A stretch of 38,499 nt of DNA. It comes from a virus. Position numbers and translations under genes: made by a program. Under the pieces are notes generated by a model. It had not been told where the DNA came from. It worked only from the letters and a program-made list of their open reading frames with translations, and made no database searches. How positions within the stretch are numbered: the stretch's first letter is position 1; every line of letters starts with the position of its first letter. Positions 1-38,499 of this stretch are shown one piece after another. The stretch lies in IMG/VR virus record IMGVR_UViG_3300025896_000072, positions 1 to 38,499 of that record. One strand, written 5' to 3'.

Positions 1-359
1 GATTGTTTATTGAAAAATACTGAAATGTTTTCTTGTTTTTTAAGTGGTCTTTTATTTGCTAATTGAAATCAGGTTGAATTTGTTTTTTCCCATATCCAAT
101 CATACTTATACTGCTTTATATTACTCATACGGAGGGCAGAACTAAAAGGCTCACTTCCAAATAGTACAATAGCTCCATTAGGTTTTATTATTCTTTTTAG
201 TTGTTCCCACATAGACTCAAAAGGTATTACTGTATCCCACTTGCAAGCTGTAGTTCCATACGGAGGATCTGTTATTATACAATCTATACTCCCATCAGGG
301 ATTCTTTTCATAATATCAAGACAATCTCCGAGTAGTGCTGTTCAGTTTTTTATTTGCAT
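1..359 (-). CDS. DNA methyltransferase, N-terminal part (runs off left edge)
   Basis: This is the first part of an amino-directed DNA methyltransferase (N6-adenine or N4-cytosine), which transfers a methyl group from SAM to phage DNA. The ATG is at 357-359. The protein begins MQIKNGTALLGDC and has the catalytic DPPY motif at about residues 31-34. With the standard code it would stop at the TGA at 69-71. Read as glycine, the frame continues through NSTGFQLANKRPLKKQE, a conserved block of the family, and leaves the window open. The SAM-binding FxGxG motif is absent here but is present in the fragment at the right edge (38210-38499). In this group of enzymes DPPY precedes FxGxG, so the two pieces fit one gene. 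It probably protects phage DNA from host restriction (inference). Confidence 0.9.
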
Positions 360-433
360 AATTATATTTTATAGAATTAAATGAAATTATTTGAGGTTTT
401 GAAATCGTACCGCCTTGGCATGTCTCACATTAT

Positions 434-961
434 CTATGTTTGTACTCTTTTCCAAAAGTATCATCATGCATGTTGCAATCTTCACAAACAGCATGCGGAA
501 ATGCTACTATTTGGCACTCAAGTCATCCTTGATGCTTCTCTTATGCTTCAAAATATTCAAATTATTTCTCAATCAAATAACTCTTGTTGTACTTTTAAGC
601 TAAGGTGATTTAATCATCAAGATCATACATTGCTCAATCAATTTTTAAAGGCATGTTGTATATTCTCGCTTGATGTACACCACTCAAGATTATCCACATG
701 GTTGTTGGTCTTGTCTCCATCAATGTGGTTTACTTGAGGTTTATTCTCCGGATTTGGTATAAAGGCTTGTGCAACAAGGCGGTGGATACTAAAACATTTT
801 CATTTTATGTGAATAAATAAATATCAATTTCGCAATGTTTTACTTTCAAAAATTCTCTCCTTTCAAGTTCACCTATAATTGATATTTTTAAAAGTTCATC
901 TATCTCAAATAAGGTAATTACTCGGAAATCAATTTGCTTGTTTAAAATTTTCTAAAAACAT
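434..961 (-). CDS. HNH homing endonuclease with NUMOD4 and NUMOD1 domains
   Basis: Free-standing homing endonuclease, 175 aa, which cuts DNA lacking its own gene so that repair copies it in. It has an N-terminal NUMOD4-like part (NGYLFIHIKGK), the core [17 protein letters not shown] followed by [18 protein letters not shown] with the HNH residues, and a C-terminal NUMOD1 DNA-binding module ([17 protein letters not shown], then AGGYFWKRV). I count about 18 in-frame TGA codons, and they sit on the family's conserved glycines. This makes it one of the best proofs of the TGA=Gly code. It starts 5 bases after the endolysin stop codon. A 115-bp core is nearly identical to the gene at 5216-5731, while the flanks differ. 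Confidence 0.92.
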
Positions 962-966
962 ATATT

Positions 967-1629
967 TTATTGTAATCATGTAAACCTTGCAACAAGTGGT
1001 AACCTTTTATTATATGCATAAAATGTACTTTTTATCCTACCTTTCCGGATCGCATCATTCCATACTCCAATGCAATAATCAATTTGCTTGTATGGGCTTT
1101 GGAAATCCTTGGAAAACCCGGCCTTGAGATTGTAACCATTGGCAAAAATAAACTTTCCATGCCATTGGCCATTGAGTTGGCAAATACCATAATCGTAATA
1201 TCCATTTGCTCCAACCACTCCACTCCGGCGGTCCCACTTCCACAATCCATTTTCTCACTCGAGAGTGAGCAAGAAATCTTTGCCACCTTTTTTGTAGGCA
1301 TAATTTACAATGTTTTGGATCTCATCGGTTGCCGGCCAACCTTTCTTGATGATCCTTTGAGGATCCTTTGGTGGTGGTGCAACTGTTTCCTTTTTGGAAA
1401 CAACTGGTTTTGGTGCGGATACTTTCGGTGTTGCCGGCTTTGGTGATGGCTTCACCTCAATTGGTTTCTCGATCGGTTGGATCTCGGGTGCAATCTTGGT
1501 GGCCTCTTTGATCGCCGGTACTGTATCAATGGTTGCAACAACCAATGGTTTTTCATCGCTTTTCGGTAAGTAATCAAGGGAAAAATATATGATCACAAGG
1601 ACCATAATGGAAAGTGTGTATTTATTCAT
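967..1629 (-). CDS. Membrane-anchored lysozyme/transglycosylase-like endolysin
   Basis: Predicted peptidoglycan-degrading lysis enzyme, 220 aa. Residues about 5-20 form one hydrophobic segment (signal anchor or signal-arrest-release). Residues about 50-90 are a proline/lysine-rich linker, and residues about 100-220 form a lysozyme-like SLT domain with the block LLTLEGENGLW, whose glutamate (E124 or E126) would be catalytic, followed by YYDYGICQLN. A TGA inside LEGENG and another at 976-978 would truncate the protein in the standard code. It overlaps the upstream membrane/coiled-coil gene by 8 bases, forming a lysis cassette. The N-terminal anchor suggests that export does not need a holin (inference). 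Confidence 0.85.
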
Positions 1630-1978
1630 TTGATCATGTTAGTGATAAAGTGTTGGCATACTCAAGCATCTCATTTCTGATTTGCGAGTTTATGGCCTCA
1701 ATCTCTTTTACATTTTTTACACTTCCATCAAGTTTGCTTTGTAGCTCATTGATTTGGTTTCTCAAAATCTTTTGATCCTCAAGACTTTTCCCGATAATCA
1801 CAAGGTTGTTTTGCTGTTTTTCAACAAGCACATCCATTTGTGATTTTCCTTGGGGTTTCGTAATCTCCATTGCTTTCCCTGCTATGAGGGCAACAAGGAT
1901 GATGATTGCGATAGTATAGAGGATCTTGTTTTTGTGATTCTTGATCACCTGCCCGATAGGCATATTTGTATTTTGCAT
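1622..1978 (-). CDS. Single-pass membrane protein with coiled coil, lysis-associated
   Basis: Protein of 118 aa with one strong transmembrane segment (about residues 19-36, ILYTIAIIILVALIAG). It is followed by a charged region rich in heptad-like leucine, isoleucine and glutamine that is likely coiled coil. The frame passes a TGA at 1634-1636 and ends at TAA 1622-1624, overlapping the endolysin start. Position and topology (short cytoplasmic N-terminus, one helix, outside coiled coil) resemble an inner-membrane spanin, and a pinholin-like role is also possible. No family was recognised. Confidence 0.75.
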
Positions 1979-2002
1979 GGTATTGGTATTTTTAAAGAAT
2001 AT

Positions 2003-2212
2003 TTATTTTTTTGGTAACAGGTCGAGTCAAAGATTATCTTTGATTTTTTTGAGGCTTTGGATGCTGATTTTTCCCCTATTTCTGAATTTATAAAGGGTAC
2101 TTTCTGTGAGATCCGCTTTGGCGGTGAGTTCCTTTATTGTCAAAAGGTTTTCTTTTTTGTATCTCACAATTTTTTGATCCATTGCCTTGGTGTATTCAAT
2201 GCCTTTGATCAT
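2003..2212 (-). CDS. Small HTH (XRE-like) regulator
   Basis: DNA-binding protein of 69 aa with a Cro/CI-type helix-turn-helix. The segment LLTIKELTAKADLTESTLYKF matches the scaffold of helix 2, turn and recognition helix, and SIQSLKKIKDNLGLDL matches the closing helix. A TGA at 2027-2029 is read as glycine in that last block. I chose the ATG at 2210-2212; an in-frame GTG at 2240-2242 lies almost on the predicted transcription start. It is the first gene behind the promoter at 2249-2297, whose 11-bp repeats could be its own operator (inference). It may control the early promoters that share these repeats. Confidence 0.75.
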
Positions 2213-2248
2213 TTGGTGAATTGTTAAAAAATAAATCGGCACATGGGA

Positions 2249-2297
2249 AGTATATCACAATATTTTCTTTTTTCAAGTATTTTTATACTTTTTTTAT
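2249..2297 (-). promoter_or_regulatory. Early-type promoter P1 with phased 11-bp repeats
   Basis: On the minus strand the -35 is TTGAAA (2271-2276), the spacer is 16 bp and the -10 is TATACT (2249-2254) with TGTGA just before it. Directly upstream of the -35 are two 11-bp units, AGTATTTTTAT at 2276-2286 and ACTTTTTTTAT at 2287-2297 (plus-strand spelling). The stop codon of the gene at 2283-2594 lies inside them. The spacer and -10 are the same as in the promoter at 37835-37894. It drives the HTH gene and the lysis genes. Confidence 0.75.
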
Positions 2298-2594
2298 CGT
2301 ATTGCGGAAATTACCCACTTGGTAATCACTCATAAAATGCTTTTGTAGTGCCAACACAATCTCATTTCTTGGACCATACCCAAGCTCTATCCAATCCCGA
2401 TCAATGGTGGCATATCCATCATAAATCTTGTGTGTGGTCTTGTGATCGTAAAGATCAAAAAACACCTTGTGCCTCATCGGCTTGGTGTAGGTTTGCCAAA
2501 AAAATATACTTGGTGTCCTCTTTTCGAGTTCCACCGCAATGAGTCTTTTGTTTCCCTCAAAGGAAACGGATGCCGATTTGATGTGGTATCACAT
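2283..2594 (-). CDS. Hypothetical protein (103 aa)
   Basis: No family was recognised. The ATG is at 2592-2594 and is followed directly by a TGA glycine codon (MGYHIKSAS). The protein is mixed alpha/beta in appearance, rich in aromatic and charged residues, with no membrane segment. It ends at TAA 2283-2285, inside the repeats of promoter P1. The leader is 26 bases of T-rich sequence after the stop of the upstream gene, which is the usual spacing here. Confidence 0.7.
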
Positions 2595-2620
2595 AAATGT
2601 AAAAGGTGAGAAAATAAAAA

Positions 2621-3040
2621 CTAATCTTGCACATGTATTGAGAAAAAGCCCTTTTTTGTTTTTATATATACCATTATTGAGAAAAAGCCCTTTTTTGTTT
2701 TTATATATACCATTCAAAACCATCAATCTCAACAAATGTCACTCCGGCAATCGCTGTAATACCGCAAATTCCGGCAATCCTCTCATCTGCAAAGTTTCGG
2801 TTTTTTTCAAAAGATTTTCTTTGGTGGTATGCATGAAACCTCATCATACCAATGCCGGATACTCTCAAACTCTTTCTCAACCTGTGCAACAACATGCTTT
2901 CCATATCTCTTGGCAATTTTCATGCGGTTTCTCCGGTTGATCTGATCTTGTAAATCCATAAATGCCCAACCACTATCATCATCCATTGGATCAAGAGTTT
3001 CCAAGATTTCCTCCGGCCTTTGTTTTTTTTGTCTTTTCAT
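2621..3040 (-). CDS. Hypothetical protein with uncertain C-terminus and tandem repeat
   Basis: The N-terminal 77 residues (MKRQKKQRPEEILETLDPMD onward) look like a normal charged helical protein. After that, this frame meets five TGA codons in about 40 codons and then two in-frame copies of a 39-bp repeat coding MVYIKTKKGFFSI, ending at TAG 2621-2623. Both other frames are also open over 2701-2830. The +1 frame, ending FVEIDGFEWYI at TAA 2701-2703, looks more protein-like. So the true end may be a frameshifted or second overlapping gene. Function unknown. Confidence 0.5.
2636..2713. repeat. 39-bp tandem duplication
   Basis: Two consecutive copies of a 39-bp unit (plus strand, beginning ATTGAGAAAAAGCCC). 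Because 39 is a multiple of three, the duplication keeps any overlapping frame. Each copy carries AAAAAAGGGCTTTTTC on the minus strand, a weak terminator-like hairpin, so the pair could also be a doubled terminator between genes. Confidence 0.8.
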
Positions 3041-3116
3041 ATTGCAATATTATAGAAATAAATATAATGATTTCAAGGCACTTTATAGTGTCTCTTTTTC
3101 GTGCTTGCTTGTTATC

Positions 3117-3329
3117 CTATCGGATAGAGGAAAGCACCGCAAGGCCCATCGGATCATCCCTTTCCTTGTAAGAAAGTGTGTGGCCGGTCCTTGCATCAAT
3201 CTTGTACACCCCACACTTGCACCGGCCAACCATCTTTGGTGGATCTTTGTGCCACTTTGGTGGCCGGTAGCATATAGGGGCATCGCACCGATCGCATACC
3301 ATTTGCGGTAATCTTATTGAGGTTTCCAT
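3117..3329 (-). CDS. Small zinc-ribbon protein
   Basis: Protein of 70 aa with cysteine pairs CDRC and, later, CKCG. They fit a zinc-binding ribbon with a spacing of about 25 residues. No TGA codon is used. It starts only 2 bases after the stop of the next upstream gene, which is also cysteine-rich, so the two are co-translated. Role unknown; such small phage zinc proteins often bind nucleic acid or host proteins (inference). Confidence 0.7.
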   Translation of the reverse strand: METSIRLPQMVCDRCDAPICYRPPKWHKDPPKMVGRCKCGVYKIDARTGHTLSYKERDDPMGLAVLSSIR

Positions 3330-3331
3330 AT

Positions 3332-3595
3332 CTATAAAAGGTAAAGTGGTAAAGGCTCACAATCTCTGATCCATCATGGAAAGCAACTTTCACTCTCACA
3401 TACCTCTTGGTAATCTTTTGGATTATCTTTGATATATTGGATACAATCTTTGCACTCATAAAGCCGGTATACATCATCATCTTTCCATACTGATGAAACC
3501 ATGATTGATCCTTTTTCAAATTTCCTTTCACAATGATGGCATCTATGTGCCTTTCTGATTTTCACCTCTCTTGGTGCCTCGATTTCTTGTATCAT
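3332..3595 (-). CDS. Small protein with two CxxC-type cysteine pairs
   Basis: Protein of 87 aa with CHHC at about residues 19-22 and CKDC at about 48-51, a probable zinc site like those of HNH-related or treble-clef proteins. A TGA at 3374-3376 is read as glycine (CFPGWIRDCEPL), and the protein ends at TAG 3332-3334. The leader is TTTTTTACTTTCATTTTT before the ATG at 3593-3595. Function not recognised. Confidence 0.7.
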
Positions 3596-3613
3596 AAAAA
3601 TGAAAGTAAAAAA

Positions 3614-4051
3614 TTAAATTTCCTCAAAATGCTCCACCCAAGCCTTGGCATCCTCCCAACCATAGGCGATACATGCCATGATATTATCAAGGGCCGATAA
3701 ACTCGCCACCCATGCCTTTTGCTCATCACTCACCGCACTTGGTGAGGCTCCAAGCTCTCAATTTTTCTTGATTTTCCTTTGTCTCTTGAGTTCTATGAAA
3801 AGTAATGATCACCGCTTGAGGATGATGCAAAAATCCGGAAATCAAGGGCTTGTACCCATCCTCTTTTTTTTGGCCATCATTTGGATGATGTTGGCGGTGC
3901 CTTTTTGGCCACTCTCATTGGCAATATGTGTAAACTTGTATTGCTTGTATCGCAACCATGTGGCAAGGCTTTCCGCCTCAATGTCCTCAATCGGGATCTC
4001 TTGGTTTATTTCGCTCATAAATCGGGTAATGGTGAAAGTGTATTTTCTCAT
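3614..4051 (-). CDS. VRR-NUC domain nuclease
   Basis: Small nuclease of the VRR-NUC branch of the PD-(D/E)XK superfamily, 145 aa. The active-site signature is clear: GTSPGFPDF with the aspartate at about residue 73, then FIELKR (E87, K89), then SDEQKAWV. The glycine of SPGFPDF is a TGA, and two more TGAs follow. The start may instead be the ATG at 4016-4018; the one given overlaps the SET gene by 46 bases. Phage VRR-NUC proteins are thought to act in recombination or replication fork processing. Confidence 0.88.
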
Positions 4052-4425
4052 GATTTTTTGATCCCCATGATCTTGAGGTTTCAATATGTTTGGAAATGCG
4101 GTTGGTATCCGTAATCAAAAACAAGCTCATCACCGGCCTCAATATCATTGATGGCTTCAAGGCCAATGTTGCCATCCTTATCCATTATAATGATCATATT
4201 TGGATCATTTGAGTGGTTGTAAAGACTCCCATTGCCAAGCAAGATCAATGCATCTCAATCCTCACCTCGGGATCCAAACCAATAATCATTGATGATCGTA
4301 TCCTTGAGGATATTGATTTGCTCTTTCGGGATGGTGATATATTGGCAAACCTCAATAATATCATGGATCTTGTATGGTTTATCCGCAAAGACACACCGGC
4401 CTTTCTGTACTGTATTGATTATCAT
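4006..4425 (-). CDS. SET-domain protein (putative lysine methyltransferase)
   Basis: Compact SET-domain protein of 139 aa; the family transfers a methyl group from SAM to lysine side chains. The N-terminal block is KGRCVFADKPYKIHDIIE. The SAM/lysine core motif is LLGNGSLYNHSNDPN (NHS at about residues 70-72), followed by AINDIEAGDELVFDYGY (residues about 91-107). These are the three signatures of the fold, in the correct order and spacing. TGA glycines occur in GEDGDA and after the core. The leader is TTTTTTAATTTTTACAC before the ATG. The substrate is unknown; a host or phage protein is possible. Confidence 0.85.
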
Positions 4426-4434
4426 GTGTAAAAA

Positions 4435-4584
4435 TTAAAAAACAAACTCCTTTTCGCCATCATCATTGATGATGTACAACTTTTCCTCCTTGATGTCGAT
4501 AAATGCCGGCCGATCCGGAAACTCTTTGGTGAGTTCCGCTTTTTGATTCCATAATGCCCGAAATTTCTCTTTTGAGATTGTCAT
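4435..4584 (-). CDS. Hypothetical small protein (49 aa)
   Basis: Short gene with ATG at 4582-4584, coding MTISKEKFRALWNQKAEL and ending in KEFVF at TAA 4435-4437. It fits exactly between its neighbours with the usual spacing, and codon use matches theirs. The sequence is charged and soluble with no recognised domain. Confidence 0.65.
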   Translation of the reverse strand: MTISKEKFRALWNQKAELTKEFPDRPAFIDIKEEKLYIINDDGEKEFVF

Positions 4585-4594
4585 GGTAATTTTA

Positions 4595-4936
4595 TTAAAC
4601 AATATATCCTTTCATTGGATCCTTTCACATTACTGTAAATTCAAGATCATCATTTAAGAGATCATCATTTAAGAGATCAATAAACCGCTCTTTTACCTCA
4701 TCAATATACTCATCTTTCACACTATATGCCCACATATTTTCAAATGAGTGCAATTCTCAATCCTCTGTAAATCAAAGGATCTTATCAGTTCAAAAGGCAC
4801 CTTTACCCTTTCTCACTTGTGCAATCATAAATATATACTCGGCACCTCATTGTAATGCTCAAGTGATAAAAATATCTTTCTGTTTTGTTTGTGAAAGATC
4901 AAAAAGGATCTCTCATCTATACTTGTCCAAGCTCAT
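4595..4936 (-). CDS. Hypothetical protein (113 aa), rich in TGA glycines
   Basis: No family was recognised. Eight in-frame TGA codons lie in 113 codons, so nothing of this gene survives in the standard code. A 15-bp tandem duplication (plus strand ATCATCATTTAAGAG, about 4647-4677) makes the repeated peptide LLNDDLLNDD near the C-terminus. The sequence is otherwise a normal soluble protein (DKYRGEILFDLSQTKQKDIF). Start ATG 4934-4936, stop TAA 4595-4597. Confidence 0.7.
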
Positions 4937-4954
4937 AAAATGAAATATTAAAAA

Positions 4955-5209
4955 TTAAAAAACAACATCGGGATCACTCGGGATGAAATATACATGGCGG
5001 ATTCTTTCTTTGATTTTGATACCATCAAATGTGATCACCTTGATGGTGTCATCATCGGAAATATAGGTTTGGCCGGTGAGTTTCCGGATCTCATGATTGA
5101 GTGTTTTATTTACAAGGTACACCCCCCCCCCCGCAACATTTTCATGTGAGAAATTTTCACATAAACTCTTGCTCGGTGAGTCTGATTTTTTGTGCTTTTT
5201 GCATGGCAT
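4955..5209 (-). CDS. Hypothetical protein interrupted by an 11-G tract
   Basis: The body (VYLVNKTLNHEIRKLTG onward, ending SDPDVVF) is a normal small protein. It is joined to its start through a run of 11 G on the coding strand (plus strand C at 5122-5132). In the frame given, the start is the ATG at 5207-5209 and the N-terminus looks unnatural. The next ATG, 5202-5204, opens the -1 frame with MQKAQKIRLTEQEFMGKFLTG, which looks more like a real start, but with 11 G it ends soon after the tract. With 10 G that start would join the body. So the gene is either phase-variable or has a homopolymer error. Function unknown. Confidence 0.6.
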   Translation of the reverse strand: MPCKKHKKSDSPSKSLCENFSHENVAGGGVYLVNKTLNHEIRKLTGQTYISDDDTIKVITFDGIKIKERIRHVYFIPSDPDVVF

Positions 5210-5215
5210 TGAAAA

Positions 5216-5731
5216 TTATGAAATAAATTGCCAACCATATCATCAAGCGGATTTCCTTTTTCAGTAACAAACCTTTGATATATCCGCTTTTGATATTCAA
5301 GTTGCTTTTTCTCAATCTGTTATGCAATCAAATATTTTTGTATTTCAATCTTTAAAATATTGTATAACTTTCTTTGAATTATGATGCAATGATCATTTTT
5401 TTCATTTCATGAAATTCATTTTTTGAAATCATCAAATATTTTTTAAAACTCGGTATGAGTGTATTTGGTTTTCTGTTACTGTACACCACTCAAGATTATC
5501 CACATGGTTGTTGGTCTTGTCTCCATCAATATGATTTACTTGGGGTTTATTCTCCGGATTTGGTATAAAGGCTTGTGCAACAAGGCGGTGGATATAAAAG
5601 ATTTTCTTTTTTCATGATATTGATAATCATACTTGCATATATCAATTTTTACCAAGTATTGGTTTTATATATTGGCATAGTCAATTATCGGTGTCTTTGA
5701 ATATTTCACCGGTATTAAATATCTTATACAT
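5216..5731 (-). CDS. HNH homing endonuclease with NUMOD domains (second copy)
   Basis: Free-standing homing endonuclease, 171 aa. It starts [17 protein letters not shown] and has KNGYMQVGLSISGKKK leading into the same HNH core as the gene at 434-961 (IHRLVAQAF, then [18 protein letters not shown]). It ends in a different NUMOD1 module ([17 protein letters not shown], then SAGGYGWQF). About 14 TGA codons are used, including the tandem pair in AGGY. The core differs from the other copy at only 3 of 115 bases, all silent. It sits between two phage genes with short spacers, so it is an insertion that does not break a neighbour. Confidence 0.92.
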
Positions 5732-5742
5732 CGGGTATCAAA

Positions 5743-6405
5743 TTATTTGTATCATAAAATGTCATCGTTTACAATATATTGCACATAGCTTGGCAACTGC
5801 TTGGTTTGGTAATCCTCAAAATGAGTATCATTATGGATCTTTCCAATAAAAACTCTTTCCTTGCTCAATATTCTTTGCCCTGTGGTTGATTTTACCACAT
5901 AAAACCTTGCAACCTCCCACTCACCTTTCAAAAACTCGTATATCCGCTTTTGTGGCACTCCATAGGTGCCATTTTTTATCTTTCGGCCATCCGGTGTCTC
6001 CTCTCGATATAAGAGGCCAAAATTTGCAATCTTATTCAAGATGGTGTACTCGGTATGAGTGAGGTTGAGATCTCGGATTTTCACAATGTTGGTATGCACT
6101 CCGGTTTCTTTCTCGATCTCGCAAACATGATCAAGGATTTTTTGTAATGGTGGTATGAAAAGTTTTGAAAAAGAAACCTTGAGGTATTTTATTTCCGATC
6201 CGCAACAATCATAAATGGTTGTTTCTCACTTTTCCATGTCGGTAACATGGCCATCCTCATCAATAGTGATGCTTGGATTTTTCTTGTGGATCTTGATTTG
6301 CTCATCAATCCACTCTTGGATGTGCAACATGGTATCACCTTGCAAATATGCATTGTGGTACTCCTCGGCGATTTCTCGGGCGAGTTCGTATTTTGTCTTA
6401 TTCAT
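5743..6405 (-). CDS. Hypothetical protein (220 aa)
   Basis: No family was recognised. The protein is soluble with a helical N-terminal half (KYELAREIAEEYHNAYLQGD), a short cysteine pair (YDCCGSEI) and a C-terminal half that looks like a winged-helix or small alpha/beta domain (HTEYTILNKIANFGLLYREE). TGA codons are few (near the middle and just before the end). It overlaps the upstream gene by 8 bases. The C-terminal half alone is an open frame in the standard code, which would mislead an annotator about its start. Confidence 0.7.
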
Positions 6406-6664
6406 GGGATTGTTTTTTTCTTATGGGATATAAAAATTTTTCAATGTATTCCTTGGCATACTCTGTCCAATATGTGAGGATCTTTGAGGTGTTGACACCA
6501 TCGGCCCGATATAATGCAAGGCCAAGTGCTTTCACAAAGGATCCTCAATATTTATCGTATGCCTCGGCAATTTCTGATTTCCAAAACACCATCTCCTCAC
6601 CGGTATCAAATGTTACTATCACCCCATCATTTCAAGGGCAATATTGTATGATTTTTCTTGGCAT
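6398..6664 (-). CDS. Hypothetical protein (88 aa)
   Basis: Starts MPRKIIQYCPGNDGVIVTFD behind the typical leader TTTTTTACTTTTCATACC. It uses two TGA glycines and ends at TAA 6398-6400 inside the start of the next gene. It is soluble and rich in aromatic residues. No recognised domain. Confidence 0.7.
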
Positions 6665-6682
6665 GGTATGAAAAGTAAAAAA

Positions 6683-6769
6683 TTAGTAATAAATCACCAT
6701 CTCGGCCCGAAAGATTACCCAACCAATCTCGATCGTAAAGTTGCCATCCCCTTTGTATAGGTTGATCAT
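6683..6769 (-). CDS. Small ORF or C-terminus of a frameshifted gene (28 aa)
   Basis: Codes MINLYKGDGNFTIEIGWVIF and ends at TAA 6683-6685, exactly where the canonical leader of the next gene begins, which argues that this frame is the translated one. It overlaps in another frame the ORF at 6715-6864. The two may be one gene with a frameshift, either a sequencing error or a programmed shift. Function unknown. Confidence 0.45.
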   Translation of the reverse strand: MINLYKGDGNFTIEIGWVIFRAEMVIYY

Positions 6770-6864
6770 CGGCAAGAGAGATATATTGGAAAAAACCAAT
6801 CACAAACAAATTTAAAATTGATCTTGATTTGTTTGTTTTTTACAATTTTTACTTGAGGTGCCAT
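6715..6864 (-). CDS. Short ORF (49 aa), likely 5' part of a frameshifted gene
   Basis: The ATG is at 6862-6864 with a T-rich leader after the previous stop. It codes MAPQVKIVKNKQIKINFKF and then a less convincing tail, ending at TAA 6715-6717. The good coding signal seems to pass into the frame that ends at 6683 somewhere around 6770-6800. No domain recognised. Confidence 0.4.
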
Positions 6865-6877
6865 ATAGAGAAAAAGA

Positions 6878-7201
6878 TTAAATAGATAAACCGGAAACAA
6901 ATTTGGCTTGCACATCGGCTTTATACTCATTGAGATTAAATCAAAGGATCTCGGCATACTGTGGTAAAAACTCATTTGTGAGGAAAATTGAAAAGGCATC
7001 ATTTAAAGCCAACTTTTGATCTTTTTGGTTTTTATCAAATGCCAATTGCTCGATCATGGTATTTATGAAAATACCAAAATACCTCATGTAATTATCAGCA
7101 TCAACAATCCTTGTGGTTGATCCAAGTGGATCTCCAAATGCTGTGATAAGCTCGGAAACTGTATGGATTTTATCATCCAAGGTATATATTACTTTTTGCA
7201 T
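6878..7201 (-). CDS. Hypothetical early protein (107 aa)
   Basis: First substantial gene behind promoter P2. It starts MQKVIYTLDDKIHTVSELI at ATG 7199-7201 with the usual T-rich leader. An in-frame ATG at 7244-7246 has a purine-rich AGAGG upstream and would add 15 hydrophobic residues; I prefer the shorter form. A TGA at 6941-6943 is glycine, and the frame ends at TAA 6878-6880. No recognised domain. Confidence 0.7.
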
Positions 7202-7304
7202 GGTAAGTAAAAATAAGAAATAAAGGTGTTTTATGATCCGGTGCATTGTTTTATCCTCTTTGAATTTTCGTGAGGTGTACTTGCTTGATCATTTCAACAA
7301 GGGC

Positions 7305-7364
7305 ATTATATCACATTCTTTTTTAATTTCAAGTATTTTTATAGTATTTTTATACTTTCTTTCT
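7305..7364 (-). promoter_or_regulatory. Early-type promoter P2 with phased 11-bp repeats
   Basis: Minus-strand -35 TTGAAA (7327-7332), 16-bp spacer, -10 TATAAT (7305-7310) with TGTGA before it. Upstream lie three 11-bp units, AGTATTTTTAT at 7332-7342, the same at 7343-7353, and the weaker ACTTTCTTTCT at 7354-7364 (plus-strand spelling). The remaining non-coding stretch 7202-7509 holds this promoter, a terminator at 7471-7498 and a doubtful 16-codon ORF at 7392-7442 (MHTNHNQYPIICKSIL). Confidence 0.8.
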
Positions 7365-7470
7365 CTTTTCGTGTCTCTGATGCTGTTTTTTCTATAAAAT
7401 AGATTTGCAAATTATCGGGTATTGATTATGATTTGTGTGCATGGTATTGTAAATTAAAAAATATTTACAA

Positions 7471-7498
7471 GAAACAAAAGAGAGGCGAAAGCCCCTCT
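7471..7498 (-). terminator. Rho-independent terminator (bidirectional shape)
   Basis: On the minus strand AGAGGGGC-TTTC-GCCTCTCT forms an 8-bp stem with one G-U pair, followed by TTTTG. The plus strand also has a T-run after the stem. It closes the transcript carrying the gene at 7510-7860, just upstream of promoter P2. Confidence 0.8.
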
Positions 7499-7509
7499 TT
7501 TTTATTGTG

Positions 7510-7860
7510 CTATCAATAGTATGTTTCCTCATTGATCCATCCATCAAGTGCATTTTTAATTGCATCATAGGATAGATTTTTTCTTTGCTTTTTTCACATA
7601 TTCACAACGGAAATATTGAAACGATCTCTTATTTTCTTTGGATACTTTGGGAGTACAAAATATAAAAAACGATCAACAACATCCGCCTTTCAATATTTTG
7701 CAATTTGATAATCGGTGAGTACTTCATCTCATGATGTGAGAATATCGGGTTTATATGATCTTGCTTTTTGTAGTTCCTCAAGTGTGCATTCTTTATAATG
7801 GCGGTTTCCCTCATTATCGAGAATCCAACAAAGTGGTTGTGTGGTGATTATTTCTGACAT
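7510..7860 (-). CDS. Hypothetical protein (116 aa)
   Basis: Starts MSEIITTQPLCWILDNEGNR, has four TGA glycines (one just before the stop) and ends at TAG 7510-7512. It is soluble and charged, with a basic helical C-terminal half (KKQRKNLSYDAIKNALDG) that could bind nucleic acid. No family recognised. It lies directly after the HNH gene and before a terminator. Confidence 0.7.
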
Positions 7861-7871
7861 AAAATTAAAGA

Positions 7872-8231
7872 TTACCAAGTAAAATATCTATGATACCATC
7901 TTCGCTTGCTTCGTGTTTTTACTGATATATAAAAACTTTGTTCGTTATAAGGTGCTATATTTAGTGCTTCATATCAATCGAGGAATAACTCAGCGGATAT
8001 ATTTGCTTTTCGCCTATTGCATTCTGTACAGGCGAGAACAGTATTGCAATATGTTTGCTCTTTGTATTCGAGTGATTTAAGTGAACACTTCGGTATTATG
8101 TGGTCTACTGTAGCTTTTTTAAGTGCATTTACTCCGGTTCTCTTATCTGAAAATGGTTGTAAGCAATAAAAACATCGTCAATTTTGCTTTCTGTATAGCC
8201 TTTCCCACTTGTATTTATTGATTGTTGGCAT
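7872..8231 (-). CDS. HNH endonuclease with zinc-binding cysteines
   Basis: HNH nuclease of 119 aa, of the zinc-stabilised type. Paired cysteines C20/C23 (GRCFYC) and C68/C71 (LACTECNRRK) frame the active-site block ATVDHIIPKC (D43-H44). The asparagine/lysine line CNRRKAN closes the motif. Unlike the other two HNH genes it lacks NUMOD domains. It overlaps the upstream gene by 17 bases. It could be a homing enzyme or a packaging-associated HNH; its place far from the terminase favours homing. Confidence 0.85.
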
Positions 8232-8415
8232 CAGGAAAAGTATAAGAAGTAAAATTTGTCTGCATAAAACATCTTCTATATTCTCGGTATTCGAGTGCAA
8301 ATAATGGTTTTATTATTTTTTTCATATCTGATACCATTGTCCTATCCTCAACCATCTTGAATATTATTCTTTCTACATCTTCCTTTTTGATGTATTCTTG
8401 TTTTGTTTGTGTCAT
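8215..8415 (-). CDS. Hypothetical small protein (66 aa)
   Basis: Charged, helical protein starting MTQTKQEYIKKEDVERIIF and free of TGA. The leader carries two copies of TTTCAGTTA between the previous stop (8473) and this start. It overlaps the HNH gene downstream. No recognised domain; the composition resembles small early phage regulators. Confidence 0.6.
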   Translation of the reverse strand: MTQTKQEYIKKEDVERIIFKMVEDRTMVSDMKKIIKPLFALEYREYRRCFMQTNFTSYTFPDANNQ

Positions 8416-8472
8416 AAAATTTAACTGAAAAAATATAAAATGTAACTGAAATTGTAAAAATTGTATACAGGT

Positions 8473-9207
8473 TTAGAACACTCACCGCTTTGGTTGCTCT
8501 GTTTTTTGGTAGTTTTCTTTTTTTCTACTCATCCAAGTGGCAAACCTCCTTTTTATTTCAAATGTTGGCTCCCTTTCTGCTCGTATTTTTCATGTTTTCC
8601 CTTTTTCTGTCCAATAGGCTATAAATGCGATCCAATCATTTTTGTAACTCTCGGCATATTCCGGTACTTGGATATTATCAAGAGTCTGTTTTTTTAGAAA
8701 TAAAATTGATTCTGTATATTCGTTTGGTTGCACCGCAACAACTGTATCTGTATTTTCTTTTAATTTCCTTTCCTTTCCTTTCCTTTCCTTTCCTTGTTCA
8801 ACACTTGTTCAATTTTGTTCAACACTTGTTGTTTTTTGCCTTGCCAATGCGGATTTTTTTCCGGCCTCACTTCGCTTTTCTGATAACTCCTCTCTATATT
8901 TCTTGTTTTCAATTACCCTTTTTGAGAATATAAAACCATCATCATCCAAGCAAAATAATTCACTTGATATAAATATGTTCAACAAGTGTTCAACAAATGG
9001 CTCTCACTTGTTTTCATGGCTTGAGTACCATTTTATATAGTCCTCATACTGCTCATACTTTATTTTTCAAGATTCTTGTTGATGCATAAGCTCAATCAAT
9101 ATCCAATACAATCCGATTCCGGCAAGTCATGTTTTCATAAATACCGTCATGATCTTTGGATCATTGTGTGCATTATTGTCGTGCGGAAAATAAAACGATT
9201 CTTTCAT
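8473..9207 (-). CDS. DUF4373-like replication initiation protein
   Basis: Protein of 244 aa. The N-terminal domain (about 1-110) matches the phage DUF4373/Lin1244-type start: SFYFPHDNNAHNDPKIM, then GLAGIGLYWILIELMHQQ. A lysine-rich linker follows, partly coded by six tandem GGAAA units (8764-8793). The C-terminal part (about 175-244) is basic and ends KRGVF. Such proteins are taken as replisome organisers or DnaD-like initiators. It stands near RecT and the RecB-like nuclease, which supports a replication role. At least six TGA glycines are used. Confidence 0.75.
8764..8793. repeat. Pentanucleotide microsatellite (TTTCC)6 within a gene
   Basis: Six perfect copies of TTTCC (GGAAA on the coding strand) code the linker GKERKGKERK of the replication protein. 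The unit is not a multiple of three, so loss or gain of one copy would shift the frame. Confidence 0.9.
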
Positions 9208-9221
9208 ATTTTTATAAATTA

Positions 9222-9452
9222 AAAATCCCCACAGTAAGAGCCTTGCGAGTAACTTATTGAGGGGACACACTTCATGGCATCGTGGCCATGTTTCATTCTC
9301 TTTTTAGAGGATTTTCAAACTAAAGTGTTATGTAGAAGTTGCAAGGCTTTTACTTACCAAGAGTATATGGAAATAAACTATAAATGCAAATATTTTGTCT
9401 TGGATTTGTCCTTGACTCTCGGGAAACAAAAACCCCTGCATTTCAGCAAGGG
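9222..9452 (-). ncRNA. Candidate structured RNA between nuclease and replication genes
   Basis: The interval between two genes (9208-9494) holds an unusual set of complementary segments. They are AGCCTTGC 9239-9246 with GCAAGGCT 9341-9348, continued by AACTT 9251-9255 with AAGTT 9336-9340; ACACTT 9267-9272 with AAGTGT 9323-9328; hairpins CATGG/CCATG (9273-9290) and CTCT/AGAG (9298-9309); CCAAGA 9357-9362 with TCTTGG 9398-9403. TCCCC 9226-9230 can also pair with GGGGA 9261-9265 across the long helix, like a pseudoknot. The minus strand ends in GGGGATTTTT before the next gene, so that strand is likelier. It could be a leader controlling replication or a separate RNA. No known class recognised. 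Confidence 0.4.
9428..9452 (-). terminator. Rho-independent terminator after the RecB-like nuclease
   Basis: Minus-strand stem CCCTTGC-TGAAAT-GCAGGGG (one G-U pair) followed by TTTTT. It lies about 45 bases after the stop of the nuclease gene and would end the recombination transcript or act as an attenuator for the replication gene. Confidence 0.7.
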
Positions 9453-9494
9453 TAATTGTTGAGGCTAAAGCATAACCACTATATCCATTTGACT

Positions 9495-10802
9495 CTATAA
9501 AGCAACTACATCATCGGCGGTATATGCCGGTGACTCCTCGGGCTTGAATTGTGCCATCCAATCTTGGTATACTGCAATGCCTCCATCAAAAGATGCATCA
9601 AAGATATTTGGCATGAAGTCCTCACCATCAACAATCAACTCATACAGTCTCTTGGTAGTTTGGTGATAAAACACCTCCCACATCGCAAGCAAGTATGGTT
9701 TTTCCACAAAGTTGATTACATACTCATACACCACCGGATTGAGGGAAATGATACCCTTGGCCATGAGGGCATCCGTCATGAGGGCATTGGTCATGTACTT
9801 GCCCTTGTTTCCGGTTTCCCAATCAATGCCATGTAATCCACAAAGTTCTCTCAACTCCGCTTGTTGCATGTATGGTGGCTTTGCCTCGGATGGTTGGATC
9901 TCGATAAACAATGCCTTGATCGGTTTTTTTCCAAATGCTGTCATGCATCCAAAAAAGTATGTTGTGCCTTGCATATCGTAATCCGGCTTGATGCTCGTAT
10001 CATCCGATAATTTTCCTTTAAATTTCCAATCCACAATAATGAGATCACTATTTTCATCCTCAAAGAGTGCATCAATAATGAATTTCAAAGGCACCTCAAG
10101 GATCTCACCGGAAAGATCGGCCACCGGTATTGTCCTTTCAAACTCGGCACCAATGAATTTCCAACCTTTCACTCTCGGATACACTTGAGAAAACCAATTG
10201 GAAATACCATACTCAATCCCCTCAAAGATCCCCTCCATTGTCCCGGTCTTTCACCAATTGATGAAATCATCAAGTTTCTCATCTTTGGCCTTGTGTTTTT
10301 CAATGGCCTTTTTGATCTTTGTCTCGATCTTTGTTGCCTCCTTCTTGGCGGTTTTCATGGTGTCCACATCGGTGGCGGTGATCGCCTTGATCTCATCCAT
10401 CTTTGCTCGGTACTCATCCACAAGTTTGTGTATGTCCTCATATCATCAAAACTCAATCATCTTGGTGCTTGTCCAAAATGCCTCGTGTTTTCGATACTTG
10501 GCAATGTACTCATTTTTTGCATAGTCCTTGGCAATCTTTACAACCTTTGCCACTACAAACTCCGGATCCTTTTCAAAGAGTTCCTTATTGTCCGGATCTC
10601 CATAAAATCACTCAACCCCATGATGGCATGATTTTCCAATGATGGTGGCCAAGTAAATTGTATTGTCCCACTCATAATTGATGTAATGTTTCAAAAACAA
10701 TGCCTCATTATTTCTCAACTCTTTCATTGATGAAAACGAAAGGTAATTGATACCGCTTGCAACGATCTGTTGCCCCATCTCTATCCTGCTCAAAGGTAAC
10801 AT
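9495..10802 (-). CDS. RecB-like PD-(D/E)XK nuclease
   Basis: Phage exonuclease of the RecB/Cas4-like PD-(D/E)XK type, 435 aa. It pairs with the RecT-like gene directly upstream for recombination by resection and annealing. The conserved histidine region is GKSCHHGVE (about residues 57-64). The catalytic D244 and D258-W-K260 lie in IIDALFEDENSDLIIVDWKF, followed by the QGTTYFFG helix. Several TGA glycines (for example EFGGYED, NWGKTGT) join what would otherwise be three fragments. The start ATG is at 10800-10802 with a TTTTTACTTTTTAC leader, and the stop is TAG 9495-9497. Confidence 0.88.
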
Positions 10803-10830
10803 AAATGTAAAAAGTAAAAATATAAAAATG

Positions 10831-11853
10831 TTAGTACACTATTTTTTCCATCGCCTTGGTGATCTTGGCAACAAACTCATTGGCCTGCTCAACTGTAAGC
10901 TCTGTTGTGGTATCAACTCAATAGTATTGATTCATGGTTGCCTTTCGCTTTCTTTCGCTATCCTCAAAATTCCATTTACTCTTTTCCGCAAATTCTTTCC
11001 ACTTCATTTGCACTTGCTTCACCTTATTTGCCGGCAATTTTCCTTGTGGTGCATCGGGTGCATCACCGGCCGGTAAATCCACCACATCCGGTGCAATCTC
11101 TCAACCTTGGCCACTTTCTGTGATTTTCTCAAGCATTTCCGCACCTTTGGCGGTTGCCTCGATCCCATCATCATACTTTGGTGCATCGGCGGTTGGTGTT
11201 GGATCAACTGTTTGTGCCGGTGTTTCTGTTTTTACTTCCGGTGCTTTCGTATCCGGTGCATCATCATCAACCGGTACCTCCTCAAACTGTGCATCCATCA
11301 CATCCTTTTCACCGGTCTTGGTGATTTCCTCGGCAAGATATGGTAATGCACCAAGCTCACTCGGGAAACAAAGGCGGAAACCTTGGCCAATTACAACCTT
11401 TTTGATCATAAACTCGGGCATCTCGGCCCAATTCTTTACCAAGACTTTCTTTTTTTGTACTGCATCATATCGCATCTTGGCAAATTCACTCAATGATGCA
11501 TCCCATTCAAATGGATTGTCCCAACCTCGGCGGTGGATGATCACCCTTGCCCCTGTAAGTTCTCCGGCCTCATTTCGTAATGTCTCAACTTTCCATCCGT
11601 TCAAAAGTCCGGTGGCATTGGCTTTATCAATATATACTTGGTATCCGGTGATGATTGAGAAATTATCACCATATCCAACCGCATATATTTCCCTCTTGAA
11701 AGGGTTGAGGTTGTTTACCCTCGCAATGTTGAGGAAAAGATTTTGTTGCTTTTCGGTGATCGGATCCTTGAGGCCAAAGAGGTAATCCCTCAAGCTCTGA
11801 TCATCAACAAGTGCAACCGCCTGTGATTGTCCGGGTACAATATCTTTTTGCAT
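10831..11853 (-). CDS. recT: RecT-family ssDNA-annealing protein
   Basis: Single-strand annealing recombinase of 340 aa. Family blocks seen are LNPFKREIYAVGYGD, then SIITGYQVYIDKANATG, and the later EFMIKKVVIGQGFRLCFPSE. The second third is followed by an acidic, proline-rich linker and a basic C-terminal helix (KWKEFAEKSKWNFEDSERKR). A TGA at 11101-11103 would cut off the last 90 residues in the standard code. It is the first gene behind promoter P3, and the RecB-like nuclease follows 28 bases after its stop codon, the usual operon for phage recombination. Confidence 0.92.
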
Positions 11854-11898
11854 GATAGTAAAAAGTAAAAAATTAAAGTGTGATTTCTCACAAGAGGC

Positions 11899-11958
11899 AT
11901 TATATATTATTCTTTTTATTTTTCAAGTTTATTTACACTTTATTTATAGTTTATACAA
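11899..11958 (-). promoter_or_regulatory. Early-type promoter P3 with phased 11-bp repeats
   Basis: Minus-strand -35 TTGAAA (11921-11926), 16-bp spacer, -10 TATAAT (11899-11904). Upstream lie three 11-bp units: AGTTTATTTAC 11926-11936, ACTTTATTTAT 11937-11947 and AGTTTATACAA 11948-11958 (plus-strand spelling). It drives recT and the nuclease gene, with a leader of about 40 bases. Confidence 0.8.
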
Positions 11959-11969
11959 TTTCTATGCAA

Positions 11970-12021
11970 CAAAAAACCACCATTGATATAGGGTGGCTCT
12001 TTATTCCCTCGAAATCGAGGG
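11970..12021 (-). terminator. Double-hairpin terminator after the papain-like peptidase
   Basis: Two hairpins follow the stop at 12025. The first is the perfect palindrome CCCTCGAAATCGAGGG (12006-12021). The second is CCACC/GGTGG (11977-11996) followed on the minus strand by TTTTTT. They separate the end of the tail/entry operon from the recT promoter. Confidence 0.8.
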
Positions 12022-12024
12022 TTT

Positions 12025-13068
12025 TTAAAGGAAATCTCGGCCGATAATCTCGGCAACCTGTTTTCTCGAGAGGATCGGTGCGGAAATTCCAATGTTTCTC
12101 ATCACCGCTTTTGTGAAAATATCGGCAATGGTTGCATCGGTGGCAATCACTCTTTGGTTGTACACTCATTGCATACTCTGCCATTTTCCCCGGATAATTT
12201 GGCGGTCAATATGTCGGGCCACCATATATACCATGATCCGGCGATCATCCGCAAAACCAAGCCCTCTTTTAAACATCTTTGCAATTTCTGATGGTGTAGC
12301 AACTTGATCCGGGTTGCTCTCATTCCAAATCTTTGCCTCAAATGCTTTTTGTAAATAAAGAGTCCGGCGATTTTCTCGGGCCTTGATCACTTTCTCAAGT
12401 TCGGTTGTAAGTGCAAACTCATAGCGAGAAAAGAAATGCTTTATTTCACTATACCGGATCCAAAATTGGCCAATACCTCCCCAAGAGTTTGGTGAGAAAA
12501 ACCCACCTTTGTATCCATCCGAAAAAGTATGCTCATCATCATACCCGGTGATTGCGAATATGTGGCCACCCTGCTTGGTGGTTTTATTCCATTCCTTTGA
12601 TGTTTTGATGGCCTGCCAATCGGCAAGTTTTACACCGGTTGCAATCCCTTTCCCTCCGGCGATAATCATTTTCATTTTATCAACATTTGTGCCTCCACCT
12701 GTATCAATTCTCACATAGGCACCAATGTGGCCAAGATCCTTGAGTAATTGTAATGCCGATTGAAACAACCACCCGGTTTTGTCTCATGCACCCCTCTTTT
12801 TTGCCTCATCCCACACATCCCAAGGATTGTATGGTTGGTAATAATTTTCTTTTGCTCTTTGTGCAAAGGTTTCATTATATGCCATTGATGATCCAAAAAC
12901 AGTACATGCACCAATGCTCCCTTGGTTGAGTCAAGGTGCAATGTCGAGTATTACCCGGCTTGGTATTTCCCCCATCCCTGTTTCCTCAAAAACCTCATCA
13001 TGTGTAAGGTCTCGAGAATCCGGAAGATCCACCGCAAAATCATATTTTTCCAAATTGATATTTTCCAT
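12025..13068 (-). CDS. Papain-like (C1A) cysteine peptidase
   Basis: Cysteine peptidase of the papain fold, 347 aa. All four active-site elements are present and in order: Q49 and C55 in PGLNQGSIGACTVFGSS, H169 in GGHIFAITGYDDEH, and N194 in SPNSWGGIGQFWIRYSEI. The oxyanion-hole glutamine lies six residues before the cysteine, as in papain. No signal peptide is seen, so it may act in the cell or be carried in the particle. A helical C-terminal domain (about 215-347) is of unknown role. TGA glycines occur just before the Q-C block and near the C-terminus. It follows the tail fibre and the PLA2-like gene, which suggests host attack or processing of tail proteins. Confidence 0.85.
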
Positions 13069-13076
13069 AAAAAGTA

Positions 13077-13550
13077 TTATGATAAAGAATTAAAATACAC
13101 CCATCCAAGAGATCTCACCGCCCCATAAAATATGAGGGCAAGTAAAGTATATCACACAAATGCAAGAGGCTCTTGCACCGCTTTTTGGATGTCCGCAAGG
13201 ATCTGATAGAAAAACCCATCATCGCACTCTTTCCGTCTTTCTCTCAAAAGTTTCCGGAAAAGTTTTGGATCTTCTTTTTTTATCCGCTCGATCTCCTCAA
13301 GTGTCATTTTTGCAAAAAGACTTTGCCAATATGAGAAATCATGGATTTGGCATGATGCATCAATGAATACCGCCCGAAGTATCGAAAGGATCCATTGCAA
13401 AAACCATCGGATGGCCTTGTGCCAAAATCTCTCTCAAGCACCACCGCACCCATTACATACACCAACACCCCTCAAAAAGAGAATATCTTGAGGGGTAAGG
13501 TTTTTCCAATTGATGGATCTGTATGTGGCAATCCATTGTGTGTTTTCCAT
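13077..13550 (-). CDS. Phospholipase-A2-like protein with C-terminal membrane segment
   Basis: Protein of 157 aa starting MENTQWIATYRSINWKNLTP. The motif FIDASCQIHDFSYWQ (H70-D71, C67) matches the C-x-x-H-D-x-x-Y active-site helix of prokaryotic phospholipase A2, preceded by the glycine/cysteine-rich CNGCGGAGE that could be the calcium loop. Residues about 131-147 are hydrophobic (FVGYTLLALIFYGAV) and may insert in a membrane. TGA codons are read as glycine at GGAGER and AFVGYT. The family call rests on the motif only; a non-enzymatic DUF1353-like protein is the alternative. Confidence 0.6.
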
Positions 13551-13551
13551 A

Positions 13552-14133
13552 TTATATTGGCAATTCAAATGGTGATAATCCAAGGGCAACTCTTGACTCT
13601 GAAACCTTGTTGGCCACCTGTATCTCATCCGCAAAAACTGTTTGCATTGTCTCCTTTGGTATTCCAAGTTGTACAAATATGGCCATACATTTAAAGAGTG
13701 CCTTGGTAAGCATTGCAACTTGGCTTCAATTATCTCAAGAAAAATCCCTTGCGGTGATCAACTGTGAGTATTCATTGGTTGTAAGATCAACACCCTCCCA
13801 ATCGAAATCCGAAAAATCTTGAGTGGCAATAAATTGTTCAAACTTTTCTTTTTTCAATTTCTCCTTTTTCTCAATATCACTTTCAAATTGAATTATTTTT
13901 TTAGAAATTGGATCATAAATTGGATTTGTGATTTTTTCATTATCAAATTCTTTCTCTATTAAATCGAGAAAAACAGGATCATCAACAAAAACCGGCTCAA
14001 TGTATTCCGATCAAATCACCGCACCTGTATCATCAAGTTTATCTTTTGTGTACCCCTCTGTTTCAATTTTTTTCTTGAGGGATGTTGATGATATACAAAA
14101 TATAGAATTGTCTTTGTTGATGTATGCAAACAT
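13552..14133 (-). CDS. Hypothetical protein (193 aa) next to the tail fibre
   Basis: No family was recognised. The N-terminal half is acidic (EYIEPVFVDDPVFLDLIEKE), followed by a lysine/glutamate coiled-coil stretch (SDIEKKEKLKKEKFEQF). The C-terminal half (about 120-193) is more compact (LTKALFKCMAIFVQLGIPKE). It lies directly after the fibre gene, a position often held by fibre assembly chaperones (inference). Three TGA glycines, two close together at SGDNGSQ. Confidence 0.65.
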
Positions 14134-14145
14134 ATAAAAGTAAGA

Positions 14146-15465
14146 TTAAAAAATTTGTACTTGGAAAGAGTGTCAAGAATTGTATCCATTATTTCCACAT
14201 GTATACCTCACATATCATGGTGGAACAATTACATTGACTGGAACTGTTCAGATATTTGCTGGATACCCGAGTGATAAAGTTGACCATGTTGTGTTGTCAG
14301 GACTCCATTGAAGTGTTGGTGATGGGTGTGCATACCCTGCATTGTTTCAGATCACCAGTATTCCACTTGCAAGCCCTCATCTTGGAACAGCAACAGATGA
14401 AGAGGTCCAACCAGAAGATGATGGGGTTGAGCTTCATCATGATGCGGTTGTTCAAAGTTTTTTTGCAATTTCTTTTGATAGATTTTGCCAACTCATCTTT
14501 TTATTTACTCCGGTGGTTGAGTCGTAAATTACAAAGAGATCATTTTGAGAGGTAAATCATGTATAATCTGTCAATGATGAAATACTTAATCATGGTATAT
14601 ATTGTGGTATATCATATATTCAATTTGGTTGATCTACATTTGATGCCCCAAGCCCATCAAACATTGGTATAAATGATGTTCAAGAGTGTGAAATCCTAAA
14701 AAATGTACTGTGTATATATATTCCTGAATGGTATATAAAAATATCCCATGAATAAGCATCACCATTTACTTTTTGTACTCTAACTATTGAAATTGGTGAT
14801 GATCAAAATTCACTATTCCAAAGTCAATCACAATTCCTTTGTCACCAGGCATTTCATATTGTGAGTGCAATTTTTCATGTTGATGTTGCGATTGGTCATA
14901 TTGATCATCATGAGTCGTATGTTGGACTACCAACATACTCAACTAAAATTCTTGCGGATTCTCCACCTATAAATCTCCCAATTCTTGTCCATCCGCTTCA
15001 ACTTCATGCAAGAAGTCTCCAATTATTTTCTTTTAAAAGATATTTTTTTTGTGATACATATTCTCTCTCATCGGTAATTACTCATGATGCTGTTGATGCA
15101 ACTCTTATATGTCATCATGATGGCCATGATGCACCTGTTTGAATTGATGCAATACCTGTGCCATCCTCGGCATTACTTGATCCATCATCAAGTTTTCCTT
15201 GGTTTACAAGTATATACACTTTTTTTGTACCTGTGAGATCAACACCAACATTGGCGGTATTTTCAAAAAACACCATTACCTTTTCTCAATTTGTTCTTGT
15301 ACACTCAATAAGTGCCTTTCATGCTGTGATATTTGCACTTGCACCAGTTCACGAAACTGCAAGCCCCTCAATAACTCATGGATTAAGCATGGCCAAAAGG
15401 CCTGCTGTGAGGTCTTTATCATAGGTGATATTTGTACCATTGAGTAATCCAACTCTTTGTGTCAT
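14146..15465 (-). CDS. Tail fibre / receptor-binding protein
   Basis: Large beta-rich, glycine/serine/threonine-rich protein of 439 aa, read only with TGA as glycine: I count 29 in-frame TGA codons, about half of its glycines. The N-terminal part (about 1-130, from MTQRVGLLNGTNITYDKDL) resembles a baseplate-attachment domain. The middle holds repeated WN/GW blocks, then a linker with SGGSSTPSSSG, and a C-terminal beta domain that could bind the receptor. It lies directly after the tail-tip genes behind its own AAAGACATTGAA promoter. In the standard code this region would look gene-free on the minus strand with false ORFs on the plus strand. Assigned by position and composition. Confidence 0.8.
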
Positions 15466-15499
15466 ATTCTGAAAATGTAATGATGTAAACTATACCCGA

Positions 15500-15535
15500 A
15501 ATATAAAACAAACCCTGTTTTATTCAATGTCTTTT
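15500..15535 (-). promoter_or_regulatory. AAAGACATTGAA-class promoter L1 (tail fibre)
   Basis: Minus strand: box AAAAGACA, -35 TTGAAT (15522-15527), 16-bp spacer, -10 TATATT (15500-15505). Predicted leader of about 30 bases before the fibre ATG. The box overlaps the end of the NUMOD1 remnant. Confidence 0.7.
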
Positions 15536-15620
15536 ATTATATCATAACTCCAAATATATCATCATGCGGTTTTTCTTTTACCATTGCAACATCCTGTAAT
15601 ATTTCATTTCAATTCAAGAT
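15520..15620 (-). pseudogene. Remnant of a homing endonuclease (NUMOD1 tail)
   Basis: In the space between the tail-tip gene and the fibre gene one frame reads NITGCCNGKRKTAGGYIWSY before TAA 15520-15522. This is the C-terminal signature of NUMOD1 modules (compare SAGGYGWQF and AGGYFWKRV in the two intact genes), again with TGA-TGA for the glycine pair. No HNH core is left upstream. The stop codon overlaps the promoter box of the fibre gene. Confidence 0.6.
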
Positions 15621-15622
15621 TT

Positions 15623-16678
15623 TTATTTCATCTCAAGAGTTTTCAATCGGTTTTGCACATCTCCAATTTGCTCAATAATATCTTTACTTTTTACCACCGA
15701 TACTCAAAGTTTAAAATTGATTCTTGCAAGATCTCCGGATGTGTATGATTTCTCAATCACTTTCATGGATCCATCAAAAAACATCACATCATTTCCAACA
15801 TAGATATACACACTCACCAAATCACCAAGATCCGTTTGGAAAAAATCATTGGTATTTGTATCAACATCAAACTCCGAAAGACTCACTTTGTGATCATCAA
15901 GGTATGATTGTGATGTTGCGGTATCATCTCAAGAGGTGGAAAAACTTGCCTCAAGCAATCCAAAATCTGCAATGCTTGGTGCATCACTTGTATATGTATA
16001 TGCTGTATCCGCCTTTCAAAGTACCCCATTGGCCAACTCTTTCCCATCAACTGTCATTTTTACATTATCAATACTCCGATCATCCGGCTCATTTATATCA
16101 TACCGATACTCCACAAAATTATCACCGGTGGTGCGATCAATACCAATGGTATTTTTGAAAATTAAAACCTTATCAATGATGGTAAACTCAAACCCATTCT
16201 CGGCAAGATCTTTCAACACTTTCAAAAAACTTTCCCCTCTCTTATACTGCTTGGATGTGAGAGTTGTGATACCACAATCAAGAGTGATACCGCTATTGTA
16301 TGCCCCATTGATGGTTGTGAGTAATCATTGGATAATCGTATTTACACTTTGTGAAACAAAAGATTGATCGGTTGCCAATAATCGGCGGTCAAAGTAATGC
16401 TCAAAGCTCTCACATCGGATGGTGGTTTTTACCAAGTTGGCCTCAAACCCTCTTATCACTCCATCAAACATGGTTTTTTCTATACTATCCACAAGCATGT
16501 TGATTTTTACCCGGCGGTACTCTTTCAAGTATGCTCGGGTGCAATATGGGTTGGTATGGAAAAGTGCAAATGATGCGGTTGATACATCATTGATTTTCTT
16601 GGTTGTTTCAAAATCCAAGATCTCATCCACTTGTGCAATGAGTGTATCGGATAGATCGTATATATAGGCAATAAACAT
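15623..16678 (-). CDS. Tail-tip / baseplate protein (ReqiPepy6 Gp37-like)
   Basis: Structural tail-tip protein of 351 aa. Blocks such as TTIRCESFEHYFDRRLLATD, then QSVNTIIQGLLTTINGA and GESFLKVLKDLAENGFEFTI, are those of siphovirus tail proteins of the Gp37-like/endopeptidase-tail family, which sit below the distal tail ring. TGA glycines join two long fragments (16325, 16016, 15704). It begins 15 bases after the stop of the distal-tail gene. Confidence 0.75.
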
Positions 16679-16693
16679 ATCCGGGGTGAATTA

Positions 16694-17566
16694 TTAAAGT
16701 AAAACATCATGCCAAGAGATTGCCACATCAAAATCACTTGCGAGCAATCCACCATCCTCATCCACTATGGAAAAAAGCATGGTGCCTTTTGCCTTTGGCC
16801 AAGTTGATCCGGCCACTCGATTTGCAAGGATATTTGTGCCATTCTTTGTGGCCACTTTTTTTGCTCCATCAACCACAATTACATCACCGGCCACCGCATC
16901 AATATTGAGTGCAAAAAATGTATCATTGGAAAGGTTTTTGATATAGAGTGGTGCATCAATATTTCCAAGGGCGGTGAGAGTGAATTTGAGTGGTGTATCA
17001 CTATTTCCAATGGTGATCACTTGGATCTCATTATATTCCATGCTCAATGGTACTCATAGTGATACCGGGAGTTGTACCCCTCAAAAATATCACTCTCCAC
17101 CGGTTGCGGTGCTTTCATTGGCATTGTAGTATCTTGGATCCTCCGATTGCAAAACCACTCTCCATCGGCGGTTTGCCCCCTGTAAGTAATCATAATCACC
17201 AATATCAAGAGAAAGTGGCTCTTTTACCTTGCAATCAAGTTTCCATACTCGGTCTTGCTCATCGGTGACAAGGAAAGGCAAAAGCTCAACCCGATCCGGC
17301 ACACCCTGTAATGCAAAAAGATTCTCAAGGAAATCAATGGCCTTGCTCGATCCAATTTGATCATCGGCAATGATTATACCCTCAAGAGTGATCCGCCTAC
17401 CTCGGGCAAAGGTTGGCGATAATCTCACCCCATGAAACCCTTGCACATTTTGTTGCTCATCGGATACATCCAATGCTTTCCATTGCACTACATCAAGGCC
17501 AACCCGATAATCAATGGTTGTCCTCGATATTGCTTGGCCATTATATGTGAAGTTTTTGCCGATCAT
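16694..17566 (-). CDS. Distal tail protein (Dit-like)
   Basis: Protein of 290 aa in the classic place between tape measure and tail-tip protein. The N-terminal domain (FTYNGQAISRTTIDYRVGLD, GRRITLEGIIIADD, LDCKVKEPLSLDIGDYDYL, RRWRVVLQSEDPRYYN) matches the Dit N-terminal ring domain. The C-terminal half is a beta-rich domain (NSDTPLKFTLTALGNIDAPL). Three TGA codons between about residues 159 and 170 (GEGYFGG and following) would split it in the standard code. It would form the ring joining the tail tube to the tip. Confidence 0.8.
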
Positions 17567-17599
17567 ATTTTTGAAAGTAATAAAAAATAAATGAGATAC

Positions 17600-17638
17600 T
17601 TATGGTTTTACCCACTTGGGGTACTTGGATCAATCCAT
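17600..17638 (-). CDS. Possible micro-ORF (12 aa)
   Basis: The 82-base gap between tape measure and distal tail genes contains ATG to TAA coding MDGSKYPKWVKP, followed by the usual T-rich leader of the next gene. It could be translated; it also overlaps a small TACCC/GGGTA hairpin. Too short to judge. Confidence 0.25.
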
Positions 17639-17648
17639 AAGTAATTGC

Positions 17649-20555
17649 CTATAATTTCCATTTTGCATAGTCTATAAATGCCCGAAGATCCGCACCATTA
17701 TTTACGGTGATATTATTGGTTTGGCTTTTATTGGTAGTGCTTGTATTTCCTCCGGATACAAAACCCCTTGTCCTTGATGCCTCAAGATTATCAAAAAGCG
17801 GTTTCATACTGTTTACCATCCATTTTGGTGCAACCCACTCACCCTTGTGGACCACTCCGGCCACTTCATTGGCACCGCCTGCACCGGTAAACCCTCCGGA
17901 TGCAAACCCTTGGCCACCGGATGCCCTCAAGGCATTGAGTTGTCTTTGTGCCTCGATTGCATTATTGATTTGTGCAATGAGATCCGCATAATCGCTTTTT
18001 AATCCAACAATGTTGGCCTTTTGTACCGCATAGGCACTATCATTGAGGGCAATGGTTGCATCATGGATCTCCTGTTGCATCGCAATGATGGCATCCTTTT
18101 GCATTGTGAGTTCAAGTTTTTCTCTTGCCAACTTCAACACCAACTCTTGCTCCTCTTGAGTCATGGCCAAAAACTTTTCATCTTTCAACATTTGATCATA
18201 TTCCTTTTGATCCAATACCTTGAGATCAAGAAAATATTGATTGATTTTTTGTAAGCTCTCGAGCCGGGTTTTTTCCGCCTCAAATGCTCGTGTTTTTTCG
18301 GCAATCTCTTTATCTGCATCCTCCTTGATCTTTTGTGCATCACTCAATGATGCAAGTCTCTCCGCCTCTTTTCTTTGTGCCTCGGTGGTATTGGCCACAA
18401 CAAACTCTTGCTCCTTTAAGAGGTCCAATTTTTTCTTTTCGAGATTTACCAACTCCGGATCATAGTAATTTGAATCCGCAAATTTTGCCTTTGAATCGGC
18501 AATATCTTTTTCCACATCGGCAAGATCCTTGGCAATCTCAACCCCTCTTTGTGCAATCTCATTTCCTGTATCGCCGGATATTTGGCCAATGGCTTTCTCA
18601 TACTCTGCGGTGGTATTGGCAAGCTCCTTGTTTAAACTTCTCAAGCTATCCTCAATATCCATGTTGTATTTTTTCGTATCCTCGGCCAATTTCTCTTGGG
18701 CCTTGTTTACATCCTCCACCTTTTTTTCCCATTCCTTGTAAAGATCTTTCACCTTGTCCATTGTCTTTTTTGCCACATCGCCTTGCTTTCCGGTTTTATC
18801 GGTGGCATCATCAATACCCCCCTTGTACTTATCAATGAGATCCAAAATATTGTAATATCCTTGATCATACTTTTTTGCATTCTCTTGAGATTTCTTTGCT
18901 CACTCATCAAGGGATTTTGTCACCTTGGCATTTGACTCCTCAACATATTGGCCAAACTCATTCCAACTTGCACCCATATCCGCAACGGATCACTCTGTTA
19001 CCGCAACGATATTGCCGGTGGCGGTGGCAAAGTTTCATGATACCTCATCAAAACTTGCACCAATTCCGGCATAATTCCCCTTTATATCCTCACCAAATGC
19101 ATCAAATTTCCCCTTGATGGCATCAATATTTTTGGATATTTTCAACTCAAATGGTTTAAAGTTGGCATCACCATATCCCAAGAGTTTATCAATCTTGACT
19201 CATGGTATATTATTCACAAGATCAATGAAACCATTGATCCCATTGATGGCAACATTTACCGCCTTTTTTACTGCAACCCCTACATTTTCCGCAATCCCTT
19301 GGAAAACTCCAACAATCGCCTCCGCCATACCAACAAATATTTGGCCAATACCCTCCGCCCCAAACTCCACTACACTCACAATACTTTTAAGAGTACCAAT
19401 GATGGTGGTTTTTATTATATTCCAAACTGCACCAACACTTTTTCACATAGCAATATTATATTGCACAATTCCGGTGAGTGCTATGCCAACAATTTTCAAG
19501 AGGCTCCCCATGAGGGTGCCAATGAATTTCACACCAACACCAAACCCTTGCACCACTTTCATGAATACAAAGGCAAAATTATTCATATCATCGGTACTCT
19601 CTCAAGTTCCGGTTTTTATCACACCAAAGAGATCTCCAAAAAATCACATGGCATCGGCGATTACTCCACCAATTACCTTTCCGGTTTCCACAATGGTCTC
19701 AATGATAGCTCACCCATAAGAGGATGTAAAAACTGTGATTTTCTTGAGTAATCCGGCGGTTGATTGTGCAACACTTTTCCCGGCATTTGCGAAAACATCG
19801 GTGATGGCACCCCTCAATCCCTTGAGTTGATTTGCGAAACTATCGGCGGTGCGGATAGCATCACCATGTGCATTGCTTGTATTTTCAATCAATAATTGGT
19901 ATGTTGAGAGTGCCTTTTGTGCCTTGGTGAGTTCCTGCCCCTGTGATGCCAACCCAAGCTCGTATGCCTTGTTGCTCACATCGGCCTCACTTATAACAAT
20001 ACCAAGGGATTTCAATGCCTCTCTTTCCCCGGTAAGTGCGGATGTAAATGCTTGGATCGCCTGTGCATCACTCGCATTGTTGAAACTGGCCACATCAATG
20101 GCAAGTTGTGTGAGAGAAAGAGAAAGGCCATCAACCTCACTTTGTGCAAGCCCAAGTGGTGCAAGTACATTACCAATACCACTCCCAAATGTCATGAGAT
20201 CAAGTGAGGATCTATTGGTTGCATCGGCAAGATCAATAAAGTTTTGCTTTACTTGATCGGAGTTTTTGAAAACCACATTGAATTTACTTGAAACCTCCTC
20301 AAGATCTGATCCAAGGCCAAAGAGTTTTTGAGTAAAACCAACAATGGCTCACACACTAAAAATACCGGCAATGGTACTTCATAGGCCGGAAAGTGATGAT
20401 CCTATGCCGGCAAAACCTTTCTTTGTCCTGTTGGTAAAGTTTTGCTCTATCTGATCACCTGTTTTCTTGAAACTGTCTTGTACATCCTTGGTTGATTTGT
20501 TGAGAGATCCTTGATCTACTTTCACACCAACCGAAAGCTCACCAATGTTTGACAT
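17649..20555 (-). CDS. Tape measure protein
   Basis: Tail length protein of 968 aa that spans the tail tube and is ejected with the DNA. It starts MSNIGELSVGVKVDQGSLNK. Residues about 60-90 are hydrophobic, the region about 95-270 is the typical helical N-terminal domain (SDLEEVSSKFNVVFKN), the middle has hydrophobic segments (ILKIV, AVNVAINGINGF), and residues about 570-850 form a long charged coiled coil. The C-terminus GGANEVAGVVHKGEWVAPK is a hallmark of the family. About ten TGA codons, all in the first two thirds. By the usual 0.15 nm per residue it implies a tail near 145 nm (inference). Confidence 0.93.
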
Positions 20556-20582
20556 ACTTTTTTGAGTAAAAAAATAAAATTA

Positions 20583-21134
20583 TTATCCTTGGTACATATC
20601 GCCAAGCTCCTTTTTAAATCACTTCTTGTCTGGCTTTTGTGATTTCCTGTTTCTGTCGTATTCTTTCGCACCGGTACAGTATGGCAAGTCCTTGTATAGT
20701 TCCATAAAGTATCTATATGGCCACTTTCTGATCTCGGATAATGGTTGGCAAAGGAAATGCATCATTTGCCCCTCTATGATGTGCCAATCCTCCAACATAT
20801 CATCAATATCTTTGGCCACTTTCTCGGTTGTTTTTTCTCCATTCTTTTTCTTGAAATCATTGATCTTTTTTTGAGTCTCGGTGAGTTGGTCCATGATGCT
20901 TTTTTTCTCCTCCTCGCCTCATAGGATGATCCGCATAAACTCCCGGCCTTGCCTCAAGTTGAGTTTTGGTAATGCATCATTGCACTCCATCAAAATCTTG
21001 GTATATCCGGCGATCTCATCCATTGTGATCAACAAGTAATCCTCCAAGGTGAGATCATAGCAAAAAAACTCCTCCCCATGATAGAGAAAGCGGTGTTTTT
21101 GTCTTATCAAATTTGGCCTTTCTCAATTTTTCAT
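20583..21134 (-). CDS. Tail assembly chaperone, second ORF (gpT-like)
   Basis: Protein of 183 aa directly upstream of the tape measure gene, where the second ORF of the tail chaperone pair lies. The ATG at 21132-21134 lies inside the preceding ORF, and this frame is -1 relative to it. Two TGAs (20919, 20619) are read as glycine. The C-terminal half (WHIIEGQMMHFLCQPLSEI, KWPYRYFMELYKDLPY) resembles the region that binds tape measure proteins. It may be made as a frameshift fusion with the upstream ORF, but I see no canonical slippery heptamer. Confidence 0.7.
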
Positions 21135-21385
21135 TTTATGTAAGTTATGAAAGCAAAAAGTTTCTCTTTGGTGAGATTTGAGAGATCCACATTTTTATTT
21201 CTCAACTCAAGGATCTCTTGGCATATCGGTTTCCATTGCTCAATCAAATCTTTTCGGAAAAACCCGGTTTTGATGGCCATGATTTTCTCAATGATCCTCA
21301 CCGGTATATCTCCCACCTCATATGGTACTCCATTGATTGTCATGGTGTCGATTTCCTCATTTGCATCAAGGTTGTATGTTGCCAT
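21104..21385 (-). CDS. Tail assembly chaperone, first ORF (gpG-like)
   Basis: Protein of 93 aa between major tail protein and the second chaperone ORF, size and place as for gpG-type chaperones. It starts MATYNLDANEEIDTMTING and has an amphipathic C-terminal part (IEKIMAIKTGFFRKDLIEQW). A TGA at 21131-21133 extends it 9 residues to TAA 21104-21106, giving a 31-base overlap with the next ORF. Confidence 0.7.
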
Positions 21386-21400
21386 GTTTTTGCTTTTACA

Positions 21401-21457
21401 ATATAAAAATGCTACCCCGAAAGGATAGCATTTTTGGTGTTTTACTCAATGTCTTTT
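21401..21457 (-). promoter_or_regulatory. AAAGACATTGAG-class promoter L2 overlapping a terminator
   Basis: Minus strand: -35 TTGAGT (21444-21449), 16-bp spacer, -10 TATCCT (21422-21427). The -10 itself lies in the left arm of a strong hairpin, ATGCTATCC-TTTC-GGGGTAGCAT, with A- and T-runs outside (21405-21435), which looks like a terminator for the major tail gene. Transcripts starting at the promoter would begin inside the hairpin and escape it. Confidence 0.7.
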
Positions 21458-22230
21458 TAAACATCCTGTTCGTCAAATATGCGGAAGAGATTTTGAGATC
21501 CAACAACTGGGTATGCCTTGATTTCAACAGGGATGTTGAGTGCATCATCTGTTGTATCATCCGGAAGAAATGTTGCATCAATTCCGGCTCGGTTGTACCC
21601 CTCGTAAAACTCAACTCCAAACTCCTTTCCATCTTCATCAACATTCACAAACTTGAAACGATTTGTTGCAAGAGTTTTCACAATGTCCTTGTAAAGTTGC
21701 TCTTTGCTCGCAAGTGGTGTGTATGTGTAACCAAATGTAATTGCACCGGTTTGTGCTGTTACCGGTAGGATATAAGTGTATCCATCGGCTCCAACAAATG
21801 TGCGGTAATCGGTATTGAGAGTAAGGGTTGTTGAGTTGTTTTTTACCACAATAGATCCAACTGCTGTATTGTTGGCATTCTTGTAATTGGTCTTGATCGG
21901 AGTATTGATTGTCCAACCTGTGCCATGTGGCTCTGCAACAACTGTTTGAAGTGTTGCGGAAACTGTTGAGTAAGTGGCAATGCCATCAATGTCTTGTAAA
22001 TTTTCAAGTACAATTTCATAGAGGTTGGCACTAAACACCGCCTCATCAATTTTCACCTTTGGTGGCATTTTTGCATTGTCCATTACAACTTCAATAATTG
22101 ACTTTGTAACATTGAGGTTTGCATCTTTAATGGCACCAAGATTGATCCATGTTGCACCATCGTCTTTTGACATTGATAGTACACCACTTCAAAACCTCAC
22201 TGATTTTACCTTTTGTACACTGTTTTGCAT
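21457..22230 (-). CDS. Major tail protein
   Basis: Tail tube subunit of 257 aa. It starts MQNSVQKVKSVRFGSGVLSM at ATG 22228-22230; the glycine after VRF is a TGA, so the standard code would start the gene 18 residues late. The middle is beta-rich with an inserted domain of repeated T/N/Y strands (NNTAVGSIVVKNNSTTLTLN). The order tail terminator, this gene, chaperones, tape measure is the siphovirus standard and supports the call. Confidence 0.85.
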
Positions 22231-22255
22231 AGTGAGAATTTTTAGAAAAATAAAA

Positions 22256-22636
22256 TTAAATTGTTTGATCAAACATTTTTATATGCACTGTAACATGATT
22301 TCAAAATGTTTGTGATTCTTGATCAAAAGTTTCATCCATCCTTTGTACATCGCAATGTTTCACCGGTGACTCTTTGAGTAAATGAAATGTTGATGCAATC
22401 ACACCCATGATCGTTTCATTATCATTTACCTTTTTTCACCAAACTGAAATTTGGAAATACTCATTCCGGATGCCCTTTGTGTCCAACTTTCATGGTGAGA
22501 TCCTTGAGTATATCACCACCGGCCATACCTTGTTTGATTGAGGCATGGTTTGCGGAAATATACGATCACCCACCAATCATGATAATGTTGCATTTCCATG
22601 CAATTTGCTGTATACAAATTCTTTTACATTGATCAT
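22256..22636 (-). CDS. Tail terminator / head-tail completion protein (DUF3168-like)
   Basis: Protein of 126 aa. The N-terminal block VKEFVYSKLHGNATLSGLVG, the following DRIFPQTMPQSNKVWPVVIY and the closing GNHVTVHIKMFDQ match tail terminator proteins that cap the tail tube. Four TGA glycines. Its ATG lies only about 9 bases from the -10 of promoter L3, so its transcript from there would be nearly leaderless. Confidence 0.78.
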
Positions 22637-22644
22637 ACTATCAG

Positions 22645-22680
22645 ATTATTATAAAATAAAGTTTATTTTCAATGTCTTTA
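22645..22680 (-). promoter_or_regulatory. AAAGACATTGAA-class promoter L3
   Basis: Minus strand: TAAAGACA box overlapping the stop of the upstream gene, -35 TTGAAA (22667-22672), 16-bp spacer, -10 AATAAT (22645-22650). Directs the tail terminator and major tail protein genes. Confidence 0.7.
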
Positions 22681-23040
22681 TCCATTGATTGCCTCCCGAA
22701 ACCGCTTGGCAAAGTTTTTCAATACTGCATCTTTGCTCTCAATGATTCCTTGCCTCAAAAATGATCTTGGTGCCATCCTCGGTGTGCCAAACTCCAAATA
22801 CTTTCCATACTCCGCCTCGCCTTGCTTTGTCCCAATCTTAAACTCGAATTGTCCAACCTGTTGGTAATCAATGGACCGCTTGAGATCCCCGGTGATTTTT
22901 CTTGATGGATCTTTTGGTGGCCTTTTTGGATCTCTCGGGGTGATTTTCAAGATCTCCTCTTGCAATAATTGCACACTATCCACCAAGGCAACCTCAATGG
23001 CTCTATCAACCCGGGATTGATCAAATTTCATTGTACTCAT
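22678..23040 (-). CDS. HK97 gp10-like head-tail protein
   Basis: Protein of 120 aa with the family's features: LLQEEILKITPRDPKRPPKD, GDLKRSIDY, and the highly typical EYGKYLEFGTPRMAPRSFL. These proteins sit at the head-tail joint. No TGA codon is used. It ends in the promoter box L3. Confidence 0.88.
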   Translation of the reverse strand: MSTMKFDQSRVDRAIEVALVDSVQLLQEEILKITPRDPKRPPKDPSRKITGDLKRSIDYQQVGQFEFKIGTKQGEAEYGKYLEFGTPRMAPRSFLRQGIIESKDAVLKNFAKRFREAING

Positions 23041-23043
23041 ATT

Positions 23044-23406
23044 TTATCGGATTATATCGCAAAGTACCAACAAGTGATCATCAATACCATCAAATCATGG
23101 TGTAGGGGTGACAAACTTTACATCATACCAAACATCAAACTCATCCTTGATCTTGTCACCCTCCACAATGGTTGGCCCGAAATCAAGGCGGATTTTATGA
23201 GTGGTTTTGATATACTCCACTTGCTCTCGCACCCATTTATTATATTGCTCTTGTTTCAAAAGCAAGAGGCAAGAAATACCGGTGATACTTGCCACCGGCC
23301 AACTCATTTCCTCCTCACCTATGCTGTTTTTTGTCATAACTCTTGGCCATACCTCAATGGTGCGGTTGAAATCATTTGCAAAGCTACTCAAGAGACTCTT
23401 GCCCAT
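23044..23406 (-). CDS. Head-tail adaptor protein
   Basis: Protein of 120 aa, starting MGKSLLSSFANDFNRTIEVW, with EYIKTTHKIRLDFGPTIVEG and DVWYDVKFVTPTPGFDG, the beta-barrel pattern of gp16/gp9-type adaptors. A TGA at 23095-23097 adds the last 17 residues. It lies between the gp6-like connector and the gp10-like protein, as expected. Confidence 0.75.
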
Positions 23407-23410
23407 AGGA

Positions 23411-23968
23411 TTATACGATTAAAGGATTAAAAGGTTTGTAATTGTCCAAAGTTTCTCGGAAAGATACCCCGATTCCTCCGGCCATCTCATCCTTGGAAAA
23501 ATATGTTTTGCTCAATGTCTCGATCTGTTTTGACTTGATGTTTGACTCATTACCGGATGCCGGTGTATTGTCCCAAATGTCCTTGCACACCTCAAGGCAT
23601 GCTTGCTCCACATCGGCAATGTCCTCAAGATCCACATATCCCCCGGTGTATTCCACAAACAATGTGGCCTCAACCGATTCTTTGAGGTAAATGATATTGC
23701 CATCTTTTCGAGAGTATGGCACATCCGCACCATTCTCATCATCAATCTTGAGTTTGGTAATGGCGGTGAGTGGTCCATTGGCAACAATGATAATATCCTC
23801 ACCATCAACCACAAAATACTCTGTATATGTCTTTTCCTCGAGATTCCGGCCCAAGTATTTATCAAATTGCTTGGTGCATCTTGAGATCACCTTGGTGAGT
23901 GTAGTATCAAGGGTTGTGCCTGTTACTCCCAAGTATCCCTTTAATGTTTCAAGTGTTGTGTATTCCAT
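23411..23968 (-). CDS. Head-tail connector (gp6-like)
   Basis: Protein of 185 aa, TGA-free. It starts MEYTTLETLKGYLGVTGTTL with a helical start typical of gp6/gp15 connectors, TKVISRCTKQFDKYLGRNLE, a beta middle ending in LFVEYTGGYVDLEDI, and a helical C-terminus (DVEQACLEVCKDIWDN). These form the ring below the portal. The leader is the canonical TAACTTTTTACTTCC. Confidence 0.85.
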   Translation of the reverse strand: MEYTTLETLKGYLGVTGTTLDTTLTKVISRCTKQFDKYLGRNLEEKTYTEYFVVDGEDIIIVANGPLTAITKLKIDDENGADVPYSRKDGNIIYLKESVEATLFVEYTGGYVDLEDIADVEQACLEVCKDIWDNTPASGNESNIKSKQIETLSKTYFSKDEMAGGIGVSFRETLDNYKPFNPLIV

Positions 23969-23986
23969 ATATTTGGAAGTAAAAAG

Positions 23987-24628
23987 TTAGTATAAAAGCC
24001 CACTTATTTGGTATGAAATCACCTCAAGATCTTTCTTTTGTTTCTCGGTGAGCTGTGGCATATCATTGTTGATATAATCAAGCCCGAAAAATCCGATCGG
24101 ATAGCCTTTTGCATCGTACAGGCCAATGATGTATACCGATTTCACACCATCTTGCTTAATGATCTGATATGCTCCAAGATCCTCTCTTTCAATGTCCTCA
24201 ACATTCTTGCAAATTACCTCCCGGTTTAATACTCGCACATTCCAATATGCAAATACTCACACCGGCAAATTTTGCAATGATATTTGGTGCGGTTGGATCC
24301 TCGAGTTTACCACCTCAAAGGTATTTGATGCCTTGAGAAAATCAATACCACTTATTGAGTGGCCACCATTGTGGTACTCAAAAATGTATGCTCGGTCCCC
24401 TTTAAATTCATACAATGCCTTGTACAAGAGTTGGTGGATGGTGTTGTTTTTCTCGATCGTTTGTGGCCATCTCTCCTTGAGATCCTTTGAGTGATTATTG
24501 ATCATTTTTCTCTCAAATTTTGTGTAAAACACATTTGCGATTTTGAAAAGATAGTAAATGACCATTGCGGTGATCACAAAGGTTACACCATAATTTCCGA
24601 TTGCTGTGAGTATTGCTTCAACTGACAT
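23987..24628 (-). CDS. Membrane protein with GAF-like domain
   Basis: Protein of 213 aa with one transmembrane helix at about 12-30 (NYGVTFVITAMVIYYLF), a helical linker, then a domain with the look of a GAF sensor: RAYIFEYHNGGHSISGIDFL, then YWNVRVLNREVICKN, then VYIIGLYDAKGYPIGFFGLDY. A TGA at 24257-24259 joins the halves. A membrane GAF-like protein inside a head-tail module is odd; it may be expressed for host take-over or lysis timing rather than be structural. The start is the ATG at 24626-24628. Confidence 0.65.
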
Positions 24629-24664
24629 ATACCTTGAGGGTTTAAATATTAAAAGATCATACAC

Positions 24665-24904
24665 CTATGCACCGCCTCCAAATACACCGGCAAGTGCCAT
24701 GTTTGGTGTCTCAACCCATCCATCCTCATCCATTCTCAAGATGTATTGTACAGTTGCGGAAACAACCATAAGGCCGGTTTTTCGCACACCAAGATGATCT
24801 TTAATGATGAAAGATCAAGCACCGGTATTTACCGGCAACTTTGTCATCATTTGCCACTCCTTGCGGTGCAACATTCTCTTGTTTCTGTTTGTAAGTGTCG
24901 CCAT
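24665..24904 (-). CDS. Hypothetical small virion protein (79 aa)
   Basis: Starts MATLTNRNKRMLHRKEWQMM and continues TKLPVNTGAGSFIIKDHLG; ends NMALAGVFGGGA at TAG 24665-24667. The pattern (W-Q-M-M, then GAGSFI, then a strand, then ALAGVFGGGA) recalls short virion proteins that come after capsid genes in other phages; this is memory of pattern, not a firm family call. One TGA glycine. Confidence 0.65.
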
Positions 24905-24917
24905 AAAAGTTTTTTGA

Positions 24918-25067
24918 TTATTCTATAATTTGGATCACCCCATCATCCACAAGCTGTTGGATTTCCTCATCACTTTTCCCATCAAGAGAAAATGTAAATC
25001 CGGGATTTTCGGCATCGCTTGGTAAAAATCAAAGTGCCTCGGGCTTCAAAAGTTTGTAATTTCACAT
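24918..25067 (-). CDS. Hypothetical small protein (49 aa)
   Basis: Starts with ATG-TGA (M-G) and codes MGNYKLLKPEALGFLPSD, ending in an acidic helix (EEIQQLVDDGVIQIIE). It fits between neighbours with 11- and 13-base spacers. Invisible without the TGA=Gly code. Function unknown. Confidence 0.6.
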
Positions 25068-25078
25068 AATCGGAAAGG

Positions 25079-25591
25079 TTAAGAAATAACGATATTATCA
25101 ATGTTGGCATTGGCTGTCATGTTTACAAGGCTTGGGATCTGTTGGTTGGCCGGATACCCACCAATGTTGACTTGGTTGGCAAGGGTTGTAAGGTTTGAGA
25201 GTGTTGCCATGTTTGGTATACTCAATGGTGTTACTCGGATTTCACCATTTACACCCTTTGTGAGTGGCAAAAATGCCAATCTCGCAACAAGATCTTGCAA
25301 AACATATATCAAATCATTGAGATCCGTTTGATTCACAATGATCTCATTTTGCTTGGCAATTTCTGTATCCTGTTTTGTGATTTGAGTCTCTTGGTTGGCA
25401 ATGATTGTATCATCCTTGGCCAAGGCTTCATCCTGTTTTCCAAGTGCAAGTACCTCATTGGCAATTTGCTCATCTTGGTTTGCAATGATAGTGGTATCAT
25501 TTGCGAGTTGCAAAACTTGGTTTGCTACAACATCGGTATTATCTCCGCCACCGCCTGTTGTTGCCTCGGGTATGATCACATTTTGTTGCAT
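25079..25591 (-). CDS. Repeat-rich putative structural protein (170 aa)
   Basis: After MQQNVIIPEATTGGGGDN the protein has a long run of imperfect 7- to 8-residue repeats with I-x-N-Q and I-x-K-Q (DTTIIANQDEQIANE, ETQITKQDTEIAKQN) that would form a trimeric coiled coil, then a C-terminal head (about 115-170). It looks like a short capsid or neck fibre. TGA-free. Placed among capsid-associated genes. Confidence 0.65.
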   Translation of the reverse strand: MQQNVIIPEATTGGGGDNTDVVANQVLQLANDTTIIANQDEQIANEVLALGKQDEALAKDDTIIANQETQITKQDTEIAKQNEIIVNQTDLNDLIYVLQDLVARLAFLPLTKGVNGEIRVTPLSIPNMATLSNLTTLANQVNIGGYPANQQIPSLVNMTANANIDNIVIS

Positions 25592-25593
25592 AT

Positions 25594-25875
25594 TTAATTT
25601 GTAATTATCCGGATATTATCATTGGTTGCCCCATCTGAAACAAGGTACAGTTTGTTGATGTACTTTGTGGTGATTTCCACCTCATTTCCTTTTTTCAACA
25701 TGTACCCTGTCTCAACTGTGGCCTCTCAACCATTTTCAATATAAATATCTACCAATCAAAGATTTTGTAATGTGAGTTTATAAAATTGGTTTTCCTTGTC
25801 TTGAGTTATGTTGCCATATTCTGATCCAAGGATTTCCACCAAAGATTGACTTGATGTACCAACTGTGATCCTCAT
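25594..25875 (-). CDS. Hypothetical beta-rich protein (93 aa)
   Basis: Starts MRITVGTSSQSLVEILGSEY, continues with beta strands (YKLTLQNLGLVDIYIENGGE, KKGNEVEITTKYINKLYLVS). The size and all-beta look suit a head decoration or neck protein (inference). Two TGA glycines. Ends 2 bases before the next ATG. Confidence 0.65.
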
Positions 25876-25899
25876 ACTCTTTGAATTTTTAGGAAATAA

Positions 25900-26352
25900 T
25901 TATTTTGCTTTTGGCTTGTTTTTCTTTGGTGCCGGTGCATTTGTGAGATCTGCATTGAGTGCATTTATATCACTTGTGGCATCCTTGTTGGCATCACCGG
26001 TAATATCTGCATCCCCTGCACCCTCCTCATCACCTGTACCCTCTCCACCCTCGGCATTGGCATTATCTGCACCGCCATTCTTTTCCGCATACTCATCATC
26101 AAGATCCTTTTGTGCATCCTCCTGCTCCTTTTGGATTCTTGCTTGCTCTGCATCAAGATCCGCTTGCTCCTGATCGGCAATGGCTTTTGCCTCTGCCTCG
26201 GCATTGGCATTACTTGCAACAACTGTTGCTCTGATAAAACCATTTGACTCATAAAACTCCACCATTGATTCATCAACACTCACCGATTGTCATGGTTTAA
26301 TACCATCACATTTTCTTGTGGTGTGGTTGATCATTTTTACTTGCTTGCTCAT
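25900..26352 (-). CDS. Low-complexity acidic protein after the capsid gene (150 aa)
   Basis: A short folded N-terminus (MSKQVKMINHTTRKCDGIKP, SVDESMVEFYESNGFIRAT) is followed by an alanine/glutamate/aspartate-rich region (about 55-140) and a basic end (APKKNKPKAK). A TGA at about residue 21 hides the true start in the standard code. Expressed from promoter L4 directly after the capsid terminator. Possibly a head-completion or decoration protein; unknown. Confidence 0.65.
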
Positions 26353-26395
26353 ATAGAGAAATGTAAAAAAATAAAAGTGTTGTAAACACACCGCC

Positions 26396-26430
26396 AATGT
26401 AAACTTTCGGGTGTTTTTTTCAATGTCTTT
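26396..26430 (-). promoter_or_regulatory. AAAGACATTGAA-class promoter L4
   Basis: Minus strand: AAAAAGACA box, -35 TTGAAA (26418-26423), 16-bp spacer, -10 TACATT (26396-26401). It lies between the capsid terminator and the small virion genes. Confidence 0.7.
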
Positions 26431-26440
26431 TTTATAGCAC

Positions 26441-26466
26441 AAAAAAACCAACCCTTTTGGATTGGT
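26441..26466 (-). terminator. Terminator after the major capsid gene
   Basis: Minus-strand stem ACCAATCC-AAAA-GGGTTGGT (one G-U pair) followed by TTTTTT, 20 bases after the capsid stop codon. It would cap the abundant capsid transcript. Confidence 0.8.
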
Positions 26467-26487
26467 CTTTGTGAGTGTTGGTCAATA

Positions 26488-27654
26488 TTACTTGACTTTC
26501 ACATTTTTGAGGATTCCGGTCATTTCTGCATTTTCAACTTGGAAGTCGAGACGCATTGTGATCACAAAATCTGTTGCTCTTTCCTTTGGTACTCGATCCG
26601 GCTCGATCGTAATATCTCGTTGGATACCATAGATAAAGTTGTAATCCGGTGTAAGAAGTACATCCGCACCATCAAGGGTTGTTTCCTTGACTGTATTCTC
26701 TGTTGAGAGAGTGTGGTTGTATCCAAATGGGATTGCATCGGTGAGTACAAGGTGTGTTGCATCCGTAACAGTATCAATTGTTGTGGAAAATTCCTTGTCC
26801 TGTCCAAGTGCGAGAGTGACAACATCACCTGCGGTTGCATTGGTTGTGCTTGCAACTGTGATATTTACCGCTCCGGCAACTGGTGATGCTGTAAGAGTTG
26901 TATTGAGTCCACCGGTTTTGAATACTGGGCGATCAATGCTCATTATGTTGGCCTTTGTAAAGTCCACACCAAATGCACCATACTTGTTTACAGTATTATT
27001 TGATGCCTCATACTTCACCTCGTAATCAATAGCAACATCATCCGGCATATACCATTTGTTGAGTACATTGCGGTATTTTGTGTCTATGCTCTTGCGAAGT
27101 TTTGCAAGTTTTTCTTTGTCGATATAACGATCTGCAAAGAGTACGGTGTTTGATGCATCAACAACCACTCCGGCTGTTTCAACTGCTTTCACAAAACCAT
27201 CAAACATTTGAAGAAGATCCGCCGGATTGGCAACCTTTCGAGAGTAAAGACCAACTCTTTCAAGCTGATTTGAAACTTTCTTGGCAATCATTTTCATCAT
27301 GTGTTCTTTGAAAGCCACACCCTCAATGTTGTCCTCGATTTCGTCATCATAGATACGGACCTCACCAATAACCTCTTGAGAAGTAAGTGTGATTTTGTCC
27401 GGTGTTGCCTCTGTTCGCTTGTTTGTGTCAAGTGCCTGTCCTCGCTGTGCCGGATAAAGGATCTTATCGGAAATACCGATTTTTCCAATTACCTTGCTTG
27501 GTGTATCCATACGGACCACACGAGAAGATTTGAGAATTACACTTTCATCAACTACATAGTCAATGAATTTGTCCGCCTGTGCTGTATTAAGGTGTACAAG
27601 TGTTGATTGCCCATCACCTGTAAACGCTTTTGCAATTTTTTGTGCCTTATCCAT
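26488..27654 (-). CDS. Major capsid protein
   Basis: Shell subunit of 388 aa, HK97-fold by position and pattern. It starts MDKAQKIAKAFTGDGQSTLV; EVIGEVRIYDDEIEDNIEG resembles the spine and P-domain region, and YMPDDVAIDYEVKYEASNN the A-domain side. Residues about 245-320 (LTASPVAGAVNITVASTTNA, ATHLVLTDAIPFGY) form an inserted beta domain like an Ig-type surface domain. It contains no in-frame TGA at all, in contrast to most genes here. The terminator follows at once. Scaffold and maturation genes lie upstream in the normal order. Confidence 0.88.
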   Translation of the reverse strand: MDKAQKIAKAFTGDGQSTLVHLNTAQADKFIDYVVDESVILKSSRVVRMDTPSKVIGKIGISDKILYPAQRGQALDTNKRTEATPDKITLTSQEVIGEVRIYDDEIEDNIEGVAFKEHMMKMIAKKVSNQLERVGLYSRKVANPADLLQMFDGFVKAVETAGVVVDASNTVLFADRYIDKEKLAKLRKSIDTKYRNVLNKWYMPDDVAIDYEVKYEASNNTVNKYGAFGVDFTKANIMSIDRPVFKTGGLNTTLTASPVAGAVNITVASTTNATAGDVVTLALGQDKEFSTTIDTVTDATHLVLTDAIPFGYNHTLSTENTVKETTLDGADVLLTPDYNFIYGIQRDITIEPDRVPKERATDFVITMRLDFQVENAEMTGILKNVKVK

Positions 27655-27690
27655 AAGGGTGAAAATAAGAAAATAAATAAAATAATGAGT

Positions 27691-28128
27691 TTATGCCCAA
27701 ACACTTGGTGTAGGGGTAGCCGGCTCATTTGCCTGCTTTGAGATACCTTTGGCACTTTCAACAGTTTCAACTCGTTTTACAATGGCTTCCATGTCTCCGG
27801 TAACTTTCGTTTGAAATTCACCAAACTGATCCATGAGTGCCTTTACTGTATCGGCTGTGATGTTAAGTGATGCCCACTTTTCAAGAGTTTCCACCGCTTT
27901 TGCAATGGCTGTCTCTTTTTCTGCCTTTGCAATGGCTTCCGGTGTTTGATCACCACCGCCACTTGCTGGATCTTGAGGTGCCGGTGTGGCATCTGCAAGT
28001 GTTTCCATCTCCTTGGTGAGTTCCTGAATTTCGGCAAGTTTTGCAACTACCTCATCCATTTTCTCCTCCTTGATCAAGTCAACAACAGATTTGTTGAGGC
28101 CTGCCAATTTTTGGATTTGCTGTTTCAT
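27691..28128 (-). CDS. Capsid scaffold-like protein
   Basis: Helical protein of 145 aa directly upstream of the capsid gene: MKQQIQKLAGLNKSVVDLIK, then KLAEIQELTKEMETL coiled coil, a glycine/proline linker (PASGGGDQTPEAI), and a second helical part (MDQFGEFQTKVTGDMEAIVK). Place, charge and coiled coil fit a scaffold that is removed during maturation. TGA-free. Confidence 0.7.
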   Translation of the reverse strand: MKQQIQKLAGLNKSVVDLIKEEKMDEVVAKLAEIQELTKEMETLADATPAPQDPASGGGDQTPEAIAKAEKETAIAKAVETLEKWASLNITADTVKALMDQFGEFQTKVTGDMEAIVKRVETVESAKGISKQANEPATPTPSVWA

Positions 28129-28183
28129 ACTGGCTGTATTTAAAAAATAAAGAGCAATGTATTGGTGTGATTACATCGCCCTC

Positions 28184-28219
28184 ATAATGCAAGGAAAGTG
28201 TTTTTTTTCAATGTCTTTT
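28184..28219 (-). promoter_or_regulatory. AAAGACATTGAA-class promoter L5
   Basis: Minus strand: AAAAGACA box, -35 TTGAAA (28206-28211), 16-bp spacer, -10 CATTAT (28184-28189). It drives scaffold and major capsid genes with a leader of about 50 bases. Confidence 0.7.
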
Positions 28220-28220
28220 C

Positions 28221-28868
28221 TTATACTGCTTTTTCGTACTTCTTTGATATTCTTTCGAGCTTTCGCAATAGCTCGGTTTTGATCTCATCGTATACCTCGG
28301 CACCAAAACTCACCTTTCCGGAAAATGTGGAAACTCCGGCAATGTCTTGATCCTTATTATAGGAAAGTGATATGTGTGGCTTGTATCCCTCGTAATCCCA
28401 TGATGCACCACCATCAATATATTTTTTCCACCCTTTCTCGAGATCCTTTGACTCAAACATTATCACAATGGCATCACCAAGTTTCTCAATGGTTGCACTT
28501 TCCAAGGTGATCTCAAGATCCTTTGTATCGGGTGTGAAATCCTGCCATACCACTTTCTTTTTGGAAAAGGCAATGGTTGTGTGCATCTCCTCCGGCTTCA
28601 CAAGATCCATTATGCCTTGATCCTCGGCCCATTTCAAGATCTTCTTGGCATTGGTGACACCTCGGGATACATAGAGGGTTTTTTTATCGTATTTCTTTGA
28701 AATATTCTCAAGTTTTGTGAGATTATCGGCGGAAAGTTTTGGTTTATTGTCACCAAATACCATCTTGAAAATGGAAAATGTGGTTTCGGCTTTTGGTACT
28801 GCCGGCCTTTTTCCTCGGGATATGAGTGATATTTTATCAACAAAAACATCTTTGATTGAGAATGCCAT
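28221..28868 (-). CDS. 2H phosphoesterase-like protein with XkdF-like start
   Basis: Protein of 215 aa. Two His-x-Thr/Ser motifs, MHTTIAFS (H96, T98) and KPHISLSY (H165, S167), are the signature of 2H phosphoesterases, which open cyclic or 2'-5' nucleotide bonds. The N-terminal block DKISLISRGKRPAVPKAE resembles the first part of XkdF-like capsid proteins. It stands between XkdF and scaffold. The anti-CBASS phage protein Acb1 is a 2H enzyme, so a role against cyclic-nucleotide defence is possible (inference). I chose the ATG at 28866-28868. TGA-free. Confidence 0.65.
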   Translation of the reverse strand: MAFSIKDVFVDKISLISRGKRPAVPKAETTFSIFKMVFGDNKPKLSADNLTKLENISKKYDKKTLYVSRGVTNAKKILKWAEDQGIMDLVKPEEMHTTIAFSKKKVVWQDFTPDTKDLEITLESATIEKLGDAIVIMFESKDLEKGWKKYIDGGASWDYEGYKPHISLSYNKDQDIAGVSTFSGKVSFGAEVYDEIKTELLRKLERISKKYEKAV

Positions 28869-28881
28869 ATATTGGAAATGT

Positions 28882-29004
28882 TTAAAAGTATAAAGAAGTT
28901 TTCTTTTTCCGATCAATGAAACGATATGGTGCGGATGGTATCGCACAAGGCGGTAATTTGAAAGGTACAAAAGGCATTGTTGCAATGAAAAGTGTGAGAA
29001 ACAT
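28882..29004 (-). CDS. Hypothetical small protein (40 aa)
   Basis: Codes MFLTLFIATMPFVPFKLPP and ends in a basic tail (RKKKTSLYF). The hydrophobic start looks like a signal or short membrane anchor. Its ATG overlaps the stop of the upstream gene. Another frame is open over most of it, so the call is cautious. Confidence 0.4.
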   Translation of the reverse strand: MFLTLFIATMPFVPFKLPPCAIPSAPYRFIDRKKKTSLYF

Positions 29005-29005
29005 A

Positions 29006-29230
29006 TTATTTGAGAGAGTTACATGGTGAGTATCAAAATGGAAAGGCACCAAGATTCATGCCAACCTCCATCTCATCAAGCAACTGGTAATTTTGCTCAA
29101 TGGCTTGATCCATCATTTCCCGGGTGGTAATGTCATGGATCCTTTTTGCCCTCTCTGCCCTCTGTTGTGCAAATAGGTGGTGCGGTGTGAGGCCATTGGC
29201 TTCATGTTCTTCTTGATCAAATCTTTCCAT
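29006..29230 (-). CDS. Hypothetical protein (74 aa)
   Basis: Helical, charged protein starting MERFDQEEHEANGLTPHHLF. One TGA (29033-29035) is read as glycine near the end, which finishes at TAA 29006-29008. It lies between the XkdF-like and 2H-like genes. No family recognised. Confidence 0.6.
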
Positions 29231-29254
29231 ATAGGTAAAAGGTGAAAAATAAAA

Positions 29255-29812
29255 CTATCCTTTTGAAATTTCCTCTCTTTGTCCAACACCCTCAATGGAT
29301 ATACCCACAAACTCGCCATCTTGGATCTTTTGGTATGTTTCATCATCAAACTTGATGCCAACCACCCATGATCCCTTTGGTATTGTCTCAAGGCCAACCG
29401 GTATGGTCACCGGTGCAACAAAGCTCTCCACAAACTCGGCGGTTTGTATATCGGTGTCCTTTTCATGGTCCACATTTACACTTTTTTTGCTCAAGTTTCT
29501 CACAAAATCATGTGCGGTCTTGGTGATCTCCTCCTCGGTGATAATATCGCCATTGCGGTCAATCTCGAAAGGTACAAGGGCCACAAAGAGTACAGTATTA
29601 AAACCATTATCGGTTTTGATGATTTGCATTTTTGATGATGTTTTTTCGATCTTGCTTTTTTCTTGCTCGATCTCTCGGCCTTGCATCTCGGCACTTGTCT
29701 TGGCACTCTCTCGGCTTTCTTGATCACCAAAAATATATGTGTAGCATGTGCCACCATCACCATATTTGTATCATGGCTCACCATTGATCCGGCATGCTTG
29801 TATCTTATCCAT
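29255..29812 (-). CDS. XkdF-like prohead protease
   Basis: Putative capsid maturation protease of the XkdF type, 185 aa. It starts MDKIQACRINGEPGYKYGDG (the glycine in EPGYKYG is TGA), the family opening. The core has FEIDRNGDIITEEEITKTAH, VNVDHEKDTD with the active-site histidine region, FVESFVAP, IPKGSWVVGIKF and EFVGISIEGVGQR with the putative catalytic serine. It lies upstream of scaffold and capsid genes as expected. Confidence 0.82.
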
Positions 29813-29843
29813 AGGTTGAGAGTAATTTGGTAAATATAGGGTG

Positions 29844-29879
29844 ATAATAAAAAGACACCGATTTTTTACAATGTCTTTT
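29844..29879 (-). promoter_or_regulatory. AAAGACATTGTA-class promoter L6
   Basis: Minus strand: AAAAAGACA box, -35 TTGTAA (29866-29871), 16-bp spacer, -10 TATTAT (29844-29849). About 30 bases before the XkdF-like gene. Confidence 0.7.
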
Positions 29880-29887
29880 TGTTGCGG

Positions 29888-30118
29888 TTACATGTATTTT
29901 GCTATATCAAAGGATGGATCCTTTTGGCCATTGAATTTGTACCATTGGCCATCAAGGTTGGTGCCAAACTCAAGGATCTCAATGCTCCGGCCACTCGCCT
30001 CAAGGATGATGCCAAGGATCTCATCATCACCAAGCACTTGGACCTCTTGAATAAATAGGCCATCCACAATGTGGCCATCCTGTTGGTATGCCTCAATGAT
30101 CTGATCAACTGTTTTCAT
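29888..30118 (-). CDS. Hypothetical protein (76 aa)
   Basis: Starts MKTVDQIIEAYQQDGHIVDG and has beta-rich middle (FIQEVQVLGDDEILGIILEA). TGA-free, soluble. It follows the MuF-type gene after a 10-base gap. If the MuF tail is a toxin, this gene sits where an immunity protein would be expected, but nothing in its sequence shows that. Confidence 0.6.
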   Translation of the reverse strand: MKTVDQIIEAYQQDGHIVDGLFIQEVQVLGDDEILGIILEASGRSIEILEFGTNLDGQWYKFNGQKDPSFDIAKYM

Positions 30119-30128
30119 GGTGTGAAAG

Positions 30129-31754
30129 TTATTGGATAAAGTCATGCCCTATGTTGGTATAAAATTCTTTCATAGCTCGGTGAGTCTTTGGCAAGAATTT
30201 CTCAATGAGTGGATTACCAACCCAAAATGTTTCATTGAGGTGTGCAAAATATTCTTGTGCTTGATTCTCGGTGATCCTCGCTTGGCCATGTCGGAAAAGT
30301 CCCATTGAGTTTTTGTAATAGCTCTTGCCATGCCCCCAACCAACTGTTGCCTCCTTGGTCAATGCTCCAAGAGTATCCATAAATCATGCAATATCTTGTG
30401 TTAATTCCTCGGATGTGGCAATGTGAGTGTATTGCCGGCCGGCCACTTCTTTCACACTCTCGGTGATCTTGTATGCGGTGACTGCATCAAGGTCCCTATA
30501 TTTATCAAGGATGCTTTTTGCGATCTTTCCAATGTGGCTTGTAGGGTGAAACAATGCCCTCAACTCTTTATCCTTGATCAACTCTTTTACCTCATCAACA
30601 CTATCCTTGAAAAGCCCTTTGAATACTCCAAATTTTTGATCATCCGGCATCACCACTCTTGTGAAAAACATGTGGCCAACCTCATGTGCCTCCACCACTT
30701 GGTGCTTGTATGTTGTGGCTCAACTCGCCTTTTCTCCAAGGTTGATTTTGTCACCCCTCCGCATGTAATATGCACGCCCCTTTGGCTCAATGTAATTGGC
30801 CTTGAAACCAATGGCATTGAAATATCTTGCCGGCAATATCTTGCTTGAGTATTGATCATAATTATCCGGTTTCATGCCATCATCCCATTGGCCATCCTCG
30901 GGTATGTATGATTGCTCCTTGTCCACATCGGTGGCATTCTCGGCGGTGATGTTTTCCCCATCATCCCTTGGATCAAATAGGCGGTATACAGTATTACACC
31001 GGCATCATACATGCCTCAATGGTTTCATGTGGCCACTTGGAAACTCTTGATCATAAGGGATCCACCCTTTATCATCATTTTCAAGGCATTCCGGTGTGGT
31101 TTTATCATCTCGGTGTGATACCCACTTTTTCCACCCTCTTTGGCCAAAATTCCTTGTGTATCTTGCAAACTGTCGATCCTTTCCATTCAAGTATGCATCA
31201 CCGATCTCTTGGCTCGCAATGAGTCTTGCCCGATAATCTGAAAATGCGAAATCTCGCTTTAATTCGTTTGCAAGTTTCATGTATCACCACCCTTTCTCAA
31301 GCCCTTGGGAAACCAAGTTGTTGATTTGCTTTTTTGAGTAATCATCAATGCCTTTTATTTTCGATCCTGCAAACTCATTGGCATACTTGAGTGCATCGGC
31401 CGGATCAACACTAAAAGTGCCGGTGACTCGTATATCCTTTTTAAAGGATTTGTTGAGTTGCTTGGCACCTATATTGAAACCCTCGGTAAGCATCTTTGAG
31501 TATTCATCAAAATCCTTGTTGGAAATATCCTTGGTGATAAATTGCTTTTGATCAATAAAGAGATCATTATATTTTACCTCGGTATTTTTTGCAAGATCAT
31601 CCAACACTTGTTGATACCATCGGCCAAGCATTCTTGAGATCGTTTTTATATACTTTTCTTGCAAATCAATCAACTGTTTACCGCCAAGGTTGTATAATTT
31701 CTTGGTTTCCTTGCTAATTTTTAGCTTGTAAATTGCCGAGTAAATCATTTTCAA
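30129..31754 (-). CDS. MuF-type head protein fused to a zinc-peptidase-like domain
   Basis: Protein of 541 aa. Residues 1-260 are the Mu F/SPP1 gp7-like minor head domain: GLEKGWGYMKLANELKRDF, RARLIASQEIGDAYLNG, and the end motif RHVGCRC. The rest is an extra domain with the zinc-binding pattern AHEVGHMFF (HExxH, residues 357-361) and a likely third ligand in QAQEYFAHLNE (about residue 501). Four TGA glycines join five fragments, two of them at conserved glycines of the MuF part. MuF fusions to polymorphic toxin domains are known in other phages. It may be injected with the DNA. It overlaps the portal gene by 41 bases. Confidence 0.82.
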
Positions 31755-33039
31755 GATCGGTTAAGTTTTTATAAAAATGGCCTGCCTCTCCTTTCATAAG
31801 CTCGGTGAGATTGTCTTTTTGGACCTGTTGTGAGTCCACCGCCAATACATCACCACCATCAATCTTGCCAAGCCCCAATTTTTCTCTCACTTCATTGGCT
31901 GTCATGATTCCGGCTTTCTTATATCCGGCCAATACCTCCATTTGCTCCTTTTCATCGGTGGTATCAATCCACTCATATTCGAGATCATCCACCTTGTACC
32001 CCTCGGCAAAGAGGATCTTGAAATCCTTGAGGTTTTGTGCTTGTGCCGGTGCTATGGTAAAGCTGTTGAAAGTCTCCATGCTCACTTGGCTTGATGCTCG
32101 GTTGCTGTTATCTGATAGCAACATATCGTATGGAACATTGAGAGCAATGGCCACCGATTGCAAGAGTTGTGTGCGGTACTCAATGAAAGCCTTGGCATCA
32201 ATATCATGCTCAAGATCCAATTGGCCAACCTCTTGATCAACAATGGCGGTTGAGTATGCCTTTTCCACCCCTTTCATTTTCGCCTCAAGAAATGCTTTTA
32301 ATACTTTCTTATCCTCAACACCAAAAACCTTTTTTTCATTCTTTGGAAAGATCATTTTTGCCTTGATCATACCATTGGTAAATGCCTTGCTGTAATAGGT
32401 GTCAATTTGCTCCATGAGGATCAATTGATCAACCACCGCCTCAAAGTATGATGCCCCATAATACTTGGTTGATAGTGAGGTATTCTTGAAATGGTACACT
32501 TGGTTGAGGTTTGGATTATACCCACATCCATGCCCTGTATTTTTCAACTCCTTTGCACCGGCTTTGCTCTCGGTATATATCAAAGTTCTTGCGGTCCTGT
32601 CATCTTTCGGAGTAAAGGCATTGAAATATACCACATCCGTTCCAACCTGTTGGCGGTATCCATCACCATCCTCCATGATCTCGATTGTATGGGAAAGGAT
32701 AGGCAAAAGATCGGTTACTTTACCGGTTCCATCCTCGATCACCTCAAAAAAGGCATTACCCAAAAGCACCTTGTTTCGGCCAAGAAACTCTTGATCAATT
32801 TTATGGATCATCTCCAAGAGGCCTTCATCTTTACTCTTGAAACCGCTATTGATGGCGGTTGCGATCTTATCGGTGAGGCCGGCCACAACAAAACTATCAT
32901 AATACAATGCGGTGAGTGTCGAGAAAGGTATTGCCGGCGATCTTGTGCCAACTGTTTTAGTATTCTCCTTGGCCTGTTTTGAGTTGGGATTGTCTCACAC
33001 CTTTACAATCTCAACTGTGCTGTCCTCTTGCTTGCTCAT
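31714..33039 (-). CDS. Portal protein
   Basis: Portal subunit of 441 aa forming the DNA gate of the head. It starts MSKQEDSTVEIVKVGDNPNS; one TGA at 32995-32997 (GDN) hides the true N-terminus in the standard code. Family blocks are LGNAFFEVIEDGTGKVTDLL, VYHFKNTSLSTKYYGASYFE, ALNVPYDMLLSDNSNRASSQ and GIMTANEVREKLGLGKIDGG. Lies between terminase and MuF genes. Expressed from promoter L7. Confidence 0.92.
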
Positions 33040-33071
33040 AGGTAATAAATAATGATATAAATTATGGTTTG

Positions 33072-33107
33072 AGAATAGGTAATTTTTATTTTTATTCAAT
33101 GTCTTTA
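33072..33107 (-). promoter_or_regulatory. AAAGACATTGAA-class promoter L7
   Basis: Minus strand: TAAAGACA box overlapping the end of the regulator gene, -35 TTGAAT (33094-33099), 16-bp spacer, -10 TATTCT (33072-33077). First of the seven late-type promoters in the direction of transcription; it serves the portal gene. Confidence 0.7.
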
Positions 33108-33578
33108 TAAATCATACTTTTTAATGGTTTTTTCCAACCACTTCATGTTGTCAATATAGATCTTTGTCATGGTCTTTTCCTCCTCATCAAATCCAAGGGC
33201 ATCAAAGAGGTGTTGGATGGTCCAAGAGTCAAAGGTTGGTAATGCATCACCGCTCTCAAGTCTTGCCAAGGCCCTCTCATCCACTCGCACCATCTTGGAA
33301 AGATCATGCAAATCAATCTCAAGTTGCAACCGCTTGTACCGGATAAATGTGCCAAAAAGACTCGGGGTTTTTGGATACCACTTTTTGATATTGTCTTTGT
33401 AAAACTGGTCTCTCTCAAGGCCAAAGTGTTTGTACAAAATATCAAGATTGTTTTTACTGTACTTTTTCCAATCTCGTTTGAGTAGGCTGTAAAATACCCC
33501 GGTGCAAATGCCGGTTTCGTGATGTAGCTCTTGGATTGTGTGAGTGTCCAAGTATTCTCGGATTTTTTCAACAAGCAT
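33105..33578 (-). CDS. XRE-type transcription regulator
   Basis: DNA-binding protein of 157 aa. The N-terminal third (IQELHHETGICTGVFYSLLK) looks like one helix-turn-helix. The C-terminal half has a full XRE domain, GTFIRYKRLQLEIDLHDLSK, then VDERALARLESGDALPTFDS. It lies between the large terminase and the portal gene, just before the first AAAGACATTGAA promoter, whose box overlaps its stop codon. That makes it a natural candidate for the factor controlling this promoter class (inference). TGA-free. Confidence 0.78.
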   Translation of the reverse strand: MLVEKIREYLDTHTIQELHHETGICTGVFYSLLKRDWKKYSKNNLDILYKHFGLERDQFYKDNIKKWYPKTPSLFGTFIRYKRLQLEIDLHDLSKMVRVDERALARLESGDALPTFDSWTIQHLFDALGFDEEEKTMTKIYIDNMKWLEKTIKKYDL

Positions 33579-33596
33579 AAAAGAAAAAGTAAGAAA

Positions 33597-35075
33597 TTAA
33601 ACCAACTCAACCCCACCACTACCGGCACCATTTTCAATCCAATCTTGTGCTTTGGTAAGTGCAAACACCAAGGCATCCATTTCATCATCATGCTCAACAT
33701 CCGGATATTGTGTGATCTGCTCAACCAATGTCTCTTGGCCATCCTTGAGAAAGTACACATCACCAACCTCAATTTGTCCGGCAACTCCAATCAACCTTGT
33801 GTATTTGTCTCTATGGCTCCAAATGGATTGTATGGGTAATCATCGGGCCTTGAGATCATCCGTCAATTTCACCTCCACATTGTCCTCTTTCACAATCACA
33901 TCCGGCTCAAAGCGATCATTGATATTGATAATGAATTGCTCAAGCTCTCTTGGTGCGAGCTTCACCCCTCGGGAAAATATCACATACTTTTTGTACTCTT
34001 TCACACCCAAAACACATAATCCGGTAAAATCATTTTGCTCCTTGGTCTTGGTGGCCGGATCAACTGCAAATACGATATAATCAAACTCAAGCGGTGGCAC
34101 ATAGTACCTTATCCAATGCTCCTTGATTACCTTATCGGCGGTATTAAGAGGGATGTTGCGAAACTCTTGATTGAAATAGGCGGTACCAATACCCTTTTTT
34201 CTCATTTCCTTTCCGGTCTTTGGATCGGTGAAGATCTTGCCATCTCGCCTCTCAATGAGTGCTTGTTTATTCCACATCTCTGGCCACAAGATGTTTTCAA
34301 AGTGATCATCACATGCTTGATATTCAATGGTTGGCCACTTTTTCTCATCTCTCAACTGTTTCACAAAACAAAGGTTTCCCACAATTGTGCCAAGGGCAAC
34401 CATCCGCCCTCATGGCAAAAGTACATTGTATAATGAGGTAAATGCCCACTCAAGAAACTCTCTTGCCATTGTTGGATTTTTTACATCCTTGTTATCCTGC
34501 GGATCATCCATGATGATTTCCCTTGGTCTCGCACCTCGGATCGGTTGGCCTCTCGTTACTGTTTCAATGTATGATCCATTCAAAAACTCAAGCTCCTTTT
34601 GTCTCCACTTATTCAACCTCTTATCCTTTTTGTCATCGGAGTTGGTTGGCACTATGTTTCCAAATATGCATTGGATCTTTTTGTTGATTTCCAACTCTCG
34701 GCGGATCTTACCCAATCCCTTTTCTCAAAGGTTTTTGGATGCCACATATACCATGCTCCATCCCGGGAAATATAAGATCCTCCACATCATGTATATCAAG
34801 AGGGCGGTGGTTTTCCCATGTCCTCGGGCAATGATAATGTTGAGGTCGTTTAATTCATCGGTGGTGAGTTTTGCCCATATTTCCTTGTGAAAGTGGGGGG
34901 TATTGATGAAACCATTTGGCCCTTGTTTCCAATGAGTAAAGTGATAATCAGAAAACCACCCAATGTCGTAAAATCAATGCCAATAAATGTACTCCTCAAG
35001 TACACCATCCGGCAAAACATCTTCATGTTTCTCAAGTTCCTTTATCTCTTGATATGTGAGTTTTTCATATCTCAT
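33597..35075 (-). CDS. terL: Terminase large subunit
   Basis: DNA-packaging motor of 492 aa. The ATPase has Walker A ARGHGKTT (residues about 83-90), Walker B REIIMDDP (D190-D191) and the coupling block LLPGGRMVALGTIVG, where the first glycine of GG is a TGA. The RNase-H-like nuclease has FAVDPAT (D339) and DVIVKEDN, and closes with HDDEMDALVFAL. Four TGA codons split it into four fragments in the standard code. The start ATG is at 35073-35075. It follows the small terminase gene after a 123-base gap. Confidence 0.95.
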
Positions 35076-35198
35076 TGACAATTGATTTTTAAGAAAAAAT
35101 ATATTTGATTCCGCCCGGTGAGTGAGGTTGCCTTTTTGGCTTTGTGAAAGGATTATGATTTTCTCGGTTTTTTGTCTCTGATTATTGTATAATATAGA

Positions 35199-36260
35199 TT
35201 ATTCCGGCTTTTTTCACTCCTTTTGCTTTTTCACATCATCCAACCATGCTCTTGCCTCGGATTTTCCTTGAGTATCCACAATGTCGGTTGGCTCTCCTTT
35301 CTCAAGTTTAATATGCTTGAGGATGGCGGTAATGTCTCAATGAGTGAGGTATGGCAATATAATATCTTGATCCACCACCTCTTTTCAAAGATTCTCTCAA
35401 GTCTCGGGATCTTTCATGGTCCTAAAAATCTTTCTCTTGGTGATTTTCCCTTGATCAATGATCATGTTGGCAAGATGCTCAAGCCCTTGTACATGTGCAA
35501 ACTCCAACTTTTCAAATACTCCATCCCATTGTTTTTTCAAAGTCGTTTTAAATTCCTCAAATGCTTTTTGTTTTATTTCCTTTTGCAATGCTTTCTTTTC
35601 ATCTCACCATCACTTTGTACGCTCTCTTGCTCATCAATTTTGGACTACATCTATACCGTAAGTATACTTTAAAAACGGTAATACATCCATGTAATCACTC
35701 TCAAAGAAATGCTGTTTAATCGCATCCCAATCATGTTTCTGCTTGGTTTGTTTGAAGTATCACCGGTCTTGGTTTATATTACTCCATAACTCCGCCAATC
35801 ACATCACCTTTGTTTCATTTTCTCGTATGATGGTGGCAAACCCAATCGCCGGCCTATTCACATCAACCACCCTTGCCTCTTTCATCCACAATATACACAT
35901 GTCCCCAACCTTTGGTACAGGAAAACCAACCATATACTCACTCACACTCTCATCCTGTGATCTCCTTGCTCTACTCACCATCCTCCCACCCTCTGATGCA
36001 ACAAGCAATGATACATCCACACCCTTTCTACCTACTCATACAACCTCCTCTTTATTCTTCTTGGTGTTGCTCTCTTTTTTTACTTTATTGGCCGGACTTT
36101 TTTTACCGGTTTTTTCGTTTACATCTTTGGTGGTAATATCAACAGAAATGGCATTTTTGTTGGTTTTCCCTATAACGGAAACAAGTGGCTTTGATTTGCC
36201 ACTCTCTTTTTTTTGGACCTCGGATGGTGTTGATTTTTCTTGATTTCGTGCCTTTATCAT
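35199..36260 (-). CDS. Terminase small subunit-like protein
   Basis: Protein of 353 aa directly upstream of the large terminase gene. The N-terminal 75 residues are a lysine-rich, probably disordered tail. The region about 155-215 (DWDAIKQHFFESDYMDVLPF, LKYTYGIDVVQNGGARERTK, GWGDEK) fits the helix-turn-helix of small terminases that recognise the packaging site. About nine TGA glycines break it into short pieces in the standard code. The first gene after promoter P5. The gap 35076-35198 before terL holds a small GCC/GGC hairpin, a possible packaging site. Confidence 0.72.
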
Positions 36261-36272
36261 AAATGAGAAATT

Positions 36273-36321
36273 AAAAAAACTATACTGTTTTTGAGTATAG
36301 CATTTTTATTGATGATTTCAA
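36273..36321 (-). promoter_or_regulatory. Promoter P5 with a dyad that is also a terminator
   Basis: Minus strand: -35 TTGAAA (36316-36321), 16-bp spacer, -10 TATACT (36294-36299). The -10 lies in the left arm of the perfect inverted repeat CTATACT-N7-AGTATAG (36280-36300), followed by seven T. The dyad can work as terminator for transcripts from upstream genes and as an operator over the start site of this promoter. It serves the small terminase gene. Confidence 0.7.
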
Positions 36322-36324
36322 GTT

Positions 36325-36768
36325 TTATTGAGGATCAATGGCACCTGTTGGTGTTTCTTGAGTCTCGGCAACCGGATCATTTGCGATCATGTAGAATATG
36401 GATACCTCATTGCCCTCCTCCTTGATCGCTTTTTGTAGGCCTGTGGTAAAATCATTGCTTGCAATGAAACTCTCAATCTTTTCCTTGGTAAATGGTACCT
36501 TGGATCTCAAGTGTGCTGTGGCAAGCTCATGTGGCATGTCGTTCTCTATCGCACAAATAAAGATCCTCACACCAAATGGTTTCTTGGCATTGTGGATCTC
36601 TTGGAAAAGGTTGGCTTTTGCCTCGGCCTCGGTGTCTCCAAATCATGCCGGATCCTCCGCAAGATTCTCATGGCCCTTGATAAAGGCACAAACCTTGTTT
36701 CCATCCTGTAAAAATACAACCTCGGGTGCTTGTACCTCCGGTGTATCTGTTGTTGCTGTATCTGTCAT
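36325..36768 (-). CDS. Hypothetical protein (147 aa)
   Basis: Acidic N-terminus with T/E/P-rich stretch (MTDTATTDTPEVQAPEVVFL), then a compact domain (DTEAEAKANLFQEIHNAKKP, GVRIFICAIENDMPHELATA) and another flexible end (ETQETPTGAIDPQ). One TGA (36643-36645) is glycine. TAA 36325-36327 lies just before promoter P5. No family recognised. Confidence 0.68.
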
Positions 36769-36804
36769 GTGTGAAAAATGTGAAAATGTAAAAAAGTGGA
36801 CCGC

Positions 36805-37005
36805 CTACCAAACAAAGAAAATCCAAACCGCATGGATGATCGCATTGATCACAAAAACTGTTGTGAGGATATTGATATAAACCATCCTTTGATTTTCGCT
36901 GTATCTTTGAGATCAATGATACTCATGTTGATCATTCACCAAGTACATCCCAAGTAATGTGATGGCGGTGGATATGATGAAACTGGCGAGTGCTGAATAT
37001 ACCAT
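36805..37005 (-). CDS. Holin-like small membrane protein (66 aa)
   Basis: Two transmembrane segments, about 3-22 (YSALASFIISTAITLLGMYL) and about 46-64 (INILTTVFVINAIIHAVWIF), with a polar loop between them that contains the TGA at 36913-36915. Size and topology fit a class II holin. It is far from the endolysin gene, so the assignment rests on topology alone. Confidence 0.6.
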
Positions 37006-37041
37006 ATTGGTAAAAGTGAAAAAATAAAGGTTTTCTCCGCA

Positions 37042-37143
37042 AAGAGAGGGGGAAAAATAAGGGTGGTACACTTTCGGGTTTCGATTGCTTTTGATCCACC
37101 AAACCATATATCGTTTTTACACTTATTATTCCTCCCCCTCTCT
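37042..37143. repeat. GC-rich long inverted repeat in an intergenic gap
   Basis: AGAGAGGGGG (37042-37051) is the exact reverse complement of CCCCCTCTCT (37134-37143). Inside, AATAAG/CTTATT (37055-37060, 37122-37127) and GGTGG/CCACC (37061-37065, 37096-37100) can extend the pairing into one long stem. It fills the 148-base gap between two small genes. In such an AT-rich genome this structure stands out. It may be an RNA element, a processing site or a DNA-packaging or replication signal. Confidence 0.7.
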
Positions 37144-37153
37144 CTGTGAGAGG

Positions 37154-37378
37154 TTATGGATGGCCAAGGAACTTTCACTCAACACTCTGATTATCGCAAC
37201 CCTCACTTGGGATTACTGTCATCCCCTTGGCTTTCATCTCATCCAATGATGCGATCACCTCGGTGTGAGTGTGTCAAAACATGTCTTTGCAATGCTTGTT
37301 TTTTTGCCTTTGTGTGGCAAATGATTCCAATTTTTCCTCAAAGGATTGGATCGGGATGTGGATATGAAATGATGGCAT
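37154..37378 (-). CDS. Hypothetical protein (74 aa)
   Basis: Codes MPSFHIHIPIQSFEEKLESF, then a histidine/cysteine-rich part (KHCKDMFGHTHTEV) and a short alpha/beta end. Two TGA glycines. ATG 37376-37378, TAA 37154-37156. The histidines and cysteine could bind metal, but no family was recognised. Confidence 0.62.
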
Positions 37379-37387
37379 GGTATGAGA

Positions 37388-37579
37388 TTAAAAAACAACA
37401 TCGGGATTATACAACTTGAGTCTCAAGGATCACTTGAGGTATGTATAGGTGTCTTTTTCGCATTGCAATTGTATTTTCCTTTCCTGCATGGATACAACCT
37501 TGTAAATCGTATCTTGTAGACTCGGGATAAACTTTTGACTTGCAACACCCTCCTTGGAAATCATGGTAATCTTTACCAT
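37388..37579 (-). CDS. Hypothetical small protein (63 aa)
   Basis: Starts MVKITMISKEGVASQKFIPS and ends LKLYNPDVVF at TAA 37388-37390, the same PDVVF ending and following bases as the gene at 4955-5209, which hints at a common origin of the two 3' ends. Another frame is open over the same stretch, but this one ends where the next leader begins. The start codon lies in the palindrome CATGGTAA-TCT-TTACCATG (37562-37580), a possible operator or translation switch. Confidence 0.5.
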
Positions 37580-37601
37580 GCATCATACCTCGATTGATTG
37601 C

Positions 37602-37799
37602 CTATTTTCCATATCCGGGAAATTTACAATACTCCGGTGCATGTTCTTGATCGTATGCCCAACCATCACAAGCATACATCCTCATGTTGTCTTGTGTTTC
37701 CATCCATGCCCGGTAAGACATAACGGATGATATAAGTATCATTATGCTCATAATGAGGTTGATGATATTGAGGATGCGAGTGAGTTTTTTATATTGCAT
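37602..37799 (-). CDS. Small membrane protein (65 aa)
   Basis: First gene behind promoter P4. N-terminal hydrophobic helix (about 8-28, RILNIINLIMSIMILISSVM), then a soluble tail with two cysteines (YACDGWAYDQEHAPEYCKF). TGA-free. Probably anchored in the membrane with the tail on one side. Function unknown. Confidence 0.65.
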   Translation of the reverse strand: MQYKKLTRILNIINLIMSIMILISSVMSYRAWMETQDNMRMYACDGWAYDQEHAPEYCKFPGYGK

Positions 37800-37834
37800 G
37801 GTATAAAAAATTAAAGAATAAATCCAACAGAAAC

Positions 37835-37894
37835 AGTATATCACAATATTTTCTTTTTTCAAGTTTATTTATAGTTTTTTACACTTTATTGATT
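37835..37894 (-). promoter_or_regulatory. Early-type promoter P4 with phased repeats
   Basis: Minus strand: -35 TTGAAA (37857-37862), 16-bp spacer, -10 TATACT (37835-37840), identical over the whole spacer to P1. Upstream repeats: AGTTTATTTAT 37862-37872, a 10-bp AGTTTTTTAC 37873-37882 and ACTTTATTGAT 37883-37893 (plus-strand spelling). The 3' end of the zinc-ribbon gene overlaps the repeats. Confidence 0.8.
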
Positions 37895-38190
37895 CGATCG
37901 GATCCGCACTTGGCACAAACACAATGCTTGTTTTTCCCTCTCCATATAGAGTATATCAATCAAGGGATGATCATAAAGCACCACAAGATCAACTCAATCA
38001 AAATGGATCCTTTTGTGATGGTTTTTGGTGATCCCTCATGGAAACAATGAGTGCAAAACACCTTTTGGAAAAGTGCCGGTTTTACCTGCACTCACTTCCA
38101 CTTGTACTTTATATCTTGAAACTCATGGCAAAAGGTACACTTGATGGCATCATCATGCATCGCACCTCCGCAAAATTTGCATTTTTTCAT
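37879..38190 (-). CDS. Zinc-ribbon membrane protein (103 aa)
   Basis: Starts MKKCKFCGGAMHDDAIKCTF with two CxxC pairs, a second ribbon around FCTHCFHEG, then a hydrophobic hairpin (LIELILWCFMIIPGLIYSIW) whose glycine is a TGA, and a closing CVCAKCGSD. Eight or more cysteines are paired as zinc ligands on both sides of the membrane segment. The architecture resembles widespread small zinc-ribbon membrane proteins of bacteria and phages. Role unknown. Confidence 0.7.
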
Positions 38191-38209
38191 GGAAAAGTAA
38201 TAATAATGT

Positions 38210-38499
38210 TTAAATTCGATTTATTCAGATATTGTAGTAGTTTTCATCTTTCTCTATACATATCCATTTCCTGTTAGTGTTCTCACAAGCTACTGCTGTG
38301 GTGAAAGATCATGCAGTGAAGTCAAGGACTATTTCTCACTCGTTCGTGTAGGTTTTTATAAGGTATTCTATGAGTGCTACTGGTTTTTGTGTGCTATGTA
38401 TTTTTTCTTTATCATATCAGAACTTCAATATATTTGTTGGATAGTTTGTAAATTCTTGAATATACTCGTTTTTTCACATTTCACTCCAATTATCTCACA
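38210..38499 (-). CDS. DNA methyltransferase, C-terminal part (enters from right edge)
   Basis: The frame enters from the right edge as GDNWSEMGKNEYIQEF, then TNYPTNILKF, TQKPVALIEYLIKTYTNEG and the SAM-binding block VLDFTAGSFTTAVA, then RKWICIEKDENYYNIG and TAA 38210-38212. These are the C-terminal motifs of group-beta N6/N4 methyltransferases. The catalytic DPPY part is missing here and is present in 1-359. About six TGA glycines. If the ends are joined directly the frames are off by one base, so a few bases or a short stretch are missing at the junction. Confidence 0.88.

Follow-up and report, generated by a model that had tools for sequence, protein, structure and literature searches.

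Phages that read TGA as glycine have already been described from Absconditabacteria and Gracilibacteria (Liu et al. 2023, PMC10746230). In the account given there, these code-25 phages share the glycine reading with their hosts, are poorly readable in code 11 and occur as prophages in code-25 genomes; TGA-dense phages are contrasted with TGA-free, code-11-compatible ones, and the parts of the paper relevant here treat code 25 as one code, with no discussion of CGA/CGG. The Absconditabacteria code, as described for bacteria, combines TGA = Gly with CGA/CGG = Trp (Shulgina and Eddy 2021, PMC8629427). Two phage assemblies with AGG = Met are also reported (PMC8629427), which follow a sense-codon reassignment of their hosts without a tRNA of their own; they differ from the present case in codon and in their Bacilli hosts, and relatives that lie on either side of the change are not described in the passage concerned. 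In this study, we analysed a phage sequence of 38,499 nt, positions 1 to 38,499 of record IMGVR_UViG_3300025896_000072 (hereafter the window). Our findings make it very probable that this is a siphovirus-like phage whose host, a tiny uncultured bacterium from a Gracilibacteria-class lineage, reads UGA as Gly and CGA/CGG as Arg, that its relatives include phages with CGA/CGG = Trp, and that the code follows the host. With a TGA share of 0.19, the window is intermediate between the dense and free types of Liu et al. (PMC10746230), and its CGA/CGG meaning is not that of the Absconditabacteria code (PMC8629427), which fits instead the relatives G003, G362, G364, L239, L241 and G007. A meaning of CGA/CGG that differs among phage relatives was not found in print, and no title or opening abstract on phages with CGA/CGG = Trp was found in open-licence PubMed Central.

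The window covers most of a tailed, siphovirus-like phage genome and carries the corresponding Caudoviricetes gene set: large terminase, portal, major capsid protein, MuF protein, head protease, Dit and tape measure. A small piece of genome is possibly absent between its two ends, where truncated DNA methylase parts (PF01555) lie, the N-terminal at 1..359 (cut by the window start) and the C-terminal at 38210..38497 (cut by its end). All genes named here are on the minus strand. The large terminase (33597..35075; phrog_38, E 4e-59, and a family alignment) has four TGA and, judged by codon pairs, CGA/CGG as Arg. The portal protein (31714..33039; PF04860, E 3e-26) has one TGA, against 2, 6, 15 and 18 in four relatives; the MuF-like head morphogenesis protein (30129..31748; PF04233, E 3e-12) has four, one preceding CRC, and the XkdF-like head maturation protease (29255..29812; PF14550, E 1e-23) one, within EPGYKYG. 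TGA is absent from the Acb1-like anti-CBASS 2H phosphoesterase (28221..28868; PF23474, E 1e-31), from the head-tail adaptor (23411..23968; phrog_442, E 6e-20) and from the major capsid protein (26488..27654), which has five CGA and was assigned by phrog_1623 (virion structural protein, E 8e-56), alignment and relatives annotated as major capsid protein. The tail genes encode a tail terminator (22256..22636; phrog_347, E 2e-7), the tape measure protein (17649..20555; family match), with 10 TGA versus 85 GGN, the distal tail protein Dit (16694..17566; PF22768 and phrog_33) and a minor tail protein (15623..16678), a weak match (phrog_1885, E 0.006) with orthologues in G001, G002 and G003 at 57-64%. 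From its position, the gene at 14146..15465 may encode a fibre or receptor-binding protein; TGA makes up 29 of its 58 Gly codons, it has no CGA/CGG, its product found no family match in PHROG and Pfam searches, and a stretch of 133-165 residues is common to G001, G002 and G003. Further along lie a putative cysteine peptidase (12025..13068), a weak, below-cut-off match (PF13529, E 0.006), the RecT recombinase (10831..11853; PF03837, E 8e-23; two TGA), its exonuclease-like partner (9495..10802; phrog_1218, E 4e-8; four TGA), a Lin1244-like replication initiation protein (8473..9207; PF14297, E 4e-9; phrog_2562, E 3e-8) and an HNH endonuclease (7872..8231; PF01844, E 1e-7). Two HNH-NUMOD homing endonucleases (PF13392, weak PF22083) occupy 5216..5755 and 434..979, with TGA at 15 and 18 of 19 Gly codons, respectively; a VRR-NUC nuclease (PF08774) with TGA within GFPDF lies at 3614..4084.

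That TGA encodes glycine across the window, as a first-pass annotation had proposed, was borne out by reading-frame coverage, by aligned codons in relatives and by Pfam ranking. Coverage by non-overlapping frames of at least 100 codons was 0.91 with TGA as sense versus 0.63 without readthrough, and mean frame length rose from 177 to 268 codons; TAG readthrough gave a coverage of 0.70 and TAA readthrough 0.86, the latter with shorter frames (mean 200 codons) scattered over both strands. With TGA as sense, codes 4 and 25 give similar frames, and TGA = Trp (code 4) occurs in Mycoplasma and in some phages. The alignments refute this tryptophan reading, to which we give a practically nil probability: in 497 cells aligned opposite window TGAs in 29 relatives, Trp and CGA/CGG were never found, TGA itself accounted for 177 and GGN glycine for 129. 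These relatives comprise contigs and loci and include a few near-copies (L165 of L164, G005 of G003; L237 appears identical to the G127 contig, which is L139; L234 is the same contig as L161), and the cell counts include L165, G005 and L237 beside their kin and leave out L234 and L139. Among the 320 non-TGA cells, Gly makes up 40%, versus a background of 4%; per site, Gly/TGA is the commonest partner at 59 of 84 TGA sites, or at 41 of 75 with non-TGA codons alone. In an independent consensus-site test, where G003 and G005 were left unscored against each other, the window TGAs stood at Gly 19 times, at Trp never and at other residues five times (n = 24). Trp likewise gave the lowest Pfam scores for VRR-NUC (Gly 30.0, Ala 24.8, Trp 21.9 bits), the methylase C-terminal part (79.9, 73.7 and 68.9) and Terminase_6C (Gly and Ala 25.5, Trp 24.1). 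The I-HmuI NUMOD-like domain was listed for both HNH proteins with Gly only, at 25.7 and 21.1 bits, both below the cut-off of 27; HNH_3 scored nearly equally whichever residue was used, Trp and Ala differing by at most 0.1 bit. At the conserved glycines of GFPDF, LLPGGR, EPGYKYG, HVGCRC, NSTGF and AGGY, singled out earlier as sites of TGA, the translation does show a TGA. TGG as tryptophan also held, with W at 55 of 64 consensus sites. TAA and TAG as stops fit the data, but the frame calls presupposed this rule, so the gene ends follow by construction and any gene that ended in TGA would have escaped notice.

The statement that almost every gene contains TGA proved too strong: a caller based on codon score gave 38 genes, of which 27 contain TGA, and it overlooked the HNH and fibre genes, which are rich in the codon. 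The TGA share of 0.19 refers to the glycine codons of 41 kept frames, and per gene (rows 3684-4084 and 23044-23408, in the wrong frame, excluded) the extremes are the capsid gene, where TGA makes up 0 of 21 Gly codons, and one HNH gene, where it makes up 18 of 19. Few TGA codons occur in most head and tail genes; the fibre gene and both HNH-NUMOD genes are rich in them and are probably later arrivals from TGA-rich genomes. Phages that make a stop codon sense in a standard-code host with a suppressor tRNA of their own exist (PMC10746230, in the part relevant here), and the lack of TGA in several head genes would suit such a device, perhaps acting on late genes only. Yet TGA is present both in late genes and in genes of early type (RecT, exonuclease, replication), and regulation of late genes through recoding was also dropped as an idea, since early-type genes carry the codon too. 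Neither ARAGORN nor Rfam (at gathering score) found a tRNA gene in the window, and none was found in seven scanned relative contigs; the phage-borne tRNA for a recoded stop that is a feature of suppressor-tRNA phages (codes 4, 15) was thus not found in the window. In addition, prophages of the family occur in genomes G115 and G131, neither with a release factor 2 (RF2) match above cut-off. On these grounds we judge a phage-encoded suppressor very unlikely, and the earlier suggestion that the phage relies on a host tRNA is supported. A tRNA pattern search of viral contigs, which returned 11 loci, mostly other tRNAs, was dropped. In the favoured model, the host would translate the phage mRNAs with UGA as Gly, UAA/UAG as stop, UGG as Trp and CGA/CGG as Arg; tRNA-Gly(UCA) would be supplied by the host, and RF2 would be absent from it.

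The CGA/CGG codons distinguish the window from part of its own family. Of 44 consensus sites, 33 are Arg, 9 Lys, 2 other and none Trp, so that the CGA/CGG feature of published Absconditabacteria is absent here; the 838 cells opposite these codons hold R 390, K 146 and W 3. An Absconditabacterium with CGA/CGG = Trp would be a natural candidate host, since Absconditabacteria read TGA as Gly and their code suits close relatives, G003 among them; yet it would turn 118 codons (72 CGA and 46 CGG, over 41 frames) into Trp against the Arg and Lys consensus, and we find such a host extremely unlikely. For the codons examined (TGA at Gly, CGA/CGG at Arg and TGG at Trp), NCBI table 25 holds in the window; it does not hold in the closest relatives of Trp type. 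Relative G003, 71% identical to the window over 15 proteins, has CGA/CGG at 18 of 97 window-Trp sites versus 0 of 247 window-Arg sites (p = 4.6e-10), the 18 spread over nine genes, and the other Arg codons at none of the 97. At consensus sites the Trp-type counts are W11 R0 (G003), W6 R0 (G362), W9 R0 (G364), W6 R0 (L239), W7 R0 (L241) and W4 R0 (G007), and Arg is the reading in the window, G001 (on few sites: R3 K1 other 1), G361 and G366. Chance Trp-to-Arg substitutions, or a handful of unusual genes, could have produced the Trp reading as an artefact: a single mutation turns TGG into CGG, single-member counts are low, G363 gives a mixed picture (W4 R2 other 1), G364 and L241 have CGA/CGG at other residues (8 and 4 sites) and Arg-type G365 has one W site. 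We regard this as very unlikely, given the distribution in G003, the 4-11 Trp and no Arg sites of six contigs, and the two changes that separate CGA from TGG. In low-GC members, CGA/CGG are nearly purged (four codons in G002, one in G006, none in the fragment L162).

The hypothesis that G003 and G362, both of Trp type, share one origin was rejected (AU p = 4.5e-46, on a concatenated tree that ignores mosaicism); therefore, the meaning of CGA/CGG changed more than once. The order of the window, G001 and G003 is not resolved in that tree (33.8/64), and many forks in single-gene trees are likewise without resolution. Overall, it appears that one phage family has moved between hosts with different genetic codes. 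Each phage would take the code of its host, and some members would read CGA/CGG as Trp, as published Absconditabacteria do. We lean, on balance, toward repeated movement between CGA/CGG = Arg and CGA/CGG = Trp hosts, with the CGA/CGG-purged low-GC members as a bridge.

The first-pass annotation had placed the host in Absconditabacteria or Gracilibacteria. Because published Absconditabacteria read CGA/CGG as Trp and those of the window stand at Arg/Lys, this has to be narrowed: a Gracilibacteria-class host with CGA/CGG = Arg fits, and an Absconditabacterium with the Trp reading does not. The hosts are likely RF2-less kin of this class that use TGA sparingly and would have retained CGA/CGG as Arg. 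In 17 genomes of the class, five or more CGA/CGG sites are at Arg and none at Trp; one of these genomes, G008 (via L060), is an uncultured Candidatus Gracilibacteria bacterium, and in eight, including the nearest, G091, the meaning of TGA rests on at most two sites. No RF2 match above cut-off occurs in any of the 17, versus RF2 in 5 of the 37 genomes searched; the genomes are possibly incomplete, and an absent RF2 could be a gap. In codon usage, G091 is nearest to the window core genes among the genomes compared, and 10 of the 12 nearest belong to the 17, the other two being G100 (Arg at 2 of 3 sites) and G110 (one site, at Trp). A 740-kb contig of G115, one of the 17, holds a prophage whose gene order is the same and which has a serine recombinase, adjoining DNA ligase and other cell genes; CGA/CGG is Arg both in the prophage (R7 W0 other 2) and in its host (R17 K2 W0). 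It is distant from the window (22-39% identity in head and tail genes), and G131 has a region similar to it. No near-identical prophage of the window was found among 353 class genomes, and the search for CRISPR spacers suggested earlier gave no convincing match in them (the window was compared in two pieces with these 353 genomes, all from one class, and its right part with 38 genomes). Matches at E ≤ 1e-4 spanned 28-96 bp and were short, degenerate or pentamer repeat; a 97% match in G093 was rejected as a spacer, being a CTTTC-type pentamer repeat without flanking repeats. No array (at least three exact 20-mers spaced 45-90 bases) was found at 36 match loci, save a low-complexity purine-rich repeat in L323. 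A terminase-profile search of genome contigs gave 495 pattern matches and no confirmed relative. A pattern built on the RNA polymerase motif NADFDGDQM, with TGA as its Gly, matched 39 loci, all in records labelled Gracilibacteria, SR1, Patescibacteria, Altimarinus or (uncultured) bacterium.

An altered genetic code has been proposed to protect cells from viruses. A stop-codon change can be avoided by shunning the codon; a sense-codon change makes foreign phage proteins wrong in many places. The presence of both CGA/CGG readings in one phage family at about 70% protein identity opens to testing the ways in which viruses get past this barrier and the codon-purged intermediates involved. The meaning of these codons helps to tell the kind of code-25 host for phages without spacer matches, and the proteins of Trp-type members would come out wrong from gene callers set to plain table 25. 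If repeated movement between hosts is true, CGA/CGG-purged members readable in both host kinds would be a viral form of codon capture, and sense-codon reassignment would slow, not stop, virus traffic.

The family of the window in IMG/VR comprises the contigs G001, G002, G003 (33.8 kb) and G004, the last 99.98% identical to the window over 27.7 kb, plus more distant members. In codon-level alignments with relatives, TGA and CGA/CGG being masked, the 497 cells opposite window TGAs hold TGA (177), GGN (129), Asn (30), Ser (26), Ala (19) or, in lower numbers, other residues, and never Trp; Gly also ranks first or tied first by Pfam bit score for all five proteins examined, the margins being small for HNH_3. 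The reading of TGA as glycine proposed in the first-pass annotation is thus borne out, as is its statement that the window lacks a suppressor tRNA, since searches of the window for tRNA genes and Rfam families were empty. Minus-strand ORFs tile the window when TGA is read through (coverage 0.91, vs 0.63 under code 11). Code-25 phages have already been described by Liu et al. (PMC10746230).

The record of 38,499 bases encodes a tailed-phage gene set (TerL, portal, MuF protein, XkdF protease, capsid, adaptor, tail terminator, tape measure, and Dit), as well as HNH enzymes, a replication protein, and RecT with an exonuclease. In a set of 50,697 annotated phage records, the matches to TerL (157) and to the capsid (190) all stay below 60% identity. 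No terminal repeat of 6-199 bases occurs in the window, and the genome is probably nearly whole, given that the two record ends fall within a single methylase gene (1-359 and 38210-38497). G003 is broken inside the same gene and the end of G004 lies no more than 12 bases from the window start, so assemblies repeatedly stop there; the relatives G001 and G002, which have repeated ends, measure 36.7 and 36.4 kb. Upstream of gene starts, Shine-Dalgarno-like words (AGGAG, GGAGG, GAGG) are found in 0 of 35 regions, with T-rich stretches instead. A CTTTC-type pentamer repeat (8764-8796) inside the replication gene is a source of false near-exact matches in other genomes. An Acb1-like anti-CBASS protein (28221-28868; PF23474, E 1e-31) lies among the head genes, and related proteins occur in G001 and G003, hinting that the ultra-small hosts possess CBASS-type defence.

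Usage of TGA is graded. As a fraction of Gly codons, TGA makes up 0.19 in the window, against 0.25 in G001, 0.36 in G003, and 0.68 in G002 (GC 0.39, 0.39, 0.36, and 0.26), and the portal gene holds one TGA in the window and 2, 6, 15, and 18 in four relatives. Within the window, TGA per Gly codons is lowest in the capsid (0/21) and highest in an HNH gene (434-979; 18/19). This gene and a second HNH-NUMOD gene (5216-5755), both writing Gly mostly as TGA, have 133 bp in common at 95% identity; together with the putative fibre gene (14146-15465) they appear to be more recent acquisitions from TGA-rich genomes. The fibre gene writes half of its Gly as TGA and has no CGA/CGG among 13 Arg codons, as if its source were a phage with a different coding regime. 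Since a bacterial genome with an rpoB lacking TGA (G196) matches one HNH-NUMOD gene (80% DNA identity, 94 bp), such elements may cross code borders.

Absconditabacteria have been reported to read CGA/CGG as Trp besides TGA as Gly, and Gracilibacteria to vary for CGG (Shulgina and Eddy, PMC8629427); for this reason CGA/CGG was scored in every contig, by the consensus residue among the remaining contigs, whose own CGA/CGG were left out (R, K, and W: consensus Arg, Lys, and Trp). Arg-type are the window (R33 K9 W0, other 2), G001 (R3 K1 W0, other 1), G361 (R8 W0), G365 (R10 K5 W1, other 3), G366 (R3 K1 W0, other 3), and a prophage of the bacterial genome G115 (R7 W0, other 2). Trp-type are G003 (W11 R0), G362 (W6 R0), G364 (W9 R0, other 8), G007 (W4 R0, other 1), G005 (W2, other 1), and the loci L239 (W6 R0, other 2) and L241 (W7 R0 K1, other 4). 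The remainder are mixed or poor: G363 (W4 R2, other 1), L235 (R1 K1), L242 (W2, other 1), L163 and L240 (one Trp site each), and G002, G006, L160, L162, L167, and the G131 prophage (0 sites at Arg or Trp). At 97 window-Trp sites G003 has 18 CGA/CGG, 65 TGG, and no other Arg codon; none of the 247 window-Arg sites is CGA/CGG in G003, and 171 carry a different Arg codon (Fisher p = 4.6e-10). The same pairwise test gave p < 0.01 for L159 (in G362), L238 (in G364), L241, G005, L239, and L233 (in G363), and was not significant for G007, G002, L242, L240, and five out of six members of Arg type; for these five, the support is the absence of Trp. In G364 (L329, L330) and L241, CGA/CGG stands at Trp sites with TGA shares of just 0.05 and 0.09; the two recodings are thus not tied in usage. 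The 41-kb G365 (L331, L332; TerL 48%) lacks TGA throughout the aligned portions of nine homologous genes, two of them with one TGA just beyond the alignment, perhaps a stop; judged by its codons, it is a code-11-compatible member of the family with CGA/CGG at Arg sites. Phages reading AGG as Met have been reported (Shulgina and Eddy, PMC8629427); in the open-licence literature we found no report of phages with CGA/CGG as Trp or of a phage family straddling a sense-codon change.

Which hosts could read such genomes? The RNA polymerase motif NADFDGDQM is spelled with TGA in 39 loci, from genomes titled Gracilibacteria, SR1, and similar. In the class of one such locus, rpoB was matched in 315 of 353 genomes, most of the matches listed having no TGA. 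RF2 scored over the cut-off in 5 of 37 genomes searched; four have release-factor genes without TGA; the remaining one, G127, contains both kinds of genes and is apparently a mixed bin. Seventeen genomes with RF2 not over the cut-off, which may be incomplete, have five or more CGA/CGG sites at Arg and no site at Trp (e.g. G103, R48 K11 W0; G098, R35 K9 W0; G126, R28 K2 W0). Where sites suffice, TGA falls at Gly (G115, 40/43; G120, 38/41; G119, 37/49; G126, 27/32); in 8 of the 17 no more than two sites indicate its meaning. CGA/CGG is almost missing from the TGA-rich loci L061-L098: 12 of 13 CGG sites fall at Trp, with a single site in each locus and so perhaps one common column, and the CGA sites scatter, 2 of 9 being at Trp and none at Arg. 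The G115 prophage, on a 740-kb contig, has head and tail genes in the window's order (22-39% identity), RecT, and a serine recombinase, and is bordered by cellular genes, DNA ligase among them; CGA/CGG stands at Arg in both prophage and host. G131 has a region similar to this prophage, and G128 a terminase at 46% identity. Overall, the best explanation, which we consider likely, is a host decoding UGA as Gly and CGA/CGG as Arg, from a presumably RF2-less lineage of the Gracilibacteria class; our confidence is slightly lowered because the genome nearest to the window in codon usage among those compared (G091; GC 0.38, TGA share 0.16, CGA/CGG as Arg) shows TGA as Gly at a single site. The spacer match proposed in the first-pass annotation did not materialize, the window having no CRISPR spacer link to 353 genomes of one class.

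A concatenation of 15 proteins puts the window at 71% identity to both G001 (Arg) and G003 (Trp) and at 70% to G002. In the tree, support of 100/100 separates window, G001, and G003 from the remaining contigs, with no supported branching order among the three. A tree uniting the Trp-type G003 and G362 was rejected (AU p = 4.5e-46), and likewise one uniting G003, G362, G363, and G002 against the rest. Given these rejections, the meaning of CGA/CGG would have changed at least twice in the family, unless recombination misleads the tree. We hypothesize that members poor in CGA/CGG (G006, L162, and G002, two of whose few such codons lie at window-Trp sites) would be correctly translated by hosts of either kind, and may thus represent a neutral codon-capture bridge.

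What the first reader, a model, noticed from the sequence alone, without database searches (positions are those of the whole stretch)
30129..31754. MuF head protein carrying a zinc-peptidase-like C-terminal domain
After the MuF end motif (RHVGCRC) the protein continues for 280 residues with HEVGH and a possible third zinc ligand in QEYFAHLNE. MuF proteins fused to toxin domains are known as a phage-borne polymorphic toxin class. Here the effector would be a metallopeptidase delivered with the DNA into a host of a group known for an epibiotic or parasitic life. The next gene (29888-30118) is in the place of an immunity gene.
Basis: partly seen in the sequence, partly recalled or inferred. Interest (0 to 1): 0.7.

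Follow-up and report, generated by a model that had tools for sequence, protein, structure and literature searches.

The report
Phage head protein with protease cargo
A virus of bacteria that read the stop codon TGA as glycine carries, on the tail end of one of its head proteins, what looks like a working zinc protease with a small partner gene behind it; this is a known type of phage-borne toxin arrangement, here found in phages of an unusual and mostly uncultured bacterial group.

Summary
With TGA read as glycine, 30129-31754 (-) is one 541-residue MuF head protein directly after the portal gene. Its last ~260 residues are a zincin domain: HEVGH (357-361) and a Glu (E501) in a later helix are invariant in five related code-25 phages, and HExxH plus the matching Glu in six distant ones. 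A confident AlphaFold model has zincin topology; the solved structures it ranks best against are mostly zincins, led by the lethal factor/PPEP group.

The domain and the 76-aa gene behind it (29888-30118) behave as one cassette: both present in five code-25 phages, both absent in seven relatives with short MuF. A tree of five genes requires at least two changes. In two Enterococcus phages with 86% identical MuF parts, the zincin plus its small gene is replaced by an ADP-ribosyltransferase plus a different small gene, the mark of polymorphic toxins.

Best reading: a MuF polymorphic toxin, a protease carried in the head and injected with the DNA, with the next gene as probable immunity protein. 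Injection, toxicity and immunity are inferred. MuF-metallopeptidase toxins are known (Jamet 2017); the lineage and the lack of a recognised integrase are the less expected parts.

The parts
30129..31754 (-). MuF-zincin fusion gene (541 aa, TGA=Gly; likely ATG start at 31748)
30990..31331 (-). MuF domain (residues 142-255), ends in RHVGCRC
   Evidence: Pfam PF04233 E 2.7e-12
30132..30914 (-). C-terminal zincin domain (residues 281-541)
   Evidence: AlphaFold pLDDT 87.5, pTM 0.86; the listed PDB second-look matches are mostly zincins, led by the LF/PPEP group
30672..30686 (-). HEVGH zinc-binding and catalytic motif (residues 357-361)
   Evidence: HE.GH invariant in 5 code-25 phages; HExxH invariant in 6 distant MuF proteins
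30327..30341 (-). GWGHG motif (residues 472-476), a family signature before the second zinc helix
   Evidence: GH...Y invariant in the 7-sequence alignment and in the 6 distant proteins; role unknown
30252..30254 (-). E501, the probable third zinc ligand, in QEYFAHLNE
   Evidence: invariant in 5 code-25 phages and matching Glu invariant in 6 distant proteins; on helix 216-232 of the model
29888..30118 (-). 76-aa downstream gene, candidate immunity or partner protein
   Evidence: orthologues only in the 5 phages that have the zincin domain, none in 7 relatives with short MuF
31714..33099 (-). portal protein gene, directly upstream of MuF
   Evidence: Pfam Phage_portal E 3.3e-26
29255..29812 (-). 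S78_2 (XkdF-like) putative head protease, the gene that follows MuF in L043, where the cassette is absent
   Evidence: Pfam PF14550 E 1e-23; L043 gene order

Best explanation
This is a MuF-type polymorphic toxin. The MuF part (shown by profile) puts the protein into the phage head beside the portal (established for MuF proteins, inferred here). The C-terminal zincin domain (shown by conservation and predicted fold) is carried in the particle and enters the cell with the DNA (inferred), where it cuts one or more cellular proteins and disables an unprotected cell (inferred). The 76-aa gene behind it makes a small protein that protects the producing cell from the protease before lysis (inferred from position and from strict co-occurrence). 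Domain and small gene move as one cassette that can be present, absent or, in homologous phages, replaced (shown by comparison).
For: MuF domain after the portal gene. HExxH and E501 invariant. AlphaFold model with helix, three strands, HExxH helix, insertion, and Glu helix, the zincin core described in PMC5512222. Ranked PDB structures are mostly zincins: LF domain I Z 9.4, LF catalytic domain Z 7.4, PPEP-1 Z 6.8, IrrE 4.7. Single homologues touch zincin Pfam families M90 (E 0.00023), MPTase-PolyVal, M78, ATLF. Cassette and small gene both present in 5 and both absent in 7 relatives; L043 without it is nested among carriers, p-AU 0.001 for carriers as one clade. In VEsP-1 and SEsuP-1, MuF parts are 86% identical while the C-terminal domain (zincin against ART-PolyVal, E 1.8e-6) and the small gene are unrelated. 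The small-gene family follows the zincin across VEsP-1, BUCT704, Javan202 and Javan266. A separate S78_2 head protease is present in the same operon. Precedents: MuF toxins Bxa and Apk2 are toxic and neutralised by adjacent immunity genes (PMC11699363); 20% of putative MuF toxins have a metallopeptidase domain (PMC5576092).
Against: No experiment. Among the five code-25 carriers the C-terminal domain is never swapped for another, only present or absent. No tyrosine integrase or resolvase was found in nine records, whereas MuF toxins were tied to temperate phages; without lysogeny the use of an immunity gene is less obvious. The window's small gene shows no similarity to the small genes of the Firmicutes versions. 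Pfam matches of the window's own domain stay under the curated cut-offs, and Foldseek E-values are not significant.
Confidence: 0.62

Rival explanations
1. An injected anti-defence or takeover protease rather than a killing toxin: it cuts a host defence or regulatory protein early in infection, and the small gene is a chaperone, inhibitor or packaging partner that keeps it quiet during assembly.
For: No integrase or resolvase in nine records, so these may be virulent phages with no use for killing competitors of a lysogen. A second optional payload, the anti-CBASS enzyme Acb1, sits on another head-operon protein in the window, L002 and L004. Weak effects on the lysis decision or on defences were proposed for MuF proteases.
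Against: A small gene that comes and goes strictly with the domain, and the swap with an ADP-ribosyltransferase plus new small gene in homologous phages, fit toxin-immunity better. The phages may be incomplete or lysogenise by other means.
Confidence: 0.22
2. A self-processing or head-maturation protease: the zincin cuts MuF or other virion proteins during assembly or ejection.
For: Polyvalent-protein zincins were proposed to process their own polypeptides, for example in phage P1 DdrB (PMC5512222).
Against: The operon has its own S78_2 protease. Seven relatives have a short MuF and no zincin. The zincin is the last domain, so it has nothing behind it to release. The small gene would be unexplained.
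Confidence: 0.12
3. An inactive, structural remnant of a protease.
For: No activity has been shown; LF domain I, a zincin fold without catalysis (own knowledge), is the best structural match.
Against: H357, E358, H361 and E501 are invariant while the rest of the domain falls to 37-53% identity, and HExxH and the matching Glu persist in distant phages.
Confidence: 0.04

Closest known systems
MuF toxin family (Jamet et al. 2017, PMC5576092), including MuF proteins with a metallopeptidase domain
   Same: MuF domain, gene next to portal, C-terminal enzyme domain, small gene behind it; 20% of putative MuF toxins there have a metallopeptidase domain.
   Different: Those were mostly in temperate phages and prophages of Firmicutes; here code-25 phages without a recognised integrase.
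phrog_4728 head morphogenesis proteins, e.g. Enterococcus phage VEsP-1 minor capsid protein (QYI86495.1)
   Same: Same two-domain layout over nearly the full length; HExxH, GH..Y and E.FA motifs in the same order.
   Different: 21% identity in the C-terminal domain; HExxHxxD in that group, no such Asp here; unrelated small downstream gene; standard code; VEsP-1 has an annotated integrase.
Bxa of a Bacteroides stercoris prophage (MuF-ADP-ribosyltransferase, PMC11699363)
   Same: Enzyme fused behind MuF with small genes beside it; toxicity and immunity shown by experiment there.
   Different: Different enzyme; prophage of Bacteroidales.
Zincins of the lethal factor/PPEP (ATLF, MEROPS M34) group
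   Same: Predicted fold and placement of the HExxH helix and a later Glu-bearing helix.
   Different: Sequence similarity is marginal (ATLF E 0.031 for one homologue); delivery would be by a phage head, not by secretion.
MPTase-PolyVal zincins of polyvalent proteins (Iyer et al. 2017, PMC5512222)
   Same: Zincin domain in a protein expected to enter the cell with phage DNA.
   Different: Only a sub-threshold profile match (15.7 against 27.5 bits); two domains rather than a long polyvalent chain.

Membership tests
MuF polymorphic toxins | N-terminal MuF domain | tested here: met
   PF04233 47.9 bits, cut-off 29.6
MuF polymorphic toxins | gene directly downstream of the portal gene in the packaging module | tested here: met
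   portal 31714-33099, terminase 33597-35081
MuF polymorphic toxins | C-terminal extension with a toxin-type enzyme domain | tested here: met
   zincin by invariant motif and predicted fold; enzyme activity not tested
MuF polymorphic toxins | small ORF (<150 aa) behind the toxin gene, tied to the toxin domain | tested here: met
   76 aa; both present in 5 and both absent in 7 relatives
MuF polymorphic toxins | C-terminal domain is exchangeable between related proteins | tested here: inconclusive
   swap shown for homologous Enterococcus phages; in the code-25 group itself only presence or absence was seen
MuF polymorphic toxins | association with temperate phages | tested here: inconclusive
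   no Phage_integrase or Resolvase in nine records, which may be incomplete; two HTH genes present
MuF polymorphic toxins | toxicity and neutralisation by the neighbour | not testable with these tools
   needs experiment
Zincin metallopeptidases | HExxH on a helix plus a third ligand on a later helix | tested here: met
   H357, E358, H361, E501 invariant; both helices in the model; zinc geometry not measured, coordinates not available
Zincin metallopeptidases | helix, three-stranded sheet, HExxH helix, Glu helix | tested here: met
   model pLDDT 87.5; ranked PDB matches mostly zincins
MEROPS M34 / Pfam ATLF | sequence match over the family's curated cut-off | tested here: not met
   only one homologue at E 0.031, none for the window protein itself; fold similarity at Z 7-9 does not make it a member
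Pfam MPTase-PolyVal | sequence match over the family's curated cut-off | tested here: not met
   15.7 bits against 27.5

The most novel reading that the evidence does not exclude
Phages of Gracilibacteria or Absconditabacteria that do not integrate load their heads with optional enzyme cargo (a zincin on MuF, the anti-CBASS enzyme Acb1 on a second head-operon protein) to disable the cell at the moment of infection. The zincin-specific small protein then serves the infected cell itself or guards it against sister phages, a use of MuF toxins outside lysogeny that is not described in the papers read here.
Probability: 0.2. Interest if true: 0.65.

Novelty: new member of a known kind. Interest (0 to 1): 0.46.

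Why it matters
It places MuF polymorphic toxins in phages of code-25 bacteria, a group with few known phages. It gives a natural comparison (cassette present, absent, swapped) that makes the toxin-immunity idea directly testable with two small genes. It also defines a shared signature (HExxH, GH..Y, E.FA) for a MuF-borne zincin found from Enterococcus and Streptococcus phages to this lineage, and annotated there only as head or minor capsid protein.

Tried and rejected
Reading the gene by the standard code gives five fragments; rejected for code 25. Search for the MuF protein alone in viral contigs found no relative; relatives came through the terminase and the C-terminal alignment. Both genome-contig scans found no relative, so there is no cellular host link. 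Alignments A3 and A7 were too divergent for a pattern scan. Foldseek against the PDB gave no significant match; the second look by VIA-align carries the fold argument. The small protein's model has no PDB match at Z 2 or more among 81 chains and no Pfam or PHROG match; its weak NCBIfam thymidine-kinase match is far below cut-off. Homology of the window's small gene to the Firmicutes small genes was tested and not found. A head-maturation role was rejected as the main reading because an S78_2 protease is present and the zincin is missing in seven relatives.

Full report
Observation. Translated by the standard code, 30129-31754 (-) breaks at four TGA codons; with TGA read as glycine it is one frame of 541 residues. 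The code is well supported. Ten main genes hold 33 internal TGA and end in TAA or TAG. Of seven window TGA sites that align to L044, a relative that reads by the standard code, five have glycine there, among them the glycine of the MuF end motif. The window is a 38.5-kb virus record without terminal repeats. Upstream are portal (Pfam E 3.3e-26) and large terminase; downstream are a 76-aa gene, an S78_2 protease, an Acb1 fusion and a gene at 26488-27654 taken here as the major capsid protein from its place and its relatives. The likely start of MuF is the ATG at 31748.

Domains. MuF lies at residues 142-255 (E 2.7e-12). The remaining ~285 residues match no Pfam family over its cut-off; the best is the zincin MPTase-PolyVal at E 0.016, around HEVGH. 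Homologues of the domain touch other zincin families (M90 at E 0.00023, M78, ATLF).

Relatives. A terminase search found close phages L002, L003 and L004, also in code 25; the C-terminal alignment added L033 and its copy L034. In window, L002, L003, L004 and L033 the MuF protein carries the same C-terminal domain, the relatives at 36-54% identity to the window. H357, E358, G360, H361, G472, G474, H475, Y479, Y480, E501, F503, A504, H505 and E508 never change. The same domain sits behind MuF in Enterococcus phage VEsP-1, Stenotrophomonas phage BUCT704, Streptococcus phages Javan202 and Javan266, Flyfo myovirus Tbat2_7, Dulem virus 32 and a human faecal phage. Across the first six of these, HExxH, GH...Y and the Glu of E.FA stay invariant. 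A profile comparison of the code-25 and Firmicutes-type groups gives probability 96% over the G.GHG to E.FAH part. VEsP-1 matches phrog_4728 over its full length, and the window and L002 match the same family across both domains. So the domain is an old companion of MuF, not an accident of this genome. The third zinc ligand is best placed at E501; the later H505 and E508 are not conserved in the distant group.

Fold. AlphaFold on residues 281-541 with five sequences gives pLDDT 87.5 and pTM 0.86: helix, three strands, the HExxH helix, a helical insertion with a hairpin, then the helix holding E501. This is the zincin core as described for polyvalent proteins (PMC5512222). Foldseek gives no significant PDB match. 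The second look ranks lethal-factor domain I (Z 9.4), the lethal-factor catalytic domain (7.4), the Clostridioides protease PPEP-1 (6.8), IrrE (4.7) and further zincins down to ArdC (2.9); the few other rows are at the bottom. These Z values are middling by the tool's own note; the weight lies in nearly every listed structure being a zincin and in the motif positions. No coordinates were available to measure the zinc site.

Cassette. Among terminase relatives with a readable MuF, the zincin and the 76-aa gene are both present in window, L002, L003, L004 and L033, and both absent in L043, L044, L045, L006, L049, L050 and L052. In L043, whose terminase is 60% identical to the window's, MuF stops right after GCRCNITYRLFNPNE and the next gene is the S78_2 protease. 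On a tree of terminase, portal, capsid, protease and the MuF part, L043 lies between L033 and the rest; holding the carriers together as one clade is rejected (p-AU 0.001). The pair has therefore changed together at least twice (gains, or a gain and a loss). The contrast rests on few independent events, so the association is suggestive rather than statistically strong.

Swap. Enterococcus phages VEsP-1 and SEsuP-1 share 87% identical portals and MuF proteins that align at 86% up to residue 367. Behind that point VEsP-1 has the zincin and SEsuP-1 an ADP-ribosyltransferase (ART-PolyVal E 1.8e-6, just under the curated cut-off), and the small genes behind them are unrelated. The small gene of VEsP-1 is 50% identical to that of BUCT704 and about 28% to those of Javan202 and Javan266, all behind zincins. 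This is the behaviour of toxin-immunity cassettes. The window's small gene shows no detectable similarity to that set.

Mechanism. The most likely course is packaging by MuF, entry with the DNA, cleavage of cellular proteins by the zincin, and protection of the producing cell by the 76-aa protein. Shown here: architecture, conserved active-site residues, predicted fold, cassette behaviour. Inferred: packaging, entry, protease activity, toxicity, immunity. Precedents are the MuF toxins Bxa and Apk2, whose neighbours are immunity proteins (PMC11699363), a MuF toxin detected by proteomics of phage StB12, and a metallopeptidase domain in 20% of 191 putative MuF toxins (PMC5576092). An anti-defence role is the main rival: no tyrosine integrase or resolvase was found in nine records of this group, and an anti-CBASS enzyme rides on another head-operon protein in the window, L002 and L004.

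Known or new. MuF-metallopeptidase fusions are a known kind, so this is a new member. What is less expected is the place: code-25 phages, presumably of Gracilibacteria or Absconditabacteria (PMC10746230; host not confirmed here), and possibly non-integrating ones, whereas the 2017 survey found no MuF toxin in a virulent phage.

Noticed in passing
28221-28868 (-): Acb1 anti-CBASS domain (Pfam PF23474 E 1e-31) fused behind a ~60-aa segment (IKDV.V.KISLISRGKRPAVPKAET.FSIFK). That segment stands alone in L003, L033, L043, L044 and L045 and is fused to the S78_2 protease in L049. Among these, Acb1 is present in window, L002 and L004 only: a second optional payload on a head-operon protein.
   Followed up: partly
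L005:4034-5320: MuF protein of a code-25 relative is interrupted after ...DDEPLAHPN by a Hint/intein-like sequence.
   Followed up: no
12025-13068 (-): Possible papain/C39-like cysteine peptidase in the late region, weak Pfam match E 0.0056.
   Followed up: no
33105-33578 (-): An HTH regulator gene lies between terminase and portal (HTH_3 E 0.0003), an unusual place.
   Followed up: no
L035 and L103 (Enterococcus phages VEsP-1 and SEsuP-1): Near-identical MuF parts with swapped C-terminal domains and small genes, a ready test pair for MuF toxin-immunity specificity.
   Followed up: yes
L044 (IMGVR_UViG_3300038701_003007): A relative with 47-48% identical terminase reads by the standard code, so the code differs within this phage group.
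   Followed up: partly
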